Assembly: GCF_900142365.1 (NCBI RefSeq)
Contig: NZ_FRAP01000008.1
Span: 124,001 to 188,000, forward strand
DNA length: 64,000 nucleotides
From: Pseudonocardia thermophila
Lineage (GTDB): Bacteria; Actinomycetota; Actinomycetes; Mycobacteriales; Pseudonocardiaceae
Reading direction: 5' to 3'
The position numbers and the translations under genes were made by a program. Below the pieces are notes generated by a model, which was not told the origin of the DNA, searched no databases, and was given only the letters and a program-made list of their open reading frames with translations. Of this stretch, positions 1 to 64,000 are shown one piece after another. Position 1 is the stretch's first letter. Each line of letters starts with the position of its first letter.

Positions 1-447
1 GAACTGCCACCACGTCCCGTCGCCCTTGAGCGAGCGCGACTCCGCGATCGCGGTGCGGAACGAATAGCCCTCCAGCGCGATCGCCACGACCAGGATCGCC
101 ACCGCCACCAGCGGCGACGTCAGCTCCTCCGGCTCCTCGAGCTTGTGGATGCCCTCGTACAGGGCGAACACCGACCCGAGGGCGAACAGCAGCAGCGCGA
201 CGATGAACGAGTAGAAGTAGCGGTCGCGGCCGTACCCGAAGGGGTGCTCCGGCGTCGCCGCCCGCTTGGCCCGCTGCCCGCCCAGCAGCAGCAGACCCTG
301 GTTGGACGTGTCGGCCAGCGAGTGCACCGACTCCGCCAGCATCGACGACGACCCCGTGATCAGGTAACCGATGAACTTCGCCGCTGCGATGCCGGCGTTG
401 GCCAGGAGCGCGGCGATGATCGCCCGGGTACCACCATGCGAAGCCAC
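1..447 (-). CDS. Cation diffusion facilitator (CDF) transporter, C-terminus cut by window edge
   Basis: Membrane antiporter expected to export divalent metal ions (Zn, Fe, Co or Mn) in exchange for protons. Only the first 149 residues are inside the window. They show the family's opening helices, the HSLADTSNQ segment of the metal site in helix 2, and the HPFGYGRDRYFYSF segment that precedes helix 3. The GTG start at 447 gives MASHGG and fits the family N-terminus. It lies downstream of manA on the same strand with a 49-bp gap, so cotranscription is possible. Family assignment is firm; the metal cannot be read from this part. Confidence 0.88.
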   Translation of the reverse strand, partial: MASHGGTRAIIAALLANAGIAAAKFIGYLITGSSSMLAESVHSLADTSNQGLLLLGGQRAKRAATPEHPFGYGRDRYFYSFIVALLLFALGSVFALYEGIHKLEEPEELTSPLVAVAILVVAIALEGYSFRTAIAESRSLKGDGTWWQF

Positions 448-496
448 GCGGGCACCCTAACGATCGAGTTCGGGGGCGCGGAGCGGGGAGTACCGG

Positions 497-1699
497 TCAG
501 TCCAGACCGTCCCCGGCCAGGAACAGCTGGGTGTTCTGCTCCACCGCCTCGACCGTGAGCCCGGTGTCGTCGGCCCCCAGCCACGCCGAGGCGCCTCGGT
601 GCAGGTCCAGCTGCTCGTCCCGCCCGCGCAGGACGGCCGCACCGCGGGTGCAGAGCACGATGCGCGGCCCGCCGTCGGGCACGGCGACGAGACCAGCGGC
701 CGGGTCACCCTCCAGCCGGCGGAGCAGGAACTCCTCGAACGGGGTGTCGTAGCGCAGCCAGGCCCCGTCGGGGGTGCCGGTGAGCACCGGGGGCACGGCA
801 GCGTGGAAGTCGAGCACGCGCAGCAGCTCGGGGACGTCGACGTGCTTGGGCGTCAGGCCGCCGCGCAGCACGTTGTCGGAGCTGGCCATGACCTCGATGC
901 CCGCGCCCTCGAGGTAGGCGTGCAGGTTCCCGGCCGGCAGGTAGACCGCCTCGCCGGGCTGCAGGGTGACCCGGTTGAGCAGCACGGCCGCCAGGACGCC
1001 CGCGTCGCCCGGGTAGCGCTCGGACAGCTCCAGCACGGTGCGGGCCTCGGCCTTGAACGGCCCATCGGCGGCGGCGAGCCGCACGCAACCGGCCTGCAGC
1101 GCGGGCACGAGCGTGTCCAGCACCGACTGCGGCAGCGTGATCCACGTGGTGAACAGCGCCCGCAGGCCGTTGGCGTCCGGCTGGGCGGTCAACAGCTGGG
1201 AGTAGGCGTCCAGCTCGGGCACGGCGAGGGCCGCCAACAGCTCGACGGTCTTCTCCGGCGGACGGAACCCCACCAGCGCGTGGAACTCGGTGAGCGCGCA
1301 GAGCAGCTCGGGCTTGTGGTTGGGGTCGCGGTAGTTGCGCTCGGGCGCGTCGCGGGCGATCCCGGCCCGCTCCTCGCGCTCGAACCCGACCCGGGCCTGG
1401 TCGAGGCTGGGGTGGGCCTGCAGTGACAGCGGCTCGTCGGCGGCGAGCACCTTCAGCAGGAACGGCAGCTTGCCGTCCCACTTGCGCGCGCGGTCCGCCC
1501 CGAGCAATCCCTCGGGGTCGGCGCACAGCGCGTCGAGGAGGGACTCGCCGCTGCGCAGCCGGGACGGGTCGCCGGGGTGCGCGCCGAGCCACATCTCCGC
1601 CTCCGGGTGCGGCGACGGCGACTCGTGACCGAGCAGCTCGGCGAGCACCGTCCGAGAACCCCAGGCGTAGGGACGGATCGGGTTGTCCAGCAGCTCCAC
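497..1699 (-). CDS. manA: Mannose-6-phosphate isomerase, class I
   Basis: Interconverts fructose-6-phosphate and mannose-6-phosphate, the first step towards GDP-mannose and mannosylated envelope glycans. At 400 residues it has normal type I length. The cupin zinc site is visible: the LQAHPS motif in the N-terminal third, the glutamate in NHKPELLCAL, and the histidine in YLPAGNLHAYL. The start is GTG at 1699, giving MELLDNPIRPYAWGSR, the usual N-terminus. It is the fourth gene of a minus-strand run (manB, Trm112-like, SIS-like, manA), the same order as Rv3257c-Rv3255c in M. tuberculosis. Confidence 0.95.
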   Translation of the reverse strand: MELLDNPIRPYAWGSRTVLAELLGHESPSPHPEAEMWLGAHPGDPSRLRSGESLLDALCADPEGLLGADRARKWDGKLPFLLKVLAADEPLSLQAHPSLDQARVGFEREERAGIARDAPERNYRDPNHKPELLCALTEFHALVGFRPPEKTVELLAALAVPELDAYSQLLTAQPDANGLRALFTTWITLPQSVLDTLVPALQAGCVRLAAADGPFKAEARTVLELSERYPGDAGVLAAVLLNRVTLQPGEAVYLPAGNLHAYLEGAGIEVMASSDNVLRGGLTPKHVDVPELLRVLDFHAAVPPVLTGTPDGAWLRYDTPFEEFLLRRLEGDPAAGLVAVPDGGPRIVLCTRGAAVLRGRDEQLDLHRGASAWLGADDTGLTVEAVEQNTQLFLAGDGLD

Positions 1700-1734
1700 G
1701 GCCGCAGCGCTCCAGTCTTGTCGGGCCGGCCCGG

Positions 1735-2823
1735 TCAGGCCGGCGTGATCGTGCGGGTGGCCAACCCGAGGTACACCGCGGCCACGTCGAGCCGGGAGGC
1801 CATCAGGGCCGCCCGCAGCAACGCGGCGTGGCGGGTGCCCCGCGCGACCTCCTCGACCGGGTGCATGACGTCCGGGTTGGGCAGGTCCCGACCCGTCCGC
1901 CGCAGCTCTCGAACGGGATCATCCTCGCCCGTGGCCATGAGCACGACTCGTGGCGGCGGGGCGGACGCCTCGTCGGCACCGTCGGCGAACGGATCGTGGA
2001 AGACGTCGGCGGCGCCGGCCAGCGCGCGCAGCAGGCCGGTGGCGGTGACCCCGTCCGCGGCCGAGGCCCCGTGCGCGACGATCCCGGCGTGCGTGGCCAG
2101 GGCGCGCACCCCGTGCGCGGCGACCCCGGCGGCGAGCGCGTCGGTGCCCCACAGCAGCGGGGTGCGGTCGGCGAGGCGCAGCGCGAGGGACTTGGCCGGG
2201 TTCATGAACGGCTCGTGTCCGGGCTGGTTGCGCTCGGCCTCGGCGTCGAGCGCGTCCGCCACCGGGCCCAGCTCATCGCCCAGCCCCGGGTCGGCGCCGA
2301 GCAGGCCCAGGTGGGCGAACGCGCTGATGCCGGCGGCGAGCGCGCGCGGCAGGTCCAGCCCGGGCGGCACGGGGACCCGCGGCTCGATCAGCCGAGCCCG
2401 CCCGGCCGCGGCCGACGCGACGGGGCCCTCGGTGGGCGCGGTCAGCACCACCTCGGCGCCGCGGCGGGTGGCGCGGTCGATCGAGTCCGCCAGCTCGTAG
2501 TCGGTGCCGTCGCAGGTGTGCGCCACCACGACGTCGAGCGCGCCGATCCACGTCGGCACCAGCTCGCTGACCACGACGGGCACCGGGCAGGCCGGGCCCA
2601 GCAGCGCCGCGAGGATCGTCGCCGCCGACGCGGACGTGCCCGGGCGGGCGACCAGCACCAGCGCGCGCGGCCGCGTGCCCTCCAGCTGCGCGATCCCGGC
2701 CTCCTCCGCAGCGGACGCGGTGGAGCGCACCTGGGCGCCGGCCGTCGCCGCCGAGCGCAGCACGCCGCCGGAGTCCAGCGTCGCCAGCGCGGCGGGATCG
2801 GCGAGCACCGTGTCGTCGAGCAC
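1735..2823 (-). CDS. SIS-domain phosphosugar isomerase-like protein (TobH/Rv3256c type)
   Basis: Protein of the actinobacterial family always found between manA and manB, related to bifunctional phosphoglucose/phosphomannose isomerases. Its enzymatic role is not established. The open frame runs further upstream, but that part overlaps the Trm112-like gene and is arginine-rich shadow sequence. I chose GTG at 2823, giving an N-terminus (LDDTVLADPAALATLDSGG) typical of the family and about 362 residues. The SIS core is seen in VLVARPGTSASAATILAAL and VVVAHTCDGTDYELADS. No strong ribosome site precedes it; it starts 11 bp after the previous stop, so translational coupling is plausible. Confidence 0.8.
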   Translation of the reverse strand: MLDDTVLADPAALATLDSGGVLRSAATAGAQVRSTASAAEEAGIAQLEGTRPRALVLVARPGTSASAATILAALLGPACPVPVVVSELVPTWIGALDVVVAHTCDGTDYELADSIDRATRRGAEVVLTAPTEGPVASAAAGRARLIEPRVPVPPGLDLPRALAAGISAFAHLGLLGADPGLGDELGPVADALDAEAERNQPGHEPFMNPAKSLALRLADRTPLLWGTDALAAGVAAHGVRALATHAGIVAHGASAADGVTATGLLRALAGAADVFHDPFADGADEASAPPPRVVLMATGEDDPVRELRRTGRDLPNPDVMHPVEEVARGTRHAALLRAALMASRLDVAAVYLGLATRTITPA

Positions 2824-2834
2824 CGTCGATCCCG

Positions 2835-3047
2835 TCAGGCGCCGGCGCCGTCCGCCGCGGCCTCGGCGGGGAGCGCCTCGTCGGCGAGCAGGACCGGGAT
2901 GCCGTCGACGACCGGGTAGCGCAACCCGCACGCGGTGCACGTGAGCACATCAGCAGCCGGGTCGGCCGCCGTGCCGACGCGCAGCGGCGCGTGGTCGGCC
3001 GGGCAGGCCAGGATGTCCATGAGCTGATCGTCGAGCTGAACGGCCAC
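2835..3047 (-). CDS. Trm112-like zinc-ribbon protein
   Basis: Small protein (70 residues) of the Trm112 family. Relatives in eukaryotes activate methyltransferases; the bacterial role is unclear. It carries the family pattern of a CPADHAPL segment, a CTACGLRYPV segment and the terminal VDGIPVLL strand. Only three cysteines are present, so a full four-cysteine zinc site is not evident. The start GTG at 3047 follows a clear GAGGAGA ribosome site seven bases upstream. It sits between manB and the SIS-like gene, as in mycobacteria. Confidence 0.85.
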   Translation of the reverse strand: MAVQLDDQLMDILACPADHAPLRVGTAADPAADVLTCTACGLRYPVVDGIPVLLADEALPAEAAADGAGA

Positions 3048-3134
3048 GCCGAAATCTCCTCGCGCTGGTTTCCCGGGGCGGTATCGGATCGATGCTAGTG
3101 CCCGGCGTCACTCTCCCGGGCGTTCTTCGCGGGC

Positions 3135-4493
3135 TCAGCCGCGGACGATCGCCAGTACGTCGTCGCGCAGTGCGGCCAGGGTCGCCTCGTCGCGCGCCTC
3201 CACGTTCAGCCGGAGGAGCGGCTCGGTGTTGGAGGGACGCAGGTTGAACCAGGAGCCGTCGGGCAGGTCGACCGTGAGCCCGTCGAGCAGGTCGATGGTC
3301 ACCCCCGGCCGGTCAGCGTACGCCGCGCGCACGGCCGCGATCCGGCCCGGCACGTCGTCGACGGTGGAGTTGATCTCCCCCGACGACGGGTAGCGCGCGT
3401 ACTGCCGCATGAGCGCCGACAGCGGGCCCGGCGACTCGGCCAGGGCCGCGAGCACGTGCAGGGCGGCGAGCATGCCGGAGTCGGCCCGCCAGAAGTCGCG
3501 GAAGTAGTAGTGGGCGGAGTGCTCCCCGCCGAAGACGGCACCGGACTCGGCCATCGTCTGCTTGATGAACGAGTGCCCGACGCGGGTGCGGACCGCGCGT
3601 CCGCCGTGCTCGGCGACGATCTCCGGGACCGCCCGCGACGTGATCAGGTTGTGGATGATCACGGCGCCGGGCGACTTCGCCAGTTCGCGCACCGCCACGA
3701 GCGCGGTGATGGCGCTCGGGCTGACCGGCTCGCCGCGCTCGTCGACGACGAAGCAGCGATCGGCGTCCCCGTCGAAGGCCAGCCCGATGTCGGCGGACTC
3801 GGCGAGCACCCGCTTCTGCAGATCGACGAGGTTGGCCGGGTCGAGCGGGTTGGCCTCGTGGTTGGGGAAGGTGCCGTCGAGCTCGAAGTACAGCGGCACG
3901 ACCTCGAACGGCAGCCCGGCGAACACCGCGGGGACGGTGTGGCCGCCCATGCCGTTGCCGGCGTCGACGACGACCCGCAGCGGGCGGGCACCGGACAGGT
4001 CCACCAGCCCGCGCAGGTGCGCGGCGTAGCCGGACAGGAGGTCCTGCGTGGTGCGCCGGCCCCCGCCCGGCCCGGCCGGCACGCCGGCCTCGACGGTCTC
4101 GCGGATGGTGCGCAGCCCGGTGTCCTCGCCGATCGGGGTGGCCCCGGCGCGGCACAGCTTGATGCCGTTGTAGCGGGCCGGGTTGTGGCTGGCCGTGAAC
4201 ATCGCGCCGGGCAGGTCGAGCACACCCGAGGCGTAGTAGAGCATGTCGGTGCTGGCCAGGCCGATCGAGACCACGTCGAGGCCCTGGTCGGTCACGCCGT
4301 CGGCGAACGCGGCAGCCAGCGCGGGCGAGCTCTCCCGCATGTCGTGGCCGACGACGACGGCGCGGGCGCCGGGGTCCTCGCTGCGCAGCAGCAGCGCCAG
4401 CGCCGCCCCGAGGTCACGGACCACCGGCTCGTCGAGCCCGTCGCCGACGACACCGCGGATGTCGTAGGCCTTCACGATCGCCGAGAGGTCCAC
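3135..4493 (-). CDS. manB: Phosphomannomutase/phosphoglucomutase
   Basis: Converts mannose-6-phosphate to mannose-1-phosphate (and probably the glucose pair), feeding GDP-mannose synthesis. The 452-residue protein has all four alpha-D-phosphohexomutase regions: the phosphoserine loop TASHNPARYNG, the magnesium loop DGDADRC, the sugar-recognition GGEHSAHYYF segment, and the phosphate-binding RPSNTEPLLRLN near the C-terminus. Start GTG at 4493. It heads the run that ends with manA, and together with manC at 12-13 kb it completes the route to GDP-mannose. Confidence 0.95.
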   Translation of the reverse strand: MDLSAIVKAYDIRGVVGDGLDEPVVRDLGAALALLLRSEDPGARAVVVGHDMRESSPALAAAFADGVTDQGLDVVSIGLASTDMLYYASGVLDLPGAMFTASHNPARYNGIKLCRAGATPIGEDTGLRTIRETVEAGVPAGPGGGRRTTQDLLSGYAAHLRGLVDLSGARPLRVVVDAGNGMGGHTVPAVFAGLPFEVVPLYFELDGTFPNHEANPLDPANLVDLQKRVLAESADIGLAFDGDADRCFVVDERGEPVSPSAITALVAVRELAKSPGAVIIHNLITSRAVPEIVAEHGGRAVRTRVGHSFIKQTMAESGAVFGGEHSAHYYFRDFWRADSGMLAALHVLAALAESPGPLSALMRQYARYPSSGEINSTVDDVPGRIAAVRAAYADRPGVTIDLLDGLTVDLPDGSWFNLRPSNTEPLLRLNVEARDEATLAALRDDVLAIVRG

Positions 4494-4561
4494 GTCAGCC
4501 GAGCCTAGTGCGACCGGCGTCCTCCGGCCCGTCCGCCCCGAGCCGAGGGGTCAGGTGACGC

Positions 4562-4936
4562 TCACTGCTCCTCGTCGGCGGCGCCGGGCAGCACCCGCAG
4601 GTGCGCACGCCGGCCGCGCTGCACCACCCCGGGCGCCGGCAGGGTCGCCTCGATCGGGCGGTCGGCCCGGCCCGCCTCGCGCACCGCCTCGGCCAGCGCG
4701 GTCAGGTCGTCGGTCGTGGGCTGGGGTGGGGCGAACTCGCCCTCGAAGCGGACCAGCTCCCATCCGCGCGGGGCCGTGAGCTTGTGCGCGTGGGTGGTGC
4801 ACAGGTCGTACGAGTGGGGCTCTGCCTGCGTCGCCAGTGGACCGACGACCGCGGTGGAGTCCGCATACACGTAGGTGAGCGTGGCCACCGCGAGCTCGGT
4901 GCACCCGGTACGCGAACACCTCCGCACGCTCAGCAC
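4562..4936 (-). CDS. DUF3499 family protein
   Basis: Conserved actinobacterial protein of unknown function (Rv3258c type), 124 residues. The N-terminus RRCSRTGCTELAVATLTYVY and the later CTTHAHKL segment supply cysteines and histidines that look like a small metal-binding ribbon. The start is GTG at 4936; a longer frame on the same strand is an out-of-frame shadow. It lies between manB and the divergent metallopeptidase gene, exactly the mycobacterial arrangement. Function is not inferred beyond possible metal binding. Confidence 0.85.
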   Translation of the reverse strand: MLSVRRCSRTGCTELAVATLTYVYADSTAVVGPLATQAEPHSYDLCTTHAHKLTAPRGWELVRFEGEFAPPQPTTDDLTALAEAVREAGRADRPIEATLPAPGVVQRGRRAHLRVLPGAADEEQ

Positions 4937-5022
4937 GCCCCGACGATAGCGCTTGTTCAGCCCGACGCACCGTCACGACGCGCAGTGTCTCGCCGGAGGC
5001 TCGCGCGACTACTATCGAGACG

Positions 5023-5499
5023 GTGACGACAGCGCGACGTACGCTCCGGCGCGTGCCCCGCCGGCGTGATCGGCGCGGGCGCGGTCTGCGTGGTCTGCTC
5101 TACCCTCCCTCGACCCCGGCATCGCGCACCCGTGCGGAGCGGTTCGACGCTCTGGTGCTGGAGGCGCTGGAGCCGATCGAGCTGCGGTGGGGTGCCGAGC
5201 TGGCCGAGCTCGACCTGGCCGTCGACGAGGTCCCCGAGGTGCACGAGACCTCGCCGGACCGCGTCGTGTGGGACACGGGCGTGCTCGCCGACACCGGGGT
5301 CCCGCTCGCCCAGCTCGTCCCGGCCGGTGTCGATCCGCAGGGCATGCCGTCGCGAGCCCGGATCGTGCTGTACCGCCGGCCGATCGAGGCCCGGGCGAAG
5401 GGTTCGGCCGAGCTCGCCGATCTGTTGCACGAAGTGCTCGTCGAGCAGGTGGCGGACTACCTGAACATCGAACCCGACGCCGTCGACGGTGGGCCCTGA
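5023..5499 (+). CDS. Minimal metallopeptidase family protein (PF06262, Rv3259 type)
   Basis: Small zincin-like protein, 158 residues, with a basic N-terminus ([17 protein letters not shown]) followed by the conserved FDALVLEALEPIELRWGAEL region. The family zinc motif HExxH is only partly kept: the relevant segment reads LLHEVLVEQVADYL, with the HE pair but no second histidine at the usual position. Proteolytic activity is therefore uncertain. It is divergent from the DUF3499 gene and convergent with whiB2, with a strong hairpin between them. Confidence 0.8.
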   Translation: MTTARRTLRRVPRRRDRRGRGLRGLLYPPSTPASRTRAERFDALVLEALEPIELRWGAELAELDLAVDEVPEVHETSPDRVVWDTGVLADTGVPLAQLVPAGVDPQGMPSRARIVLYRRPIEARAKGSAELADLLHEVLVEQVADYLNIEPDAVDGGP

Positions 5500-5550
5500 C
5501 ATCACAGAATGATCGTCCGGTTTACCGGATCGTCCGGGGACGAGAACAGA

Positions 5551-5588
5551 AAAGCCACTTTCCCGAGTTCGATCGGGAAAGTGGCTTT
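5551..5588. terminator. Perfect 16-bp stem hairpin, bidirectional terminator
   Basis: AAAGCCACTTTCCCGA at 5551-5566 pairs without mismatch with 5573-5588 around a 6-nt loop. The arms end in A-run/T-run bases, so either strand yields a hairpin followed by U residues. It lies between the convergent metallopeptidase gene (stop at 5499) and whiB2 (stop at 5630) and should terminate both. Confidence 0.9.
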
Positions 5589-5629
5589 CGCGTTCCGTTT
5601 TGGGAGGCGAGCTTCGACGGAGGAACTCC

Positions 5630-5989
5630 TCAGATGACGGCGCGCCGCAACCGGCGACGCTCCCGCTCCGAGAGCCCGCCCCAGATACCGAACCGCTCGT
5701 CGTTCGCCAGCGCGTACTCCAGGCACTCGGCGCGGACCTCGCAACCGGCGCAGATGCGCTTGGCCTCACGCGTGGAGCCGCCCTTCTCCGGGAAGAACGC
5801 CTCAGGGTCGGTCTGGGCGCAGAGGGCTCGCTCCTGCCAATCGGGCTGCTCCTCGCCCCCACCTTCGAGCAGGACCAGGTTACGCAACGGTGATTCCTCG
5901 TACGACGCCTCGTCGAGCGCGCCCCCCGCACGCACCGGTAGGCCTCCGGTCGTCTCGACCAGCGACAACGAATCCGTGATGACGTTCAC
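5630..5989 (-). CDS. whiB2: WhiB-family iron-sulfur transcription factor (WhiB2/WhmD type)
   Basis: Redox- or NO-sensitive 4Fe-4S regulator; WhiB2 orthologues control septation and are often essential. The 119-residue protein has the four cluster cysteines at about 57, 80, 83 and 89 (C-x22-C-x2-C-x5-C), the GIWGG turn, and a basic C-terminal tail RERRRLRR for DNA binding. The chosen start is GTG at 5989, preceded by GGGGAGG eight bases upstream; the frame remains open far upstream but without family similarity. Position next to the fbiA/fbiB and DUF3499/metallopeptidase genes matches Rv3260c. Confidence 0.93.
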   Translation of the reverse strand: MNVITDSLSLVETTGGLPVRAGGALDEASYEESPLRNLVLLEGGGEEQPDWQERALCAQTDPEAFFPEKGGSTREAKRICAGCEVRAECLEYALANDERFGIWGGLSERERRRLRRAVI

Positions 5990-6088
5990 CCGCCCTACCT
6001 CCCCGCACCCGGCGAATGGCTGCCGTCCCCGAATGACAGCAATGTAAGTACACCGATGTCGTCGGAAATCCGCAAGTTGAACCTGCCA

Positions 6089-6112
6089 ACCGGGTGATGA
6101 GGTACACCCGGT
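6089..6112. promoter_or_regulatory. Inverted repeat upstream of the M50 protease gene
   Basis: ACCGGGTG at 6089-6096 and CACCCGGT at 6105-6112 form perfect 8-bp arms around 8 nt, 37 bp before the GTG start at 6149 and about 100 bp upstream of whiB2. It could be an operator or a 5'-leader hairpin; nothing in the sequence decides which. Confidence 0.4.
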
Positions 6113-6148
6113 CGGTCCCTCGTCCGGCTCAATGGTTAAGTCGGAGCC

Positions 6149-6919
6149 GTGAAGGGTCGACTCAGCCCCTGGTTCCTGCTGCTCATCGCGGTGACGGTCA
6201 CGGGCGGAGCCCTCACCGTCCCCGGCACCGCCGCCCTCGCCACGAGCGACCACTCGTTCCTGCTGTCGGCCGGGCTGTTGCTCCTCGTGGTCGGCGGCTG
6301 GGCGGTGTCGCTGTGCTTGCACGAATGGGCGCACGCGTTCGTCGCACTGCGCGGCGGCGACTGGTCGGTGCGGGAGAAGGGCTATCTCACGCTCGACATC
6401 CGCCGCTACACCGACATCGGGCTGAGCATCGTGCTCCCTGTGATCTTCCTCCTGCTCGGCGGGATCGCCCTGCCGGGCGGGGCCGTGTGGATCAACCACG
6501 GGCTGCTCCGCTCCCGCGCTGCGCGCAGCCTCGTCTCCCTCGCCGGCCCGGTCACCAACCTCGTCCTGGGCATCGCGCTGCTGGCCGTGACCGCGCTCGT
6601 CCCCGTGCCGCTCGGGCTCGCCGCCGGACTGTCCACACTGGCCTTCTTCCAGATGCTGGCGTTCCTGCTGAACATCCTGCCCGTCCCCGGCCTGGACGGC
6701 TGGGGCGTGCTCGAGCCGTACGTCGCCCCGCGCGGGATCAACCCGCTGGTCCGCAGCTGGGCACCGCTGGTGTTCTTCGTGCTGCTGATCACGTTCCCGC
6801 CGCTGCTGTCCGCGCTGTCGTCCGGCGCGGCGTGGATCTACCAGCTCGCCGGCGGGGATCTGCGCCTGTTCGGCGCCGGCTACAGCGAGATGCGGTTCTG
6901 GGACTGGGCCCGCTGGTAG
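6149..6919 (+). CDS. Site-2 protease family membrane protein (M50-like)
   Basis: Integral-membrane zinc metalloprotease homologue, 256 residues. It shows the HEWAH (HExxH) motif at the end of an early transmembrane segment and the second metal ligand in NILPVPGLDGWGVLE (the family's NxxPxxxLDG). Several hydrophobic helices flank these. No PDZ domain is present, so it belongs to the short M50 group whose substrates are unknown. Start GTG at 6149. It lies between whiB2 and fbiB, an insertion relative to M. tuberculosis. Its last 40 bp overlap the convergent Nudix gene. Confidence 0.88.
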   Translation: MKGRLSPWFLLLIAVTVTGGALTVPGTAALATSDHSFLLSAGLLLLVVGGWAVSLCLHEWAHAFVALRGGDWSVREKGYLTLDIRRYTDIGLSIVLPVIFLLLGGIALPGGAVWINHGLLRSRAARSLVSLAGPVTNLVLGIALLAVTALVPVPLGLAAGLSTLAFFQMLAFLLNILPVPGLDGWGVLEPYVAPRGINPLVRSWAPLVFFVLLITFPPLLSALSSGAAWIYQLAGGDLRLFGAGYSEMRFWDWARW

Positions 6920-7437
6920 GCGGCGGCCATCTCGCGCACCCCCGGATCCGGCGGCAGGTCGTCGAGCGGCCACCAGCGCAGATCGACCGACTCGTCGCTG
7001 ATCCGCGGCACCGCCCCCTCCGGGGCGCGCACGAGGTAGCGGACGTCCAGGTGCCGCGTCGGCACCCCGAGCGAGCACGTCAGCGGGTGCACAGCCACGT
7101 GCCAGGGCGTCTCGGAGATCGTCAGCCCCTCGATGCCGGACTCCTCGGTCGCTTCGCGCAGCGCCGCCGCGCGCAGCGTCTCGTCCCCCGGCTCGCAGTG
7201 CCCGCCCAGCTGCAGCCACTGCCCCAGCCTGCGGTGCAGCGTGAGCAGCGCGTGCTCCCCCGCCGCGTCCACGACCAGCGCCGACGCGGTGAGGTGTCCG
7301 GGCACGCAGGAGCGGTCGCACGCGTCGTCCGGGCGGGCGGCGAGGTAGGCCAGCAGCGCCTCGCGCAGCGACTGCTGGTTCGGGTCCTCGGGCTGCCAGG
7401 CACGCAGCTCCTGGGCTGCGACGGCGGGTGCTACCAC
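6880..7437 (-). CDS. Nudix hydrolase
   Basis: Hydrolyses a nucleoside-diphosphate-linked substrate not identifiable from sequence. The Nudix box is clear around residues 80-103 ([20 protein letters not shown] followed by EESG), and 185 residues is a normal length. The GTG start at 7437 overlaps the TAG stop of fbiB by 7 bp, indicating coupling, so it is the last gene of fbiA-fbiB-nudix. Mycobacterial F420 loci also carry a Nudix gene nearby, but a role in F420 metabolism is inference. The 3' end overlaps the convergent M50 gene. Confidence 0.88.
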
Positions 7438-8765
7438 TCGAAGAACGCCCCTTCCGGGTCACGCGGTGCCCGCGGCACCAACGGCTCCACTGGATGCCCG
7501 ACGGCGATCGCGCCGAGCGGCTGCCAGTCGCCGGGCAGGCCCAGCACGTCGCGGACGACGTCGGGAGCGAAGATCGTCGATCCCACCCAGCACGAGGCCA
7601 GCCCCTCCGCGGCGAGCGCGATCAGGAGCGACTGGACCGCGGCGCCGCCGGCGACGGTGAACATCGTGCGTTCGCCCAGGCGGCGGGCCTCGTCCGGGTA
7701 GGGGTGCATGCCGTCGCCGGTGCGGAAGGCCAGCACCAGCTCCGGTGCGCGGCGCAGCAGGTCGCCGCGGCGCATCCGGCGGGCCACCTCCTCGGGCGGG
7801 CGGCCGTCGCCCTCCAGGTGCTCGCGCCAGCGGGCGGCCATCGCGTCGAGCAGGGCGGTGCGCTTCTCGCGGACCAGCCCGAACCGGATCGGTGTGCTGT
7901 GGTGGGGCGCGGGCGCGGTGAGCGCCACCGCGACGGCCCGGCGCACCGCCTCGACGTCGACCGGCTCGTCGCTGAACTCGCGGACGCTGCGCCGCAGCAG
8001 GACCGCCTCCCGGCGGCCCTGCGCGATCGCCTCGTCGGTGCCGAGCCGGAACATGTCGGCCTCGATCGGACGGACCAGGTCGCGAGCGGTGGACCCGTCG
8101 TCGACCGGGGTGAGCCCGCGCACCACCGCCACCGGGGTGCCGCCCAGCTTGCCCTTGACCAGGTCGGCGGCCGCGGCGATCTCGTCGGCGATCGCGATCT
8201 CGGTGACGACCAGCTCGTTGCCCTCCGCGTCGCGCTGACCCGCGTAGCCGTGGACGACGGAGATCCCGGCCGCGCCGATGGCGAGGTCGATCTGGCCGAC
8301 CCGCCAGGCCCGGCCCATCGTGTCGGTGACGACGACGGCGACGTCCGTGCCGGTCAGTCGGGCGAGGTCGGCGCGCAGCCGGGCGGCGCTGGCGTCGGGA
8401 TCGGCGGGCAGCAGCGCCAGCTCGTCGGCGCGCACGTTGGATCCGTCGACGCCGGCGGCGGCCTGCACGATGCCGAGCTTGCCGGCCACGATCACGGTCT
8501 TGCCGCGCCGGGCGACGACCCGCTCGGTCTCCTCCTCGACCAGCTCGCGGCGCAGCGCGTCCCGCTCCTGCGGATCCGTCGGTGCGGGCACGAGCCTGCC
8601 CTCGGCCTTGGAGAAGATCTTGGAGGTGACGACCACGACGTCGCCGTCGGCGAGCCAGGGGGCGGCCTGGGCGATCGCGGCGGCGACGTCGTCGCCGGGG
8701 CGGAACTCGGGCAGTCCGGGGACCGGCAGGATCCGGACCTCGCCGGGCGCGGCGTGATCGGTCAC
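7431..8765 (-). CDS. fbiB: Coenzyme F420:L-glutamate ligase, two-domain FbiB
   Basis: Finishes F420 synthesis. The N-terminal CofE domain (about residues 10-250) adds glutamates; the C-terminal nitroreductase-like domain (about 255-440, beginning [13 protein letters not shown]) reduces the dehydro-F420 intermediate with flavin. CofE signatures include [14 protein letters not shown] and [12 protein letters not shown]. At 444 residues it has the full length of the actinobacterial fusion rather than the single-domain archaeal enzyme. Start GTG at 8765 overlaps the fbiA stop by 4 bp (GTGA), replacing a much longer shadow frame. Confidence 0.95.
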
Positions 8766-9727
8766 GGGGCGAGGCCCACGAGGTCGAGCGCCTCGCGCAC
8801 CATCTGCGCCGTCGCCTTCGGGTCGGTCATGAGCAGCGGGACCGCGCGGGTCGCCACACCGGGCACGTCGGCGGTGTCTCCGGTGTGCACGAGCCAGCCG
8901 TCGAGCAGCCCTCCGTCCGGACGAGCCCCGTAGTGCCGACCAACGGCCTCCGCGGTCGTCTCCACCCCGATGGCCTGCAGGCAGCGGTCGGCCATGCCGC
9001 GCAGTGGCCGGTTCGCGACGATCGGGGACACCCCGACGACCTTGGCCTGCGTCTCGCGCAGGGCGTCGCGGGCACCCGGGATCTCCAGGATCGCGCCGAT
9101 GCTCACCACCGGGTTCGACGGCGCGAGCAGCACCACGTCGGCGTTCGTGATCGCCTCGCGGGCGGCGGGCAGGAACGTGGCCTCGTCGGCGCCGATCGCG
9201 GCGAACCGGTGGGCGGGCAGCTCCCCCTTGTGCCGGACCCACCACTCCTGGAAGTGGATGGCCTTGCGCGCCTTCGGCCCGTTCGCCGGGTCGTCGACGA
9301 CGACGTGGGTCTCCACCCGGTCGTCCGACGCCGGCAGCAGTGCGACGCCGGGCTGCCAGCGGTGGCACAGCGCCGCGGTGACGTCGGAGAGCGGGTAGCC
9401 GGCGCGCAGCATCCGCGTGCGGATCAGGTGCGTGGCCATGTCCTTGTCGCCGAGCCCGAACCACGTGGGATCGGCGCCGTAGGCGGCGAGCTCGTCGCGC
9501 ACCACCCAGGTCTCGCCCTCGCGGCCCCAGCCGCGCTCGGGATCGATCCCGCCGCCCAAGGTGTACATGCACGTGTCGAGGTCGGGGCAGATCCGCAGGC
9601 CGTGCAGCCAGACGTCGTCGCCGACGTTCACCACCGCGGTGATGTCGGCGCCCGGCCCGAGCAGCTCCTTGACGCCGAGCAGGAACCGGGCCCCGCCGAC
9701 GCCCCCCACCAGCACCGTCACCTTCAC
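8762..9727 (-). CDS. fbiA: 2-phospho-L-lactate transferase, CofD/FbiA
   Basis: Transfers the phospholactyl or phosphoenolpyruvyl moiety onto the deazaflavin Fo, giving (dehydro-)F420-0. The 321-residue protein begins with the family segment [20 protein letters not shown] and contains [19 protein letters not shown] and [17 protein letters not shown], both typical CofD substrate-binding stretches. Start GTG at 9727. It is followed by fbiB with a 4-bp overlap. fbiC and fbiD are not in this window. Confidence 0.95.
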
Positions 9728-9768
9728 ACCGACGAGCCTACGGCGCTGGTCGCCGGACCCGATCGCGG

Positions 9769-10509
9769 CTATGCGTTGACCCCGCCGTCGACGGTGACCA
9801 CCGAGCCGGTGAGGAACGCCCCGGCCGGGCCGGCGACGTGGGCCACGGTCGCGGCCACGTCGGCGGGATCGGCGTGCCGGCCCACCGCGGAGAGCGCCAG
9901 CACGTCCGCGGCGCGGGGGCCGTCGGCCGGGTTCATGTCGGTGTCCGTCGGACCGGGCGCCACCACCACCGACGCGATGCCGCGCGGCCCGAGGTCGCGC
10001 GCGAACCCCCGGCTGAGCCCCGCCACCGCCGCCTTCGTCGCCGCGTACGCGCTCAGCGCAGGTCGGGGGACGCGCTCGCCGAGGTTGCTGCCGATGTGCA
10101 CCACGCGCCCGCCGGGCCGCAGGTGGCGCAGGGCCGCCTGCGTCGCGACGAACACCGCGCGCACGTTCACCGCGAACGCCCGGTCGAACTCCACCAACGG
10201 CAGGTCGGCGACCGGACCGACCGGGAAGACCCCGGCGTTGTTGACCAGCACGTCCAGCCCGCCGAGCGCCGCGGCCGCCCGGTCGACGGCCGCGGCGACC
10301 GCGGCGGCGTCCGCGGCGTCGGCGCGCAGGGCGAGCGCCGTGCGACCCAGCCCGGTGATCGCGTCGACCACCGTCTTCGCCCGCTCCGCCGAGCGCTCGT
10401 AGGTGATCGCGACGTCGGCGCCCTCCGCGGCGAGCCGGTGCGCGATCGCCGCTCCGATCCCCCGACTACCCCCGGTCACGAGCGCGGCCTTGCCGTCCAG
10501 TGTGCCCAT
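9769..10509 (-). CDS. SDR-family NAD(P)-dependent oxidoreductase
   Basis: Classical short-chain dehydrogenase of 246 residues. It has the nucleotide-binding TGGSRGIG, the NNAG motif, a catalytic serine in HIGSN, YAATK (Tyr and Lys of the active site) and a PGPTDTDM segment. Substrate unknown. The ATG at 10509 follows GGGGGAGGC, a strong ribosome site; the longer open frame upstream is not coding. It is divergently transcribed from a TetR gene across 63 bp containing two inverted repeats, so that regulator probably controls it. Confidence 0.92.
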   Translation of the reverse strand: MGTLDGKAALVTGGSRGIGAAIAHRLAAEGADVAITYERSAERAKTVVDAITGLGRTALALRADAADAAAVAAAVDRAAAALGGLDVLVNNAGVFPVGPVADLPLVEFDRAFAVNVRAVFVATQAALRHLRPGGRVVHIGSNLGERVPRPALSAYAATKAAVAGLSRGFARDLGPRGIASVVVAPGPTDTDMNPADGPRAADVLALSAVGRHADPADVAATVAHVAGPAGAFLTGSVVTVDGGVNA

Positions 10510-10523
10510 GCCTCCCCCATTTA

Positions 10524-10570
10524 TGTATCGGTTGATACACATATAGCGCACTTCTGTACCGATCGCTATA
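10524..10570. promoter_or_regulatory. Two inverted repeats between SDR and TetR genes
   Basis: TGTATC-GGTT-GATACA (10524-10539) is a perfect palindrome of typical TetR-operator size. A second pair, TATAGCG at 10542-10548 and CGCTATA at 10564-10570, encloses TGTACCGAT, which resembles the first half-site. They fill the divergent spacer immediately before both starts (10509 and 10573), so occupancy would block both promoters. Confidence 0.7.
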
Positions 10571-10572
10571 GA

Positions 10573-11163
10573 ATGTTGGCCGTGCCGCCACGTGGCCGCC
10601 CGCGGGCCTTCGACCGGGACGCCGCCCTCGACACGGCCGTGCACCTGTTCTGGGAACGCGGCTACGAGGGCACGTCGCTCGCCGACCTCACCGCCGCCAT
10701 GGGCATCAACGCGCCGAGCTTCTACGCGGCCTTCGGCAACAAGGAGGCGCTTTTCCGGGAGGCGGTGGAGCGCTACGGGCAGCTGTTCGGGCACCCACCG
10801 GCGCACGGCGGCACCGCGCGGGAGATCGTCGAGCACTGGCTGCGCGACACCGCCCGCGAGTACGTCGTGGCGGGCAGGCCGCGCGGCTGCCTGGTCGTGC
10901 TGGCCGCGCTGACCTGCACGGACCGCAACCGGGCCGTGCGCGAGTTCCTGGCGGCGAAGCGGCGCGACGCGCTCGCCGCGCTGGCGGCGGCCCTGCGCGC
11001 GACGGCCGAGGAGGACCTCGACGTCCCGGCTGCCGTCCGGTTCTACGGCACGGTCCTGCACGGCCTGGCGATCGAGGCCCGCGACGGCGCCGAGCAGGCC
11101 GACCTGGACGCGGTGATCGACGCCGCGCTGAGCGTGTGGCCGCGGTTCCGGCGAGGCGGCTGA
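10573..11163 (+). CDS. TetR/AcrR-family transcriptional regulator
   Basis: 196-residue repressor. The N-terminal helix-turn-helix (about residues 10-58) reads FDRDAALDTAVHLFWERG, then TSLADLTAAMGI and SFYAAFGNKEAL. The C-terminal part is a ligand-binding domain of the TetR_C type. ATG at 10573 is used; GTG at 10582 is an alternative three codons later. It is divergent from the SDR gene and very likely represses it and itself through the palindromes in between. The inducer is unknown. Confidence 0.9.
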   Translation: MLAVPPRGRPRAFDRDAALDTAVHLFWERGYEGTSLADLTAAMGINAPSFYAAFGNKEALFREAVERYGQLFGHPPAHGGTAREIVEHWLRDTAREYVVAGRPRGCLVVLAALTCTDRNRAVREFLAAKRRDALAALAAALRATAEEDLDVPAAVRFYGTVLHGLAIEARDGAEQADLDAVIDAALSVWPRFRRGG

Positions 11164-11170
11164 GCGGTGC

Positions 11171-12091
11171 TCAGATCGCCCGGAAGTTCCGCGGCGAGTA
11201 CCGGGGGCCGAACCGGGGCCTGCGGAACCCCGAGACCTCGACCAGCCGAACCGCCCGCTGCCGCTGCGGCGCGTACGGGGCCAGCACCTCGGCCATCTCG
11301 GAGTCGTCGATCGGCCTGCCGAGCAGCGCCCAGCCGACCAACGCGGGGATGTGGAAGTCGCCGAAGCTGACGGCGTCGGCATCGCCCCAGGCCCGCTGCG
11401 CCACCTCGGCGGCGGTCCACACCCCGACCCCGGGCACGGTGCGCAGCAGCGCCCGGCCCTCGGCGCCGCCCAGCTCGACGGCCCGCTCCAGCCGCGACGC
11501 CACCGCGGCGCAGGCCAGGATCGTGCGCCGCCGGGCCAGGTCGACACCGGCGCGGTGCCACTCCCAGTCGGGCACCGCGCGCAGCTGCTCCGGGGTGGGC
11601 GGCACGCGCAGGCCGGCCGGGGCGGGACCGGGCGCCGGGTCGCCGTAGCGGCGGCACAGCTCGCGCCACGACCGGCGCGCCTCGATGCCGGTCACCTTCT
11701 GCTCGAGCACCGCCGGGACCAGCACGTCCCACACCCGCCGGGTCGCGCCGAACCGCAGCCCGGGGCGGCGCCGCGCCGCGTCGGCGACCAGCGGGTGGTG
11801 GGCGACGAAGTCCTCGGGCCGGTCGTCGGCGCCCAAGAGCGCGGGCAGCCCGTCGAGCGCCCACTCCGCGCCGGGACCCCAGGCGGTGGCGACGACCGCG
11901 CCGTCGACGCGGCGATGCAGCCGGGTGGTGACCGGGCCGTCCGGGCTGGTCGAGGCCCGCCAGATCGGCGCGCCGTGCCCAGCCGTCACGAAGGCCGGAT
12001 CACCCCGGCCGCGGCGCAGCGGGGCCAGCACACCGGCGAGGTCCAGCGGGTGGTCCGGGCGCCACTCGCGGACCAGGCCGCGCTCAGCCAC
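11171..12091 (-). CDS. HhH-GPD superfamily DNA glycosylase (AlkA-like)
   Basis: Probable 3-methyladenine-type DNA glycosylase for base excision repair, 306 residues. The helix-hairpin-helix with GPD signature is seen in LRTVPGVGVWTAAEVAQRAW, followed by the catalytic aspartate region DADAVSFGDFHIP. There is no Ada-type N-terminal methyltransferase domain. It is convergent with the TetR gene (7-bp gap) and lies 12 bp downstream of manC on the same strand, where M. tuberculosis has a different gene content. Substrate range cannot be decided from sequence. Confidence 0.85.
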   Translation of the reverse strand: MAERGLVREWRPDHPLDLAGVLAPLRRGRGDPAFVTAGHGAPIWRASTSPDGPVTTRLHRRVDGAVVATAWGPGAEWALDGLPALLGADDRPEDFVAHHPLVADAARRRPGLRFGATRRVWDVLVPAVLEQKVTGIEARRSWRELCRRYGDPAPGPAPAGLRVPPTPEQLRAVPDWEWHRAGVDLARRRTILACAAVASRLERAVELGGAEGRALLRTVPGVGVWTAAEVAQRAWGDADAVSFGDFHIPALVGWALLGRPIDDSEMAEVLAPYAPQRQRAVRLVEVSGFRRPRFGPRYSPRNFRAI

Positions 12092-12103
12092 GGGTCCCGA
12101 GCA

Positions 12104-13177
12104 TCAGACGTCGGGGGAGAACCGCACCCCGTGCGGCGGCAGTGCCACGTCGGGCCAGACCCGCGCGCCGTGGCGCAGCTCGCAGTGCGCACCGATGATC
12201 GCGCGGTCCCCCACCACCGCGTCGATCACGACGGCGCCGTCGTGCACCTGGGCGCCGTACCCGATCACCGAGTGCCGGACCAGGGCGCCCGGCCCGACCA
12301 CCGCCCCGTCGAAGAGCATCGAACCCTCCACCCGGGCGCCGGCGCCGATCCGCACGTCGCGCCCGACCGCGGTACCGCCGAACACGAGCGCGTCACGGGC
12401 CAGCTCGGCGCCCTCGAGGACGAGCCGCTCACCGGGCGGCCCGGGCAGCGCCGCGGACGGCGCGATGCCGCGCACCAGGTCGGCCGAGCCGTGCACCAGG
12501 TCGGCGGGGGTGCCCAGGTCGCGCCAGTAAGCGTTGTCGACGTGCCCCCACACCCGCGCCCCGGCGGCGAGCAGGGCGGGGAACGTCTCCCGCTCCACCG
12601 ACACCGGCCGGCCGGCCGGGATCTCGTCGATCACCTTCCGCTGGAAGACGTAGCAGCCGGCGTTGATCTGGTCGGTCGGCGGATCCTCGGTCTTCTCCAG
12701 GAACGCCAGCACCCGGCCCTCGGCGTCGGTGGGCACGCAGCCGAACGCCCGCGGGTTCGGCACCCGCACGAGGTGCAGGGTGACGTCGGCCTCGCGGCGG
12801 CGGTGCGTCTCGACGACCGCGGACAGGTCGGTGCCGCAGAGCACGTCGCCGTTGAACACCAGCACGGTCTCGGCGGTGAGGCGGTCGGCGACGTTGCGGA
12901 TGCCGCCGCCGGTGCCCAGCGGCTCCTCCTCGGTGACGTAGGTCAGCTCCAGGCCGAGCGCCGAACCGTCGCCGAAGCCCTGCTCGAACGTCTCGGCGAG
13001 GTAGCTGGTGCCGAGCACGGCCCGGCGCACCCCCGCGGCGCGGATCCGGGAGAGCAGGTGGGCGAGGAACGGCACCCCAGCCGTCGGCAACATCGGCTTG
13101 GCGGCGGAGAGGGTGAGCGGGCGCAGACGCGTGCCCTTGCCGCCCACGAGGATCACGGCCTCGACGTCCTCCAGCAC
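12104..13177 (-). CDS. manC: Mannose-1-phosphate guanylyltransferase
   Basis: Nucleotidyltransferase forming GDP-mannose from mannose-1-phosphate and GTP, completing the pathway of manA and manB at the start of the window. 357 residues: an N-terminal nucleotidyltransferase domain with the signature ILVGGKGTRLRPLT, the metal-binding LVFNGDVLC, and a C-terminal left-handed beta-helix with hexapeptide repeats (for example GPGALVRHSVIGYGAQVHDG). It corresponds in position and domain layout to Rv3264c. Nucleotide preference is taken from that orthology, not from a residue. Confidence 0.88.
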   Translation of the reverse strand: MLEDVEAVILVGGKGTRLRPLTLSAAKPMLPTAGVPFLAHLLSRIRAAGVRRAVLGTSYLAETFEQGFGDGSALGLELTYVTEEEPLGTGGGIRNVADRLTAETVLVFNGDVLCGTDLSAVVETHRRREADVTLHLVRVPNPRAFGCVPTDAEGRVLAFLEKTEDPPTDQINAGCYVFQRKVIDEIPAGRPVSVERETFPALLAAGARVWGHVDNAYWRDLGTPADLVHGSADLVRGIAPSAALPGPPGERLVLEGAELARDALVFGGTAVGRDVRIGAGARVEGSMLFDGAVVGPGALVRHSVIGYGAQVHDGAVVIDAVVGDRAIIGAHCELRHGARVWPDVALPPHGVRFSPDV

Positions 13178-13212
13178 CCGGGCAGTCTAGGACCCTCTCC
13201 CGAGGCCCTCCC

Positions 13213-14322
13213 CTACGACGCAGCGGGCATCGGGCACTCCGCAGCACCGACCCGCCAGAACAGCCGGTTGCGCAGGCATCCGCTCAGGTAGGGCACCCCC
13301 GAGCTGTAGCCGGAACCGGGCAGGTCGCCCAGCATGCGGGAGGCCAGCGAGTGGTGGGTGGTCTTCCAGCGCTGGTGGACGTCCTCCAGCCGGGCCATCG
13401 CCGCGGCCAGCCGCGGGTGCGGCGGCCGGTCGGCGTAGGCATCGAGGTAGGCCCGGGAGAGATCGTCGTGGCCGGCGAACACCTCGGCCCGCACCGTCGG
13501 CACCCCGTCGAACGCCAGCGACGCGAGCCGCTCGGCGGTGGGGCGCCCGCACGACACCTCGAACCGCTTGTACTGATCGGACTGCACGGCGCTCGCACCC
13601 TCGGTGTGCTGGCGGAAGTCACCGAACGCCTCGGGACTCATCGTCGCGACCAGCCGGAACAGCAGCGCCGCCCGCCCGAAGACGGTGACGGCGTGCTCCA
13701 GCAGATCAGCGGCCCGCCGGGAATCGCCCGCCCGCAGAGCGGTGGTCGCGCCGCGCACGTCGGCGACGAGCGTGGTGAACGTCAGCTCGTGGCACTGCAG
13801 CGCGCGCAGGAAGAAGTACTCGTCGTGCCGGGCGGACACGCGCGGCACGGACAGCGCGAGCCAAGCCCCGGCGCGGGTGGCGGGCGGCTCGGGCAGGCCG
13901 GTGACCGGGCAACCGTCGGTGTCCGGCTCGCCGAGGGCGTGGGCGACGAACCGGCGGGCGTGCTTGAGCCGCTTCGCGAGCACGGCCGGGGCGGGGGCGT
14001 CGGGGCGGCCCGCGGTGCGCACCTCGTGCCGGATGACGTCGGCCATGAGCAGCGCGGCGAGCCGGTCCGGGTCGAGGCCGGACTCCGGGTCGGAGAGCAC
14101 CAGCTCGACGAGCGGGAGCGCCAGGTAGTGGCGGTTGACGAAGCGGTCGTCTCGGCGGGCCAGCACGCTGTCGAGGAAGGCCCGCAGGTACGGGTCGGCG
14201 CTGCCGGCCCGGTGCGCGGCCAGCTCCTCGAGCAGCTCGCCGGGGAAGACCGCCGTGCCGGTGGCGTCGATCCGCGCGTAGACCTGCCGGGCGAGTGCCA
14301 GACCGGGGTCCTGCTGCTCCAT
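13213..14322 (-). CDS. Tryptophan 2,3-dioxygenase-superfamily haem protein, divergent
   Basis: Probable haem-dependent aromatic oxygenase, 369 residues. Two TDO landmarks are recognisable: HDEYFFLRALQCHELTF near residue 165, matching the canonical HDExLFIxxHQxxELWF, and FRQHTEGASAVQSDQYKRFE near 240. The proximal haem region RWKTTHHSLASRMLGDLPGS follows near 330. The canonical distal histidine (HQ) is leucine here (LQ), and the motif sits about 110 residues later than in TDO because of an N-terminal extension. The start at 14322 follows AGGAGG; an ATG 36 bp upstream is less likely. Activity on tryptophan is not assumed. Confidence 0.75.
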   Translation of the reverse strand: MEQQDPGLALARQVYARIDATGTAVFPGELLEELAAHRAGSADPYLRAFLDSVLARRDDRFVNRHYLALPLVELVLSDPESGLDPDRLAALLMADVIRHEVRTAGRPDAPAPAVLAKRLKHARRFVAHALGEPDTDGCPVTGLPEPPATRAGAWLALSVPRVSARHDEYFFLRALQCHELTFTTLVADVRGATTALRAGDSRRAADLLEHAVTVFGRAALLFRLVATMSPEAFGDFRQHTEGASAVQSDQYKRFEVSCGRPTAERLASLAFDGVPTVRAEVFAGHDDLSRAYLDAYADRPPHPRLAAAMARLEDVHQRWKTTHHSLASRMLGDLPGSGYSSGVPYLSGCLRNRLFWRVGAAECPMPAAS

Positions 14323-14488
14323 GACCGCCTCCTGCTGCGCCTCGGACCTCGTGATCACACGATGCGCCGGGCAGGGGTGCGCCGGGATCCCCGGCGCGGA
14401 GCGGATCAGCCCGCGGGTGGGTCAGGCTTTCCTCACCGGACGGGCAGGGTCAGTCGTCGGTGTTGATCGCGGGTGGCGATCGTCGGCG

Positions 14489-15319
14489 TCAATCGTCGGC
14501 GGGGTCACCCTCGAGCTCGGCGAGCAGCTCCGCGGCCTCGACGTCGCCCGCGTCGATCGCGACCTGCAGGTAGCCGCGGGCCTCGTCGAGGCGACCGGCG
14601 TCGAGGAGGAACCGGGCCAGCGTGACCGCCCACCGCGGCTCGCCCTCCTCGACGGCCGCGCGGAACTCGCGTTCGGCACCGGCGAGGTCGCCGTTGCCGG
14701 CCAGGTAGTAGGCGTACGCGGTGTGCGCGCGACCGGCGCCGAGGCGGATCGCCTGCACGTAGAGGTGTTCAGCCTCGGTACCGCGGCCCTGCGCGACCCG
14801 TACGTCGCCGAGCGCGACGAGGGTGTCCGGACGGGTCTCGTCGACGTGCCGTTCCGCGGTCTCCAGTGCCTGGTCCAGCCGGCCCGCCTCCAGGTGGAGC
14901 GCGACGAGGTTGGCGGGCGCGATCGAGTCGCCTGCGGCGACCGCCTGCTCCAGCACCTGCTGCGCCTCGCCGGGCCGGCCGTGGTCGCGCAGCAGGATGG
15001 CCAGGTCGTTGGCCGCGGCGAGGTCCCCGGTGGACACCGCGAGCCGGAACGCGGCCTCGGCGGCCGCGCGCTCGCCCGCGCCGGCGAGCGCGACGCCGAG
15101 CCGCCCGGCGAACTCCGTTCTCCCCGAGTCGACGAGGGGCCGCAGCCAGTCCGCGGCCGCGTGCCAGCTGCCGCTGTCCAGATAGGCCCTGGCCAGCAGG
15201 TCCGCGGCACCGGGGGCGCCGGCCGCGACGGCCCGCCGCAGCGGCTCCACGGCCTCGGCGGCCCGTCCGGCGCGCAGCAGCGCGATCCCCTCGTCGCTGG
15301 GCGAAGTGCTCATCGTCAT
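14489..15319 (-). CDS. TPR/Sel1-like repeat protein
   Basis: 276-residue helical repeat protein made of about seven degenerate tetratricopeptide units, seen as recurring ALLRAGRAAEAVEPLRRA, ALAGAGERAAAEAAFRLA and LAGNGDLAGAEREFRAA blocks. No signal peptide, transmembrane segment or catalytic domain is visible, so it is probably a cytoplasmic scaffold. Its ATG at 15319 overlaps the stop of the upstream glycosyltransferase gene (ATGA), showing translational coupling; ATG at 15313 is an alternative. Partner unknown. Confidence 0.8.
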   Translation of the reverse strand: MTMSTSPSDEGIALLRAGRAAEAVEPLRRAVAAGAPGAADLLARAYLDSGSWHAAADWLRPLVDSGRTEFAGRLGVALAGAGERAAAEAAFRLAVSTGDLAAANDLAILLRDHGRPGEAQQVLEQAVAAGDSIAPANLVALHLEAGRLDQALETAERHVDETRPDTLVALGDVRVAQGRGTEAEHLYVQAIRLGAGRAHTAYAYYLAGNGDLAGAEREFRAAVEEGEPRWAVTLARFLLDAGRLDEARGYLQVAIDAGDVEAAELLAELEGDPADD

Positions 15320-16164
15320 CCCTGTGGGTTACCCGCCGGGTAGTGCGCGACAACCCGGCGGTACGCGCTGCGCCGCAGCCGCTCGGGCACCAGCCGGTAA
15401 CCGCCGCGGACGACGACGTTGCGCGCGAACTGGGCGGGCGTGGTGAACCCCAGCCCGAGGAATCGCCGCTGCAGGGCCAGCTCCGCGCGCAGTTGGGCCC
15501 AGCCGCCGCGGCGGGCGTAGGCGCCCGCCCCGACCCGGTAGGCCACGAGCGGCTCGGCGACGTTCGCCACCCGCGCCCCGGCCATGATCAGCTTGGCCCA
15601 GAGCAGGTAGTCCTCCATGAGCGGGAAATCGCCGTACCCGCCGACCGACTGAACGACCTCGCGCCGGTAGACCACCGTCGGGTGGTTGAACGGGGAGGCG
15701 AACCGGGCCCGGCGGGTGATGTCGGCGGCCGTGACTGGTGGGGTGCGGCTACCCACGACGTCGTCGAGATCGGTGCCGAACTCCAGCAGCCCGGAGCCGA
15801 GCACGTCCACCCCGGACTCGATGATCGGTACCTGAGTGGCGAAGCGGTGCGGAAGGGAGATGTCATCGGCGTCCATGCGCGCCACCAGCTCGTGCTCGCA
15901 CGCAGCCAGGCCGGCGTCGAGTGCGGGGCCGAGCCCGCGGTTGGTCTCCAGCGCCACGACGTCGACCGGTACGCACGACCCGGCGACCAGCTCGTCGATC
16001 CGGGTCTGCAACCTGGCCCCGACCGGCCCGTCGCGCACGATCACCACCTGATCGGGACGCCGCGTCTGCTCGTCGGTCACGGAGCGGAACGCGGTGGCGA
16101 GGTGATCGGCGTCGTCCCCGGCCCAGACGGGCAGCAGCACGGCTAGCACGACACTCCTCTGCAT
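15316..16164 (-). CDS. Family 2 glycosyltransferase
   Basis: GT-A fold transferase of about 282 residues using a nucleotide-sugar donor. The N-terminal strand VVLAVLLPVWAGDDADHL, the DQVVIVRDGPVG segment, and the metal-binding ARMDADDISLPHR (DxD within DADD) are classic GT2 features. A later MEDYLLWAKLIMAG matches the ED acceptor-base region. No transmembrane helices. I use ATG at 16164 (MQRSVVLAV) rather than an upstream start without family similarity. It occupies the place of wbbL1 in mycobacteria, but the motifs resemble exopolysaccharide GT2 enzymes, so the acceptor is unknown. Confidence 0.85.
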   Translation of the reverse strand: MQRSVVLAVLLPVWAGDDADHLATAFRSVTDEQTRRPDQVVIVRDGPVGARLQTRIDELVAGSCVPVDVVALETNRGLGPALDAGLAACEHELVARMDADDISLPHRFATQVPIIESGVDVLGSGLLEFGTDLDDVVGSRTPPVTAADITRRARFASPFNHPTVVYRREVVQSVGGYGDFPLMEDYLLWAKLIMAGARVANVAEPLVAYRVGAGAYARRGGWAQLRAELALQRRFLGLGFTTPAQFARNVVVRGGYRLVPERLRRSAYRRVVAHYPAGNPQG

Positions 16165-16229
16165 CACACTTCGACGACACGCGGAGTGAGCAGACGGGCT
16201 TCCTCCGCGGGACATTGCACCCTAGACCG

Positions 16230-17750
16230 ATGAACGCTCGGGGCCCGGCAGCGGTGCAGCGCCCCCGCACACCCGGAGCGATCCCGCCGCCGCGGCGGAA
16301 GCGGACGTGGCGGCAGCGGATCCGGATCGCGGCAGTGACGGCGTCGGTGCTCGTCCTGGCGTCGACGGGCACCGCGTGGGGGCTCTACCGGGACGTCACC
16401 GCGGGGATCGTCACGACGGACGTGGTGCGCGGCGACGCCTCCGACGGCGCCCAGAACATCCTGCTCGTGGGCGTCGACAGCCGTACGGACACGAGGGGCA
16501 ACCCACTGCCCGACGAGGTGCTGCGGCAGCTGCACGCCGGCCCCGACACCGGGGTGCTCAACTCCGACACGATCATCGTGCTGCACATGCCGGACGGCGG
16601 TGGCGCGGCAGCGGCGTTCTCGATCCCCCGCGACACCTACGTCGACATCCCCGGCTACCGCACCGACAAGATCAACGCCGCGTACCCGGCGGTGACGGCG
16701 CTGACCGCCCAGCAGCTCGTCAAGGAGGGCGGGCGCTCACGCCAGGAGATCGACGCGCTGTCCCGACAGGCCGGGCGGCAGGCGCTGGTCAAGGCCGTGG
16801 AGCAGCTGACCGGGCTCTCGATCGACCACTACGCCGAGATCAACCTGCTCGGCTTCGCCAACCTCACCCAGGCGATCGGCGGGGTCGAGGTGTGCTTGCG
16901 CGCGCCGACGTCCGACCCGCTGTCCGGGGCGAACTTCGCCGCGGGCCGGCAGACCATCAGCGGGGTGGACGCGCTGGCGTTCGTCCGCCAGCGCCACGGG
17001 CTGCCGCAGGGCGACCTGTCGCGGGTGCGTCGCCAGCAGGTGTTCCTCGCCGCCGTGGCGAACAAGATCCTCTCGGCCGGCACGCTGACCGATCCGGCGA
17101 GGCTGTCCGCGCTGATCGGCGTCGCCCAGGAGTCGCTGGTGATCGACTCCGGCTGGGACCTGCTCGCCTTCGCCCAGCAAGCGGCGAACCTCGCGGGCGG
17201 GCGGCTGGAGTTCACCACGATCCCCACCGAGGGCACCGAGACCATCGAGGTGGGCAGCGTGGTGAAGGTGGACCGCTCGAAGGTGCGCGAGTTCGTCGAC
17301 CGGCTCGTCGAGGACCAGGAGCGCAAGGCGGAGGAGGCGGTGAAGGCGACCCCGCCTCCGCCGCCACCCGGGCCGCTGACGATCATCCCGAGCCGGTACG
17401 TGGTCGACGTGCGCAACGGCTCGTCGATGCCGGGGCTGGCCACATCGGTGGTCAACCGGATGCGCGACCTCGGGTTCATCCGGGGGACCACCGGCAACAC
17501 CGAGCCCACGGAGAAATCGGTGGTGCTCTACACCGGCGCCGACCGGAAGGCGGCCGAGGAGGTCGCCGAGCAGCTGGGGTACATCGCGGTGGAGGCCAGC
17601 GACCGCACCGTGGCCGGGCACCTGCTGGTGGTGATCGGCGCCGACTTCGACAGATCGGTGATCCCGCAGCCCGCGGATGCCGCGCCGGACACGACGACCC
17701 CGGCCCCGAACGCCCCGATCACCGCCGACGGCGTGCCCTGCATCGACTGA
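16230..17750 (+). CDS. LytR-CpsA-Psr (LCP) cell-wall ligase with LytR_C domain
   Basis: Membrane-anchored phosphotransferase that attaches secondary polymers (arabinogalactan in mycolata) to peptidoglycan. 506 residues: basic cytoplasmic start, one transmembrane helix at about 30-50, then the extracellular LCP domain with NILLVGVDSRTD, SDTIIVLHMP, the arginine-bearing FSIPRDTYVDIPGY and ALAFVRQRHGLPQGDLSRVRR. A proline-rich linker (about residue 375) leads to a LytR_C domain (VDVRNGSSMPGLATSVVNRM). It matches Rv3267 in position. It is divergent from the glycosyltransferase gene. Confidence 0.93.
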   Translation: MNARGPAAVQRPRTPGAIPPPRRKRTWRQRIRIAAVTASVLVLASTGTAWGLYRDVTAGIVTTDVVRGDASDGAQNILLVGVDSRTDTRGNPLPDEVLRQLHAGPDTGVLNSDTIIVLHMPDGGGAAAAFSIPRDTYVDIPGYRTDKINAAYPAVTALTAQQLVKEGGRSRQEIDALSRQAGRQALVKAVEQLTGLSIDHYAEINLLGFANLTQAIGGVEVCLRAPTSDPLSGANFAAGRQTISGVDALAFVRQRHGLPQGDLSRVRRQQVFLAAVANKILSAGTLTDPARLSALIGVAQESLVIDSGWDLLAFAQQAANLAGGRLEFTTIPTEGTETIEVGSVVKVDRSKVREFVDRLVEDQERKAEEAVKATPPPPPPGPLTIIPSRYVVDVRNGSSMPGLATSVVNRMRDLGFIRGTTGNTEPTEKSVVLYTGADRKAAEEVAEQLGYIAVEASDRTVAGHLLVVIGADFDRSVIPQPADAAPDTTTPAPNAPITADGVPCID

Positions 17751-17798
17751 CGCAGGACCGGATCGGCGGCGCGATCACCGCCGACCTAAGGTTTCCCG

Positions 17799-18518
17799 GT
17801 GAGCCTGACCGACGCCCTGCTGGGACCGATCTTGCGCGGCCCCGGATCCGCCCGGCCGCTCATCACCTTCTACGACCACGCGACCGGCGAGCGGATCGAG
17901 CTGTCCGGTGTGACCACCGCCAACTGGGTGGCCAAGACCGCCAACCTGCTGCGGGACGAGTGCGATCTCGAACCCGGCGGGCGGGTGGCCGTGCTGCTGC
18001 CGGCGCACTGGCAGACCGCGGCCGTGCTGCTCGGCGCGTGGTCGTGCGGCGGCGTCGTGGTGGACGAGCCGGCCGGGGCCGACGTCGTCGCGTGCGACTC
18101 CGAGCGGCTCGACCTCGCGCTGGCGGCCGACGCCGCCGCGGTGGTGGCACTGTCGCTGGACGCGTTCGGCAAGGGCCTGACCGGGCTGCCCGCCGGGGTG
18201 ATCGACTTCGCGACCGAGGTCCGGCTGCACGGCGACGAGTTCGTACCCTGGGAACCGGTGCCCGACACGGCGGTCGCGCTCGACGGCGAGACGGCCGACC
18301 GGGTGCTCGACCAGGCGCGCATCCGCGCCGAGGCGCTCGGCATCGGAGCCGGCGACCGGGTGCTGTCCACCCTGGACTGGACGACGGAGGACGGCCTGGT
18401 CGACGGTCTGCTGGCACCGCTCGCGGCCAGGGCGTCGCTGGTGCAGGTGCGCAACGCCGACCCGGCCCGGCTCGACCGCACGGCGGAGACGGAGAAGGTC
18501 ACGATCCGGCTGGGCTGA
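17799..18518 (+). CDS. TIGR03089 family protein
   Basis: 239-residue actinobacterial protein related to the N-terminal part of acyl-CoA synthetases (ANL superfamily) but lacking the AMP-binding P-loop and the C-terminal domain, so it is unlikely to be a ligase by itself. Recognisable segments are FYDHATGERIELSGVTTANW and the hydrophobic VAVLLPAHWQTAAVLLGAW. Start GTG at 17799, 48 bp after the LCP gene on the same strand, an association also seen for Rv3267-Rv3268. Function unknown. Confidence 0.85.
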   Translation: MSLTDALLGPILRGPGSARPLITFYDHATGERIELSGVTTANWVAKTANLLRDECDLEPGGRVAVLLPAHWQTAAVLLGAWSCGGVVVDEPAGADVVACDSERLDLALAADAAAVVALSLDAFGKGLTGLPAGVIDFATEVRLHGDEFVPWEPVPDTAVALDGETADRVLDQARIRAEALGIGAGDRVLSTLDWTTEDGLVDGLLAPLAARASLVQVRNADPARLDRTAETEKVTIRLG

Positions 18519-18533
18519 TCCCGCGTTGCGGGA
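18519..18533. terminator. Short GC hairpin between convergent genes
   Basis: TCCCGC-GTT-GCGGGA immediately after the TIGR03089 stop (18518) forms a perfect 6-bp stem, 48 bp before the convergent fadE25 stop. There is no T-tract, so it is a weak terminator candidate. Confidence 0.4.
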
Positions 18534-18580
18534 ACGGCGCCGCACCGCACCGCGCCGCCGGGTGGCCTGCACCTACCGGG

Positions 18581-19735
18581 TCACCGCAGCAGCGCCCGGG
18601 CCATGACCAGGCGCTGGATCTGGTTGGTGCCCTCGTAGATCTGGGTGATCTTCGCGTCGCGCATCATGCGCTCGACGGGGAAGTCCTTGGTGTACCCGGC
18701 ACCGCCGAGCAGCTGCACGGCGTCGGTGGTGACCGACATCGCTGTGTCGGAGGCGAAGCACTTCGCGGCCGAGGAGATGAAGCCGAGGTTCTTCTCCCCC
18801 CGCTCGGCCCGCGACGCCGCGACGTAGACGAGCTGGCGGGCAGCCTCCACGCGCATCGCCATGTCGGCAAGCATGAACTGCAGCGCCTGGAAGTCGGCCA
18901 GCGGGCGGCCGAACTGCTTGCGCTCCTTGACGTAGGCGGTCGCGATGTCGAGCGCGCCCTGCGCGATGCCCACGGCCTGCGCACCGATCGTGGGGCGGGT
19001 GTGGTCGAGCGTGGCCAGCGCGGTCTTGAAGCCGGTGCCCTCGGCGCCGATGATCCGGTCGGCCGGGATGCGGCAGTTCTCGAAGTGGATCTCGCGGGTG
19101 GGCGAGCCGGTGATGCCGAGCTTGCGCTCCTTCGTCCCCACCACGAAGCCCGGGTCGTCCTTGTGCACGACGAACGCGGAGATGCCGTTTGCCCGCTTCT
19201 CCGGGTCGGTGACGGCCATGACCGTGTACCAGGTCGACTCGCCGGCGTTGGTGATCCAGCACTTGGTACCGTTGAGCACCCACTCGTCGCCCTCGCGGTG
19301 GGCGCGGGTCTTCATCGACGCGGCGTCCGAGCCGGCCTCGCGCTCGGACAGCGCGTAGCTGATCATCGCTTCGCCGCTGGCGATGGACGGCAGCACCTTG
19401 CGCTTCAGCTCGTCGGAGGCCGATAGCAGGATCGGGGTCATGCCCAGGCCGTTGACGGCCGGGATCAGCGACGACGACGCGCAGACCCGCGCGACCTCCT
19501 CGATGACGATGCAGCCGGCGAGCTCGTCAGCGCCCTGGCCGCCGTACTCCTCGGGAATGATCACCGCGTGGAAGCCGGCCTTGGTCAGCGCATCGCGCGC
19601 CTCGGACGGGAAGCGACCCTGCTCGTCGACATCGGCGGCGTGCGGGGCGATCTCCTTCTCGGCCAGGTCGCGAACGGCCTCCCGCAGCGTCTGGTGCTCC
19701 TCGCTGAGCTGGTACGCGTCGAAAGCAGGATCCAT
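18581..19735 (-). CDS. fadE25: Acyl-CoA dehydrogenase (FadE25 type)
   Basis: FAD enzyme introducing the alpha-beta double bond in an acyl-CoA. 384 residues with both family signatures: ALSEREAGSDAASMKTRA (flavin and substrate) and QLLGGAGYTKDFPVERMMRD near the C-terminus, plus the catalytic glutamate in QIYEGTNQIQR. The ATG at 19735 gives MDPAFDAYQLSEEHQTLR; the longer frame runs into the operator. It matches Rv3274c, which lies near purE/purK as here. It is divergent from a TetR gene with a palindrome between, so it is probably under that repressor. Chain length is not deduced. Confidence 0.92.
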   Translation of the reverse strand: MDPAFDAYQLSEEHQTLREAVRDLAEKEIAPHAADVDEQGRFPSEARDALTKAGFHAVIIPEEYGGQGADELAGCIVIEEVARVCASSSLIPAVNGLGMTPILLSASDELKRKVLPSIASGEAMISYALSEREAGSDAASMKTRAHREGDEWVLNGTKCWITNAGESTWYTVMAVTDPEKRANGISAFVVHKDDPGFVVGTKERKLGITGSPTREIHFENCRIPADRIIGAEGTGFKTALATLDHTRPTIGAQAVGIAQGALDIATAYVKERKQFGRPLADFQALQFMLADMAMRVEAARQLVYVAASRAERGEKNLGFISSAAKCFASDTAMSVTTDAVQLLGGAGYTKDFPVERMMRDAKITQIYEGTNQIQRLVMARALLR

Positions 19736-19745
19736 GCCGCCGAGC

Positions 19746-19768
19746 CTAACGGCACGGAGTGCCGTTAG
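19746..19768. promoter_or_regulatory. Operator-like palindrome between fadE25 and TetR gene
   Basis: CTAACGGCAC-GGA-GTGCCGTTAG is a perfect inverted repeat with 10-bp arms, 10 bp upstream of fadE25 and 27 bp upstream of the TetR start. It is the obvious binding site for that regulator and would cover both divergent promoters. Confidence 0.8.
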
Positions 19769-19794
19769 CAAGGCGAGTTGCTACCCTGAGTGCC

Positions 19795-20469
19795 ATGACA
19801 CAGCCGCGGCGCGGCCGTTCCGAGGCAGGCCGGGCCGAGGTGCGCCGCGAGCTCGTGGCCGCCGCGGTCGCCCAGTTCACCGAGCACGGCTACGACGAGA
19901 CCACCGTCGACGCGATCGCCGCCGCGGCCGGCGTCGGCCGGCGCACGTTCTTCCGCTACTTCCGCTCCAAGGAGGAGGCGATCTCCCCCGACCACACCGC
20001 CGGGCTTGCCCGCGTTGCGGACGTGTTCGAGACCGCCCACCCGTCCGAACCGCCCGCGCTGGTCGCCCTGCGCGCCGGGGAGACCGTCTTCGACCTCTAC
20101 ACCGAGGACCCGGCGCTGTCCGTGGCCCGCTACCGACTCACCCATCAGGTACCGGCGCTGCGCGACCGCGAGTCGGCGAGCGTCGACCACTACCGCCGGC
20201 TGCTCACCCGTCACCTGCGCAAGCGCCTCGCCGACGATCCCGACGGCGACCTGCGCGCTGCCGTCGTCGGCGCCGCCGTCGTGGCCGCCCACAACCTCGC
20301 TCTGCGCACCTGGCTTGCCGCGGGCGCCCCCGCGGACGGCATCGACGCGATGATCGCGAAGTACCGCAGGGTCGCCGACATGCTGCCCGTCGAGCAGCCG
20401 TCGCTGGCCGCGGTGACCGAGCGGCTGGAGGCCGCGGTGGACCGGCTGGAGCAGCGCCCGCCCGCGTGA
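19795..20469 (+). CDS. TetR-family transcriptional regulator
   Basis: 224-residue regulator. The helix-turn-helix spans about residues 15-65 (VRRELVAAAVAQFTEHGYDE, TTVDAIAAAAGV, GRRTFFRYFRSKEEAI); the remaining helices form a ligand pocket likely to sense an acyl-CoA or lipid, judged only from its partner. Start ATG at 19795. Divergent from fadE25 with a perfect 23-bp palindrome in the 59-bp spacer, and convergent with an SDR gene whose stop directly abuts it. Confidence 0.9.
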   Translation: MTQPRRGRSEAGRAEVRRELVAAAVAQFTEHGYDETTVDAIAAAAGVGRRTFFRYFRSKEEAISPDHTAGLARVADVFETAHPSEPPALVALRAGETVFDLYTEDPALSVARYRLTHQVPALRDRESASVDHYRRLLTRHLRKRLADDPDGDLRAAVVGAAVVAAHNLALRTWLAAGAPADGIDAMIAKYRRVADMLPVEQPSLAAVTERLEAAVDRLEQRPPA

Positions 20470-21171
20470 TCAGGCGACCAGCTCGACCGGCGCCGCGGGC
20501 TGCGCCAGCTCCCAGAGCCGATCGGCCAGCTCCACGGGATCGACGCGCGGCATCGGGCCCTGCTGGACGCCGTCGTAGCGCCCCTGCTCGACGAGCGCCT
20601 CCGCCGCGCTGCCCTTGATCAGCCGACCGATCTGCAGGCTCGCGACGCGCACCCCGTGCGGTTCGACGCTCCGTGCGAGGCCCCGCAGGTAGGTGAGCAG
20701 CCCGCTCTGCCCGACGGCGACGCTCGCCAGTTCCGGCAGCACCTCGCGCACGGCGATCCCCTGCGCGACGAGGAACGCGCCCGAGCCGCGGACCACCATG
20801 CCCGGCACCAGCGTGCGGGCGATCTCCAGTGGCGAGAGCAGTGTGATCGGCAGCCAGGTGGTGAGCGTGGCCGCGTCGAGCGCGGTCGCCGCGACGGGCA
20901 GCCGCTCGGTGCCGCCGGGCGAGTAGAGCACCGCGTCGGGGAGCCCAACCCGTTCGGCGGCGGCCCGCGCCGCGGCGGGATCGTGCAGGTCGGCGAGCAA
21001 CCGCTCGGCCGGCACGCCCTCCGCCCGCAGCGTGTCCACCAGCGCGTCGACGGTGGCGGCGGTGCGCCCGACGAGGGTGACGGCGTGACCCTCCCGGCCG
21101 AACCGACGGGCAGCGGCCAGGCCGAGCGCCGGACCCGCGCCGAACACGACGAACCGCTTGAGTTGAGCCAT
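20470..21171 (-). CDS. SDR-family oxidoreductase, atypical
   Basis: Rossmann-fold protein of 233 residues. The nucleotide site reads VVFGAGPALGLAAARRFG, a GxxxGxG variant, and VTLVGRTAATVDALVD suggests NADP binding. The usual active-site tyrosine in YxxxK is not seen: the region reads SVAVGQSGLLTYLRGLARSV, so it may be a non-catalytic or altered SDR. Substrate unknown. ATG at 21171. It is divergent from a TetR gene (53-bp spacer) with a perfect TTGAGG palindrome, and likely regulated by it. Confidence 0.82.
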   Translation of the reverse strand: MAQLKRFVVFGAGPALGLAAARRFGREGHAVTLVGRTAATVDALVDTLRAEGVPAERLLADLHDPAAARAAAERVGLPDAVLYSPGGTERLPVAATALDAATLTTWLPITLLSPLEIARTLVPGMVVRGSGAFLVAQGIAVREVLPELASVAVGQSGLLTYLRGLARSVEPHGVRVASLQIGRLIKGSAAEALVEQGRYDGVQQGPMPRVDPVELADRLWELAQPAAPVELVA

Positions 21172-21189
21172 TCCTCAACTTCTAGCGGA

Positions 21190-21209
21190 ACTTGAGGGCT
21201 ACCTCAAGT
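21190..21209. promoter_or_regulatory. Operator-like palindrome between SDR and TetR genes
   Basis: ACTTGAGG-GCTA-CCTCAAGT has perfect 8-bp arms, 18 bp upstream of the SDR start and 15 bp before the TetR start. A further CCTCAA half-site overlaps the SDR start region (about 21174-21179). Confidence 0.8.
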
Positions 21210-21224
21210 AGTACGCTCGGCCGC

Positions 21225-21854
21225 GTGCCCTCGACCCCGCTGCGCGCCGACGCCCGCCGCAACCGCGCGCGGCTGCTGGACGCGGCCCGCGAGGTGTTCG
21301 CCGAGGCCGGGCTCGACGCCTCGCTGGAGGAGATCGCCCGTCGCGCCGGGGTCCGCGTCGGCACGCTCTACCACCACTTCGGCAACCGGACCGCGCTGGT
21401 CGACGCCGCGATCGCCCCGCGCGTCGAGGCGTGGGTGGAGCGCGTCGAAGAGGCACTCGCGCACCCCGATCCGTGGGAGGGCCTGGTCGAGCACCTGACC
21501 CTGCTCGCTGAGTGGCAGACCGCCGACCGCGGCTTCACCGAGGTCTGCGTGCGCACGCTTCCCGCGGACTCCGCGACGGAACGGGCGAAGGCCCGCGGGC
21601 ACGCGTGCTACGCGGAGCTGATCGCCCGTGCCCAGGCCGCCGGCGCACTTCGCCCGGACGTGAGCCCGGCCGACGTCGGACTGCTGGTGTGGGCCGCCGT
21701 GCGCGCGACCGAAGGCGTGCGCGCGCTGGCCCCCGACGCGTGGCGGCGCCACCTGGGCGTGCTGCTCGACGGGCTGCGGGCCGATCGCGCCACTCCCCTG
21801 CCGGGCGGAGCGCTCGACCCGGCCACCGTCCGCGCAGCGATGACGTTCCCGTGA
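21225..21854 (+). CDS. TetR-family transcriptional regulator
   Basis: 209-residue regulator. Helix-turn-helix at about residues 10-58: RNRARLLDAAREVFAEAGLDA, SLEEIARRAGV, RVGTLYHHFGNRTALVDAA. The C-terminal domain is of the SbtR/TetR_C_33 kind common in actinobacteria. GTG at 21225 gives MPSTPLRADARRNRA; the frame upstream to 21192 lies over the operator. Its stop overlaps the start of the ankyrin gene (GTGA), so the two are cotranscribed. Confidence 0.9.
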   Translation: MPSTPLRADARRNRARLLDAAREVFAEAGLDASLEEIARRAGVRVGTLYHHFGNRTALVDAAIAPRVEAWVERVEEALAHPDPWEGLVEHLTLLAEWQTADRGFTEVCVRTLPADSATERAKARGHACYAELIARAQAAGALRPDVSPADVGLLVWAAVRATEGVRALAPDAWRRHLGVLLDGLRADRATPLPGGALDPATVRAAMTFP

Positions 21855-22591
21855 CGGCCCTCGACCAGGCCGTCGCAGCCATCCGGTCCGGCGACGTCGG
21901 CACGCTCGCCGGGCTGCTGCGGGACGTCCCGGGGCTGGCCGGTGCCCGGATCGCGAAGACGCCCGAGGGCCGCACCGAGAGCCGGTCGCTGCTGCACGTC
22001 GCCACCGACTGGCCGGGGCACCTGCCGCGCGTGGCGACGACGATCGCGCTGCTCGTGGAGGCGGGCGCCGACGTCGATGCCCGGTTCTGCGGCGCCCACT
22101 CCGAGACCCCGCTGCACTGGGCCGCCAGCTGCGACGACGTCGAAGCGGTGGACGCGCTCGTCGCCGCGGGTGCCGATCCGGAGAGCGACGGCGCGGTGAT
22201 CGCGGGCGGGACCCCGATGGACGACGCGGTCGCGTTCGGTCAGTGGCGCGCCGCCGCCCGGCTCGCCGAGCTGGGAGCGCGCACCGCGCTCTGGCACGCC
22301 GCAGGCCTCGGGATGCTCGACCGGGTGGCGGCGCACCTCGCCGGCACGGCCCTGCTGCCGGCGGCGCACCCGTGGGGCGATCCCGCCGATCCGCCGCGCG
22401 AGCTCGACGTCGCGCTGTGGTGCGCGGCGGGCGGTGGCCGGCTGGCGGTGGCGAAACTGCTGGTCGAGCGCGGGGCCGACCCGCGCTGGGTGGCCCCCTG
22501 GGACGGCTCGTCGATCGCTGACACCGCACGGCGCGGCGGAGCGGCCGACGTCGTCGCGTGGCTGGACCTCACCACCTGGGGAAGCCCCTGA
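21851..22591 (+). CDS. Ankyrin-repeat protein
   Basis: 246 residues with at least four ankyrin repeats: SLLHVATDWPGHLPRVATTI, TPLHWAASCDDVEAVDALVA, TPMDDAVAFGQWRAAARLAE and VALWCAAGGGRLAVAKLLVE. No signal peptide, membrane helix or fused catalytic domain, so it is probably a cytoplasmic protein-binding module. The GTG start overlaps the stop of the upstream TetR gene by 4 bp. A functional link to that regulator or the SDR is suggested only by the operon. Confidence 0.88.
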   Translation: MTALDQAVAAIRSGDVGTLAGLLRDVPGLAGARIAKTPEGRTESRSLLHVATDWPGHLPRVATTIALLVEAGADVDARFCGAHSETPLHWAASCDDVEAVDALVAAGADPESDGAVIAGGTPMDDAVAFGQWRAAARLAELGARTALWHAAGLGMLDRVAAHLAGTALLPAAHPWGDPADPPRELDVALWCAAGGGRLAVAKLLVERGADPRWVAPWDGSSIADTARRGGAADVVAWLDLTTWGSP

Positions 22592-22873
22592 AATACGTGA
22601 TCCCCGGGCCGCACTCGGGGGTGCGCACACCGAGCTGGACGGGCTCGGACCCGGGGATCACGGGTGACTGCCTGGAATTCGCCGGCACCACATCCGGCTT
22701 CCACGACCGTCGGAGACTTGTCCCGTGGTGCTAGCGGACAGCCACCTCACAAGTCCTGCAGCTATTCAACGCTGGACCACCTCCTCTCCTGTGTGCCGCC
22801 AGGCTACGGGGACAGGAGTGATCGCGCCACGGGTTTCGTCCCGATCGTCCCCGCGGTGAACACGGAGCGACGG
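22592..22873 (-). ncRNA. Structured spacer: candidate small RNA or long purKE 3' UTR
   Basis: 282 bp with no credible protein, between the ankyrin gene and purE (convergent). On the minus strand it carries a long leader (AGGAGAGGAGG near 22787), a hairpin with arms at 22715-22721 and 22749-22755 (GACTTGT/ACAAGTC) enclosing a GGTG/CACC inner stem, and a final 13-bp perfect stem at 22596-22608/22650-22662 followed by TATTT, like a terminator for that strand. TAGCCT near 22805 could be a -10 box. Whether it is an independent RNA or the operon trailer cannot be decided here. Confidence 0.4.
22596..22662 (-). terminator. Long GC-rich hairpin ending the purKE-side transcript
   Basis: CGTGATCCCCGGG at 22596-22608 pairs perfectly with 22650-22662; the 41-nt interior can form two further small hairpins. 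On the minus strand the stem is followed by TATTT, on the plus strand by GC-rich sequence, so termination is expected for leftward transcripts. Confidence 0.6.
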
Positions 22874-23383
22874 TCAGTCGTCGTCGGCGAGCTGCTCGCG
22901 CAGTGCGGCGTCCTTGGCGAGCACGGAGGAAGCCAGTTCGGACTGGAAGCTCACGACCTTCGCCCGCAACTCCGGGTCGGTGGCGGCGAGGATCCGCACC
23001 GCGTACAGGCCGGCGTTGCGCGCCCCGCCGATCGCCATCGTCCCCACGGGGACCCCGGCCGGCATCTGCGCGATCGACAGCAGCGAGTCCAGGCCGTCGA
23101 GCGTCCGCAGCGGCACGGGGACGCCGATCACCGGCAGGGTGGTCGCGGAAGCGACCATGCCGGGCAGGTGCGCGGCTCCGCCGGCGCCCGCGATGATCAC
23201 GCGCAGGCCGCGGTCGGCCGCCGAGGCGGCGTAGTCGAGCATGCGCTGGGGTGTGCGGTGCGCGGAGTAGACACCCACCTCGTAGGGCACCTCGAACTCG
23301 TCGAGGGCCTCGGCAGCGGCCTCCATCACCGGCCAGTCCGAGTCGCTGCCCATGATCACGCCGACCACCGGATCAGACGACAT
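22874..23383 (-). CDS. purE: 5-(carboxyamino)imidazole ribonucleotide mutase
   Basis: Class I PurE: moves the carboxylate of N5-CAIR to give CAIR in de novo purine synthesis. 169 residues with GSDSDWPVM and the active-site SAHRTPQRM, and the conserved [12 protein letters not shown] and [13 protein letters not shown] segments. Start ATG at 23383, overlapping the purK stop by 11 bp; the longer frame upstream is shadow. Always paired with purK, which makes its substrate. Confidence 0.96.
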
Positions 23384-24614
23384 GCGCGGTCTCCTTCCGA
23401 GCACCGTGGATCGACCACCCGTCCGCCCACTCCGCCGTGGACAGCCACGTCGCGGCGAGCACCGCACGTTCCCGCACGGCCACGGGGTCGTCACCGAGCG
23501 CGGTGACGTGGCCGATCTTGCGGGCCGGGCGGGGCGCCTTGCCGTACAGGTGGACCTTGACATCCGGGAACCGCGCGAACAGGTGGTGGCAACGCTCGTC
23601 GAGGCTCGTCTCCGGCTCGGTCCGGGCACCGAGCACGTTCGCCATCACCACCGCGGGCGCGGTCATCGCGGTGGAGCCGAGCGGGTAGTCCAGCACCGCG
23701 CGCAGGTGCTGCTCGAACTGCGAGGTGCGCGCACCCTCGATCGTCCAGTGGCCCGAGTTGTGCGGGCGCATCGCCAGCTCGTTGACGACCATCGCGCCGG
23801 TGTCCGTCTCGAACAGCTCGACCGCCAGCAGGCCGGTGACGCCCAGCTCGGTGGCGATCCGCAGCGCCGTCGCCTGCGTGGCCACGGCGACCTCCTCATC
23901 GAGCCCGGGGGCCGGGGCGAGCACCTGGACGCACTGGCCGTCCTCCTGGACGGTCTCGACGACCGGCCACGCAGCGGCCTGCCCGTACGGGGAGCGGGCG
24001 ACCAGGGCGGCCAGCTCGCGGCGCATCGCCACCCGCTGCTCCGCCATGAGCGGGGTGCCGGCGGCGAGCAGCTCGGCCACCAGCTCGGGGGTCGCGTCGA
24101 GCCACACGCCGCGCCCGTCGTAGCCACCGCGGACGGCCTTCAGCACCGCCCCGCCGTGCTCCGCGCTGAACGCCGCGAAGTCGTCCGGGCTCGTGATCTC
24201 GGCGAACGCCGGCACCGCGATGCCCAGCTCGGCGAGGCGGCGGCGCATCACCAGCTTGTCCTGCGCGTGCAGCAGCGCGTCCGGGCCCGGGTGCAGGGTG
24301 ACCCCGGCCGCGGCGAGGGTCCGCAGATCGGCCTGGGGCACCCCCTCGTGGTCGAACGTGACGGCGGCGGTGCCCGCGGCGAACGCGCGCATCGCGGCGA
24401 GGTCGGTGCCGATGTGGACGTCGCGGCAGACCTGCGCCGCCGGGTCGGTGGGCGACGCCGCCAGCACGCGCAAGGACTGCCCGAGCGCGATCGCGGCCTG
24501 GTGCGTCATGCGGGCCAGTTGACCGGCTCCGATCATGCCCACCACCGGCAGCCCCCCGTGCGGAACGGACGAGTCGCGGGGAGCGGGCGGGTGCGGGTCG
24601 GGCAGTGCGTCCAC
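23373..24614 (-). CDS. purK: 5-(carboxyamino)imidazole ribonucleotide synthase
   Basis: ATP-grasp enzyme making N5-CAIR from AIR, bicarbonate and ATP, supplying PurE. 413 residues with the N-terminal [18 protein letters not shown], central ATP-grasp loop [15 protein letters not shown], and metal-binding [21 protein letters not shown] at 24614. It precedes purE with an 11-bp overlap and is divergent from the gtrA gene, the same order as Rv3276c-Rv3275c. Confidence 0.96.
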
Positions 24615-24681
24615 GGAACGGGAACCTTACGGGACGGCCCCGGCCTCGGCGCGATCTCGGCCCTTGGGCACAATGGCCTGG

Positions 24682-25200
24682 ATGTCGATGGTCGAAGCGG
24701 TGCTGATCCGCATCCCGCAGCCGTACCGGGATGTGGCGATCCAGTACCGCGAACTGATCAAGTTCGCTCTGGTCGGCGGCACCACGTGGGTCATCGACAC
24801 GGCCGTGTTCGTGCTGCTGAAGAACACGTTCCTGGTCGAGAAGCCGATCACCGCGAAGGTGTTCGCGGTGCTGGTGGCCACGATCGTCTCGTACATCCTG
24901 AACCGCGAGTGGTCGTTCCGCACCCGCGGCGGCCGGGAGCGCCACCACGAGGCGGCGCTGTTCTTCCTGATCAGCGGGCTCGGGGTGGCCGTCTACACCG
25001 CACCGCTGGCGGTGTCGAGGTACATCTTCGACCTGCGGGTGCCCGAGGTCACGCTGTTCACGCAGGAGATCGCCGACTTCATCAGCGGTCAGATCCTCGG
25101 CGTGCTGCTGGGCATGGCGTTCCGGTGGTGGGGCTTCCGGCGGTTCGTGTTCCCGGACGAGAACGTCCGGCGGCAGGTGCCGAAGGTCCCGCAGGCCTGA
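24682..25200 (+). CDS. GtrA-family membrane protein
   Basis: Small flippase-like membrane protein, about 172 residues with four transmembrane segments (around ELIKFALVGGTTWVIDTAVF, TAKVFAVLVATIVSYILNRE, EAALFFLISGLGVAVYTAPL and QILGVLLGMAFRWWGFRRFV). GtrA proteins move lipid-linked sugars or assist cell-wall glycosylation. The ATG at 24682 gives MSMVEAVLIRIPQPY as in Rv3277-type proteins; ATG at 24673 is possible. A GCGAGT repeat array begins 15 bp after its stop. Confidence 0.9.
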   Translation: MSMVEAVLIRIPQPYRDVAIQYRELIKFALVGGTTWVIDTAVFVLLKNTFLVEKPITAKVFAVLVATIVSYILNREWSFRTRGGRERHHEAALFFLISGLGVAVYTAPLAVSRYIFDLRVPEVTLFTQEIADFISGQILGVLLGMAFRWWGFRRFVFPDENVRRQVPKVPQA

Positions 25201-25215
25201 GCTCCTCGGCGCGCG

Positions 25216-25278
25216 GCGAGTCCCGCGTTCGGGCGCGCGAGTCCCACGTCGGGCACGGCGAGTTCCGCACGTCGTGCG
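25216..25278 (+). repeat. GCGAGT array A, three 21-bp units
   Basis: Three tandem units start at 25216, 25237 and 25258, each opening with GCGAGT and followed by CCCGCGTTCGGG or a variant. The array starts 15 bp after the gtrA stop and reads in the gtrA sense. Units contain a small CCCG-CGTT-CGGG stem-loop. Confidence 0.85.
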
Positions 25279-25350
25279 CCACGGGATCCGCATCGCACTG
25301 TCGGGAAGCCCACGACTCGCCGGCACGGCAAGCGCAACCACCCCCGCCGG

Positions 25351-25430
25351 ACAGGGCAACTCGGCCTCCCCGGCAGGGCAACTCGCCCACCCCGGCAGGG
25401 CAACTCGCCCACCCCGGCAGGGCAACTCGC
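25351..25430 (-). repeat. GCGAGT array B, four 22-bp units on the minus strand
   Basis: GGGCAACTCG recurs at 25354, 25376, 25398 and 25420, an exact 22-bp period. Read on the minus strand each unit begins GCGAGTTGCCC. The unit nearest the histidine-kinase stop (25438) is 7 bp away, and the array runs in that gene's sense, mirroring array A across the spacer. Confidence 0.85.
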
Positions 25431-25437
25431 GGCCCGG

Positions 25438-26709
25438 CTACCGGGGGCTGGTCGCTCGCGGCGCCCCGACGAGGTCGTCGGCCCGGGCCGCGGGGAGGAA
25501 CACCGTGAACACCGGCGGGCGAGCCCGGGACAGCTCCAGCCGACCCCCGTCCGCCTCCACGAGCGCTCGCGCCAGCGCCAGCCCCAGCCCGGTCGACGAA
25601 CCGACGGAGACCCCGCGGTCGAACACGTGCGGCACCAGCTCCTCCGGGATCCCGGGCCCGCTGTCGGAGACCTCGATGAGGATCGAGTTCTCCGCCGCCC
25701 GAGCGGCGAGGACGACGGTGCCGTCGCCGTGCTGGATGGCGTTGTCGACCAGCGCCCCGACGGCCTCGCGCAGCCGCGCCGGGGTGACCCTGGCCAGCAG
25801 GCCGTCGGGCACCCGCAGCTTGAGCGAGCGGCCGGCGGCGCGCAGGGCCGGCTTCCACTCGTCGGCGACGGCCGTCAGCGTCGGGCGCAGGTCCTGCACC
25901 TCGGCCCCCGCCGACCGGGCCGCCCGCGCGGCCTCCAGCAGCTCATCGAGCACCTCGGTGAGCTTCTCGGTCTGCTCGAGCGCGGCGAGCGCCTCCCGCC
26001 GCGCGCTCTCGTCGGGGTGCGTGGCGAGCTCGTCCAGCCGCAGCTGCAGCGCCGTGATGCGGCTGCGCAGCTGGTGGGAGACGTCGCCGACGAGATCGCG
26101 TTCGCGCTGCAGCAACGCGGCCAGTGCGCTCGCGGAGGTGTCGAGGACGTCGGAGACGCGGTCCAGCTCCGGGATGCCGTACCGCTGCGGTGCTGCCCGG
26201 AAGTCCCCGGCACCGAGCCGGGCGGCGCGGTCTGCGACGTCGGAGAGCGGCCCGGCGAGCCTGCGCGCCGTCCAGATCGCGATGCCGGTGCCGGCCGCGA
26301 GGGACAGCACCACGAGCAGCACCACGACGAACGTCACCTGCAGCTGCTGGGTGCGCAGCGTCGTGTCCGGCTCAGCGATCGTGAGCGTCCCGCCGGGCGC
26401 GAACGGCAGGGTCTCGACGACCGACCTGCTCGGGTCCAGCTCCGGCCCGACGGCGAGCAGCTGCTCGCCGTCCTGCTCGATCACGAGCCGCCCCCCGGCC
26501 GGCAGCGCCAGCTCCAGCTGGGAGGCGTCCAGGGCGGCGAGCTCGTCGGGCTCGTCGACCCGGCTGGCGATCTGCTCGAGCGTGCCGGTCAGCTCGGCCC
26601 GGTTGACGTCCTCGACCAGCACCCACGTGGTGAAGGCGAGCGGCACGCCGAGGATCAGCCCCATGATCGTGACGACGATCAGGGTCGACTGGAGGATCCG
26701 CCGCCGCAC
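25438..26709 (-). CDS. Two-component sensor histidine kinase
   Basis: Membrane kinase of 423 residues. Transmembrane helices lie at about 8-30 and 122-145, with an extracytoplasmic sensor between them. HAMP follows, then HisKA with the phosphoacceptor in LVGDVSHQLRSRITAL. The HATPase domain has the N-box VGALVDNAIQHGDG, DSGPGIPEE and STGLGLALARALVE. Start GTG at 26709, 9 bp after the response-regulator stop, so the pair form an operon. The signal is unknown. A repeat array (B) begins 7 bp after its stop. Confidence 0.92.
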   Translation of the reverse strand: MRRRILQSTLIVVTIMGLILGVPLAFTTWVLVEDVNRAELTGTLEQIASRVDEPDELAALDASQLELALPAGGRLVIEQDGEQLLAVGPELDPSRSVVETLPFAPGGTLTIAEPDTTLRTQQLQVTFVVVLLVVLSLAAGTGIAIWTARRLAGPLSDVADRAARLGAGDFRAAPQRYGIPELDRVSDVLDTSASALAALLQRERDLVGDVSHQLRSRITALQLRLDELATHPDESARREALAALEQTEKLTEVLDELLEAARAARSAGAEVQDLRPTLTAVADEWKPALRAAGRSLKLRVPDGLLARVTPARLREAVGALVDNAIQHGDGTVVLAARAAENSILIEVSDSGPGIPEELVPHVFDRGVSVGSSTGLGLALARALVEADGGRLELSRARPPVFTVFLPAARADDLVGAPRATSPR

Positions 26710-26718
26710 CGCCCGCGC

Positions 26719-27375
26719 CTAGTCGTGGTTGAACCGGAACCCGACCCCGCGCACGGTGGCGATGCGGCGCTCGCCGCCGATCTTGCGGCGCAGCCACGAC
26801 ATGTGCATGTCGAGCGTCTTGGACGACTTCATGTCGGGGTCGTGCCAGACCTCGCGGAGGATCTCCTCCCGGGTGACGACCTGCCCGGCGCGCTGCATCA
26901 GCACACGCAGGAGCTCGAACTCCTTGTTGGCGAGGTTCACCTCGACGCCGTCGACGAGCACCCGCCGCCCCGACAGCTCCATCCGCACGCCACCGACCTC
27001 GATCGTCTCGGGAGTGAACCGGCGCAGCAGCGCCCGCACCCGGGCGAGCAGCTCGGCGAGCCGGAACGGCTTGCCGACGTAGTCGTCGGCGCCGGCGTCG
27101 AGCCCGACGACGAAGTCGACCTCGTCGGTCCGCGCGGTCAGCATCAGCACGGGCATGTCGGGGAAGTCGAGCCGGACCCGCCGGCAGACCTCCAGCCCGT
27201 CCATGCCCGGCAGGCCGAGATCGAGCAGCAGCAGATCGACGCAGCCGGCCCGCACCCGCTTCAGCGCGGTGATCCCGTCCTCTGCGACGTCGACTGCGTA
27301 GCCCTCCCTCTGCAGCGCTCGCGACAGAGGTTCGGCGATCGCCGCGTCGTCCTCCGCGAGCAGCACCGTGGTCAC
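26719..27375 (-). CDS. OmpR-family response regulator
   Basis: 218 residues: a receiver domain with acidic pocket (LLAEDDAA), phosphorylated aspartate in LLLLDLGLPGMDG, and the switch LTARTDEVDF with lysine in DYVGKPFRL. The C-terminal winged helix has NLANKEFELLRVLMQRAG and KTLDMHMSWLRRKIGGE, typical OmpR/PhoB. GTG at 27375 (MTTVLLAEDD); the far longer open frame upstream overlaps the divergent hisN gene and is not coding. Partner of the adjacent kinase; target genes unknown. Confidence 0.92.
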   Translation of the reverse strand: MTTVLLAEDDAAIAEPLSRALQREGYAVDVAEDGITALKRVRAGCVDLLLLDLGLPGMDGLEVCRRVRLDFPDMPVLMLTARTDEVDFVVGLDAGADDYVGKPFRLAELLARVRALLRRFTPETIEVGGVRMELSGRRVLVDGVEVNLANKEFELLRVLMQRAGQVVTREEILREVWHDPDMKSSKTLDMHMSWLRRKIGGERRIATVRGVGFRFNHD

Positions 27376-27396
27376 GTCCTCACTGTAGGCCCGAGG

Positions 27397-28206
27397 ATGA
27401 TGATCGGCGTGAGCCCCGATCTCGACCTCGCCCTTCGGCTGGCCGACGCCGCCGACGACGTGACGCTCGCCCGCTTCCGGTCGAGCGACCTGCGGGTCAC
27501 CAGTAAGCCCGACCGCACCCCGGTCACCGACGCCGACACCGCGGTGGAGTCCCGGCTGCGGGAGCTGCTGGCCGCGGAGCGGCCGGGTGATGTGATCCTC
27601 GGCGAGGAGGAGGGCGGTGCGGTCGCCGCGCAGGGGCGGGGCTGGGTGATCGACCCGATCGACGGGACGAAGAACTTCTCCCGCGGGCTGCCGGTGTGGG
27701 CGACGCTGATCGGGCTGACCGTCGACGGCGAACCCGTCGTCGGCGTGGCGAGCGCTCCCGCGCTGGGCAGGCGCTGGTGGGCTGCCCGCGGCGAAGGCGC
27801 CTGGACCGCCGGCCCGGACGGGGCGCCGCGCCGGATCGGCGTCTCCGGTGTGACCGATCTCGCCGACGCCTACCTGACCACCACCGACGCCCGGTCGTTC
27901 ACCGAGATCGGCAGGGCGGATCGGTGGCAGGCGCTCACCGCGGCCGTGTGGGAGACCCGCGCGTTCGGCGACTTCTGGATGTACTGCCTGCTCGCCGAGG
28001 GCGCCGTGGACATCGCCGTCGACGCGCTGGCCAACCCGTGGGACCTCGCCGCGCTCGTCCCGATCGTGACGGAGGCGGGCGGGCGCTTGTCCGACCTCGC
28101 CGGCGTCGACGGGTTCACCGGCGGCAACGGCCTGGCCACCAACGGCGCGCTGCACGACGCGGTGGTGCGCACCCTCACCCCCTCGGGGTTGCGCGACCGC
28201 CGGTGA
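27397..28206 (+). CDS. hisN: Histidinol-phosphatase, inositol-monophosphatase type
   Basis: Mg-dependent phosphatase of the IMPase fold; this subgroup dephosphorylates histidinol phosphate. 269 residues with the metal-site motifs EEEGG, WVIDPIDGTKNFSRG and NPWDLAALVPIVTEAGG. ATG at 27397 is given; GTG at 27409 is an alternative start with similar support. Divergent from the response regulator (21-bp gap). The specific hisN assignment rests on overall similarity (KPDRTPVTDADTAVE and the F-W-Y segment FGDFWMYCLLAEG), so another sugar phosphate is possible. Confidence 0.83.
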   Translation: MMIGVSPDLDLALRLADAADDVTLARFRSSDLRVTSKPDRTPVTDADTAVESRLRELLAAERPGDVILGEEEGGAVAAQGRGWVIDPIDGTKNFSRGLPVWATLIGLTVDGEPVVGVASAPALGRRWWAARGEGAWTAGPDGAPRRIGVSGVTDLADAYLTTTDARSFTEIGRADRWQALTAAVWETRAFGDFWMYCLLAEGAVDIAVDALANPWDLAALVPIVTEAGGRLSDLAGVDGFTGGNGLATNGALHDAVVRTLTPSGLRDRR

Positions 28207-28748
28207 CCAGCGCGTCGATGTCGATCCGCAGCGGGAGCAGCTCGGTCACGACCAGCTCGTGGGTCGCCGTCCGGCTCTCGCGGTAGCTGTCGCCCGGGGC
28301 ACCGAGCCCGAACACGGTGATCGTCGGCACCGGCGGATCGAGATCGACGACCCAGTAGTGCGGGATCCTCGCATCGGCGTCCTCGAACGCCTTCAGGTGC
28401 AGGTCGACGCCTGCGGGTACCGGGCGAGATGATCTCGACGGCGAGGAGGGCGTCGGCCCCGCGACCCCTTCTCCGGGCCGGCCACCGAGACGATCACCAG
28501 CTCCGGTGCACGGACCGTGGCCGGATGCTGTGCCTGGACGACCTCGAACTCGAGCAGGCGCTCCCGCCCCGAGGGGACCTGGGGCGCGATCCGGGCGCAC
28601 GACTCGCCCATCGAGCGTGAGCGCTTCCGCGCCGGCCGCGGGGACCCGACGAGCACCCCTCCTGCAGCTCGTAGCGCGCCGATTCGTCTTCGGGCAGCGC
28701 GTCGTACTCCTCGGTCGTCATCAGATCGCGGTGCAGCGGCGTGGCCAT
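28175..28748 (-). pseudogene. Uma2-family (DUF820) endonuclease-like gene, broken by frameshifts
   Basis: The protein is legible only by switching frame at least three times. The N-terminus (MATPLHRDLMTTEEYDALPE, from 28748) breaks near 28660; the middle (FEVVQAQHPATVRAPELVIV) breaks near 28460; a short ADALLAVEIISPGTR piece follows; and the C-terminus (KAFEDADARIPHYWVVDLDP) resumes near 28405. These are the normal order of Uma2 segments, so this is a degraded gene. Its end overlaps the hisN 3' end by 32 bp. Sequencing indels are a less likely alternative given three sites. Confidence 0.8.
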
Positions 28749-28798
28749 GCGGGCAGTGCGCCGCACCCGCCGTCCGGCGCGGGGCCGAACCGCCGATG

Positions 28799-29743
28799 TC
28801 AGCCGGCCAGCGCGCGCACCACCCGCGACGGCGACGGCCTGCCCAGCTGCTCGGCCATCCACGTGCTGGTCGCCACGAGCCGGTCGAGATCGACGCCGTG
28901 CTGGATGCCCAGACCGTCGAGCATCCAGACGAGGTCCTCGGTGGCGAGGTTGCCGGTGGCCGACTCGGCGTACGGGCAGCCGCCCAGCCCACCGGCCGAC
29001 GCGTCGACGGTGGTGACCCCGCGGCGCAGCGCGGCGAGGGTGTTGGCCAGCGCCTGGCCGTAGGTGTCGTGGAAGTGCACGGCGAGCTTGTCGACGCCGA
29101 TCCCGGCGGCGATGCACGCGTCCAGCACGGCGTCGACGTGGCCGGGGGTGCCGGTGCCGATCGTGTCGCCGAGGGAGATCTGCGCGCACCCGCCCTCGAG
29201 GAGCCGGGCGGCCACCGAGGCGACCTGGGCGGGCGCGACCGCGCCCTCCCAGGGATCGCCCCAGCACATCGACACGTAACCGCGCACGGTCAGCCCGGCC
29301 TCACGGGCCCGCTCCAGCACCGGCGCGAACATCTCGAACTGGGTGTCGAGTGTCCGGTTGAGGTTGCGCTCGGCGAACGTCTCGGTGGCGCTGGCGAACA
29401 CCGCGACGTGCGTGAGCCCGGCGGCGACGGCCCGGTCCAGCCCGCGCTCGTTCGGCACGAGCACCGGGTAGTCGACGCCGTCGCGCCGTTCCAGCACGGA
29501 GATCAGCTCCTCGGCGTCGGCGAGCTGGGGCACCCACTTCGGGTGCACGAAGCTGGTGGCTTCCAGCGTGGTGAGCCCGGCGTCGGCGAGCCGGCTCAGG
29601 AACTCCGCCTTCACCGAGACCGGAACGATCGTCTTCTCGTTCTGCAGTCCGTCGCGCGGGCCGACCTCGTAGATGGTGACGCGCTCCGGCAGGCCGTCCG
29701 TCGGCACCCGCATGGGCAGCGCCCTGGTCGTCTCGCTGGTCAT
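28799..29743 (-). CDS. mvaB: Hydroxymethylglutaryl-CoA lyase
   Basis: TIM-barrel lyase splitting HMG-CoA into acetyl-CoA and acetoacetate, the last step of leucine degradation. 314 residues with the catalytic YEVGPRDGLQNEKTI, metal-binding HFHDTYGQALAN and the cysteine signature GGLGGCPYA. ATG at 29743 is used (MTSETTRALPMR); ATG at 29713 is an alternative. Acetoacetate made here could be activated by the acetoacetyl-CoA-synthetase-like enzyme at 44-46 kb, which is inference. It lies 64 bp downstream of birA. Confidence 0.9.
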   Translation of the reverse strand: MTSETTRALPMRVPTDGLPERVTIYEVGPRDGLQNEKTIVPVSVKAEFLSRLADAGLTTLEATSFVHPKWVPQLADAEELISVLERRDGVDYPVLVPNERGLDRAVAAGLTHVAVFASATETFAERNLNRTLDTQFEMFAPVLERAREAGLTVRGYVSMCWGDPWEGAVAPAQVASVAARLLEGGCAQISLGDTIGTGTPGHVDAVLDACIAAGIGVDKLAVHFHDTYGQALANTLAALRRGVTTVDASAGGLGGCPYAESATGNLATEDLVWMLDGLGIQHGVDLDRLVATSTWMAEQLGRPSPSRVVRALAG

Positions 29744-29807
29744 CCTCGTCCGCCACTTCCTGGTAGAGCAGGGGCAACGAACGGACCTTAACCAGGAATC
29801 GGCGAGA

Positions 29808-30602
29808 TCAGGCCCGCGGCCGCAGGTGCACCACGTCACCTGCCGCGACGGCGCGGCGCGTGCCGGATTCGTCGAGCAGCAGCAGACGGCCGTCGACGTC
29901 GACGTCCTCCGCGATGCCGGTGAGCACGGCGCCGCCGGGGAGCTCCACCCGCACGGCGGAGCCGAGGCTCAGACAGCCCGCTCGGTAGTCGCCGCGCAGC
30001 ACCTCGGGATCACCGCGCCGCTCCCGCCAGACCTGCTCCCGCTCGGCGAGGTTGCGCAGCAGGGCGATCAGGACCGTGCTGCGGTCGGCGTCGATCCCCT
30101 CCGCAGCGAGCGAGGTCGCGTTGGGCTGCCCCTCGGGTACGGCGCCGACGTTCAGACCGATCCCGACGACGACCGCGTCGCCGGTCACCTCGGCGAGGAT
30201 GCCGGCGGCCTTGCGCGGCTCGGTGCCCATCAGCAGGTCGTTGGGCCACTTCAGGCCGGCGGGCACGTCGTCGTCGAGTTCGCGGATCGTGTCGAGCAGG
30301 GCCAGGCCGGCCAGCAGCGGCAGCCAGCCGTAGCGGGACGGCGATACGGTGGTCGGCCGCAGCAGCACGCTCACGGTGAGCCCGGTGCCGGGCGGCGAGA
30401 GCCACGTGCGGGCCAGCCGGCCCCGGCCGGCCTCCTGGTGCTCAGCGATCAGGACGCTGCGGTCCGGTGCGCCGCGCTCGGCGGCGGCGAGCAGATCAGC
30501 GTTGGTCGACCCGGTCCGCTCGACGATCTCGATGTGCGACCAGGCTCCCGCGAGCGTCGAACGAACCGCGTCCGCGTCGAGGTGCGCGGCTGTCCGGTTC
30601 AT
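29808..30602 (-). CDS. birA: Biotin-[acetyl-CoA-carboxylase] ligase
   Basis: Activates biotin as biotinyl-AMP and attaches it to carrier lysines, here most likely the EAMKMEN site of AccA3 at 40.8-42.6 kb. 264 residues with SIEI-type opening, ERTGSTNADLL, the nucleotide/biotin loop AGRGRLARTW and KWPNDLLMG. It lacks the N-terminal DNA-binding domain of the E. coli repressor form, so it is a ligase only. ATG at 30602. Position beside accD5 matches Rv3279c. Confidence 0.94.
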   Translation of the reverse strand: MNRTAAHLDADAVRSTLAGAWSHIEIVERTGSTNADLLAAAERGAPDRSVLIAEHQEAGRGRLARTWLSPPGTGLTVSVLLRPTTVSPSRYGWLPLLAGLALLDTIRELDDDVPAGLKWPNDLLMGTEPRKAAGILAEVTGDAVVVGIGLNVGAVPEGQPNATSLAAEGIDADRSTVLIALLRNLAEREQVWRERRGDPEVLRGDYRAGCLSLGSAVRVELPGGAVLTGIAEDVDVDGRLLLLDESGTRRAVAAGDVVHLRPRA

Positions 30603-30737
30603 GCCGCGGACGCTACCTGCGCGGGGAGCGGATCGCCGACCCGCGGACGGTGCATCTCCGCCGGGCGGCCGACGATCCGCGCCGGGCTGCACGCTCGTGC
30701 CGTTCGGCGATCGCACCGCCACGCCCGTCGCGCGCGG

Positions 30738-32552
30738 TCAGCCGGCGAGCGCCTCCGCCACCACCACGGCTGCTGCTGCGGACCACGCCTGCGGGCGGCA
30801 CGAGGTCGGGTACGGCACGGGCGCGGTGACCTCGTCCGACCCGAACCCGCCGAACAGCTCCGGCAGCCGCCACCCCAGTGCCGCGGCCGCGTCCAGCAGT
30901 TGCCCGGCCAGCAGCGCGGCGTGGTCGCGGTGCCCGGTGCGCAGCAGGCCGCGGATCGCGATCGCGGTGTCGTGCGGCCACACCGATCCGCAGTGGTACG
31001 ACAGCGGCGCGTACCCGCGGGCGGCCGCGGACATGGTGCGCAACCCGTAGCCGCTCGCCAGGTCCGGCTGCACGAGCCGGTCGGCGACGGCGGCGGTCTC
31101 GGCGTCGTCGAGCAGGCCGGTGCCGAGGAGGTGGCCGATGTTGCTGGTCGCGGTGTCGACCGGGCGCTTGGCACCGTCGAGCGCGAGCGCGGGGAACCGG
31201 CCGCGCTCGTCGGTCACCCAGAACGCCTCCCGGAACCGCCGCGCCAGCGCTGCCGCCCACTCCCGCCACGCCGTCCCGTCCCCGCCGAGCGCGTCGAGCA
31301 GCTCGGCCCCGGCGAGCGCGGCCTCGTGCGCGTAGCCCTGCACCTCACACAGTGCGACGGGGCCCTCGGCGATCCGCCCGTCCGGGAACTGCACCGAGGC
31401 GGCGGAGTCCTTCCACCCCTGGTTGACCAGGCCGTGGCCGCTCTCGTCGAGGTACTCCGCGAAGCCGTCGCCGTCGCGGTCGGCGTGGTCGCGCAGCCAG
31501 CCGAGCGCCGCGTCGAGGTTCGGCCGCAGCGCGGCCACGTCCGCGTCCGGCATGCCGTGCCGCCACGCGTCGCGCAGCAGCGTGATCCACAGCGGGGTGG
31601 CGTCGATCGTGCCGTAGTAGACGGGCGGCAGCACCAGCCCGCTGCCGTGCTCGGCGGTGCCGCGGCGGCGTTCGTGCAGGATCTTGCCGGGCTGCTCACC
31701 GGAGCCGGGATCGTGCCTCGTGCCCTGCAACCGGGCCAGCACGCGCAGGGTGCCGGACGCGATCCGCGGATCGACCGGCAGCAGCATCGTCGCCGCCCAC
31801 AGCGCGTCGCGCCCGAACAGGGTCAGGTACCACGGCGCACCCGCGGTGGCGAACAGGTCCGCGGATCGCGGCTCGGTCGCGATCAGCCCGTCGAGGTCCG
31901 CGTAGGACCGGTCGAGGAGGGCGGCGACGGCCCGATCGCGCGGCCGGCCACCGCGGCGCACCCGGGTCGGGGCCCCGACCACGACCGCGTCCGGGTCGGT
32001 GACGGCGAGCGTCCACCGCACCGCCGCCCGCTGCCCCGCCGCCACGGTGACCGGCCACGCCAGCTCCGCACCGTCCCGGGCCACGGTGATCTGCGCGCCG
32101 GGCGCAGCCAGCCGGGCCTCCACGGCGCCGGCCCGCCACACCAGCGCGCCGTCGTCGACGGCCGGCACCACGAGGTCGCGCTCCCGACCGGCACGCACGT
32201 CCGCCACCGGGGCGAGATCGCTGCCGACGGCCAGCCCGACGACCACGGCCACCTCCGCCGCCGAGGCGTTGTGCACCGTCAACGTCTCCGCGAGCCCGTC
32301 CGGTCGGACGTCCCGGCTGCGGTGCACCAGCACGTCCGGGTCGCGGCGGGCCCCGCGCACGAACCCGGCCTCCGGCCCCGCCGGCACCGGCTCCGCTCCG
32401 TCCAGGGTGACGACCGCGCGCGTGAGGACGCGCACGTCGCCGCAGATCACACCCTGCGCACCGGTACCGCGCAGCTGCCCGTCCGGACCGGTGAGGCAGA
32501 CGGTCGGGGCAGCGACGGCGACGGCGAGATCCTGCAGGTGCGGGGTGGCCAT
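30738..32552 (-). CDS. Amylo-alpha-1,6-glucosidase / glycogen-debranching-like enzyme
   Basis: 604-residue protein. The N-terminal half is the beta-rich domain found in glycogen-debranching enzymes ([17 protein letters not shown] and onward to residue 200); the C-terminal half is an (alpha/alpha)6 barrel with [47 protein letters not shown] and [18 protein letters not shown]. It probably acts on a branched or alpha-linked glucan; the exact bond is not given by sequence. ATG at 32552. Divergent from accD5 and inserted between birA and accD5 compared with M. tuberculosis. Confidence 0.82.
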
Positions 32553-32680
32553 GCCGCCCGACGCTACGGGCCCCCGGTCGTCGCCACCGCGGGTCGGTGT
32601 CGCCGGCCACGCCGCGACCAGGGCCAGACGTGACGCAGACCGCGCCGCAGCAGCGGAACCGTCGGGTTATGGTCCGGCGC

Positions 32681-34324
32681 ATGAGTTCCGCCTTGGAGCC
32701 GGCCGCCGACGTGTCCGGTGCCGCCGCTGCCGAACCCGACGTCCACACCACGGCGGGCAAGCTCGCCGACCTGTACCGGCGCCTCGACGGCGCGATCCAC
32801 GTCAGCAGCCCCGAGGCCATCGAGCGCCAGCACGCCAAGGGCCGCCAGACCGCCCGCGAGCGGATCGACCAGCTGCTGGACCCGGGCTCGTTCGTGGAGC
32901 TCGACGCGCTGACCCGGCACCGGTCCACGAACTTCGGCATGGACGCCAAGCGCCCGTTCGGCGACGGTGTCGTGACCGGCACCGGCACCATCGACGGCCG
33001 CCCGGTCGCGGTGTTCAGCCAGGACGCCACGGTGTTCGGCGGCGCGCTCGGCGAGGTCTACGGCGAGAAGATCGTCAAGGTCATGGACCTCGCCATGAAG
33101 ATCGGCTGCCCCGTCATCGGCATCAACGACGGCGGCGGCGCGCGCATCCAGGAGGGTGTCGTCGCGCTCGGCCTCTACGGCGAGATCTTCATGCGCAACG
33201 TGCGCAGCTCCGGCGTGATCCCGCAGATCTCGCTGATCATGGGTGCGTGCGCGGGCGGCGCGGTGTACTCGCCCGCGATCACCGACTTCACGGTGATGGT
33301 CGACCAGACCAGCAACATGTTCATCACCGGGCCGGACATCATCAAGACGGTCACCGGCGAGGACGTGGACTTCGAGGACCTCGGCGGCGGCCGGACGCAC
33401 AACACCAAGTCCGGCGTGGCGCACTACCTCGCCTCCGACGAGGCCGACGCGTTCGCCTACGTCAAGGAGCTGCTGAGCTACCTGCCGTCGAACAACATGT
33501 CGGAGCCGCCGGTCTTCCCGGCACCGCAGCCGACCGAGGGCAGCATCGTCGACGACCTCACCGAGTCCGACCTGGAGCTCGACACGATCATCCCGGACTC
33601 GCCCAACACGCCGTACGACATCCGCGAGGTGATCACCCGGGTCGTCGACGACGGCGAGTTCCTCGAGGTCCACGAGCTGTTCGCGCCGAACATCGTCGTG
33701 GGCTACGCGCGGGTGGAGGGCCGCTCGGTCGGGGTCGTGGCCAACCAGCCGACCCAGTTCGCCGGCTGCCTCGACATCGACGCGTCGGAGAAGGCGGCGC
33801 GGTTCGTGCGCACCTGCGACGCCTTCAACATCCCGATCCTGACGTTCGTCGACGTGCCCGGTTTCCTGCCCGGCACGGAGCAGGAGTGGAACGGCATCAT
33901 CCGCCGCGGCGCCAAACTGATCTACGCCTACGCCGAGGCGACCGTCCCGAAGGTCACGGTGATCACCCGCAAGGCCTACGGCGGCGCGTACGACGTGATG
34001 GGGTCGAAGCACCTCGGCGCCGACATCAACGTGGCGTGGCCGACGGCGCAGATCGCCGTCACAGGTGCCGCGGGCGCGGTGAACATCCTCTACCGCAAGG
34101 AGCTCAGGGGCCTGGAGGGCGACGAGCTCGCCGCCCGGCGCGCCCAGCTCCAGCAGGAGTACGAGGACACGCTCTGCAACCCGTACATCGCGGCCGACCG
34201 CGGTTACATCGACGCGGTCATCCCACCCTCGCACACCCGCGGCTACGTGGGCCGCGCGCTGCGTCTGCTGCAGACCAAGCGCGAGTCGGCGCCGCCGCGC
34301 AAGCACGGGAACATCCCGCTGTGA
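32681..34324 (+). CDS. accD5: Acyl-CoA carboxylase beta subunit (AccD5 type)
   Basis: Carboxyltransferase subunit transferring CO2 from biotin to an acyl-CoA, mainly propionyl-CoA in AccD5 enzymes. 547 residues, two crotonase-like halves: [39 protein letters not shown] and [16 protein letters not shown] in the first; [20 protein letters not shown] and [18 protein letters not shown] in the second. Start ATG at 32681; two upstream in-frame ATGs lack similarity. Stop overlaps accE5 (GTGA). Works with AccA3, encoded 6.5 kb downstream. Confidence 0.95.
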
Positions 34325-34554
34325 GCGTCGAGGAGCTGACCCCGCAGGAGCGCCGCGCGCTCTTCCGGGTGGTGCGGGGCGAGCCGACCGACGAGGAGCT
34401 GGCGGCGCTGACCGTGGTGCTCGCGGCCGCGGCATCCGCCGGGGGCGCTAAGGAGCAGCCGGTGCGCGACCGGTGGTCCGACCCCACGGCGCAGTTCCGC
34501 CGCCCGATCCAGGTCGGCCCGGACGCCTGGCGAACCGCGTTCTGGCCCCGGTGA
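34321..34554 (+). CDS. accE5: Acyl-CoA carboxylase epsilon subunit
   Basis: 77-residue stabilising subunit found only in actinobacterial acyl-CoA carboxylases. The [16 protein letters not shown]-like core here reads [20 protein letters not shown], and the C-terminus [20 protein letters not shown] is the family tail. GTG start overlaps the accD5 stop by 4 bp. Corresponds to Rv3281. Confidence 0.9.
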
Positions 34555-34559
34555 GCGCG

Positions 34560-34622
34560 CGTCGAGAACGAAGTCGTGGTGATCGAAGAGCCGGATCGAT
34601 CACCACAGCTTCGTTCTCGACG
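34560..34622. terminator. Long interrupted hairpin after accE5
   Basis: 14-bp perfect outer stem (34560-34573 with 34609-34622), a 2-nt mismatch, then an 11-bp inner stem (34576-34586 with 34596-34606) and a 9-nt loop. It begins 6 bp after the accE5 stop and ends 42 bp before maf. Without a T-tract it may be a rho-independent-like end, an mRNA stabiliser or a mobile palindromic element. Confidence 0.6.
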
Positions 34623-34664
34623 GGGGCACCGCCTCGCCGCCGAGCCCTTCCGTAGGGTCGACGG

Positions 34665-35300
34665 GTGCTCGTCGTGCTCGCCTCCGCCTCCCCCGCCCGC
34701 CTCGGTGTGCTGCGCGCCGCCGGCATCGACCCCGTGGTCGAGGTCGCCGACCTCGACGAGGACGCGCTGCTGGCCGGCATGCCGGGCGCCGGGCCCGCGG
34801 AGAAGGTGACCGCGCTGGCGGCGGCCAAGGCGGCCGCGGTCACCGAGCGGGTCGCCGCCCGCCACCCGCACGCGGTCGTGATCGGCTGCGACTCGATGCT
34901 CATGCTCGACGGCCGGCTCGTGGGCAAGCCGCGCACGGCCGAGGTGGCGCGGGAGCGCTGGGCAGCGATGGCCGGCCGCACCGGCGAGCTGTTCACCGGC
35001 CACGCCGTGCTGCGGCTGATCGACGGCGCGGTGGCCTGCCGGGCCGACGGGCACGCCGTCACCGAGGTGCGCTTCGCCGAGCCCACCCCGGCCGAGCTCG
35101 ACGCCTACCTGGCCTCCGGCGAGCCGCTCGCCGTCGCTGGTGCGTTCACGATCGACGGGCTCGGCGGGTGGTTCGTCGAGGGCCTCGACGGCGATCCGTC
35201 GAACGTGGTGGGCCTGTCGCTCCCGCTCACCCGCAAGCTGCTGGCCCGCGTCGGGGTGACGGTCACCGACCTGTGGGCAGCCCGGCGCGCGCCCGCCTGA
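34665..35300 (+). CDS. maf: Maf-family nucleotide pyrophosphatase
   Basis: House-cleaning pyrophosphatase hydrolysing non-canonical nucleoside triphosphates. 211 residues, with VLASASPARLGVLRAAGI at the N-terminus, the catalytic GCDSMLMLDGRLVGKPRT, and DPSNVVGLSLPLTRKLL near the end. GTG start at 34665. It follows accD5-accE5 on the same strand, as Rv3282 does, though a long hairpin lies between. Substrate preference is unassigned. Confidence 0.92.
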   Translation: MLVVLASASPARLGVLRAAGIDPVVEVADLDEDALLAGMPGAGPAEKVTALAAAKAAAVTERVAARHPHAVVIGCDSMLMLDGRLVGKPRTAEVARERWAAMAGRTGELFTGHAVLRLIDGAVACRADGHAVTEVRFAEPTPAELDAYLASGEPLAVAGAFTIDGLGGWFVEGLDGDPSNVVGLSLPLTRKLLARVGVTVTDLWAARRAPA

Positions 35301-35946
35301 CGTACGGCGCCACCGGCGAGAACTTCAGCGCCTCCGGCAGCCGCAGCAGCACGTCGCGCTGTCCGTACAGCACGACCAAGCCGTCGCGGACGGCGGCGGC
35401 CAGGTCGATCACGCCCTCCCACACCTGGTAGAGCACCGACAGCGACGACTCGATCGTCAGGTCGACCTCGTAGCCGGGGTCGGTGAAGCACAGCGACACG
35501 TCGTCCGGCTGCACCACGAACCAGAACCGGGACTTGCGCGCGTCCGGCAACCGCACGTGCAGCACGGTCCGTCTGCGCCGGAACGGCCCCGGGTCGATGC
35601 CGCCGCGGATCCACCACATGAGCACGGTCGGGTCCAGCTCGTCGGGGCGCGGCTCGCCGAACGCGTACCGAGCGCCCCACTCGGCGAGCCCGAAGATGAT
35701 CGGCCGCAGCGCCTCCCCGGCGTCCGTGGGCAGGTACTGCTCGTCCTCGTGGACGATCAGCCCGTTGCGTTCGAGCTGGTCCAGCCGCTTCGACAGCAGT
35801 CCGCGGGACATTCCCGGCAGCCCGCGCGCCAGCTCGTTGAACCGGTTCGCGCCGTTCAGCACGTCCCGGATCACCAGCAATGTCCACCGGTCACCGAGCA
35901 GTTCGAGGGAGCGGGTGATCGGGCAGTACTGGCCGTAGCGCGACAT
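35263..35946 (-). CDS. HxlR-family winged-helix regulator with C-terminal sterol-carrier-like domain
   Basis: About 227 residues. The N-terminal HxlR domain is clear (YCPITRSLELLGDRWTLLVI, FNELARGLPGMSRGLLSKRL, LERNGLI). The C-terminal half (about 110-215), with DVSLCFTDPGYEVDLTIES and LSVLYQVWEGVIDLAAAV, resembles an SCP2-like ligand-binding domain seen in some HxlR proteins. ATG at 35946 (MSRYGQYCPI) is chosen; ATG at 35973 would add nine residues. Divergent from an acyl-CoA dehydrogenase gene it may regulate; its 3' end overlaps maf by 38 bp. Confidence 0.83.
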   Translation of the reverse strand: MSRYGQYCPITRSLELLGDRWTLLVIRDVLNGANRFNELARGLPGMSRGLLSKRLDQLERNGLIVHEDEQYLPTDAGEALRPIIFGLAEWGARYAFGEPRPDELDPTVLMWWIRGGIDPGPFRRRRTVLHVRLPDARKSRFWFVVQPDDVSLCFTDPGYEVDLTIESSLSVLYQVWEGVIDLAAAVRDGLVVLYGQRDVLLRLPEALKFSPVAPYVRRARAGLPTGR

Positions 35947-36018
35947 GCCCGAATGCTCGTCGCGGCGGTGCATTTTGTGAACTACTCAACGCTCGCCCGA
36001 TCCGTCACCGTCGTCGGC

Positions 36019-37170
36019 ATGACGACGATGCAGATCACCGAGCCGCTCACCGACGAGGACGTCCGCGCACTGGCCGCGGACATGGGCCGGGTGGCCGCCC
36101 CCTACGAGGCCGAGCACGACCGGGACGCGACGTTCGTGTCCGAGGCGTACACGGCGATGACCGAGCGCGGCTACCTGCGCCTCGCGGTACCCGCCGACCT
36201 CGGCGGCCTCGGCGCGACACCCCGCCAGCTGCTGATCGCGCAGGAGGAGCTGGGCTCCTGGTCCGGCGCGGCCGCGCTGGCCACGACGATGCACCACTAC
36301 CTGACGCTGGTGCAGGTCTGGCGGCGCCGCCGCGGCGCCCCGGACGCCGAGGGGGTGCTGCGCCGCGTCGCCGAGGACGGCCTGATCATGGCCACGAGCG
36401 GCGGCTCGGACTGGGTCTGTCCCACGACGATCGCCACCCCGGTGGACGGGGGCTACCTCTTCGACGGCCGCAAGTCGTTCTGCAGCCAGGCGCCGGTCGC
36501 CTCGGTCATCTCCACCTCCGCAGTCCTCGGCGCGCCCGGTCCCGACGCGGTCGTCCTGCACGCCGGCGTCCCGCTCTCCGCCCCCGGTGTGCGCATCGAG
36601 GAGACCTGGGACACGCTCGGCATGCGCGGCACCGCCAGTCACGACGTCGTGTTCGACGGCGTGTTCGTGCCCGCCGAGAAGATCATGGGCACCCGCCCGT
36701 ACGGCGAGCTGGCCGGGCCACTGCTGGTGGCCGCCATCCACTTCGCGCCGATCGCGGGTGCTGCCTACCTCGGGGTGGCCCGCGGCGCGGCCGAGGAGGC
36801 GGTCCGGATCGCGAACCGCCGCGGCCGCTACGGCGCCGTCCGGCAGGCCGGCGAGATGTTCGCGCGGCTGCGGGTGGCGCGCTGGGCGCTGCAGGCGGCC
36901 CTCGCCGAGGTGGGCGATGATCCCGCGGCCGACGAGGCCGCGCTGGAGACCGTGATGACGGCCAAGCGGCACGCCGTCACGGAAGCCCGGGCCGTGACCG
37001 ACCTGGCGCTGGAACTGGCCGGCGGGCCGGCGTTCCACCGCTCGTCGCCGCTCGAGCGCGCCTACCGCGACGTGCGCGGCGGGCCGTTCCACCCGCTCAC
37101 CCCGGAGGCCACGCTGGAACTGGTCGGCCGCCGCGCGTTCGCACTGCTGACGGAAGGCGCGCAGGCCTAG
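36019..37170 (+). CDS. Acyl-CoA dehydrogenase family protein
   Basis: 383-residue flavoprotein of the acyl-CoA dehydrogenase fold: N-terminal helical domain (GYLRLAVPADLGGLGATPRQLL), middle beta domain (MATSGGSDWVCPTTIATP, GYLFDGRKSFCSQAP, WDTLGMRGTASHDVVFDGVF) and C-terminal helices. The catalytic glutamate region of true dehydrogenases is not evident, so it may act as a flavin-dependent monooxygenase or an atypical dehydrogenase. ATG at 36019, 72 bp from the divergent HxlR gene. It is an insertion relative to the maf-sseA order of mycobacteria. Confidence 0.83.
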   Translation: MTTMQITEPLTDEDVRALAADMGRVAAPYEAEHDRDATFVSEAYTAMTERGYLRLAVPADLGGLGATPRQLLIAQEELGSWSGAAALATTMHHYLTLVQVWRRRRGAPDAEGVLRRVAEDGLIMATSGGSDWVCPTTIATPVDGGYLFDGRKSFCSQAPVASVISTSAVLGAPGPDAVVLHAGVPLSAPGVRIEETWDTLGMRGTASHDVVFDGVFVPAEKIMGTRPYGELAGPLLVAAIHFAPIAGAAYLGVARGAAEEAVRIANRRGRYGAVRQAGEMFARLRVARWALQAALAEVGDDPAADEAALETVMTAKRHAVTEARAVTDLALELAGGPAFHRSSPLERAYRDVRGGPFHPLTPEATLELVGRRAFALLTEGAQA

Positions 37171-37179
37171 TCTGGGCGT

Positions 37180-38055
37180 ATGGATCCGAAGTTCGCCGAG
37201 TACGCCCATCCCGAGGCACTGGTCGACACGGACTGGCTCGCCGAGCACCTGGGCGACGCGAACCTGGTCGTGGTCGAGTCGGACGAGGACGTGCTCCTCT
37301 ACGACACCGGGCACATCCCGGGTGCGGTCAAGGTCGACTGGCACACCGACCTGAACGACCCGGTCACCCGCGACTACGTCGACGGGGAGCGGTTCGCGCA
37401 GATCTGCGGCGAGCGCGGCATCGCCCGGGACACCACCGTGGTCTTCTACGGCGACAAGAACAACTGGTGGGCCTGCTACGCGCTGTGGGTGTTCAGCCTC
37501 TTCGGGCACCCGGACGTGCGGATCCTCGACGGCGGCCGCGCCAAGTGGATCGCCGAGGGCCGCGAGCTCACCACCGAGGTGCCCGAGCCCGCGCCGGTGG
37601 AGTACCCGGTGGTCGAGCGCGACGACTCCACGATCCGTGCGTTCAAGGACGACGTGCTCGCCCACCTGGGCAAGCCGTTGGTCGACGTGCGATCGCCCGG
37701 CGAGTACTCCGGCGAGCTGCTGCACATGCCTGACTACCCGCAGGAGGGCGCCGTCCGCGGCGGCCACATCCCGGGCGCGGCGAGCGTGCCGTGGGCCCGC
37801 GCGGCCGCCGAGGACGGCACGTTCAAGCCGCGGGCCGAGCTGGAGGCCATCTACCTCGAGGAGCAGGGCCTCGAGCCGGACGACGAGGTGATCGCCTACT
37901 GCCGGATCGGGGAACGCTCCAGCCACACCTGGTTCGTGCTCACTCACCTGCTCGGCTTCCCGAAGGTCCGCAACTACGACGGAAGCTGGACGGAGTGGGG
38001 CAACTCGGTGCGGGTGCCGATCGTGCAGGGCCCCGAACGGGGCTCGGTCTCATGA
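37180..38055 (+). CDS. sseA: Thiosulfate/3-mercaptopyruvate sulfurtransferase
   Basis: Two-domain rhodanese, 291 residues. The inactive N-terminal domain carries [13 protein letters not shown], the catalytic domain [11 protein letters not shown] and the active-site cysteine loop CRIGERSS. It passes sulfur from thiosulfate or mercaptopyruvate to an acceptor. The stop overlaps the SufE-like gene start (ATGA), and SufE proteins are cysteine sulfur acceptors, so the two likely act in sequence. Same order as Rv3283-Rv3284. Confidence 0.94.
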
Positions 38056-38504
38056 GCCTGCCCGAAGCCCTGCAGGAGCTGGTGGACGACTTCTCCGGTG
38101 TCGGCCCGAAGGACCGGCTGCAGCTGCTGCTGGAGCTGTCCCAGGAGCTGCCCGAGCTGCCGGAGCGCTACGCCGACGCCGCGGAGACGATGGAGCAGGT
38201 GCACGAGTGCCAGTCGCCGCTCTTCCTCGCCGTCGAGGTGGAGCCGGCCGGCGACCAGCTGGTGCACCTGTTCTTCTCCGCGCCGCCGGAGGCGCCCACG
38301 ACCCGCGGGTTCGCCGCGATCATGCACATCGGGCTGGACGGCCAGCCTGCCCAGACCGTGCTGGAGGTGCCGGACGCCTTCTACACCGCCCTCGGCCTGG
38401 GCCAGGCCGTGAGTCCGCTGCGGCTGCGCGGCATGGCGGCCATGCTCGCGCGGATCAAGAACCAGGTCCGCAGGGCCGTCGCAGGCCAGCAGAGCCCGGC
38501 GTAG
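38052..38504 (+). CDS. SufE-family sulfur acceptor
   Basis: 150 residues with the SufE core: [19 protein letters not shown], the acceptor cysteine in [13 protein letters not shown] (family GCqS), and [19 protein letters not shown]. It would receive persulfide sulfur from a desulfurase or from SseA for iron-sulfur or other sulfur transfer. ATG at 38052 overlaps the sseA stop; the longer open frame is shadow. Corresponds to Rv3284. Confidence 0.9.
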
Positions 38505-38595
38505 CGAACCTCAAGTCTGTGTGAAGAACGTTCCGTCCGGACCCGCCGGCGCGAACACTGTGAACCACCTCATCGGGGTACGGGAGGTGGATGGC

Positions 38596-39477
38596 ATGGC
38601 GCTCGCGGCGGCCGGCGACACCTGGGGCATCGACGGGACGACCTTCCTGTTGGGGTACGGCGTCCTGGCGGTCGGGGTGTTCATCGCCTCCGTGCGCGCC
38701 CGGCGGGCGCTGGCCGATCCCGGCCAGAAGCACGTCGTGCCCGACCTCACCGGGCGGCACAACGACGTCGCGTACCTCAACGGCGGCGCCGATCTCGCGG
38801 TCTGCTCCGCGCTGGCCAGGATGCGGGTGCAAGGCCTGGTCGCGGCCCACAAGGGCACGATCACCGCGACCGGGCGGCCGGGCCCCGACAGCGACGAGCT
38901 GGAGCGCGCGATCGCGTTCGCCACCGCCTCCCCGACCCCGCGGGCGCGGCTGACGTGGCTGCGCCCGGTGCGGACGGCCCTCGACGGCATCGACCGCCGG
39001 CTCGTCGCCGAGGGTCTGCTGCTCTCGCCCGAGCAGCGCCACCGCATCCGCCTCGTCGGGCTGTGGATGACCGCGGTGGCCGGCTTCGGCCTGCTGCGGC
39101 TGCTCGCCGGCATCGCCGACGCGCGGCCGGTCGGGTTCCTCGTCGTGGCGCTGCTCATCGTCGCCGTCGTCGCGGCGGTCCAGCTCCTGCAGGCCCCGCG
39201 GCGCACCCGGACCGGCGACCGGGTGCTGGCCACGATGCGCGAGCAGCTCGACCGCTACGCACCGCACAACCGGCCCGACTGGGCGCTCTACGGCGCCCAG
39301 GCCGCCGCGCTCGGCGTGGGCCTGTTCGGCGCGCAGGCGCTGTGGGCGTCCGATCCCGCGATGGCGGACGCGCTCGCGCTGCAGCGGCTGTCGGGCAGCG
39401 GGTCATCCGGCTCGGGCGACTCGTCGTGGTCCGGCGGCGACAGCGGGTGCGGGAGCAGCAGCGGGTGCGGCGGGTGA
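38596..39477 (+). CDS. TIGR04222 membrane protein with Gly/Ser/Cys tail
   Basis: 293-residue membrane protein. Hydrophobic segments lie near residues 15-35 (LLGYGVLAVGVFIAS), 153-175 and 180-198; the cytosolic region between has the TIGR04222 pattern (NGGADLAVCSALARMRVQGL). The last 27 residues are low-complexity and end DSGCGSSSGCGG, with two cysteines. The ATG at 38596 follows GGGAGG; the frame upstream to 38521 is probably untranslated. Its stop overlaps the DUF692 gene (GTGA). TIGR04222 genes commonly neighbour DUF692 genes; the tail may be a substrate for modification (inference). Confidence 0.85.
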   Translation: MALAAAGDTWGIDGTTFLLGYGVLAVGVFIASVRARRALADPGQKHVVPDLTGRHNDVAYLNGGADLAVCSALARMRVQGLVAAHKGTITATGRPGPDSDELERAIAFATASPTPRARLTWLRPVRTALDGIDRRLVAEGLLLSPEQRHRIRLVGLWMTAVAGFGLLRLLAGIADARPVGFLVVALLIVAVVAAVQLLQAPRRTRTGDRVLATMREQLDRYAPHNRPDWALYGAQAAALGVGLFGAQALWASDPAMADALALQRLSGSGSSGSGDSSWSGGDSGCGSSSGCGG

Positions 39478-40328
39478 CCGTCCCGAGCGCCGGCGCCGTC
39501 CCCGAGCTGGCCGGGGTGGGCGTCGGCTGGCGCCCCGAGATCTCCGGGTGGGTCGCCGACCGGCCCGGGTTGCGGTTCGGCGAGGTGATCGCCGAATCGA
39601 TCGCTCCCGCGGTTCCACCTCGAGGGGTGGTGGAACTGCGGGAGCGGGGGGTCGAGGTGGTGCCGCACGGGATCCGGCTGTCCCTGGGCGGCACCGATCC
39701 GCTCGATCCCGGGAAGGTCACCCATCTCGCGGCCTGCGCGGCCGCGCTGGGTAGCCCCGTCGTGAGTGAGCACGTCGCGTTCTGCGGTGCTGGGGGGCTC
39801 ACGGCGGGGCACCTCCTCCCGCTGCCCCGCACCCGGGCGGCGCTGGACGTGCTGGCCGCCAACGTGCGCCGCTTGCAGGCCGAGCTGGACGTGCCGGTCG
39901 CGCTGGAGCCGATCGCGTCGTTCCTCGACTGGCCGGAGGACGAGTTCACCGAGGCCGACTTCCTCACCGAGCTGCTGGAGCGGACGGGCGCGCTGCTGCT
40001 GCTCGACGTCGCCAACGTCTACGCCAACGCCGTCAACCGCGGCCGCGACCCGCGCACGGCGCTGGACCGGATGCCGCTCTCCCGCATCGCCTACGTGCAC
40101 ATCGCCGGCGGCGCCGAGCATCCCGACGATCCCGGCATCTACCACGACACGCACGCCGATCCCGTGCCCGAGCCGGTGTTCGCACTGCTCGGCGAGCTGG
40201 TGGACCGGATCGGCGGAGCGCCGCCGGTGATGCTGGAGCGCGACGGGCGCTACCCGCCCGCGGAGGTGCTGTCCGCCGAGCTCGACCGCATCGCCGAGAC
40301 GGCCGGGCTGGCCACGCCCGCCCGATGA
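39474..40328 (+). CDS. DUF692 multinuclear non-haem iron oxidase (MNIO)
   Basis: 284-residue TIM-barrel-type enzyme of the MNIO family (MbnB, BufB relatives) that oxidises cysteine or other residues in peptides. Recognisable: GVGVGWRPEISGWVADRP, VSEHVAFC (His/Glu ligands), LEPIASFLDWPEDEFTE, LLLDVANVYANAVNRGRD and VHIAGGAEHPDDPG, LERDGRYP. GTG start overlaps the upstream TIGR04222 stop, and its own stop overlaps the next gene (ATGA), giving a tight three-gene operon. The substrate is not proven; the Cys tail encoded next door is the natural candidate. Confidence 0.85.
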   Translation: MTVPSAGAVPELAGVGVGWRPEISGWVADRPGLRFGEVIAESIAPAVPPRGVVELRERGVEVVPHGIRLSLGGTDPLDPGKVTHLAACAAALGSPVVSEHVAFCGAGGLTAGHLLPLPRTRAALDVLAANVRRLQAELDVPVALEPIASFLDWPEDEFTEADFLTELLERTGALLLLDVANVYANAVNRGRDPRTALDRMPLSRIAYVHIAGGAEHPDDPGIYHDTHADPVPEPVFALLGELVDRIGGAPPVMLERDGRYPPAEVLSAELDRIAETAGLATPAR

Positions 40329-40768
40329 CCGGTCCTCGCTCCGACCACGACGGCCGCGCCGACGTCGAGGAACTGGCCATCCGCCAGGCCGAGCTGGTGG
40401 CCGCGCTCGTCGCGGGCGGCGCCAGCCCGGCGGGGTTCGACCCGGCCCGGCTCGCCGCCACCCGCCGGGCTCTGCTGCGCAAGCGGGCCGGGGAGGCGGC
40501 GAAGGCGTGGCCCCTGCTCGCCGCCGCACACGGTGCGGCGTGGCCCGCGGTGTTCGCCGAGCACTGCGCCGGACGCCCGCCCGCGGGGCCGCTGCGCGAC
40601 GGCTGGGACGTCGCCCGCGCCCTGCGCGCGGGCGGCCGGCTGCCAGAGGCGGCCGTCACAGAGCTGGCCGAGCGGGAGGCCGCGCTGCACTACGACGGCA
40701 CCTCCGCCCCCACCCCGCGGCGGTGGCGTCGGTTACGCCGCCGGTTCTTCGGCCTCCGTCGTGCATAA
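40325..40768 (+). CDS. Partner protein of the DUF692 module (function unknown)
   Basis: 147-residue protein starting ATGA over the DUF692 stop. The sequence (LATRRALLRKRAGEAAKAW-like region, then AWPAVFAEHCAGRPP and LRDGWDVARALRAGG) is helical and recalls the peptide-recognition partners that accompany MNIO enzymes, such as DUF2063/BufC-like proteins. That resemblance is weak and I cannot name a domain. The C-terminus is very basic (RRWRRLRRRFFGLRR). It is most likely a recognition or scaffold component of the module. Confidence 0.6.
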   Translation: MTGPRSDHDGRADVEELAIRQAELVAALVAGGASPAGFDPARLAATRRALLRKRAGEAAKAWPLLAAAHGAAWPAVFAEHCAGRPPAGPLRDGWDVARALRAGGRLPEAAVTELAEREAALHYDGTSAPTPRRWRRLRRRFFGLRRA

Positions 40769-40837
40769 ACTCCGCGGGGACTGTGCGCCGGGGCATCGGG
40801 CCCCGGCCGGCTGGCTGATCACGGGAGGCCGACAGCT

Positions 40838-42610
40838 GTGGGGCGCTTGACCAAGGTCCTGGTGGCGAACCGGGGAGAGATCGCCGTCCGGGTCATCCGG
40901 GCCTGCCGGGACGCGGGGTTGGCCAGCGTCGCGGTCTACGCTGACCCCGACCGGGACGCGCCGTTCGTCCGGCTCGCCGACGAGGCCTTCGCCCTCGGCG
41001 GGACCACCGCCGCCGAGTCGTACCTCGACATCGCGAAGGTGATCGACGCGGCGGAGAAGGCGGGCGCCGACGGCATCCACCCCGGCTACGGCTTCCTGTC
41101 GGAGAACGCCGACTTCGCCCAGGCCGTGATCGACGCCGGCATCACCTGGATCGGCCCGTCGCCGCAGTCGATCCGTGACCTCGGTGACAAGGTCACCGCC
41201 CGGCACATCGCCATGCGCGCCGGCGCCCCGCTGGTGCCCGGCACCGCCGACCCCGTCTCGGGCGCCGACGAGGTGGTCGCCTTCGCCGAGGAGCACGGCC
41301 TGCCGGTCGCGATCAAGGCGGCGTTCGGCGGCGGCGGGCGCGGCATGAAGGTCGCGCGCGAGGAGAAGGAGATCGTCGAGCTCTACGAGTCGGCGGTGCG
41401 CGAGGCCACCGCGGCCTTCGGCCGCGGCGAGTGCTTCGTGGAGCGCTACCTCGACAAGCCGCGCCACGTCGAGACCCAGGTGCTCGCCGACCAGCACGGC
41501 AACGTGATCGTCGTCGGCACGCGCGACTGCTCGCTGCAGCGGCGGTTCCAGAAGCTCGTCGAGGAGGCACCCGCACCGTTCCTGACCGAGGAGCAGCGCA
41601 CCACCCTCTACGAGGCCTCCAAGGCGATCGTGAAGGAGGCCGGCTACTACGGCGCCGGCACCGTCGAGTTCCTCATCGGCCAGGACGGGCTCATCACGTT
41701 CCTCGAGGTGAACACCCGCCTGCAGGTCGAGCACCCGGTCTCGGAGGAGACCAGCGGCATCGACCTGGTGCGCGAGATGTTCCGCATCGCCCAGGGCGAG
41801 CCGCTGTCGATCCTGGAGGACCCGCAGCCGCGCGGGCACTCGATCGAGTTCCGCATCAACGGCGAGGACGCCGGTCGCGGCTTCCTGCCCGCCCCCGGCA
41901 CGGTCACCTCGCTCACGCTCCCGTCCGGCCCCGGTGTGCGCGTCGACTCCGGTGTGGAGACCGGCTCGGTGATCGGCGGGCAGTTCGACTCGCTGCTGGC
42001 CAAGCTGATCGTCACCGGCTCGGACCGCACGCAGGCGCTGGAGCGCGCCCGCCGTGCGCTGGCCGAGTTCCAGGTGGAGGGCATGGCCACCGTGCTGCCG
42101 TTCCACCGGCTGATCGTGGACGACCCGGCGTTCACCGCGACCAGCGCCGAGTCGTTCGCCGTGCACACCCGCTGGATCGAGACCGAGTGGAACAACACGG
42201 TCGAGCCGTTCACCGGCGGCGCGGAGGCCGAGGACGAGCAGGCGCCCCGGCAGAACGTCGTCGTCGAGGTGGGCGGACGGCGCCTGGAGGTGTCGCTGCC
42301 GGGCGACTTCGCCATCGGCACCGGCGGCGGTGCAGCGCTCGCCGCGAAGAAGCCGCGCAAGCGCTCCGGCGGCCGGGCCGCGGCCGCCGTCTCGGGTGAC
42401 GCGGTCACCGCGCCCATGCAGGGCACCGTCATCAAGGTCGCCGTCTCCGACGGCGACGTGGTCGAGCCGGGCCAGCTCATCGTCGTGCTCGAGGCGATGA
42501 AGATGGAGAACCCGGTCACCGCGCACAAGGCGGGCACCGTCACCGGGCTGTCGGTGGAGCAGGGCGCATCCGTGTCGCAGGGCACGGTGTTCTGCGAGAT
42601 CAAGGACTGA
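40838..42610 (+). CDS. accA3: Acyl-CoA carboxylase alpha subunit, biotin carboxylase + BCCP
   Basis: 590-residue biotinylated subunit. Biotin carboxylase domain at about 1-450 ([22 protein letters not shown]-grasp loop [29 protein letters not shown]), a linker, and a biotin carrier domain at the end with [11 protein letters not shown], the lysine biotinylated by BirA. GTG at 40838 follows GGGAGG. It serves AccD5/AccE5 and other beta subunits. Corresponds to Rv3285; the DUF692 module is inserted just before it. Confidence 0.95.
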
Positions 42611-42616
42611 TCGACC

Positions 42617-42648
42617 GCGCCCGGCTCCGCGACGGCGGAGTCGGGCGC
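42617..42648. terminator. Hairpin terminator between accA3 and aldehyde dehydrogenase genes
   Basis: Left arm 42617-42630 pairs with 42635-42648 over 14 bp with one G-T wobble around loop GACG. It starts 7 bp after the accA3 stop and lies 4 bp before the convergent aldehyde dehydrogenase stop, so it can serve both. Confidence 0.75.
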
Positions 42649-42651
42649 AGA

Positions 42652-44127
42652 TCAGGCCAGGACCTCGTCGAGCACACCCCACTCCGGGATCCGGCCCATC
42701 CCCGACGGCTCCCGCACGTTCTTCGTCCGCGTGAACTCCAGCAGGCTCTCCACCGCGTGCTCGCGCCCGTAGCCGGAGTCCTTGAACCCGCCGAAGGGCG
42801 TGCCGAGCAGGGCCCGGTTGAAGTTGTTGATCAGCACGACGCCGGCCTCGATCCGCCGGGCGACGCGGCGGGCGCGCGGATGGTCAGCGGTGTAGACGGC
42901 GGCGAGCAGGCCGTACGGGGTGTCGTTGGCCAGCGCGACAGCCTCGTCCTCGTCCGCGAACGCAAGCACGGCGGTGACCGGTCCGAACACCTCGTCGCGG
43001 GCGATCGCCATGTCCGGGGTGACGTCGGTGAGCAGCGTCGGCGCCACCCAGTAGCCGCCGGCGAGCGCGGGATCCTCGGGCACCGACGCGGTCGCCGCCA
43101 CGTTCGCCCCGGCGGCGACCGCCGCGTCCACGTGGGCCTGCACCCGGTCGCGGTGCGCGGCGGTGACCATCGGTCCCACGTGCGTGCCCGCGGCCATCCC
43201 GGGTCCGACGCGCAGCCGCCGCACCGCCCCGGCCACCTGTTCGACGAACGCGTCGTGCACCCGCTCGTGCACCAGCAGCCGCGACGCGGCCGTGCAGGCC
43301 TCGCCGCCGTTGAAGAACGCCCCTTCGACGGCGCCGCGCACGGCCGCGCCGAGATCGGCGTCGTCGAACACGATCAGCGGGTTCTTGCCGCCCAGCTCCA
43401 GCACCGCGGGGGTCAGCGCGTCGGCGGCGAGCTTGAGCACCGCGCGCCCGGTCGCCGTGGAGCCGGTGAACGACAGGTGCTCGACGAGCGGGTGCCCGGC
43501 CAGCGCCGCACCGGTCTCGGGGCCCGGCCCGGGCACGACCTGCAGCACGCCGTCCGGCAGCACGGTCTGCAGCAGCTCGACCATCCGCAGGATCGTGAGC
43601 GGGTCCTGCTCCGGCGGCTTGAGCAGCACGCAGTTGCCGGCGGCGAGCGCGGGCGCGGCCTTGCCGGCGGTGTGGATCGGCGGCCAGTTGAACGGGATGA
43701 TCCCGGCGACCACCCCGTACGGCTCGCGCACCGTGTGCGCGGTGACCGGGCCGAGGTCGATCGCGTCCCCGTGCACCTTGTCGGCGAGCCCGCCGAAGAA
43801 CGCGAACGACGACACCGCGAACGCCACGTCGAAGTCCCGGGAGATGTGCAGTGGCTTGCCCATCTCCCGGGTCTCCAGCTCGGCCAGCTCGTCGGCGTGC
43901 GCAGCGATCACCCGCGAGCACTCGGCCAGCAGCGCGCCGCGCTCCCGGGCACCGACGTGCCGCCACAGCTCGTCGTAGGCGGCCCGGGCACGCCGGACGG
44001 CGGCGTCGACCTGCGCCGCGCCGCCGCCGCGCACCACCGCGATCTCCGCCCCGGTCGCCGGGTCGTGCACGGCGAACGCGTGCTCCGGGCCACCCGACCA
44101 GGGACCGCTGAGCGCCGGCAGCCTCAC
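42652..44127 (-). CDS. Aldehyde dehydrogenase family protein
   Basis: NAD(P)-dependent dehydrogenase of 491 residues. Catalytic glutamate in VLELGGKNPLIVF, nucleophilic cysteine in FFNGGEACTAASRLL, nucleotide loop FTGSTATGRAVLKLA and C-terminal EVFGPVTAVLAF are all present. GTG at 44127 overlaps the stop of the upstream ligase gene (GTGA); the open frame further upstream is shadow of that gene. Last gene of the leftward operon (luciferase-like oxidoreductase, ligase, this gene). Substrate presumably an aldehyde from the cluster's pathway. Confidence 0.92.
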   Translation of the reverse strand: MRLPALSGPWSGGPEHAFAVHDPATGAEIAVVRGGGAAQVDAAVRRARAAYDELWRHVGARERGALLAECSRVIAAHADELAELETREMGKPLHISRDFDVAFAVSSFAFFGGLADKVHGDAIDLGPVTAHTVREPYGVVAGIIPFNWPPIHTAGKAAPALAAGNCVLLKPPEQDPLTILRMVELLQTVLPDGVLQVVPGPGPETGAALAGHPLVEHLSFTGSTATGRAVLKLAADALTPAVLELGGKNPLIVFDDADLGAAVRGAVEGAFFNGGEACTAASRLLVHERVHDAFVEQVAGAVRRLRVGPGMAAGTHVGPMVTAAHRDRVQAHVDAAVAAGANVAATASVPEDPALAGGYWVAPTLLTDVTPDMAIARDEVFGPVTAVLAFADEDEAVALANDTPYGLLAAVYTADHPRARRVARRIEAGVVLINNFNRALLGTPFGGFKDSGYGREHAVESLLEFTRTKNVREPSGMGRIPEWGVLDEVLA

Positions 44128-46118
44128 GCCCGCAGCCCGAGGGCGTCGAGGATCTTCGTGCGGGCCTGCTGGAACGCGTCCAGCGCCGCCGGGTTCGCCA
44201 GGCTGTCGCGGCTCGCGACGGTGTCCGGGTCGGCGCCCATGAGCAACCGCTTCACCGGGACCTCCAGGATCTTGCCGGTGAGCGTGCGCGGCAGCTCGGC
44301 CACGGCGAACACCCGGTCGGGGACGTGCCGCGGCGAGCACTCGCGCCGGACCACGTCCTTGATCCGCGCGACCAGCTCGTCGTCCAGCTCGACGCCGTCA
44401 GCGAGCGTGACGAACATCGGCACCTGCCCCGGCCCGTTCTCCTCGGGCAGGTCGACCACCAGCGCCTCGGTCACCTCGGGCAGGGTCAGCACCGCGCGGT
44501 ACAGCTCGGCCGAGCCGATCCGCACCCCGCCGCGGTTGATCGTCGCGTCGCTGCGGCCGTAGAGCACGCCGCCGCCGTGCTCGGTGATCTCCAGCCAGTC
44601 GCCGTGCCGCCACACGCCCGGGTACGTCGTGAAGTACGCCTCGCGGTAGCGGCTGCGGTCGGGATCACCCCAGAACGACACCGGCATCGACGGCATCGGC
44701 TCGGTGATCACCAGCTCGCCGGTCTCGCCGACCAGCGGGCGGCCCTGCGGGTCCCACGCCTCGACCGCGACGCCGAGGATCGGGGCCTGCAGCTCCGAGC
44801 GGTACACCGGCAGCCACGGCACCGGCCCGAGGAACGGCCCGGCGACGTCGGTGCCGCCGCTGATCGAACCGAGCCAGATGTCCGGTCCCAGCTCGCCGTA
44901 GACCCAGTCGAACCCTTCCGGTGAGAGCGCCGATCCGGTCGAGCCGAGCGCGGTGAGGGCCGCCAGCTCCCGGCCCTCCCGCGGGCGGATGCCGGCCTTC
45001 ATGCACGACTGGATGTAGCTCGCGCTGGTGCCGAACATCGTCATGCCGGTGTCCTCGGCGAGGTCCCACAGGACGCCGAGGTCCGGGTGGCCGGGACTGC
45101 CGTCGTAGATGATGATCGACGCCTCGGTGAGCAGCACCCCGACCATCACGTTCCACATCACCCAGCCCGTGGTGGTGAACCAGAACATCCGGTCGCCGCG
45201 ATGGGCGTCGAGGTGGAACGCCGAGGCCTTCAGCTGGTCGACGAGCATCCCGACGTGGGAGTGCACGATCGGCTTGGGCAGCCCGGTCGTGCCGGAGGAG
45301 TAGACGATCCACAGGGGGTGCTCGCCGGGCACCCGCGTGAACTGGAGCGGGGCGCCGGGCCGGCCGAACTCCTCCCACTGCACCGGATCGCGCAGGCCGG
45401 ACAGATCGGCGTCCGGGTCGAGCGCCCGCAGCACCACGGTCGTGCGGACCGTCGGCAGCGCGTCCTGCAGCGCCCGCACCTCGGCGCGGCGGTCGAACGG
45501 CTTGCCGCTGTAGGTGTAGCCGTCGACGGCGAGCAGCACGGTCGGCTCGATCTGGGCGAACCGGTCGACGACGCTGCGCACCCCGAAGTCGGGCGAGCAG
45601 GCCGACCAGATCGCGCCGATGCTCATGCAGGCCAGGCCTGCGGCCAGCGTCTCCGGCACGTTCGGCAGGTAGGCGGCCACCCGGTCGCCGACGCCGACGC
45701 CCGCCTCGCGCAGCCCGGCCGCCAGTGCCGCGGTCCGCTCCCGCAGCGTGCCCCACGTCCACGACCGGGCGGGCACGCCCTCGGCCGCGTACTGCACGGC
45801 GAGGGCGTCGTCGGCCTTGCCGCGGAAGACGTGCTCTGCGTAGTTCAACCGGGCGCCGGGGAACCACTGCGCACCGGGCATCTCCCGGCGGCCGAGCACT
45901 CGGTCGTAGCCGGAGTCGGAGGTGATGTCGAAGTACTCCCACAGCGAGGCGTAGAAGGCGTCGAGGTGCTCCACCGACCACCGGTGCAGTGCCCGGTAGT
46001 CGTACTCGGGCAGCTCGAGGCCGCGGTGCTCGGCGAGCCAGTGCGCGTAGCGGGTGAGGTTGGCGCGGGCCCGCCGGGCGTCCGACGGCGTCCAGAGCAG
46101 ATCGCGCTGCGTCGTCAT
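44124..46118 (-). CDS. Acetoacetate--CoA ligase
   Basis: AMP-forming ligase of 664 residues, the length and N-terminal layout (YAHWLAEHRGLELPEYDYRALHRWSVEH) of acetoacetyl-CoA synthetases. ATP loop YSSGTTGLPKPIVHSH, SISGGTDVAGPF, and the catalytic lysine region PRTLTGKILEVPVKRLL. It would activate acetoacetate or a similar beta-keto or short acid. ATG at 46118, 13 bp after the luciferase-like gene; downstream ALDH overlaps it. Together with HMG-CoA lyase in this window it could close acetoacetate recycling, which is inference. Confidence 0.9.
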   Translation of the reverse strand: MTTQRDLLWTPSDARRARANLTRYAHWLAEHRGLELPEYDYRALHRWSVEHLDAFYASLWEYFDITSDSGYDRVLGRREMPGAQWFPGARLNYAEHVFRGKADDALAVQYAAEGVPARSWTWGTLRERTAALAAGLREAGVGVGDRVAAYLPNVPETLAAGLACMSIGAIWSACSPDFGVRSVVDRFAQIEPTVLLAVDGYTYSGKPFDRRAEVRALQDALPTVRTTVVLRALDPDADLSGLRDPVQWEEFGRPGAPLQFTRVPGEHPLWIVYSSGTTGLPKPIVHSHVGMLVDQLKASAFHLDAHRGDRMFWFTTTGWVMWNVMVGVLLTEASIIIYDGSPGHPDLGVLWDLAEDTGMTMFGTSASYIQSCMKAGIRPREGRELAALTALGSTGSALSPEGFDWVYGELGPDIWLGSISGGTDVAGPFLGPVPWLPVYRSELQAPILGVAVEAWDPQGRPLVGETGELVITEPMPSMPVSFWGDPDRSRYREAYFTTYPGVWRHGDWLEITEHGGGVLYGRSDATINRGGVRIGSAELYRAVLTLPEVTEALVVDLPEENGPGQVPMFVTLADGVELDDELVARIKDVVRRECSPRHVPDRVFAVAELPRTLTGKILEVPVKRLLMGADPDTVASRDSLANPAALDAFQQARTKILDALGLRA

Positions 46119-46131
46119 CGCGGTGGTCGGG

Positions 46132-47163
46132 TCAGCGGAAGGCCGGGATCACCTTCTCGCCGAACAGCCGGATCGACTCCATCGCCTTCTCGTGCGACGG
46201 CCCGGTGGGGTGGCGGAAGCGCATCACGAAGTAGTCCGCGCCCAGCTCCTGGTGCCAGCGCTCGATCTCGTCGATGACGTGCTCGGGCGAGCCGATGATG
46301 AACCGGTCCGGCGCCACCTTGTCGAAGGTGAACTCGTCGACCGAGGACAGGTCCGCGATCCACGGGTCGGCGAGGGGGCTGTAGCCACCGGCCTGGTAGT
46401 AGAACCGGTGCGACATCATCAGGTGCTCGGCGTACTCCTCGATCGCCTGCTCGGTGGTGGGCGCGACCCAGCATTCGCGCAGCACCGCCACCCGCGGGAT
46501 CCGCCCGTGCTTCGCCGCCGACTTCGCGTAGATCTCGTTGAACGTCTTGAAGGTCCCGATCGTGTTGATCACGTCGGTGACCCACGCGTCGCCGAGCCGG
46601 CCCGCCCGGCGCAGACCCTGCGGCGTCCACGCCCCCAGCCACACCGGCGGCCGCGGCTGCTGCACCGGCTTCGGGGTGATCCGCATGTTCTGGAAGTGGA
46701 AGACCTCGCCGTCGAAGTCGAGGTCGTCGTGCGTCCAGGCCTCCTGCAGGAACCGGACGGTGTCCTCCATGAGCGCGCCGCGCTGGCTCGGGTCCACGTC
46801 GAACGCAGCCAGGTCCTCGCTCACGTAGCTCGCACCCAGTCCGAGGATCAGCCTGCCGTTCGAGATCACGTCGAGCAGAGCGGCGTCCTCGGTGAGCCGG
46901 ATGGGGTTGTACAGCGGCGCCAGCGCCACGCAGCTGCCGACCTTCAGCGTGGTCGTCTCGCGGGCCACCCCCGCCGAGACCATCAACGGGTTCGGGAAGT
47001 AGCCGTCGGCCTGCTGGTGGTGCTCGGTGATCAGGCACGAGTCGAAACCGACCGACTCGGCCATCTTCGCCTCGGCGACGATCTCGTCGTAGACGCGGGC
47101 CATGTCGGCGCCGTCCGGCCAGTCCTCGGTGATGGGGAAGATGCCGAACTGGATCCTGGCCAT
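46132..47163 (-). CDS. LLM-class flavin-dependent oxidoreductase (luciferase-like)
   Basis: 343-residue bacterial-luciferase-fold monooxygenase. GIFPITEDWPDGADMARVY, CLITEHHQQADGYFPNP, LLDVISNGRLILGLGASYV and VIDEIERWHQELGADYFV are family features. It may use FMN or F420; sequence does not settle which. ATG at 47163. It heads the leftward operon with the ligase and aldehyde dehydrogenase. The 129-bp region upstream holds a motif shared with the regulator/second-LLM promoter. Confidence 0.9.
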   Translation of the reverse strand: MARIQFGIFPITEDWPDGADMARVYDEIVAEAKMAESVGFDSCLITEHHQQADGYFPNPLMVSAGVARETTTLKVGSCVALAPLYNPIRLTEDAALLDVISNGRLILGLGASYVSEDLAAFDVDPSQRGALMEDTVRFLQEAWTHDDLDFDGEVFHFQNMRITPKPVQQPRPPVWLGAWTPQGLRRAGRLGDAWVTDVINTIGTFKTFNEIYAKSAAKHGRIPRVAVLRECWVAPTTEQAIEEYAEHLMMSHRFYYQAGGYSPLADPWIADLSSVDEFTFDKVAPDRFIIGSPEHVIDEIERWHQELGADYFVMRFRHPTGPSHEKAMESIRLFGEKVIPAFR

Positions 47164-47269
47164 GGCGTCTCCTTCTGCAGCATCGCAGGGGGGAAGGGGC
47201 AGATCGGGACGTTAGGCCCGTGTGAGCTGCCTCTCAATGGGCCCGGCACAGGCTTGGTGCAACAAGTGT

Positions 47270-47287
47270 TGTGACCGCCCACAAGGG
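47270..47287. promoter_or_regulatory. TGTG-N2-CGCCCACAAG motif upstream of the leftward operon
   Basis: TGTGACCGCCCACAAGGG, containing a TGTG/CACA inverted pair, lies 107 bp before the luciferase-like gene. The same motif recurs at 50154-50171 upstream of the regulator and second LLM gene. A nearby CAACA-AG-TGTTG repeat at 47260-47271 overlaps its edge. Confidence 0.45.
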
Positions 47288-47292
47288 AACGG

Positions 47293-48282
47293 CTACAGGC
47301 CGAGCAGCCGAGCCGCGGTGGCGCCCAGGACCTGCTCGGCCGCGTCCGTCGGCAGCGCCTCGCGGATCAGCTCGACGACGTGCTCGTCGCCCATGTCGTA
47401 CGGGTAGTCGGTGCCGACGACGACGTGGTCGGCACCCATCTGCTGCACCAGGAACCGCAGGTGGGCGGCGTCGTAGACGAGCGCATCGACGTAACAGCGG
47501 CGCAGGTACTCCGACGGCGGGCGGTTCGGGATGCAGCGGCGGCCCTCCGGCCGGTGCGCCCACGCGTGGTCCATGCGGGAGCTGTAGAACGGCAGGTAGC
47601 CGCCGCCGTGGACGAACACGAGCGCGAGGTCCGGCAGCTCCTCCAGCAACCCGGAGTGGATCATCCGGGTGGCCGCGACCGTGGTGTCGAGCGGATTGCC
47701 GACGACGTTGGTCAGGTAGTACTCGGTGAGCCGGTCGCCGCCGGTGAACCCGTGCGGGTGCAGCAGCACCGGCACGCCCAGCTCCGCGGCGGCCGCGAAG
47801 AACGGCCGGAAGCGGCGGTCGTCGAGATCGAGGCCGTTGACGTTCGTGCAGATCTCCACCCCGCGCATGCCCAGCTCGCGCACGCCGTGGTGCAGCTCGG
47901 CGACCGCGGCCTCGACGTCCTGCAGCGGCACCGTGGCGAGCGCGACGAACCGGTCCGGGCGGTCGCGGGCGAACTCGGCGAGGTGCTCGTTCTGCATCCG
48001 GGCCAGCCGGCGGCCGAGCGCCGGGTCAGCCCAGTAGTAGAACTGCGGCGGCGCCGCGGAGATCGCCTGCACGTCGATGCCGGTGCGGTCCATGTCGGCG
48101 ATGCGCTGCGCCGGATCGGTCAACTTCCCGGCGAGCGCCGCGAACTGGGTGGCGTTGTAGGCGGCCGTCTCCGGACCGCTGAACCGGGTGAACGGGTCGA
48201 GCCACGCCGGGGCAGGACCGTCGAGCAGCTTCTCGCACGCCGGGGTGGAGACGTGGGCGTGCAGGTCGATCACCCGCGTCAC
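47293..48282 (-). CDS. Amidohydrolase family protein (ACMSD-like)
   Basis: 329-residue TIM-barrel hydrolase or decarboxylase. N-terminal metal motif DLHAHV, VDALVYDAAHLRFLV and the catalytic GTDYPYDMGDEH aspartate match the amidohydrolase_2 (ACMSD/gamma-resorcylate decarboxylase) group. The GTG start at 48282 overlaps the regulator stop by 4 bp. It may decarboxylate or hydrolyse an intermediate of the cluster's pathway; no substrate residue pattern identifies it further. Confidence 0.86.
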   Translation of the reverse strand: MTRVIDLHAHVSTPACEKLLDGPAPAWLDPFTRFSGPETAAYNATQFAALAGKLTDPAQRIADMDRTGIDVQAISAAPPQFYYWADPALGRRLARMQNEHLAEFARDRPDRFVALATVPLQDVEAAVAELHHGVRELGMRGVEICTNVNGLDLDDRRFRPFFAAAAELGVPVLLHPHGFTGGDRLTEYYLTNVVGNPLDTTVAATRMIHSGLLEELPDLALVFVHGGGYLPFYSSRMDHAWAHRPEGRRCIPNRPPSEYLRRCYVDALVYDAAHLRFLVQQMGADHVVVGTDYPYDMGDEHVVELIREALPTDAAEQVLGATAARLLGL

Positions 48283-50090
48283 GTGCCCGCACCCAGCACG
48301 TCGTCGACGACGAAAGCGAGCTGGATGCGCAGCAGGGCCTGCGGATCGTGCAGGTCCACGCCCAGGATCTCCTCGATGCGGTGCAGCCGGTAGCTGATCG
48401 TGTTGGGGTGCACGATCAGCGCCTCCGCGGTGACGGTGGCGTTGCAGCCGCAGCGCATGAACGCGCGCAGCGTCTCGACGAGCGTGGTGTCTCGGCGGCG
48501 GTCGTAGCTGCGCAACGGATCGAGGATCTGCTGCATGAACTCGATCAGCTCGTCGGGCCGCTCCACCTGCAGCAGCAGCCGGTAGATACCCAGGTCACCG
48601 AGGGCGACGACGCGATCGGTGCCGCCCGCGCGCTGGGTCAGGTTGAGCGCGCCGACGGCGAGCCGGTAGGCGTCGGCGTACTCGGTGACGTTCTCGCAGG
48701 CCCGGCCGAGGCCCACCGACACCGTGCCCGGGCTGCACGAGGTGCAGTGCCCGCGCAGCCGCTCGGCGATGTCCCGGGCGTCGGGCAGACCGGGCCGGTG
48801 CGGCCACAGCACGATGACATCGCCGCCGCGGGCCGCGACCAGCGCCTCGGCGGCCGTGGCGTTGACGACGTGCTGGACCTGGGTGAGCAGCGAACGGTTG
48901 CCGTTCGACGCCTGGTCGACGCCGGGATCGGGACGCACGACCAGCAGCGTGTGCGGCAGGGCGAGGTCGACGCCGAAGTGCCGGGCCCGGCTCACCGCGG
49001 CGGGCGGATCGACGGCGGGGGCGGTGAGCAGCTCGTCGAGGAACTCCCGCGACAACCGCCACTCCACCTCCTGCGCGGTGCACATCTTCGAGACGGCCAG
49101 CGCCACCACGCTCGCTCCGCGTTCCAGCACGCGCCGCTGCCAGGCCGCGCCGGGGTCCTGCAGGTCGAACACCCACACCCGCCCAGCCAGCTCCCCGGCC
49201 AGCACGATCGGCGCGACCAGCCCGTTCTCCCCGTCGATCGGCACGGCGCGGTACTCGTCGCTCGCGCGGTGGGCCGGCGGGGCTGCCCCGGCCGGGCAGT
49301 GGCGGTCGGCGGTGGCGGCGAGCCGGTTGCCGTCCGCGTCCTCGACCACGACGTCGGCGCCGAGCTCGCGCGCGAGGTGCTCGATGACGCGGGCCAGCGG
49401 TTCCCCGGCGAGCAGCAGCCGCAGCAGCGCCCGGTGCACGCGCTCGGCGCGCTCCTCGACGCGGTGGCGCTCCTCCAGCTCGGCGACCCGGGCGCGCAGC
49501 CGGGCGTTCTCGGTGCGGCCGCGCTCGCGCCGGATCGCGGCCTCCATCGTCAGCGCCACCTGGTTGGCGAAGGTCTCCATGAGGACGACCTCGTCGGCGG
49601 GGACGTCGCGCGGCGGGCGGCTGTAGCAGCTGATCACGCCCAGCACCCCGCCGACGCCGGTCAGCGGCAGTGCGAGGATCGCCCGGTAGCCCTCCTGGGC
49701 GGCCGCCGCCTCCCACTCGCTGCAGGTGGGATCGGCGCAGATGTCGACGAGCGCGACGGGCCGCTGCGAGCGGTACGCGCGGCTGGTCGGGCCCTCCGCG
49801 GTCGCGCCGGGGGTGATGCGCGGCGGGCGCTCGGCGTTCACCCGGGTCACGTACTCGACGGACAGTCCGTACGAGCCGAGGATGACCAGGTGCCGGCCGG
49901 TCTCGTCCGGCACGAACAGCGAGCAGAAGTCGTACCCGGTCAGGTGCACGACGGTGCCGGCGGCGAGGCTCGCGACCTCGGCCGGGCCGAGCCCGCGGTT
50001 GACCGCCCTGGCCAGCTCGGCGGCGGCGTCGAGCCACGCGCGCAGGTCATGGGCCGAGCCGACGGCTCGATCGTTCGTCAGAGCTGTCAT
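48279..50090 (-). CDS. GAF-domain PucR-family transcriptional regulator
   Basis: 603-residue sensor-regulator. N-terminal GAF domain (about 15-190; SLAAGTVVHLTGYDFCSLFV to LMETFANQVALTMEAAI), a coiled stretch (about 195-235), a PucR-type central region with PLARVIEHLARELGADVVVED, and a C-terminal PucR helix-turn-helix (LRAFMRCGCNATVTAEALIV, HPNTISYRLHRIEEILG). ATG at 50090. It sits centrally in the catabolic cluster, divergent from the second LLM gene and overlapping the amidohydrolase, and is its probable regulator. Confidence 0.9.
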   Translation of the reverse strand: MTALTNDRAVGSAHDLRAWLDAAAELARAVNRGLGPAEVASLAAGTVVHLTGYDFCSLFVPDETGRHLVILGSYGLSVEYVTRVNAERPPRITPGATAEGPTSRAYRSQRPVALVDICADPTCSEWEAAAAQEGYRAILALPLTGVGGVLGVISCYSRPPRDVPADEVVLMETFANQVALTMEAAIRRERGRTENARLRARVAELEERHRVEERAERVHRALLRLLLAGEPLARVIEHLARELGADVVVEDADGNRLAATADRHCPAGAAPPAHRASDEYRAVPIDGENGLVAPIVLAGELAGRVWVFDLQDPGAAWQRRVLERGASVVALAVSKMCTAQEVEWRLSREFLDELLTAPAVDPPAAVSRARHFGVDLALPHTLLVVRPDPGVDQASNGNRSLLTQVQHVVNATAAEALVAARGGDVIVLWPHRPGLPDARDIAERLRGHCTSCSPGTVSVGLGRACENVTEYADAYRLAVGALNLTQRAGGTDRVVALGDLGIYRLLLQVERPDELIEFMQQILDPLRSYDRRRDTTLVETLRAFMRCGCNATVTAEALIVHPNTISYRLHRIEEILGVDLHDPQALLRIQLAFVVDDVLGAGT

Positions 50091-50153
50091 CCGACCCCAC
50101 CCTCATCGGTGCGTGGCCAGCAGAAGTGTAGGGGCGATGTCGAGGCCGCGGGC

Positions 50154-50171
50154 TGTGCTCGCCCACAAGCG
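50154..50171. promoter_or_regulatory. Second copy of the TGTG-N2-CGCCCACAAG motif
   Basis: TGTGCTCGCCCACAAGCG matches the copy at 47270-47287 at 14 of 18 positions. It lies between the regulator start (50090) and the LLM start (50275), placing it for control of both divergent transcripts. Confidence 0.45.
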
Positions 50172-50199
50172 GAGCGGCCGACGGTTGCCGCCGAACCCA

Positions 50200-50229
50200 T
50201 GGAAAGGCCCGGGAAGCCGCTCCTATCCT
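50200..50229 (+). promoter_or_regulatory. Candidate promoter for the rightward catabolic operon
   Basis: TGGAAA (50200-50205) and TATCCT (50224-50229) with an 18-bp spacer resemble a sigma-70-type promoter 45 bp before the GTG start at 50275, and 28 bp downstream of the shared motif. The start itself has GGGAG at the right distance. Confidence 0.4.
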
Positions 50230-50274
50230 CGCCCGACGCCGACAAGCCCCCACGCGACGACAAGGGAGTCCGCC

Positions 50275-51528
50275 GTGGTCAAGGTTCTGCTCCAGCTGTA
50301 TCCGGTCATCCCCGCCACGCGGGCGGAGCGCGAGGCGCAGCGGCCGATGGGCCGCAACCGCGAGCGCTACCAGGAGCTGCTCGGTGGCTGGCACGACATC
50401 GTCCGGGCCGCCGACCGGCTGGGCGTGTGGGGCGTGGCCACCGTCGAGCACCACTTCCACTCCGAGGGCTACGAGGTCGGGCCCAACCCCGGTGTGCTCG
50501 ACGCGTACTGGGCGGCGATCACCGAGAACGTGCGCGTGGGCCAGCTCGGGTACGTGATGAGCGCGCAGAACCCGATCCGGGTCGCCGAGGAGACCGCGAT
50601 CCTGTCGCACCTGGCCGAGGGCCGGATCTTCGTCGGCTTCGCCCGCGGCTACCAGTCCCGCTGGACGAACATCCTCGGCCAGCACCTCGGCGCCCGCGCG
50701 ACGCTCTCGCCCACCGGCACGCCCGCGGAGAAGATGGCGCTGCTGTCGGACGAGGAGAAGCAGCAGCGCTTCGCCGACGACAAACTCAACCGGGAGATCT
50801 TCGAGGAGCAGGTCGATCTCGTCCTCAAGGCCTGGGACAACGACGCCATCGAGGCCAAGGGCCGCTGGCAGATCCCGTACCCGTACGAGGAGGGGATCGA
50901 CTGGACGATGACCGCGACGAAGGAGATCGGCGCGGTCGGCGAGATGGACGACGACAACAGGATCCGCCGGGTCAGCGTCGTCCCCGCCCCGTACTCACGG
51001 GAGCATCCACCGATCTTCATCTCCTCGAACGCCAGCCGGGAGACCATCGAGTACTGCGGCCCGCGCGGATTCATCCCGACGTACTTCTCCAAGATCGAGC
51101 GCGCCGCCGAGTACGGGCGGGCCTACGTCGATGCGGCGAAGGCGGCTGGTCGCCACTACGCGCTCGGCCAGAACCAGGCGCTGGTGCGCTGGGGCAACAT
51201 CGCCCCGACGATGGAGCAGGCGCGTGCCAACGTCGAGGCGTGGGACGTCGACATCTTCCGTGATCTCTACGGCGGCACCACGCCGATGATGTTCGACCCG
51301 GCCAACCCCGTCGACTCCGTTCTGAACAGCGGGCTGTGGGTGATCGGCTCGCCGGACGAGGTGCGCGATCAGTACGTGGAGCAGTGGCGGAAGCTGCCCG
51401 CCGAGTACGTCGTACTGATCTACCACTTCGCGCAGCAGCCGGCCGAGAGCGTCATCGAGAACGTCGAGATGTTCATGCAGCACGTCAAGCCGGCACTGGA
51501 CGAGATCACCTCGTCCTACGAGGGGTGA
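50275..51528 (+). CDS. LLM-class flavin-dependent oxidoreductase (second paralogue)
   Basis: 417-residue luciferase-fold monooxygenase, distinct from the one at 46-47 kb. Features: LGVWGVATVEHHFHSEGYEVG, AEETAILSHLAEGRIFVGFARGY split into two blocks, and C-terminal VIGSPDEVRDQYVEQWRKL. It has a long insert (about residues 145-235). GTG at 50275 after GGGAG. It leads an operon with a cyclase, acyl-CoA dehydrogenase and alcohol dehydrogenase. Likely oxygenates a ketone or hydrocarbon substrate; flavin or F420 use unknown. Confidence 0.9.
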   Translation: MVKVLLQLYPVIPATRAEREAQRPMGRNRERYQELLGGWHDIVRAADRLGVWGVATVEHHFHSEGYEVGPNPGVLDAYWAAITENVRVGQLGYVMSAQNPIRVAEETAILSHLAEGRIFVGFARGYQSRWTNILGQHLGARATLSPTGTPAEKMALLSDEEKQQRFADDKLNREIFEEQVDLVLKAWDNDAIEAKGRWQIPYPYEEGIDWTMTATKEIGAVGEMDDDNRIRRVSVVPAPYSREHPPIFISSNASRETIEYCGPRGFIPTYFSKIERAAEYGRAYVDAAKAAGRHYALGQNQALVRWGNIAPTMEQARANVEAWDVDIFRDLYGGTTPMMFDPANPVDSVLNSGLWVIGSPDEVRDQYVEQWRKLPAEYVVLIYHFAQQPAESVIENVEMFMQHVKPALDEITSSYEG

Positions 51529-51533
51529 GTGCG

Positions 51534-52535
51534 ATGACCACCGTGAACCCGGACGTCGAGCGGGCGAGCACCGGACGCGCGTACCGCGGGCAGGACCTGA
51601 TCGAGGACTACATCCGCCGGTTCTCCAACTGGGGCCGCTGGGGCGAGGACGACCAGCTCGGCACCCTGAACTTCGTCGGCCCCGAGGAGATCCAGGCCGC
51701 GGCCGCGCTCGTGCGGCAGGGGAAGGTGATCTCGATGGCTCTGCCCTACGACGGGTTCGGGCCGCAGACCGGCGGGTTCCGCGCCAACCCGCTCAACATG
51801 ATGACCGCGACCGGCACCGACCACGTGCAGGGCCACCAGGACCCGCTGCCCGGCAAATGGGGCCCGGCGCACGGCTTCGGGTTCGCCGACGACGTCGTCG
51901 TGATGCCGAACCAGGCCGGGACGCAGTGGGACGGGCTGTCGCACATCTTCTTCGAGGGGAAGATGTACAACGGCGCCGACGCGAGCCTGGTGACCGCGAA
52001 GGGCGCCAAGCGCTGCGGCATCGAGACGCTGAAGAACCAGCTGGTCATGCGCGGGGTGCTGCTCGACGTCGCCCGCTACAAGGGGGTCGATGCGCTCGAG
52101 CCCGGCTACGCCATCGGCCCCGACGATCTCGACGGCACCGCCGAGGCGCAGGGTGTCCAGATCCGCCGCGGCGACTGCATCATCATCCGCACCGGCATGC
52201 TCGGCGAACGCCGCGGCCGCTGGGGGGACTACGCCGGCGGGGACGCGCCCGGCATGTCGCTGTTCAGCGCGCCGTGGTTGTACGAGCACGAGATCGCGGC
52301 GATGGCCGCCGACACCTGGGGGCTGGAGGTGCGGCCCAACCAGGTCGAGCTGTTCCAGCCGCTGCACGTCATCGCGCTGGTGCACATGGGCATGCCGTTC
52401 GGCGAGGTGTGGGACCTGGAGGCGATCGCGGCCGACTGCGCGGCCGACGGCGTCTACGAGTTCCTGCTCTCGGCCACCGCCCTGCCGATCACCGGTGCGT
52501 GCGGGACCCCCCTCAACCCCGTCGCGATCAAGTAG
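51534..52535 (+). CDS. Cyclase family protein (PF04199, kynurenine-formamidase fold)
   Basis: 333-residue metal hydrolase-like protein. The family's metal motif HxGTHxDxPxH is altered to QAGTQWDGLSHIF, a known pattern in the longer cyclase subgroup. Other features: FSNWGRWGEDDQLGTLNFV, RGDCIIIRTGMLGER, FQPLHVIALVHMGMPFGEVW. The ATG at 51534 follows GAGGGG. It probably opens or closes a ring or lactone intermediate; the reaction is inferred from family and context only. Confidence 0.86.
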   Translation: MTTVNPDVERASTGRAYRGQDLIEDYIRRFSNWGRWGEDDQLGTLNFVGPEEIQAAAALVRQGKVISMALPYDGFGPQTGGFRANPLNMMTATGTDHVQGHQDPLPGKWGPAHGFGFADDVVVMPNQAGTQWDGLSHIFFEGKMYNGADASLVTAKGAKRCGIETLKNQLVMRGVLLDVARYKGVDALEPGYAIGPDDLDGTAEAQGVQIRRGDCIIIRTGMLGERRGRWGDYAGGDAPGMSLFSAPWLYEHEIAAMAADTWGLEVRPNQVELFQPLHVIALVHMGMPFGEVWDLEAIAADCAADGVYEFLLSATALPITGACGTPLNPVAIK

Positions 52536-52543
52536 GGGGTGCG

Positions 52544-53761
52544 GTGGAGTACCGGCTCACCGATGAGCAGCGGGAGTGGCGGGAGCGGGCGCGGGCCTTC
52601 GCTCTGGAGGAGGTGGCGCCGCGGGCGGCGGAGCTGGACGCGAAGGTCGACCCGGCTGAGGCGTTCTCCTGGGAGATCGTCGAAGCCGCCGACGCGCGCG
52701 GCCTGCGCCTTGCCCCGTTGCCGGCGGAGTACGGCGGCGGGGGCACCGACTTCCTGACCAACGCCGTCATGCTGGAGGAGATCGCGGCGGCCGACATGGG
52801 CGTCGCGGTGGTCCTGGCGCAGACCTGGAAGTTCGCCCAGCTGCTGATGGAGCTGGGCACCGCCGACCAGCGGGAGCGGTGGCTGCCGCGGCTGGCGGAG
52901 AACCCGCGCGGGCTCATGGCGGCGTCGTTCACCGAGCCCGGCTACGGCTCGGACAACGTGCTCACCTACGCCGGCGTCGACGGCGGGATGCAGTCGACCG
53001 CGACCAAGGTCGAGGGCGGCTGGGTGCTGCGCGGCGAGAAGCACTACATCTCCAACTCCAACCGCGCCGACATCATCCTCGCACTGATGCGCACCGACCC
53101 GACCGTGCCGGTGAAGGACGGGTGCAGCGCGTTCATCGTGCCCGCCGATCATCCGCACGTCCGGTTCGGCGTGGTGCACGACAAGATGGGCGAGCGGCTG
53201 GCGAACAACTCGGAGATCTTCTACGAGGACGCGTTCGTCCCGGCCGAGGACCTGCTCGGGGCGGAGAACGCGATCCTCTCCGACGTCGCGCGGCTGCTGC
53301 GCGGCTCGAACGCCTACGCCGGGATCTGCACGATCGGCGTCGCCCGTACCGCGCTGACCAGGGCGATCAAGCGGGCGAAGGTCCGGGTGCAGGGTGGGAG
53401 ACCGATCATCGGGCACAGCGTGATCGCAGCCGAGCTCGGTGATCTGTGGGCGCGGCTGGAGGCCGCGCGCACGTACGTCTACCGGGCGGCGTGGGCGGCC
53501 GACCACGCCGACGCGTTCGACCCGAAGATGGCCGCCGCGCCCAAGCTCGTCGCGTCGGAGACGGCGTTCGAGGTGACCCGGCACGCGCTGGAGATCTTCG
53601 GCGGCTCCGGGGTGATGCGCGAGGTCGGCATGGAGAAGCTGCTGCGCGACGCCACGATCTTCCTGCACTCCGACGGCACCAACACGATCATGCGCCGGAA
53701 GATCGCGGCCGATCTCGCGGCGCGGACCGACGAGCAGCTCGACCGCATGTGGGACTGGTGA
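52544..53761 (+). CDS. Acyl-CoA dehydrogenase
   Basis: 405-residue flavoprotein with FTEPGYGSDNVLTY in place of the first family signature, MGERLANNSEIFYEDAFVP, and ALEIFGGSGVMREVGMEKLL. The catalytic region reads IFLHSDGTNTIMRRK, with S-D where dehydrogenases usually have the glutamate of YEGT, so substrate or chemistry may be unusual. GTG at 52544 eight bp after the cyclase stop. Its stop shares bases with the next start (TGATG), so the operon continues. Confidence 0.88.
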   Translation: MEYRLTDEQREWRERARAFALEEVAPRAAELDAKVDPAEAFSWEIVEAADARGLRLAPLPAEYGGGGTDFLTNAVMLEEIAAADMGVAVVLAQTWKFAQLLMELGTADQRERWLPRLAENPRGLMAASFTEPGYGSDNVLTYAGVDGGMQSTATKVEGGWVLRGEKHYISNSNRADIILALMRTDPTVPVKDGCSAFIVPADHPHVRFGVVHDKMGERLANNSEIFYEDAFVPAEDLLGAENAILSDVARLLRGSNAYAGICTIGVARTALTRAIKRAKVRVQGGRPIIGHSVIAAELGDLWARLEAARTYVYRAAWAADHADAFDPKMAAAPKLVASETAFEVTRHALEIFGGSGVMREVGMEKLLRDATIFLHSDGTNTIMRRKIAADLAARTDEQLDRMWDW

Positions 53762-54768
53762 TGCGGGCAGCCCTCCTCGACGCGTTCGACGGTGATGTCC
53801 GCATCGTCGAGGTGCCGACGCCGCGGCCTGGACCCGGCGAGGTCCTCGTCGACGTCGCCGCCTGCGGGGTGGGCCTGACGCTCGAGCGGGCCCGCACGGG
53901 CGCGCTCGGCGGTTCGACCCCGCGGGTGGTGGGGCACGAGATCGGCGGTGTGATCGCTGATCTGGGGTCCGGGGTGACCGGGTGGGCGGTCGGCGACCGC
54001 GTCACGACGTCGTTCTACCTGCTCTGCGGGCGGTGCACGTGGTGCGCGGGCGGCCGCGAGACGCTCTGCGCGAACTGGGGCGGGTTCGTCGGGGTGCACG
54101 TCGACGGCGGGCTGGCCGAGCAGGTGGTGCTGCCCGCGCACGGGCTGGTCGCCGTGCCCGGTGACGTCTCGCTCGCCGCCGCGGCGATCGCCGCCGACGC
54201 GATCGCGACGCCGTACCACGCGCTGACCGCGCGGGCGCCGGTGCGGGCGGGCTCGACCGTCGCCGTCATCGGAGCCGGCGGCGGGGTCGGGGTGCACACC
54301 GTCGGGATGGCCCGCGCGCTCGGCGCCCGCGTGGTCGGGATCGAGGCCGAGCCGGGCAAGGCGGAGCGGCTGCTGGAACTCGGCTGCGACCTCGTCACCG
54401 GACCCGAGGACGCGACCGACCTGCCGTGGCCGATCGACGTGTGCGTCGACACCGTGGCGTCGCGGGACACGCTCGCGGCCGCGGTGGGGATGCTCGGCCG
54501 GGCCGGCACCGTCGTGGTGGTGGGTTTCCAGGCCGGGTCAGCGTTCGAGCTGGACCCGCGGCCGCTCGTGCTCGACGAGGTGGTGATCACCGGGTCCCGG
54601 TACGCGACGCGCGCGGAGATCGCCGCGGCCCTCGACCTGGTGGCGCACGGGAAGGTCCCGCCGGTGATCGGGGCGCGGTTCCCGTTGGCCGAGGTGGCCC
54701 AGGCGTACCGGGCGATGCAGGACAACGCGGTGTTCGGGCGGATCGTGGTGGAGGTGGACCCGGCCTGA
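53761..54768 (+). CDS. Zinc-dependent medium-chain alcohol dehydrogenase
   Basis: 335-residue MDR enzyme. Zinc-site segments: VVGHEIGGVIADLGSGVTGW and the structural-zinc cysteines in LLCGRCTWCAGGRETLC; Rossmann loop VAVIGAGGGVGVHTVGMARA. The catalytic cysteine expected in the AACGVGLT segment is present. ATG overlaps the acyl-CoA dehydrogenase stop. It ends the rightward operon and probably oxidises an alcohol intermediate to aldehyde or ketone. Long GC hairpin arms follow the stop (54769-54807). Confidence 0.9.
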   Translation: MRAALLDAFDGDVRIVEVPTPRPGPGEVLVDVAACGVGLTLERARTGALGGSTPRVVGHEIGGVIADLGSGVTGWAVGDRVTTSFYLLCGRCTWCAGGRETLCANWGGFVGVHVDGGLAEQVVLPAHGLVAVPGDVSLAAAAIAADAIATPYHALTARAPVRAGSTVAVIGAGGGVGVHTVGMARALGARVVGIEAEPGKAERLLELGCDLVTGPEDATDLPWPIDVCVDTVASRDTLAAAVGMLGRAGTVVVVGFQAGSAFELDPRPLVLDEVVITGSRYATRAEIAAALDLVAHGKVPPVIGARFPLAEVAQAYRAMQDNAVFGRIVVEVDPA

Positions 54769-55034
54769 GGGCGGCCGCTCCTGTCCGGTCCTGCCGAGCA
54801 GCCGCCCCAGCTCCGCCACCGGTTGCGGATCTCGCCGGCGTGAGCGGCGAAGCCGTACTCGGCCCCGGCCGCGGCGCGGCGGTCCCGCACTGTGGCGAGC
54901 GGGGCGGCGACCGCCCGGCGGCGGGAGTCGGTGTGCTCCAGCTCCTCCTCGACCCTCCTCGACGGCCGGCTCGCAGGGGTCGGCTGCTGCCCGGGGCCAG
55001 CGTCTGCGCGGATGCGCGCTGCCCGGTGCACCCC
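54769..55034. other. 266-bp spacer without a supported gene
   Basis: Contains GGGCGGC (54769-54775) and GCCGCCC (54801-54807), a possible weak terminator for the rightward operon. A minus-strand frame here (RRRAVAAPLATVRDRRAAAG) extends from inside the dehydrogenase gene and shows no family I recognise; it may be a decayed remnant or chance. Confidence 0.4.
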
Positions 55035-55778
55035 TCAACGCGTCAACCAGGACTCGAAGCGCGTCGGTCCGGTGATGTCCGCCGTGCCGGCCGGCACCAG
55101 CGACTCCGCCGCGACCTTCGCACCGAAGAAGCGGGCATCGTCGCTGGTCACGACGGTGCGGGAGGCGTTCTGAGCAGCGAGCGCCTCGATCACGAACTCG
55201 GCCAGGGGACGGCGGTCCGGCCCGGCCATGTCGAGGATGCGGTTCGCCGGCTCGCCGGTCGCGATGCGGGCGAGCGCGGCCTGCACGTCGGCGACCGCCA
55301 CCGGCTGCAGCTGCGCGTCGGGCAGCGTCACGGTGTCACCCGCGGTGCAGGAGTCGGCGATCGTCGTGAGGAACTCGTAGAACTGGGTGGCCCGCAGGAT
55401 CGTGAACGGCACGCCCGACTCGCGCACCAGCTGCTCCGCGGCGGCCTTGGCGGTCAAGTGACCGTTGTCCGGCAGGCCGTCGGCCCCGACGACCGAGACC
55501 AGGACGTGGTGGCGCACGCCCGCGGTCCGCTCGGCGGCCAGCAGGTTCGTGGTGGCGGTCGTGAAGAACCGCAGCATCTCGGCGGGATCGTGGGTCGGCG
55601 CGTTGGTGGCGTCCACGACGGTGTGTGCGCCGACGAGGGCCGCGGCCACCCCCTCGCCCGTGACGGCGTCGACGCCGCTCGAGCGGGACGCGGCGACCAC
55701 CTCGTACCCGGCCGCGGTGAGCCGCTCCACCAGCCCGCGCCCGACCAGCCCGCTGCTCCCGACCACGACGACCTTCAT
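55035..55778 (-). CDS. NmrA-like NAD(P)-binding SDR protein
   Basis: 247-residue atypical SDR. Nucleotide motif VVVGSSGLVGRGLVERL, VDATNAPTHDPAEMLRFF, and HVLVSVVGADGLPDNGHLTA; the C-terminal part resembles NmrA/HSCARG redox sensors or dihydroflavonol-type reductases acting on small carbonyls. ATG at 55778. It is divergent from the Rrf2 gene with two CTCGGAC palindromes in the 80-bp spacer and is probably repressed by that regulator. Confidence 0.86.
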   Translation of the reverse strand: MKVVVVGSSGLVGRGLVERLTAAGYEVVAASRSSGVDAVTGEGVAAALVGAHTVVDATNAPTHDPAEMLRFFTTATTNLLAAERTAGVRHHVLVSVVGADGLPDNGHLTAKAAAEQLVRESGVPFTILRATQFYEFLTTIADSCTAGDTVTLPDAQLQPVAVADVQAALARIATGEPANRILDMAGPDRRPLAEFVIEALAAQNASRTVVTSDDARFFGAKVAAESLVPAGTADITGPTRFESWLTR

Positions 55779-55792
55779 CTCGCACCCCCAAA

Positions 55793-55842
55793 CTCGGACA
55801 ACTTCTGTCCGAGAACATTACTCGGACTCATCATGTCCGAGT
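55793..55842. promoter_or_regulatory. Twin Rrf2-type operators
   Basis: CTCGGACA-N5-TGTCCGAG (55793-55813) and ACTCGGAC-N7-GTCCGAGT (55820-55842) are both perfect palindromes of the same half-site CTCGGAC. They are 14 bp from the NmrA-like start and 16 bp from the Rrf2 start, so they likely give autoregulation plus control of the neighbour. Confidence 0.85.
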
Positions 55843-55858
55843 CAAGTAGCCTGAGCCC

Positions 55859-56335
55859 GTGAAGCTGTCCGGCGGCGTGGAGTGGGCCCTGCACTGCTGC
55901 GTCGTGCTCACCGTCGCGCGCGCCCCCGTGCCCGCTGCCCGGCTCGCCGAGCTGCACGACGTCTCCCCGACCTACCTGGCGAAACAGCTGCAGGCGCTCT
56001 CCCGAGCCGGCCTCGTGAGGTCCGTGCAGGGCAAGGCGGGCGGCTACGCGCTCACGCGCCCGGCGTCGTCGATCACGGTGCTGGACGTCGTCGAGGCCAT
56101 CGACGGCCCAGATCCGTCGTTCGTCTGCACGGAGATCCGCCAGCGCGGCCCGCTCGCCGCCCCGCCGCAGCGGTGCACCGCGCCGTGCTCGATCGCCCGG
56201 GTGATGCACGAAGCCGACCGCGCCTGGCGGGAGTCGCTGCGCCGGGTCACGATCGCCGAGATCGCGGACGACGTCGCGGTCACGTCGGGGCCGGACACGC
56301 TGCCGACGGTCGCGAAGTGGCTGGACGAGGCCTGA
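55859..56335 (+). CDS. Rrf2-family transcriptional regulator
   Basis: 158-residue winged-helix regulator. HTH region VPAARLAELHDVSPTYLAKQLQ, wing VRSVQGKAGGYALTRPASSI, and later cysteines (FVCTEIRQRG, QRCTAPCSIAR) that could hold a 2Fe-2S cluster or act as a thiol switch, as in other Rrf2 proteins. GTG at 55859. Two identical-half-site palindromes precede it, facing the NmrA-like gene, suggesting redox- or electrophile-responsive control. Repeat array C begins 1 bp after its stop. Confidence 0.9.
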   Translation: MKLSGGVEWALHCCVVLTVARAPVPAARLAELHDVSPTYLAKQLQALSRAGLVRSVQGKAGGYALTRPASSITVLDVVEAIDGPDPSFVCTEIRQRGPLAAPPQRCTAPCSIARVMHEADRAWRESLRRVTIAEIADDVAVTSGPDTLPTVAKWLDEA

Positions 56336-56336
56336 C

Positions 56337-56449
56337 GCGAGTCCCCCGTTCCGCCCGCGCGAGTCCCGCATGCCGGCGCGCGAGTCGCGCGTTCAGACAG
56401 GCGAGTCCCCCGTTCCGCCCGCGCGAGTCCCGTGCTCGGGCGCGCGAGT
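56337..56449 (+). repeat. GCGAGT array C, six units of 21-22 bp
   Basis: Units begin at 56337, 56359, 56380, 56401, 56423 and 56444 with GCGAGT, mostly followed by CCCCCGTTCCGCC or CCCGTGCTCGGG. The first unit starts one base after the Rrf2 stop and reads in its sense. The longest plus-sense array in the window. Confidence 0.9.
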
Positions 56450-56569
56450 GTCTCACGCGGTCGGTCGAGACCGGCATCTCGGCCGACGAGCTGTCCCCAG
56501 CACGGCCCGCTGTCCACATGTCGATCTTCGCGTCTCCTCGGACCGCCCTGGGCACGGGACAGTACCGGC

Positions 56570-57739
56570 ATGCCCACGGTCCCCGACGGCCTGCACGGCG
56601 CGCATCTGCGGTCCGCACTCGTCGCGGCGCACGGCAAGGCCTGGCTCAGGAACGCGCTCGACAGCGGCGGGCTGCGCCCGATGTGGCGCGGCGTGGTCGT
56701 CGAGACCGCACGGCTGACGGACGTCTGGACGCGGGCCGCCGCGGCGCTGCTCACCACCGATCCGCGGGCGGTGATCACGCTGGAGACCGCGGCCGCCCTC
56801 CACGGCTGCACGGCGGTCGACACCTCGAAGACGCACGTCCTGCTCCCCTACGGATGCGGGACGCAACAGCCGGGACGGCCTGGTGGTGCACCACGGCGGC
56901 TACTACGAGGACGACGTCGTCGACCGCCCGCAGGGCTGCGCGTCCTGTGCAGCGAGCGGGTCGCAGCCGAGCTGCTCTGCTCCTCCCTGCCGCAGGACGG
57001 GATCGTCGTCGCGGACGAGGTCCTGCGCCGGGCGGGGGAGCACCACGAGCTCGCCTCCGCGCAGATCCTCAGCCGGATCACCCGCCGTGCCGATCCGCGG
57101 GGCACGGTGCGCACCAGGAACGTCCTGGACCTCGCCTCTCCCCGCGCCGAGTCGGCGCAGGAGAGCCGGCTGCGCATGATCCTGATCCAGCGCGGCTTCC
57201 CGCTGCCGGAAGTCGACTTCTGGGTGCAGGACGTGACCGGGCGCCGGGTCTGCCGCGTGGACCTCGCCTGGCCGGACGTGCGGATCGCCGTCGAGTACGA
57301 CGGTTACGAGGCCCACGTCGGGCGCGGGGCAGCGGATGCCGCGCGTGCCGAGGACCTGCACAGCCGCGGCTGGATCGTCATCCGGGTGGACAAGCACGAC
57401 ATGCGTGACCTCGGGCGGGTCGTGCGTGAGCTCGACGAGGCGTTCGCGGAGCGCGGGTACTCGTGGGTGCGGCGCGAGATGGCCGGTGACGCTCCTGACC
57501 AGGGATCCCACGCGGTCTTCGCCGCGCACGGTGAAGACCTCACCCGACCGAACGCGGGACTCGCCGCACAGAACGCGCAACTCACCCGACCGAGCGCGAA
57601 ACCACCGCACCGGACACGCGACTCGCCGGGCGGGGTGCAGGACTCGCGCTCCGCCCTCAGCCGCAGGGGCGGTTGCGCAGATCGCGGACGTAGTCGTCCG
57701 GCGCCCCCGCGGCCTCGGCCGCGTCGGCGAGGGTGTTGA
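56570..57739 (+). CDS. DUF559-type protein with AbiEi-like N-terminus, internally frame-damaged
   Basis: N-terminal segment (DGLHGAHLRSALVAAHGKAW, ETAAALHGCTAVDTSKTHVL) resembles AbiEi-antitoxin-like domains and the C-terminal half (IAVEYDGYEAHVGRGAADAA, WIVIRVDKHDM) a DUF559/Vsr-like nuclease fold. Between about 56856 and 56925 the frame carries nonsense, while frame +2 reads the expected VVHHGGYYEDDVVDR; a +1 and a -1 change cancel. Past about residue 312 it reads repeat array D and overlaps the next gene by 83 bp. ATG at 56570. Probably a damaged member of a common actinobacterial family. Confidence 0.6.
   Translation: MPTVPDGLHGAHLRSALVAAHGKAWLRNALDSGGLRPMWRGVVVETARLTDVWTRAAAALLTTDPRAVITLETAAALHGCTAVDTSKTHVLLPYGCGTQQPGRPGGAPRRLLRGRRRRPPAGLRVLCSERVAAELLCSSLPQDGIVVADEVLRRAGEHHELASAQILSRITRRADPRGTVRTRNVLDLASPRAESAQESRLRMILIQRGFPLPEVDFWVQDVTGRRVCRVDLAWPDVRIAVEYDGYEAHVGRGAADAARAEDLHSRGWIVIRVDKHDMRDLGRVVRELDEAFAERGYSWVRREMAGDAPDQGSHAVFAAHGEDLTRPNAGLAAQNAQLTRPSAKPPHRTRDSPGGVQDSRSALSRRGGCADRGRSRPAPPRPRPRRRGC
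57538..57647 (-). repeat. GCGAGT array D, about six degenerate 21-bp units
   Basis: On the minus strand, GCGAGT-like cores (some GTGAGT/GTGAGG) occur with a 20-21 bp period at 57642, 57621, 57601 (degenerate), 57580, 57559 and 57538. The array begins 9 bp after the GGCT-like stop (57657) in that gene's sense, and forms the C-terminal extension of the opposing DUF559 frame. Confidence 0.8.
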
Positions 57740-58097
57740 GGTAGCGGGCGCTGGGCAACCCGCCCTCGTAGTCGTTGAGCACGTAGATGTACGCGAGCAC
57801 GTCGCCGTCGAGCGTGGAGACCCGGACGCGCAGCTTCTTGTGCAGACCCAGCTCACCGCCTTCCCAGCGGTCGAGGTTGGCCGCGTCCTGCTCGGTGACG
57901 TCGTAGAGGACGACGAACACCTGCGAGTCCGGGTCCGGGACGACCGTGGAGAGGGCGCCTTGCCACGTGTAGTCGGCCCCGCCGAAGGTCAGCCGCCAGC
58001 CGACGAGCCAGCCCGTGCCCGCCATCGGCGAGTGCGGCGCCCGTTCCTTCATCTGCGCCGGGTCCATGTTCGACCCGTAAGCGGCGTAGAGCGGCAC
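57657..58097 (-). CDS. Gamma-glutamylcyclotransferase-like protein (Rv3304 type)
   Basis: 146-residue GGCT-fold protein: YAAYGSNMDPAQMKERAPHS carries the family YGSN loop. The usual catalytic glutamate region reads VTEQDAANLDRWEGG, with a plausible glutamate. Function of the group is unknown; activity on gamma-glutamyl peptides is possible. ATG at 58097. It is divergent from lpdA, as in M. tuberculosis Rv3303c-Rv3304. Confidence 0.85.
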   Translation of the reverse strand: MPLYAAYGSNMDPAQMKERAPHSPMAGTGWLVGWRLTFGGADYTWQGALSTVVPDPDSQVFVVLYDVTEQDAANLDRWEGGELGLHKKLRVRVSTLDGDVLAYIYVLNDYEGGLPSARYLNTLADAAEAAGAPDDYVRDLRNRPCG

Positions 58098-58132
58098 CGG
58101 TACAGGGTAGAGCGCCGCCCCCTGCGTACGGT

Positions 58133-59542
58133 ATGTGGGTGACCCGCATCGTGATCATGGGCGGTGGCCCGGCCGGATACGAAGCGGCACTGGTGGCCGC
58201 GCAGCACGGCGCCGACGTCACCGTCGTCGAGCGTGACGGCATGGGCGGCGCGTGCGTGCTGCACGACTGCGTGCCCTCGAAGACGCTGATCTCCTCCGCC
58301 GGCGCCCGCGTGGAGCTCGGCCGCGCGCCGGATCTGGGGCTCGCCGCGGACGAGCAGGCGATCGGGGTCGATCTCCCGACCGTGAACGAGCGGGTGAAGG
58401 GCCTGGCCCGCGCCCAGTCCGCCGACGTGCGGGCCCGCGTGGAGCGCGAGGGCGTGCGCATCGTGCGCGGCACCGCCGTGCTCGGCGAGAGCACCTCCGG
58501 CCGCGCGCCGCACACGGTCGTGGCCAACCTCCCCGACGGCGGCACTGAGCAGCTGTCCGCCGACGTCGTGCTGATCGCGACCGGCGCGACCCCGCGCATC
58601 CTCGACGACGCCAAGCCCGACGGCGAGCGCATCCTCACCTGGCGCCAGCTCTACGACCTGGAGGAGCTGCCGGAGCACCTGATCGTCATCGGCTCCGGCG
58701 TGACCGGTGCGGAGTTCGTCTCGGCGTACGTCGAGATGGGCGCTCGGGTCACCCTGGTGTCCAGCCGCGACCGGGTGCTGCCCAGCGAGGACGCCGATGC
58801 CGCCGCCGTGCTGGAGGACGTGTTCGCCGCCCGCGGCGTCGAGATCCTCTCCCAGGCGCGCGCCGAGTCGGTGCACCGCGACGGCGACGGCGTCGTGGTG
58901 ACGCTGGCCGACGGCCGCAAGGTCACCGGCTCGCACGCGCTGATGACCGTCGGATCGGTGCCGAACACGACCGGAATCGGGCTGGAGACGGTCGGCATCG
59001 AGACCAATCGGGGCGGGTTCATCCCGGTCGACCGGGTCTCGCGCACGAGCGTCCCCGGCATCTACGCGGCGGGCGACTGCACCGGCGTCATGATGCTCGC
59101 CTCGGTCGCTGCGATGCAGGGCCGGATCGCGATGTGGCACGCACTGGGCGAAGGCGTCGCGCCGATCAAGCTGAAGACGGTGGCCGCTGCGGTGTTCACC
59201 CGCCCGGAGATCGCCACCGTCGGCATCAGCCAGCGCGCGATCGACGCCGGTGAGGTCCCGGCCCGGACGATCATGATGCCGCTCTCGACGAACCCGCGCG
59301 CCAAGATGCAGGGGCTGCACCGGGGCTTCGTGAAGCTGTTCTGCCGCCCCGCGACGGGCGCCGTGATCGGCGGCGTGGTCGTGGCGCCGGTGGCGAGCGA
59401 GCTGATCCTGCCGATCGCGCTGGCGGTGCAGAACGGGCTGACCGTGGACGATCTCGCCTACACCTTCTCGGTCTACCCGTCGCTGTCCGGGTCGATCACC
59501 GAGGCCGGGCGCCAGCTGATGCGGCACGGCGACCTCGACTGA
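58133..59542 (+). CDS. lpdA: LpdA-type flavoprotein NAD(P)H reductase
   Basis: 469-residue pyridine nucleotide-disulfide oxidoreductase. FAD loop VIMGGGPAGYEAALVAA, redox segment GGACVLHDCVPSK with Cys41 and Cys46, second Rossmann VIGSGVTGAEFVSAYV, and YAAGDCTGVMM. The C-terminal catalytic His-Glu pair of true lipoamide dehydrogenases is missing: the spot reads VYPSLSGSITEAG. M. tuberculosis LpdA acts as a quinone reductase; from memory its first cysteine is absent, whereas here both are present. Likely a quinone or disulfide reductase rather than an E3. Confidence 0.88.
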   Translation: MWVTRIVIMGGGPAGYEAALVAAQHGADVTVVERDGMGGACVLHDCVPSKTLISSAGARVELGRAPDLGLAADEQAIGVDLPTVNERVKGLARAQSADVRARVEREGVRIVRGTAVLGESTSGRAPHTVVANLPDGGTEQLSADVVLIATGATPRILDDAKPDGERILTWRQLYDLEELPEHLIVIGSGVTGAEFVSAYVEMGARVTLVSSRDRVLPSEDADAAAVLEDVFAARGVEILSQARAESVHRDGDGVVVTLADGRKVTGSHALMTVGSVPNTTGIGLETVGIETNRGGFIPVDRVSRTSVPGIYAAGDCTGVMMLASVAAMQGRIAMWHALGEGVAPIKLKTVAAAVFTRPEIATVGISQRAIDAGEVPARTIMMPLSTNPRAKMQGLHRGFVKLFCRPATGAVIGGVVVAPVASELILPIALAVQNGLTVDDLAYTFSVYPSLSGSITEAGRQLMRHGDLD

Positions 59543-59554
59543 TCACTGGCCTGA

Positions 59555-60867
59555 TCAACCGGTCACGATGCCCTTCGCCCGGGCGGCGGCGAGCCAGCGC
59601 GGGAACTCGGCGAGCAGCAGATCGTAGAACCGGCCGTCGGAGATGTGGTCGGGGTTGCTCAGCCGGGCGAACCCGCAGTTGTCGACCAGGCGGATCTTCA
59701 TCGTGTCGAGCTTCGCGTAGCGGGTGAAGTCGGCCGAGCCCAGCCCGACGAACTGCCAGAACACCGGCTTGGCGGACGCGGCGCGCAGCAGCACGGACGT
59801 CTCGAGGTTGCGGCGCACACCGCCGTCGGCGAAGAACAGCACGAGCGTGGGGTCGCCGTGGGTCGCGGCGTGGTCGAGCACCGCTCGGATCGCGGCCGGT
59901 TCGTTGTTCCGCAGCCCGACGCCGTGGTAGTCCAGGCCCGCGATCCAGTCGCCGACCCGGTCGACGTGCAGGTCGGGCAGCTGCTGCGCGGTGTCGGCGA
60001 ACTTCCAGGCACGCACCACACCGATGTCGAGCACGGCCGCGATCGGCGCCACCCGCTCGACGATCCGCCCGACGACGCCGTCGACGTAGGCCAGGGACAT
60101 GGAGCCGGACGCGTCCAGGACGAGCACGACGCGAGCCCGGGCCCCGGCGCGCCGTTGCGGGCGAGGGTGTCCGCGATCCGCTGCTTGCGGGCCTCCAACT
60201 GCGGGTCCACCGGTGCGAGCTGCGGGGCGAACGGGAGCGGCGCGAGGTGGTCGGGCCACTCGGCGAGATCGGGGACGCGCGGCGGTGCCGGGCGGGGCAG
60301 CCCGACCGTCGGATCCTCCGCGGCGCCGGTCCGGGCACTCGCGACGGACGCGGGCTCGGGCTCCTCGTCGATCGTCACACCGAAGTCGGTGGCCAGCGCG
60401 GCCAAGCCGGCGTCGTAGCCCTGCCCGACGGCGCGGAACCGCCAGCCGTCCCCGCGCCGGTAGAGCTCCCCGCCGATCAGTGCGGTCTCGGTGCTCGCGG
60501 TGATCGGGAACTCGGCGATCGCCTCATCCGCGGCGGTGTCCAGCCGCAGCACGAGGTCCGCCACCTGTCCGAAGGTGCCCGCGTCGAGCAATGCGGCGAG
60601 CACGATCCGCTCGATCTCCGGCTCGACGCCGGGCAGATCGACCTCCACCGCGGGTCCGTCCTGGCGGACCGCGCCGGACAGGTGCCGCGGCTGGTTGTAG
60701 AAGACGAGATCGGCGTCGTCGCGCACCCGGCCGCCCGGGCCGAGCAGCAGCGCGGACACGTCGATCTCCGACAGGCCGTCGGTGGGCAGCCAGCTCAGCA
60801 CAGCCCGGAGTGGTGTCGTCGGGACGGGCGTGTTGGCGCCCGCTGTCAGCGACCTGGCCGGCGACAT
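59555..60867 (-). pseudogene. TerD-vWA fusion gene split by a frameshift
   Basis: The N-terminal TerD-type domain (about residues 1-165; AVLSWLPTDGLSEIDVSALL, DDADLVFYNQPRHLSGAV) begins at ATG 60867. The C-terminal vWA-TerF-like domain (VVLVLDASGSMSLAYVDGVV to TRYAKLDTMKIRLVDN) is in the -1 frame. The switch is near 60140, at CCGGGGCCCGGG, and joins cleanly after DTLARNGAPG. One missing base would restore the fusion known in actinobacterial tellurium-resistance-type loci. It could be a sequencing error, a real mutation or, less likely, programmed slippage (no canonical heptamer). Confidence 0.75.
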
Positions 60868-60968
60868 GTGCGTCAGTCTCGCAGCCGCGACCCGGGAGGG
60901 TCGCGACCAGGGATCGGCTCCGGGGCATCCCTGAGGATGTGCGCACCGCCTCAGCCGATGCTCGAGGT

Positions 60969-61325
60969 ATGACGATCCAACCCACCCAGCCCACCTCGTC
61001 GCAGGTGCCCGTCACCCCGGTGCTCGTCGCCGGGATCGGCGCGCAGCTGGTCGACGACCTGGCGTTCATCCTGCTCTCGCCGCTGGGCCTGCTCGGCCCG
61101 TTCGCCGCGGTGCTCGCGCTGGCTGCGACCGCGGCCGGCGCCCGCTACGTGACCCGCCGGGCCACCGGACCGGCGATCGCCCGCACCGGTCTGGCCGTCG
61201 GCCTCACGTCGGCGGCGGTCGGCCTGCTGATCAGCGGCCTCGGCCTGGTGCCGATCCTGATCGCCGGCCTGACGGTCGTCGCGGGTGTGGCGGGCGCGGT
61301 GATCGGCCGCGGCGTCACCGACTGA
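60969..61325 (+). CDS. Small membrane protein, unknown function
   Basis: 118 residues with a Pro/Thr-rich start and about three hydrophobic segments (VDDLAFILLSPLGLLGPFAA, ALALAATAAGARYV and LAVGLTSAAVGLLISGLGLV onward). No motif or family recognised. ATG at 60969 with GAGG very close, so the ribosome site is not ideal. Convergent with the NYN gene, overlapping it by 11 bp, and divergent from the TerD-vWA gene. Confidence 0.65.
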   Translation: MTIQPTQPTSSQVPVTPVLVAGIGAQLVDDLAFILLSPLGLLGPFAAVLALAATAAGARYVTRRATGPAIARTGLAVGLTSAAVGLLISGLGLVPILIAGLTVVAGVAGAVIGRGVTD

Positions 61326-62325
61326 CTTCCAGCCGGTAGTCGCCGACCGCGTCGTCCCACTCCATCGTCACGAGGCCGCGGGCGCGCGCCGCCTTCGTGA
61401 ACGCCGAGAACGTGTTGTAACCGTAGCGCTTCTCGCTGAACCCCGGCCACCGCTTGCGCAGCTGGTCCTTCAGCCCGGACAGCTGGGTGCCGCCCAGGTC
61501 TCGGACGACGTCGGCGAGCAGCCGGAACGCCTCGTCCTCTCCGCTGTCCTCGGGGAAGAACACCTCGGGATCGCCCGGCGCGGAGCCGGCCCGCAGCGCG
61601 ACCACGTGCTCGTCCGCCAGGTGGCGCAGCAGCTCGCCGAAGGCGCGGAAGCCGTGATCGGCCTCGTCGAACGTGGGGTCCTTGCGGAGGATGGCGCGCT
61701 TGAGCCGGGAGGCGTGGACCGGGCCGTCGGCGTGCCGGGCGAGCCCGGCGAGCGTGGCCGCGACGAGCTTGCCGACGTCGTCGCGCGCCGGCGGCACCTC
61801 CTCCGCGGCGGCGTCCGGCTCCTCGACGGGGGTGCGCTCGACGCCGGGCAGGCGGTCGTAGAACAAGAACTCGTCGCAGGCGGGCGGCAGGAGCTGCGAG
61901 GTCGACGACTGCACGCCGATCCCGATGACCCGCTTGTCCAGCTCACGCAGCTTGTGCACGAGCGGGGTGAAGTCGGAGTCGCCGGTGCCGATCGCGAACG
62001 TCGTGATGAACGACCGCTCGTAGGCCAACTCGATCGCGTCGACCGCCATCTTGATGTCGGCGGCGTTCTTGCGGGAGCCGCCGAGCCGCTGCGGGATGTC
62101 GATCAGCTCGACCTGGGCGCGGGCCAGCAGCCTGCGGTCTTCGTCGAACGACGACCAGTCGGCATACGCGCGGCGGATCACCACCCGGCCGCGCTCGGCC
62201 AGCGCGTCGGCCACCGGGCCGAACGCGAAGGGGCTGACGCCGAGCCCGTCGCGCGCGCCGATGGCGAGGTTCTCGTAGTCCAGGAACAGGGCGATCCGCT
62301 CGTCGTCGGAGATCACCCGGTACAT
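61315..62325 (-). CDS. NYN-domain nuclease with LOTUS/OST-HTH domain
   Basis: 336 residues. The N-terminal NYN (PIN-like) domain has its acidic residues in IALFLDYENLAIGARD, ADIKMAVDAIELAYERS and GTGDSDFTPLVHKLREL. The C-terminal part (from about 185) contains two OST-HTH-like blocks (FRAFGELLRHLADEH and SEKRYGYNTFSAFTKAARAR). The combination suggests an RNA-binding ribonuclease. ATG at 62325. Tail-to-tail overlap with the small membrane protein. Its target is unknown. Confidence 0.85.
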   Translation of the reverse strand: MYRVISDDERIALFLDYENLAIGARDGLGVSPFAFGPVADALAERGRVVIRRAYADWSSFDEDRRLLARAQVELIDIPQRLGGSRKNAADIKMAVDAIELAYERSFITTFAIGTGDSDFTPLVHKLRELDKRVIGIGVQSSTSQLLPPACDEFLFYDRLPGVERTPVEEPDAAAEEVPPARDDVGKLVAATLAGLARHADGPVHASRLKRAILRKDPTFDEADHGFRAFGELLRHLADEHVVALRAGSAPGDPEVFFPEDSGEDEAFRLLADVVRDLGGTQLSGLKDQLRKRWPGFSEKRYGYNTFSAFTKAARARGLVTMEWDDAVGDYRLEVSR

Positions 62326-62397
62326 CGTGGCACGTCCGGCGGCACAGCAGCGACAACACGACGGCCGGTGCGCGGGATGCGCACCGGCCGTCGATCC

Positions 62398-62898
62398 CTA
62401 GCCGGTTCCGGTCAGCGCTGGGGTCTGCGCCCGGCAACCACCGAGCGGGCAGAGCCCCGCGGGGGCCAGCGCCGTCCGCGGTGCTTGCGCGCTCACGCGG
62501 GCGAACGGCCACTGCCCGGCGAAGCGCTGCAGGTACCAGAAGAGGAACAGGTAGTCCGGTTGGGCGGGGTCGGTGACGAAGACCTTCTCCCCGGGTAGAT
62601 CCGCGATCCATCCGGTGAAGGCGATCATCGCCGGCGCGGGTGGGCGACTGCCGCGGCGGGTGGTGAGCCAGTCCTCGGCCCGGCGCCGCCACTGTTGGAG
62701 GGCGTCGGGGTGGAGTCCGGCACCGGGCAGCTCCCGTACGTTCACGGTGAACGCACCGAGCGCCTCCCCGTCCGCCGTGTGCGCGACGGAGACGACGCTG
62801 AGCAGCGAGTGCGGTCCGGGTATCGGCCCGTCGACGTGGATGTGGCTGGTCACGTACGACGCTGCGGGCGCAGGTTCAGCAGATGCTGCGGGGGGCAT
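62398..62898 (-). CDS. Degenerate DnaQ-like exonuclease homologue
   Basis: 166 residues. The overall pattern (HVDGPIPGPHSLLSVVSVA, PGAGLHPDALQQW, AFTGWIADLPGEKVFVTD, YLFLFWYLQRFAG) is that of a DnaQ-like 3'-5' exonuclease. But the first catalytic pair D-x-E is S-x-H (SHIHVDG), and the C-terminal catalytic His/Asp region is absent; it ends in LGGCRAQTPALTG. Probably inactive or a decayed gene. ATG at 62898 follows GAAGGA; GTG at 62853 is an alternative. Confidence 0.6.
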   Translation of the reverse strand: MPPAASAEPAPAASYVTSHIHVDGPIPGPHSLLSVVSVAHTADGEALGAFTVNVRELPGAGLHPDALQQWRRRAEDWLTTRRGSRPPAPAMIAFTGWIADLPGEKVFVTDPAQPDYLFLFWYLQRFAGQWPFARVSAQAPRTALAPAGLCPLGGCRAQTPALTGTG

Positions 62899-63284
62899 TG
62901 ACGGATCCTTCGTCGCCGGTGGTGATGGGGACGTGTTCACGACGCGGCGTGGCCAGCGTGGTGAACGGATCCGCGGCGCGGTCCAAGCGAGATTTGCCGC
63001 GTGGCGGAGCGCCGGGCCCCGTGGACGAATACACACGGGTGGTGCACTGCTCGAGTCCGCTATGCACTTGTCCAGCACGGCGCGGGCTCCGCAGCGGAAA
63101 CCCAGGCGAGCGCACCGTAGTCGGCAGCGCCGACGATCGTCAACGCCGGAGTCGATCGCGGCCCGGGCGCACGATTCGCGTGCCGACCGCGGGACTCGCG
63201 GGGACGGACGCGCGACACGCCCGACCGGACGCGGGACTCGCGCGACGAAACGCGAGACTCGCCGCCCGGCGAGGCTGGACCCGT
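62899..63284. other. 386-bp spacer, holds repeat array E only
   Basis: Apart from array E (63174-63262) I see no gene, RNA or promoter I can support. The 5' half is GC-rich upstream sequence of the exonuclease-like gene; frames crossing it are arginine- and serine-rich shadows. Confidence 0.6.
63174..63262 (-). repeat. GCGAGT array E, five units of about 21 bp
   Basis: On the minus strand, GCGAGT or near variants recur at 63257, 63236, 63215, 63194 and 63174 (spacing 21, 21, 21, 20), followed by CCCGCGTCCGG or similar. The array begins 22 bp after the M20 gene's stop (63285) in that gene's sense. Confidence 0.88.
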
Positions 63285-64000
63285 TCAGTCCGTCAGCGCC
63301 GCCAGCGCCACGTTCGCCAGCACCCGCACGCCGACGGGCAAGGCGCGCTCATCCAGGTCGAACGTCGGCTGGTGGATGTCCTTCATCGGGGCACCCTCAC
63401 CAGGCCAGACCCCCAGGCGCGCCATGGCGCCGGGGACCTGCTCCAAGTACCACGCGAAGTCCTCACCACCGCTGGACTGCTCCGTACCCGTGCTGGCGTC
63501 GGGGCCGAGGATCGCCACGGCGGCGTCGGCGAGCATCCGGGCGCTGCGCTCGTCGTTCACGACGGGCGGGACGCCGCGGGTGTAGCTCAGCTCGTACCCC
63601 ACGCCGTACGGCGCGAGCACGGTCTCGACGATCGCGCGGACGCGGCCCTCCAGCTCGCCCCACGTGTGCCGGTCCGCGGTGCGCAGGGTGCCGCGCAGGA
63701 CACCGCGCTGGGGGATCGCGTTCGGCGCCTCCCCGGCCTGCACCGCACCCCAGACGAGGACGGTGCCGGAGCGCGGGTCGACCTGGCGGGTGAGCAGCAG
63801 GGGCAGCTGAGTGATCAGCGAGCCGACGGCCTCGACGAGGTCGGCGGTCAGGTGCGGGCGGGCGGTGTGGCCGCCGGGCGAGGTCAGCGCGACCTCGACG
63901 ATGTCGCACGCGGAGGTGATCGGCCCGACCCGGGTGCCGAGCTTGCCGACCTCCAGCCGCGGGTCGCAGTGCAGCGCGAAGATGCGCTCGACGCCCTCGA
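63285..64000 (-). CDS. M20-family amidohydrolase/peptidase, N-terminus cut by window edge
   Basis: C-terminal part (about 238 residues) of a zinc M20D aminoacylase/carboxypeptidase (AmiA1/AmiB1 type). The dimerisation domain (LTSPGGHTARPHLTADLVEAVGSL split in two blocks, GAVQAGEAPNAIPQ) and the late metal ligands (TEQSSGGEDFAWYLEQVPG and IHQPTFDLDE) are seen. The first metal motifs are outside the window. Position near lpdA matches Rv3305c-Rv3306c. Array E follows its stop. Confidence 0.9.
   Translation of the reverse strand, partial: EGVERIFALHCDPRLEVGKLGTRVGPITSACDIVEVALTSPGGHTARPHLTADLVEAVGSLITQLPLLLTRQVDPRSGTVLVWGAVQAGEAPNAIPQRGVLRGTLRTADRHTWGELEGRVRAIVETVLAPYGVGYELSYTRGVPPVVNDERSARMLADAAVAILGPDASTGTEQSSGGEDFAWYLEQVPGAMARLGVWPGEGAPMKDIHQPTFDLDERALPVGVRVLANVALAALTD

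What the first reader, a model, noticed from the sequence alone, without database searches (positions are those of the whole stretch)
25216..63262. Five GCGAGT repeat arrays follow stop codons and are always in the sense of that gene
Arrays A (25216), B (25430), C (56337), D (57647) and E (63262) are built of 21- or 22-bp units with a GCGAGT core and a consensus near GCGAGTCCCGCGTTCGG. Their first unit lies 15, 7, 1, 9 and 22 nt after a stop codon (gtrA, histidine kinase, Rrf2, GGCT-like, M20). In all five the repeat reads in the coding direction, even where the gene is on the minus strand. The unit is 7 codons long and carries a small stem. The genes share no function, so the rule points to a 3'-end element (termination, mRNA stability, or read-through tail) rather than a gene-specific site. 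I know of no described class with this placement.
Basis: seen in the sequence. Interest (0 to 1): 0.82.

Follow-up and report, generated by a model that had tools for sequence, protein, structure and literature searches.

The report
Two-turn GCGAGT arrays behind stop codons
Many bacteria of the Pseudonocardia-Amycolatopsis family carry rows of a six-letter DNA word, spaced two turns of the helix apart, directly behind the ends of genes, above all genes that run towards each other; this may be an unrecognised way of ending or insulating transcription.

Summary
Arrays A-E start 15, 7, 1, 9 and 22 nt after stop codons and all read in the sense of the gene. In a 1.64 Mb sample of the same genome I found 49 such arrays (reversed-sequence control: 1), none inside a called gene: in 18 of 110 convergent, 13 of 382 tandem and 1 of 232 divergent intergenic regions. 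Within 40 nt of a stop 30 of 30 are sense; within 100 nt 35 to 4. Cores recur almost only at 21 or 22 bp, so this is no reading frame.

The word GCGAGT(C/T) occurs in such arrays in 44 of 62 Pseudonocardia genomes and in other genera of the family, while the rest of the unit differs by species and locus. Outside this species the strand rule is only a bias (70:30). The unit hairpin is not supported. At the GGCT-M20 locus, arrays and hairpins tend to alternate; within this genome that tendency is weak.

Best reading, moderate confidence: a 3'-end barrier, probably protein-bound, doing a terminator's job mostly between convergent genes. Close rival: a tolerated REP-like repeat without function. 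The papers I could search do not describe it.

The parts
25216..25278 (+). Array A: 3 exact cores (25216, 25237, 25258), 15 nt after the gtrA stop
25315..25430 (-). Array B: facing array of another tail type (GCGAGTTGCCCTGCCGGGGTGG); exact cores at 25425-25430, 25403-25408, 25381-25386 and 25315-25320; 7 nt after the histidine kinase stop
56337..56449 (+). Array C: 6 exact cores, 1 nt after the Rrf2 stop
57539..57647 (-). Array D: exact cores at 57642-57647, 57621-57626 and 57559-57564 plus degenerate units, 9 nt after the GGCT stop
63159..63262 (-). Array E: exact cores at 63257-63262, 63236-63241 and 63194-63199 plus degenerate units, 22 nt after the M20 stop
24673..25200 (+). GtrA-like gene (PF04138); start uncertain
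25438..26709 (-). sensor histidine kinase, convergent with gtrA
55859..56335 (+). Rrf2 regulator
56570..57451 (+). remnant of a DUF559-type gene in two frames between arrays C and D; PF04480 matches the 3' piece only
57657..58097 (-). GGCT/AIG2-like gene
63285..64000 (-). M20 peptidase, runs off the window; in many relatives the convergent neighbour of GGCT

Best explanation
The arrays are a 3'-end barrier that does the work of a terminator or insulator, mainly between convergent genes. Inferred mechanism: a trans-acting protein conserved in the family binds GCGAGTY on one face of the DNA every two helical turns, and the row of bound proteins just behind the stop codon halts RNA polymerase before it runs into the opposing gene. 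Shown: placement, two-turn spacing, common core with free tails, strand bias, and alternation with hairpins at one orthologous locus. Inferred: the protein, termination itself, and polarity of the block.
For: 49 arrays, none in called genes; convergent 18/110, tandem 13/382, divergent 1/232 (p=9e-6 and 7e-9). Sense arrays sit at the stop, 38 of 39 in the near half. In this species 30 of 30 stop-adjacent arrays (<=40 nt) are sense and 15 of 15 opposed neighbouring pairs are -> <-. Next-core distance is 21 (78) or 22 (60), while 20, 23 and 24 together give 3; 22 in G009 and 21 in Amycolatopsis-type stretches (these were fetched on a 20-23 bp pattern). The same core occurs with unrelated tails in 44 of 62 Pseudonocardia genomes; position 7 is C or T in 99% of 224 array units. 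GGCT-M20 locus across genomes: stem of 11 or more pairs in 3 of 20 loci with array cores against 11 of 16 convergent loci without (p=0.002). Own convergent regions: hairpin excess over shuffles in 3/18 with array against 45/106 without (p=0.04). 18 of 62 genomes have no triple match, 6 have 1-7 and 38 have 11-220, and the label changes about 5 times on a gene tree against 16.3 for shuffled labels, as expected if a trans factor is gained or lost.
Against: No transcript or protein data. Only 18 of 110 convergent regions carry an array, so it cannot be the general terminator. Outside this species the strand rule weakens to 70:30 and <- -> pairs are common; Amycolatopsis-type genomes give 12:8, not significant. 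Arrays come and go at orthologous genes: of 8 array-bearing genomes looked at, none has an array directly behind dinG and 3 (a fourth has one core) behind pepA, whereas this genome has them at both. The hairpin evidence is modest: in this genome it depends on the measure (by plain stem length of 10, 11 or 12 pairs p=0.45, 0.19, 0.11); across genomes it is uncorrected for relatedness, the 16-locus group was chosen after seeing the table, and all 49 genomes give p=0.06. No binding protein is known and I could not search for one systematically.
Confidence: 0.38

Rival explanations
1. A tolerated or selfish repeat of REP or satellite type. It spreads and is homogenised within each genome by slippage, gene conversion or an unknown transposition enzyme, and survives only where it does no harm, behind stop codons and away from promoters. 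The core is conserved because the spreading machinery needs it.
For: Tails are species-specific while the core is constant. Patchy distribution and turnover at orthologous genes. Other repeat families occupy the same kind of place in relatives. Published REPs also prefer convergent and unidirectional 3' sides (PMC3733652, passages).
Against: Mere tolerance does not explain 30:0 strand polarity at stops in this species or the narrow 21/22 bp spacing. No Y1/RAYT transposase in this genome and in only 5 of 62 genomes of the genus.
Confidence: 0.35
2. Facing arrays act as RNA. A transcript that runs through both arrays folds into a long imperfect stem, which ends transcription or protects the mRNA 3' end in both directions. 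Polarity of the unit is secondary, so -> <- and <- -> both work.
For: Facing arrays in this genome pair better with each other than with swapped arrays of the same genome: 11 of 15, mean 11.5 kcal/mol, p=0.008. Tail identity of facing arrays 0.53 against 0.48 between loci, p=0.018. Explains why both layouts occur elsewhere.
Against: Many arrays have no partner. Kinship of neighbouring arrays by local copying gives the same signal. In G009 4 of 6 pairs, p=0.22, and tail identity p=0.12. The two mixed sets compare different species and do not count. Single units do not fold. Does not explain two-turn spacing.
Confidence: 0.12
3. A topological site: a gyrase, HU-like or other wrapping protein uses the phased array to relieve positive supercoils between convergent genes, as proposed for enterobacterial BIME-2 (recalled).
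For: Convergent preference and two-turn phasing.
Against: Wrapping does not predict a non-palindromic invariant core or strand polarity. A/T positions within the unit are not spaced by one turn (column table, read by eye).
Confidence: 0.1
4. Read-through tail: the arrays extend the protein when the stop codon is passed.
For: 21 bp is seven codons.
Against: 22-bp units are nearly as common as 21 in this genome and are the usual spacing in the other Pseudonocardia looked at, so the frame shifts at each unit.
Confidence: 0.01

Closest known systems
REP / BIME elements (GTAG- and CGTC-tagged families, PMC3733652)
   Same: Short, high copy, extragenic, mostly downstream of coding regions and between convergent or unidirectional genes; neighbouring units often in opposite orientation; functions proposed are termination, mRNA stabilisation, supercoiling.
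   Different: REPs are palindromes with a GTAG or CGTC tag and are linked to RAYT transposases. Here the unit is a non-palindromic direct repeat in 21/22-bp tandem, tails vary freely, and no Y1 transposase is found in this genome.
TAACTGA direct repeats of Beggiatoaceae and others (PMC4679880)
   Same: Intergenic runs of a short word in a defined direction relative to the neighbouring gene, missing at the same place in some close relatives.
   Different: In the main genome described there the 7-mers abut and mostly point towards start codons; here the words are two helical turns apart and follow stop codons.
Oriented protein-bound terminator arrays of eukaryotic rDNA (Sal box / TTF-I, Reb1; recalled)
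   Same: A row of short oriented sites just behind a transcription unit; the suggested mode of action.
   Different: Functional analogy only; nothing here shows homology, a protein or termination.
Mycobacterial MIRU / VNTR minisatellites (recalled)
   Same: Tandem, intergenic, actinobacterial, said to be oriented with the neighbouring genes.
   Different: MIRU units are about 46-101 bp and nearly identical; here 21-22 bp with only the core kept.
Intrinsic (hairpin) bidirectional terminators
   Same: Same sites, the convergent intergenic regions; at the GGCT-M20 locus they alternate with arrays.
   Different: No stable unit stem and no T tract in the array.

Membership tests
REP / BIME | unit is a palindrome able to form a stem | tested here: not met
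   224 units: mean -6.18 kcal/mol against -6.49 (sd 0.12) with swapped tails
REP / BIME | GTAG or CGTC tag at one end | tested here: not met
   the conserved core is GCGAGTY
REP / BIME | RAYT (Y1 transposase, PF01797) in the genome | tested here: not met
   0 in this genome, 5 of 62 in the genus
REP / BIME | high copy, extragenic, convergent or unidirectional 3' position | tested here: met
Intrinsic terminator | G+C-rich stem followed by T tract | tested here: not met
   none found at arrays A-E (regions 24000-27000, 55800-58200 and 62800-64000); no unit stem
Intrinsic terminator | ends transcription | not testable with these tools
   needs Term-seq or a reporter
Satellite / VNTR | near-identical tandem copies | tested here: inconclusive
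   mean tail identity within arrays 0.55 (own) and 0.62 (G009); some arrays are near-perfect, e.g. G007
MIRU | unit of about 46-101 bp (recalled) | tested here: not met
   21 or 22 bp
Coding tail | unit length a multiple of three | tested here: not met
   78 of 21, 60 of 22
Ends of a DUF559 mobile element | DUF559 gene between or beside the arrays in general | tested here: not met
   5 hits of a DUF559 profile in the searched stretches, 4 of them within about 1 kb of an array, against 156 array-bearing stretches; DUF559 numbers are 2-12 in genomes with and without arrays (one has 1)
Known RNA family | Rfam match at the arrays | tested here: not met
   the only match in the window at gathering threshold is Ms_IGR-5 at 22590-22794

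The most novel reading that the evidence does not exclude
Pseudonocardiaceae have a dedicated, protein-dependent, polar 3'-end system. One DNA-binding protein reads GCGAGTY every two turns and sets the end of transcription between convergent genes in place of hairpin terminators. The sites evolve in concert within each genome and vanish together when the factor is lost.
Probability: 0.24. Interest if true: 0.87.

Novelty: new variant of a known kind. Interest (0 to 1): 0.61.

Why it matters
Many high-GC actinobacterial genes lack textbook hairpin-plus-T-tract terminators (recalled). A sequence-defined element at convergent 3' ends, with a widely shared core and a comparison set of related species that lack it, makes the question of how such genes end testable by one reporter and one pull-down. 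If it is only a tolerated repeat, it is still a bacterial case of dispersed short arrays whose tails change together within a genome while a 6-7 bp core and a two-turn spacing stay.

Tried and rejected
Naive strand test: in convergent regions every array is 'sense' to its upstream gene by definition, so I replaced the first count (42 sense, 9 antisense) by tests of position and of the array nearest each stop. One search counted single arrays that fill a short region as antisense at their far end; one search leaves out convergent arrays whose far edge is within 45 nt of the other stop. My 40-nt cut just misses antisense arrays that one search places at 41, 42 and 49 nt, so other cuts are given: <=60 nt 32:2, <=100 nt 35:4.

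Exceptions in this genome: antisense arrays C15:201210, C15:314125, C14:238588, C6:86450 and C6:108152, one array in a divergent region (C15:71334), and four antisense partners of -> <- pairs in tandem regions. One of the four (C15:259214) has a 115-codon open frame ending 4 nt before it, so the caller probably missed a gene; for the others I saw no convincing missed gene.

Unit hairpin: rejected. DUF559 element ends: suggested by the GGCT-M20 locus, rejected in general. RAYT/REP: rejected. Read-through frame: rejected.

Hairpins. In this genome the difference is significant only as excess over five mononucleotide shuffles (3/18 against 45/106, p=0.04); by plain stem length it is not (stem>=11: 4/18 against 42/106, p=0.19). 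An array-less genome (G027, 160 kb) gave too few cases: 6 convergent regions, 4 with a hairpin. At the GGCT locus all 49 genomes with a readable end gave p=0.06; leaving out rows where M20 is not a convergent neighbour within 400 nt gave 11/16 against 3/20 (p=0.002), a choice made after seeing the table. There a locus counted as having an array even with one exact core within 40 nt of the stop (G080, G031, G069, G005). Five of the 16 loci without array are in genomes that have matches elsewhere, one of them (G016) very many. dinG and pepA orthologues (12 array-free and 8 array-bearing genomes each) did not give a second matched test, because arrays are rare there and many regions are not convergent.

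Limits: genes are called by my own codon model, with no annotation. The own-genome sample covers 27% of the genome, on contigs chosen because one search listed hits there, so density may be too high; strand and position counts should not be affected. Arrays in relatives were fetched because they match GCGAGT at 20-23 bp, so core invariance and spacing there are partly by construction; the unbiased evidence is from this genome. The 224 units include some from outside the family and some duplicate loci. The GGCT tree is one 145-column gene, with the own row on a long branch.

Literature: the searches found no description of these arrays; only open-licence PMC papers are held, and of most hits I saw the listing only.
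Full report
WHAT IS THERE. The window comes from a Pseudonocardia: its genome shares the genus with G012 and G068, whose contig lengths equal those of P. eucalypti and P. oceani records (inference from equal lengths). It is C5:124001-188000 of a 6.10 Mb draft. The unit is a GCGAGT core plus a tail. In this genome the tail is near C(C/G)CGCGTTCGG.

GENOME SAMPLE. I took 1.64 Mb of contiguous stretches, called genes with a codon model and searched for chains of cores. There are 49 arrays of 3-12 units against 1 in the reversed sequence, none inside a called gene. They occur in 18 of 110 convergent, 13 of 382 tandem and 1 of 232 divergent intergenic regions of at least 60 bp (convergent against tandem p=9e-6; against divergent p=7e-9). 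Sense arrays start close to the stop: of 39, 38 lie in the near half and the median relative position is 0.07. The distance from one core to the next on the same strand is 21 (78 cases) or 22 (60), then 42-45 (19); 20, 23 and 24 together give 3. Without naming the word beforehand, GCGAGT is the top recurring intergenic hexamer at 15-30 bp in this genome.

STRAND RULE, PROPERLY TESTED. In a convergent region any array is formally sense to its upstream gene, so I scored only the outermost array at each stop codon. In this species 30 of 30 arrays within 40 nt are sense, and 15 of 15 opposed neighbouring pairs are -> <-. At 60 nt it is 32:2, at 100 nt 35:4. In other genomes (63 convergent, 58 tandem and 2 divergent array-bearing regions) it is 70:30 (p=8e-5), with 17 pairs -> <- and 14 pairs <- ->. 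Amycolatopsis-type genomes give 12:8 and include abutting <- -> arrays, where the two cores overlap as ACTCGCGAGT. The rule is strict in this species and a bias in the family.

DISTRIBUTION. Three cores at 20-23 bp occur in 44 of 62 Pseudonocardia genomes, against 0 or 1 per genome for the reversed pattern; 18 genomes have none, 6 have 1-7 and 38 have 11-220. In the family 78 of 249 genomes and 25 of 46 genera have a match; by my count 17 genera have a genome with 10 or more (leaving out one whose reversed control is higher). Outside the family the sampled genomes of the order show 0-3 each. Tails differ between species and often between arrays of one genome, while position 7 is C or T in 99% of 224 units. 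On a GGCT tree of 50 genomes the label 'more than 5 matches' changes 5 times against 16.3 in shuffles. So arrays were probably lost or gained wholesale a few times.

ONE LOCUS THROUGH THE GENUS. In many relatives GGCT (behind which D lies) and M20 (E) are convergent neighbours. Of the 18 array-free genomes, 10 have a GGCT-M20 gap of 53-195 bp, 9 of them with a hairpin of 11-24 pairs; one has a 5-bp gap, two have other DNA between, and in five M20 was not seen beside GGCT in the stretch fetched. Of 20 loci scored as having array cores, 18 have the first core 1-14 nt after the GGCT stop, with the local species' tail; of the 13 with M20 seen on the other side, 12 have inverted cores within 200 nt of its stop. 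In 10 of these the gap is 1.1-1.3 kb and holds an open frame resembling the window's DUF559 remnant (by eye; a profile of six of them hits the remnant). A stem of 11 pairs or more was found in 3 of 20 array loci and 11 of 16 convergent loci without (p=0.002; p=0.06 if every readable genome is kept). Within this genome, convergent regions with an array show an excess hairpin in 3 of 18 cases, those without in 45 of 106 (p=0.04), but by plain stem length the difference is not significant (p=0.11-0.45). The two devices may replace each other; the evidence is modest.

THE WINDOW'S LAYOUT EXPLAINED. The present order is Rrf2> C> [DUF559 remnant] <D <GGCT ... <E <M20. Turning round the stretch between C and E, which are inverted repeats of the same family, gives the order seen in several relatives: homologue of the 58133 gene, GGCT, array, DUF559-type frame, array, M20. 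D and E are therefore probably the two facing arrays of one old convergent region, split by an inversion at arrays C and E. This is inference from gene order.

HOW IT MAY WORK. The unit does not fold better than chance, the frame is broken, and no transposase of the REP kind is found in this genome. What is kept over the family is a 6-7 bp core and a spacing of two helical turns, as expected of a protein that binds one face of DNA. Polarity towards the stop codon in this species, the convergent preference and the alternation with hairpins at one locus point to stopping RNA polymerase. I give 0.38 to a bound-protein barrier. The main rival (0.35) is a tolerated REP-like repeat: arrays occupy a minority of convergent regions and turn over between species. 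A long RNA stem between facing arrays has some support in this genome (11 of 15 pairs, p=0.008), but relatedness of neighbouring arrays gives the same signal.

KNOWN OR NEW. The closest described class is REP/BIME. PMC3733652 (passages read) reports the same convergent and unidirectional 3' placement; the palindrome, tag and RAYT tests fail here. PMC4679880 (passages) describes oriented intergenic TAACTGA runs, in its main genome mostly before start codons. PMC12306157 (counts and one passage) lists three Actinomycetota in a table and has no occurrence of Pseudonocardia, Amycolatopsis or Streptomyces in its main text. PMC6749651 (outline and passages) counts 23 satellites in Amycolatopsis mediterranei; in what I read it gives no unit for them. 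None of the searches showed a paper that describes these arrays. I therefore call it a new variant of a known kind.

Noticed in passing
window 56570-57451: Remnant of a DUF559-type gene in two frames between arrays C and D; in ten relatives a similar frame of about 1 kb sits between the GGCT and M20 arrays.
   Followed up: partly
window 56337-63262: Arrays C and E are inverted repeats; the gene order fits an inversion of the stretch between them relative to other Pseudonocardia, so arrays may promote local rearrangement. G004 (L406) and G033 (L347, L384) show other gene orders with arrays at or near the junctions.
   Followed up: partly
window 22590-22794 (-): Match to Rfam Ms_IGR-5, an actinobacterial small RNA (102 bits).
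   Followed up: no
L450 (G018); L418, L419, L420 (G078, G023, G017): Other repeats at the same kind of place, seen by eye: ACACGGGGTGC-type repeats in G018; CGCAACCTCACTGCTG ... AGGTTGCG repeats in array-free Pseudonocardia.
   Followed up: no
G349, G461, G374, G532: The reversed control pattern (TGAGCG at 20-23 bp) is itself found 17-46 times per genome in some Pseudonocardiaceae, which suggests arrays with other cores.
   Followed up: no
L219, L302, L307: Amycolatopsis-type arrays abut as <- -> with overlapping cores.
   Followed up: partly
window 61315-62325 (-): NYN-domain protein with an OST-HTH/LOTUS domain; a protein matching vWA-TerF-like lies at 59555-60127.
   Followed up: no
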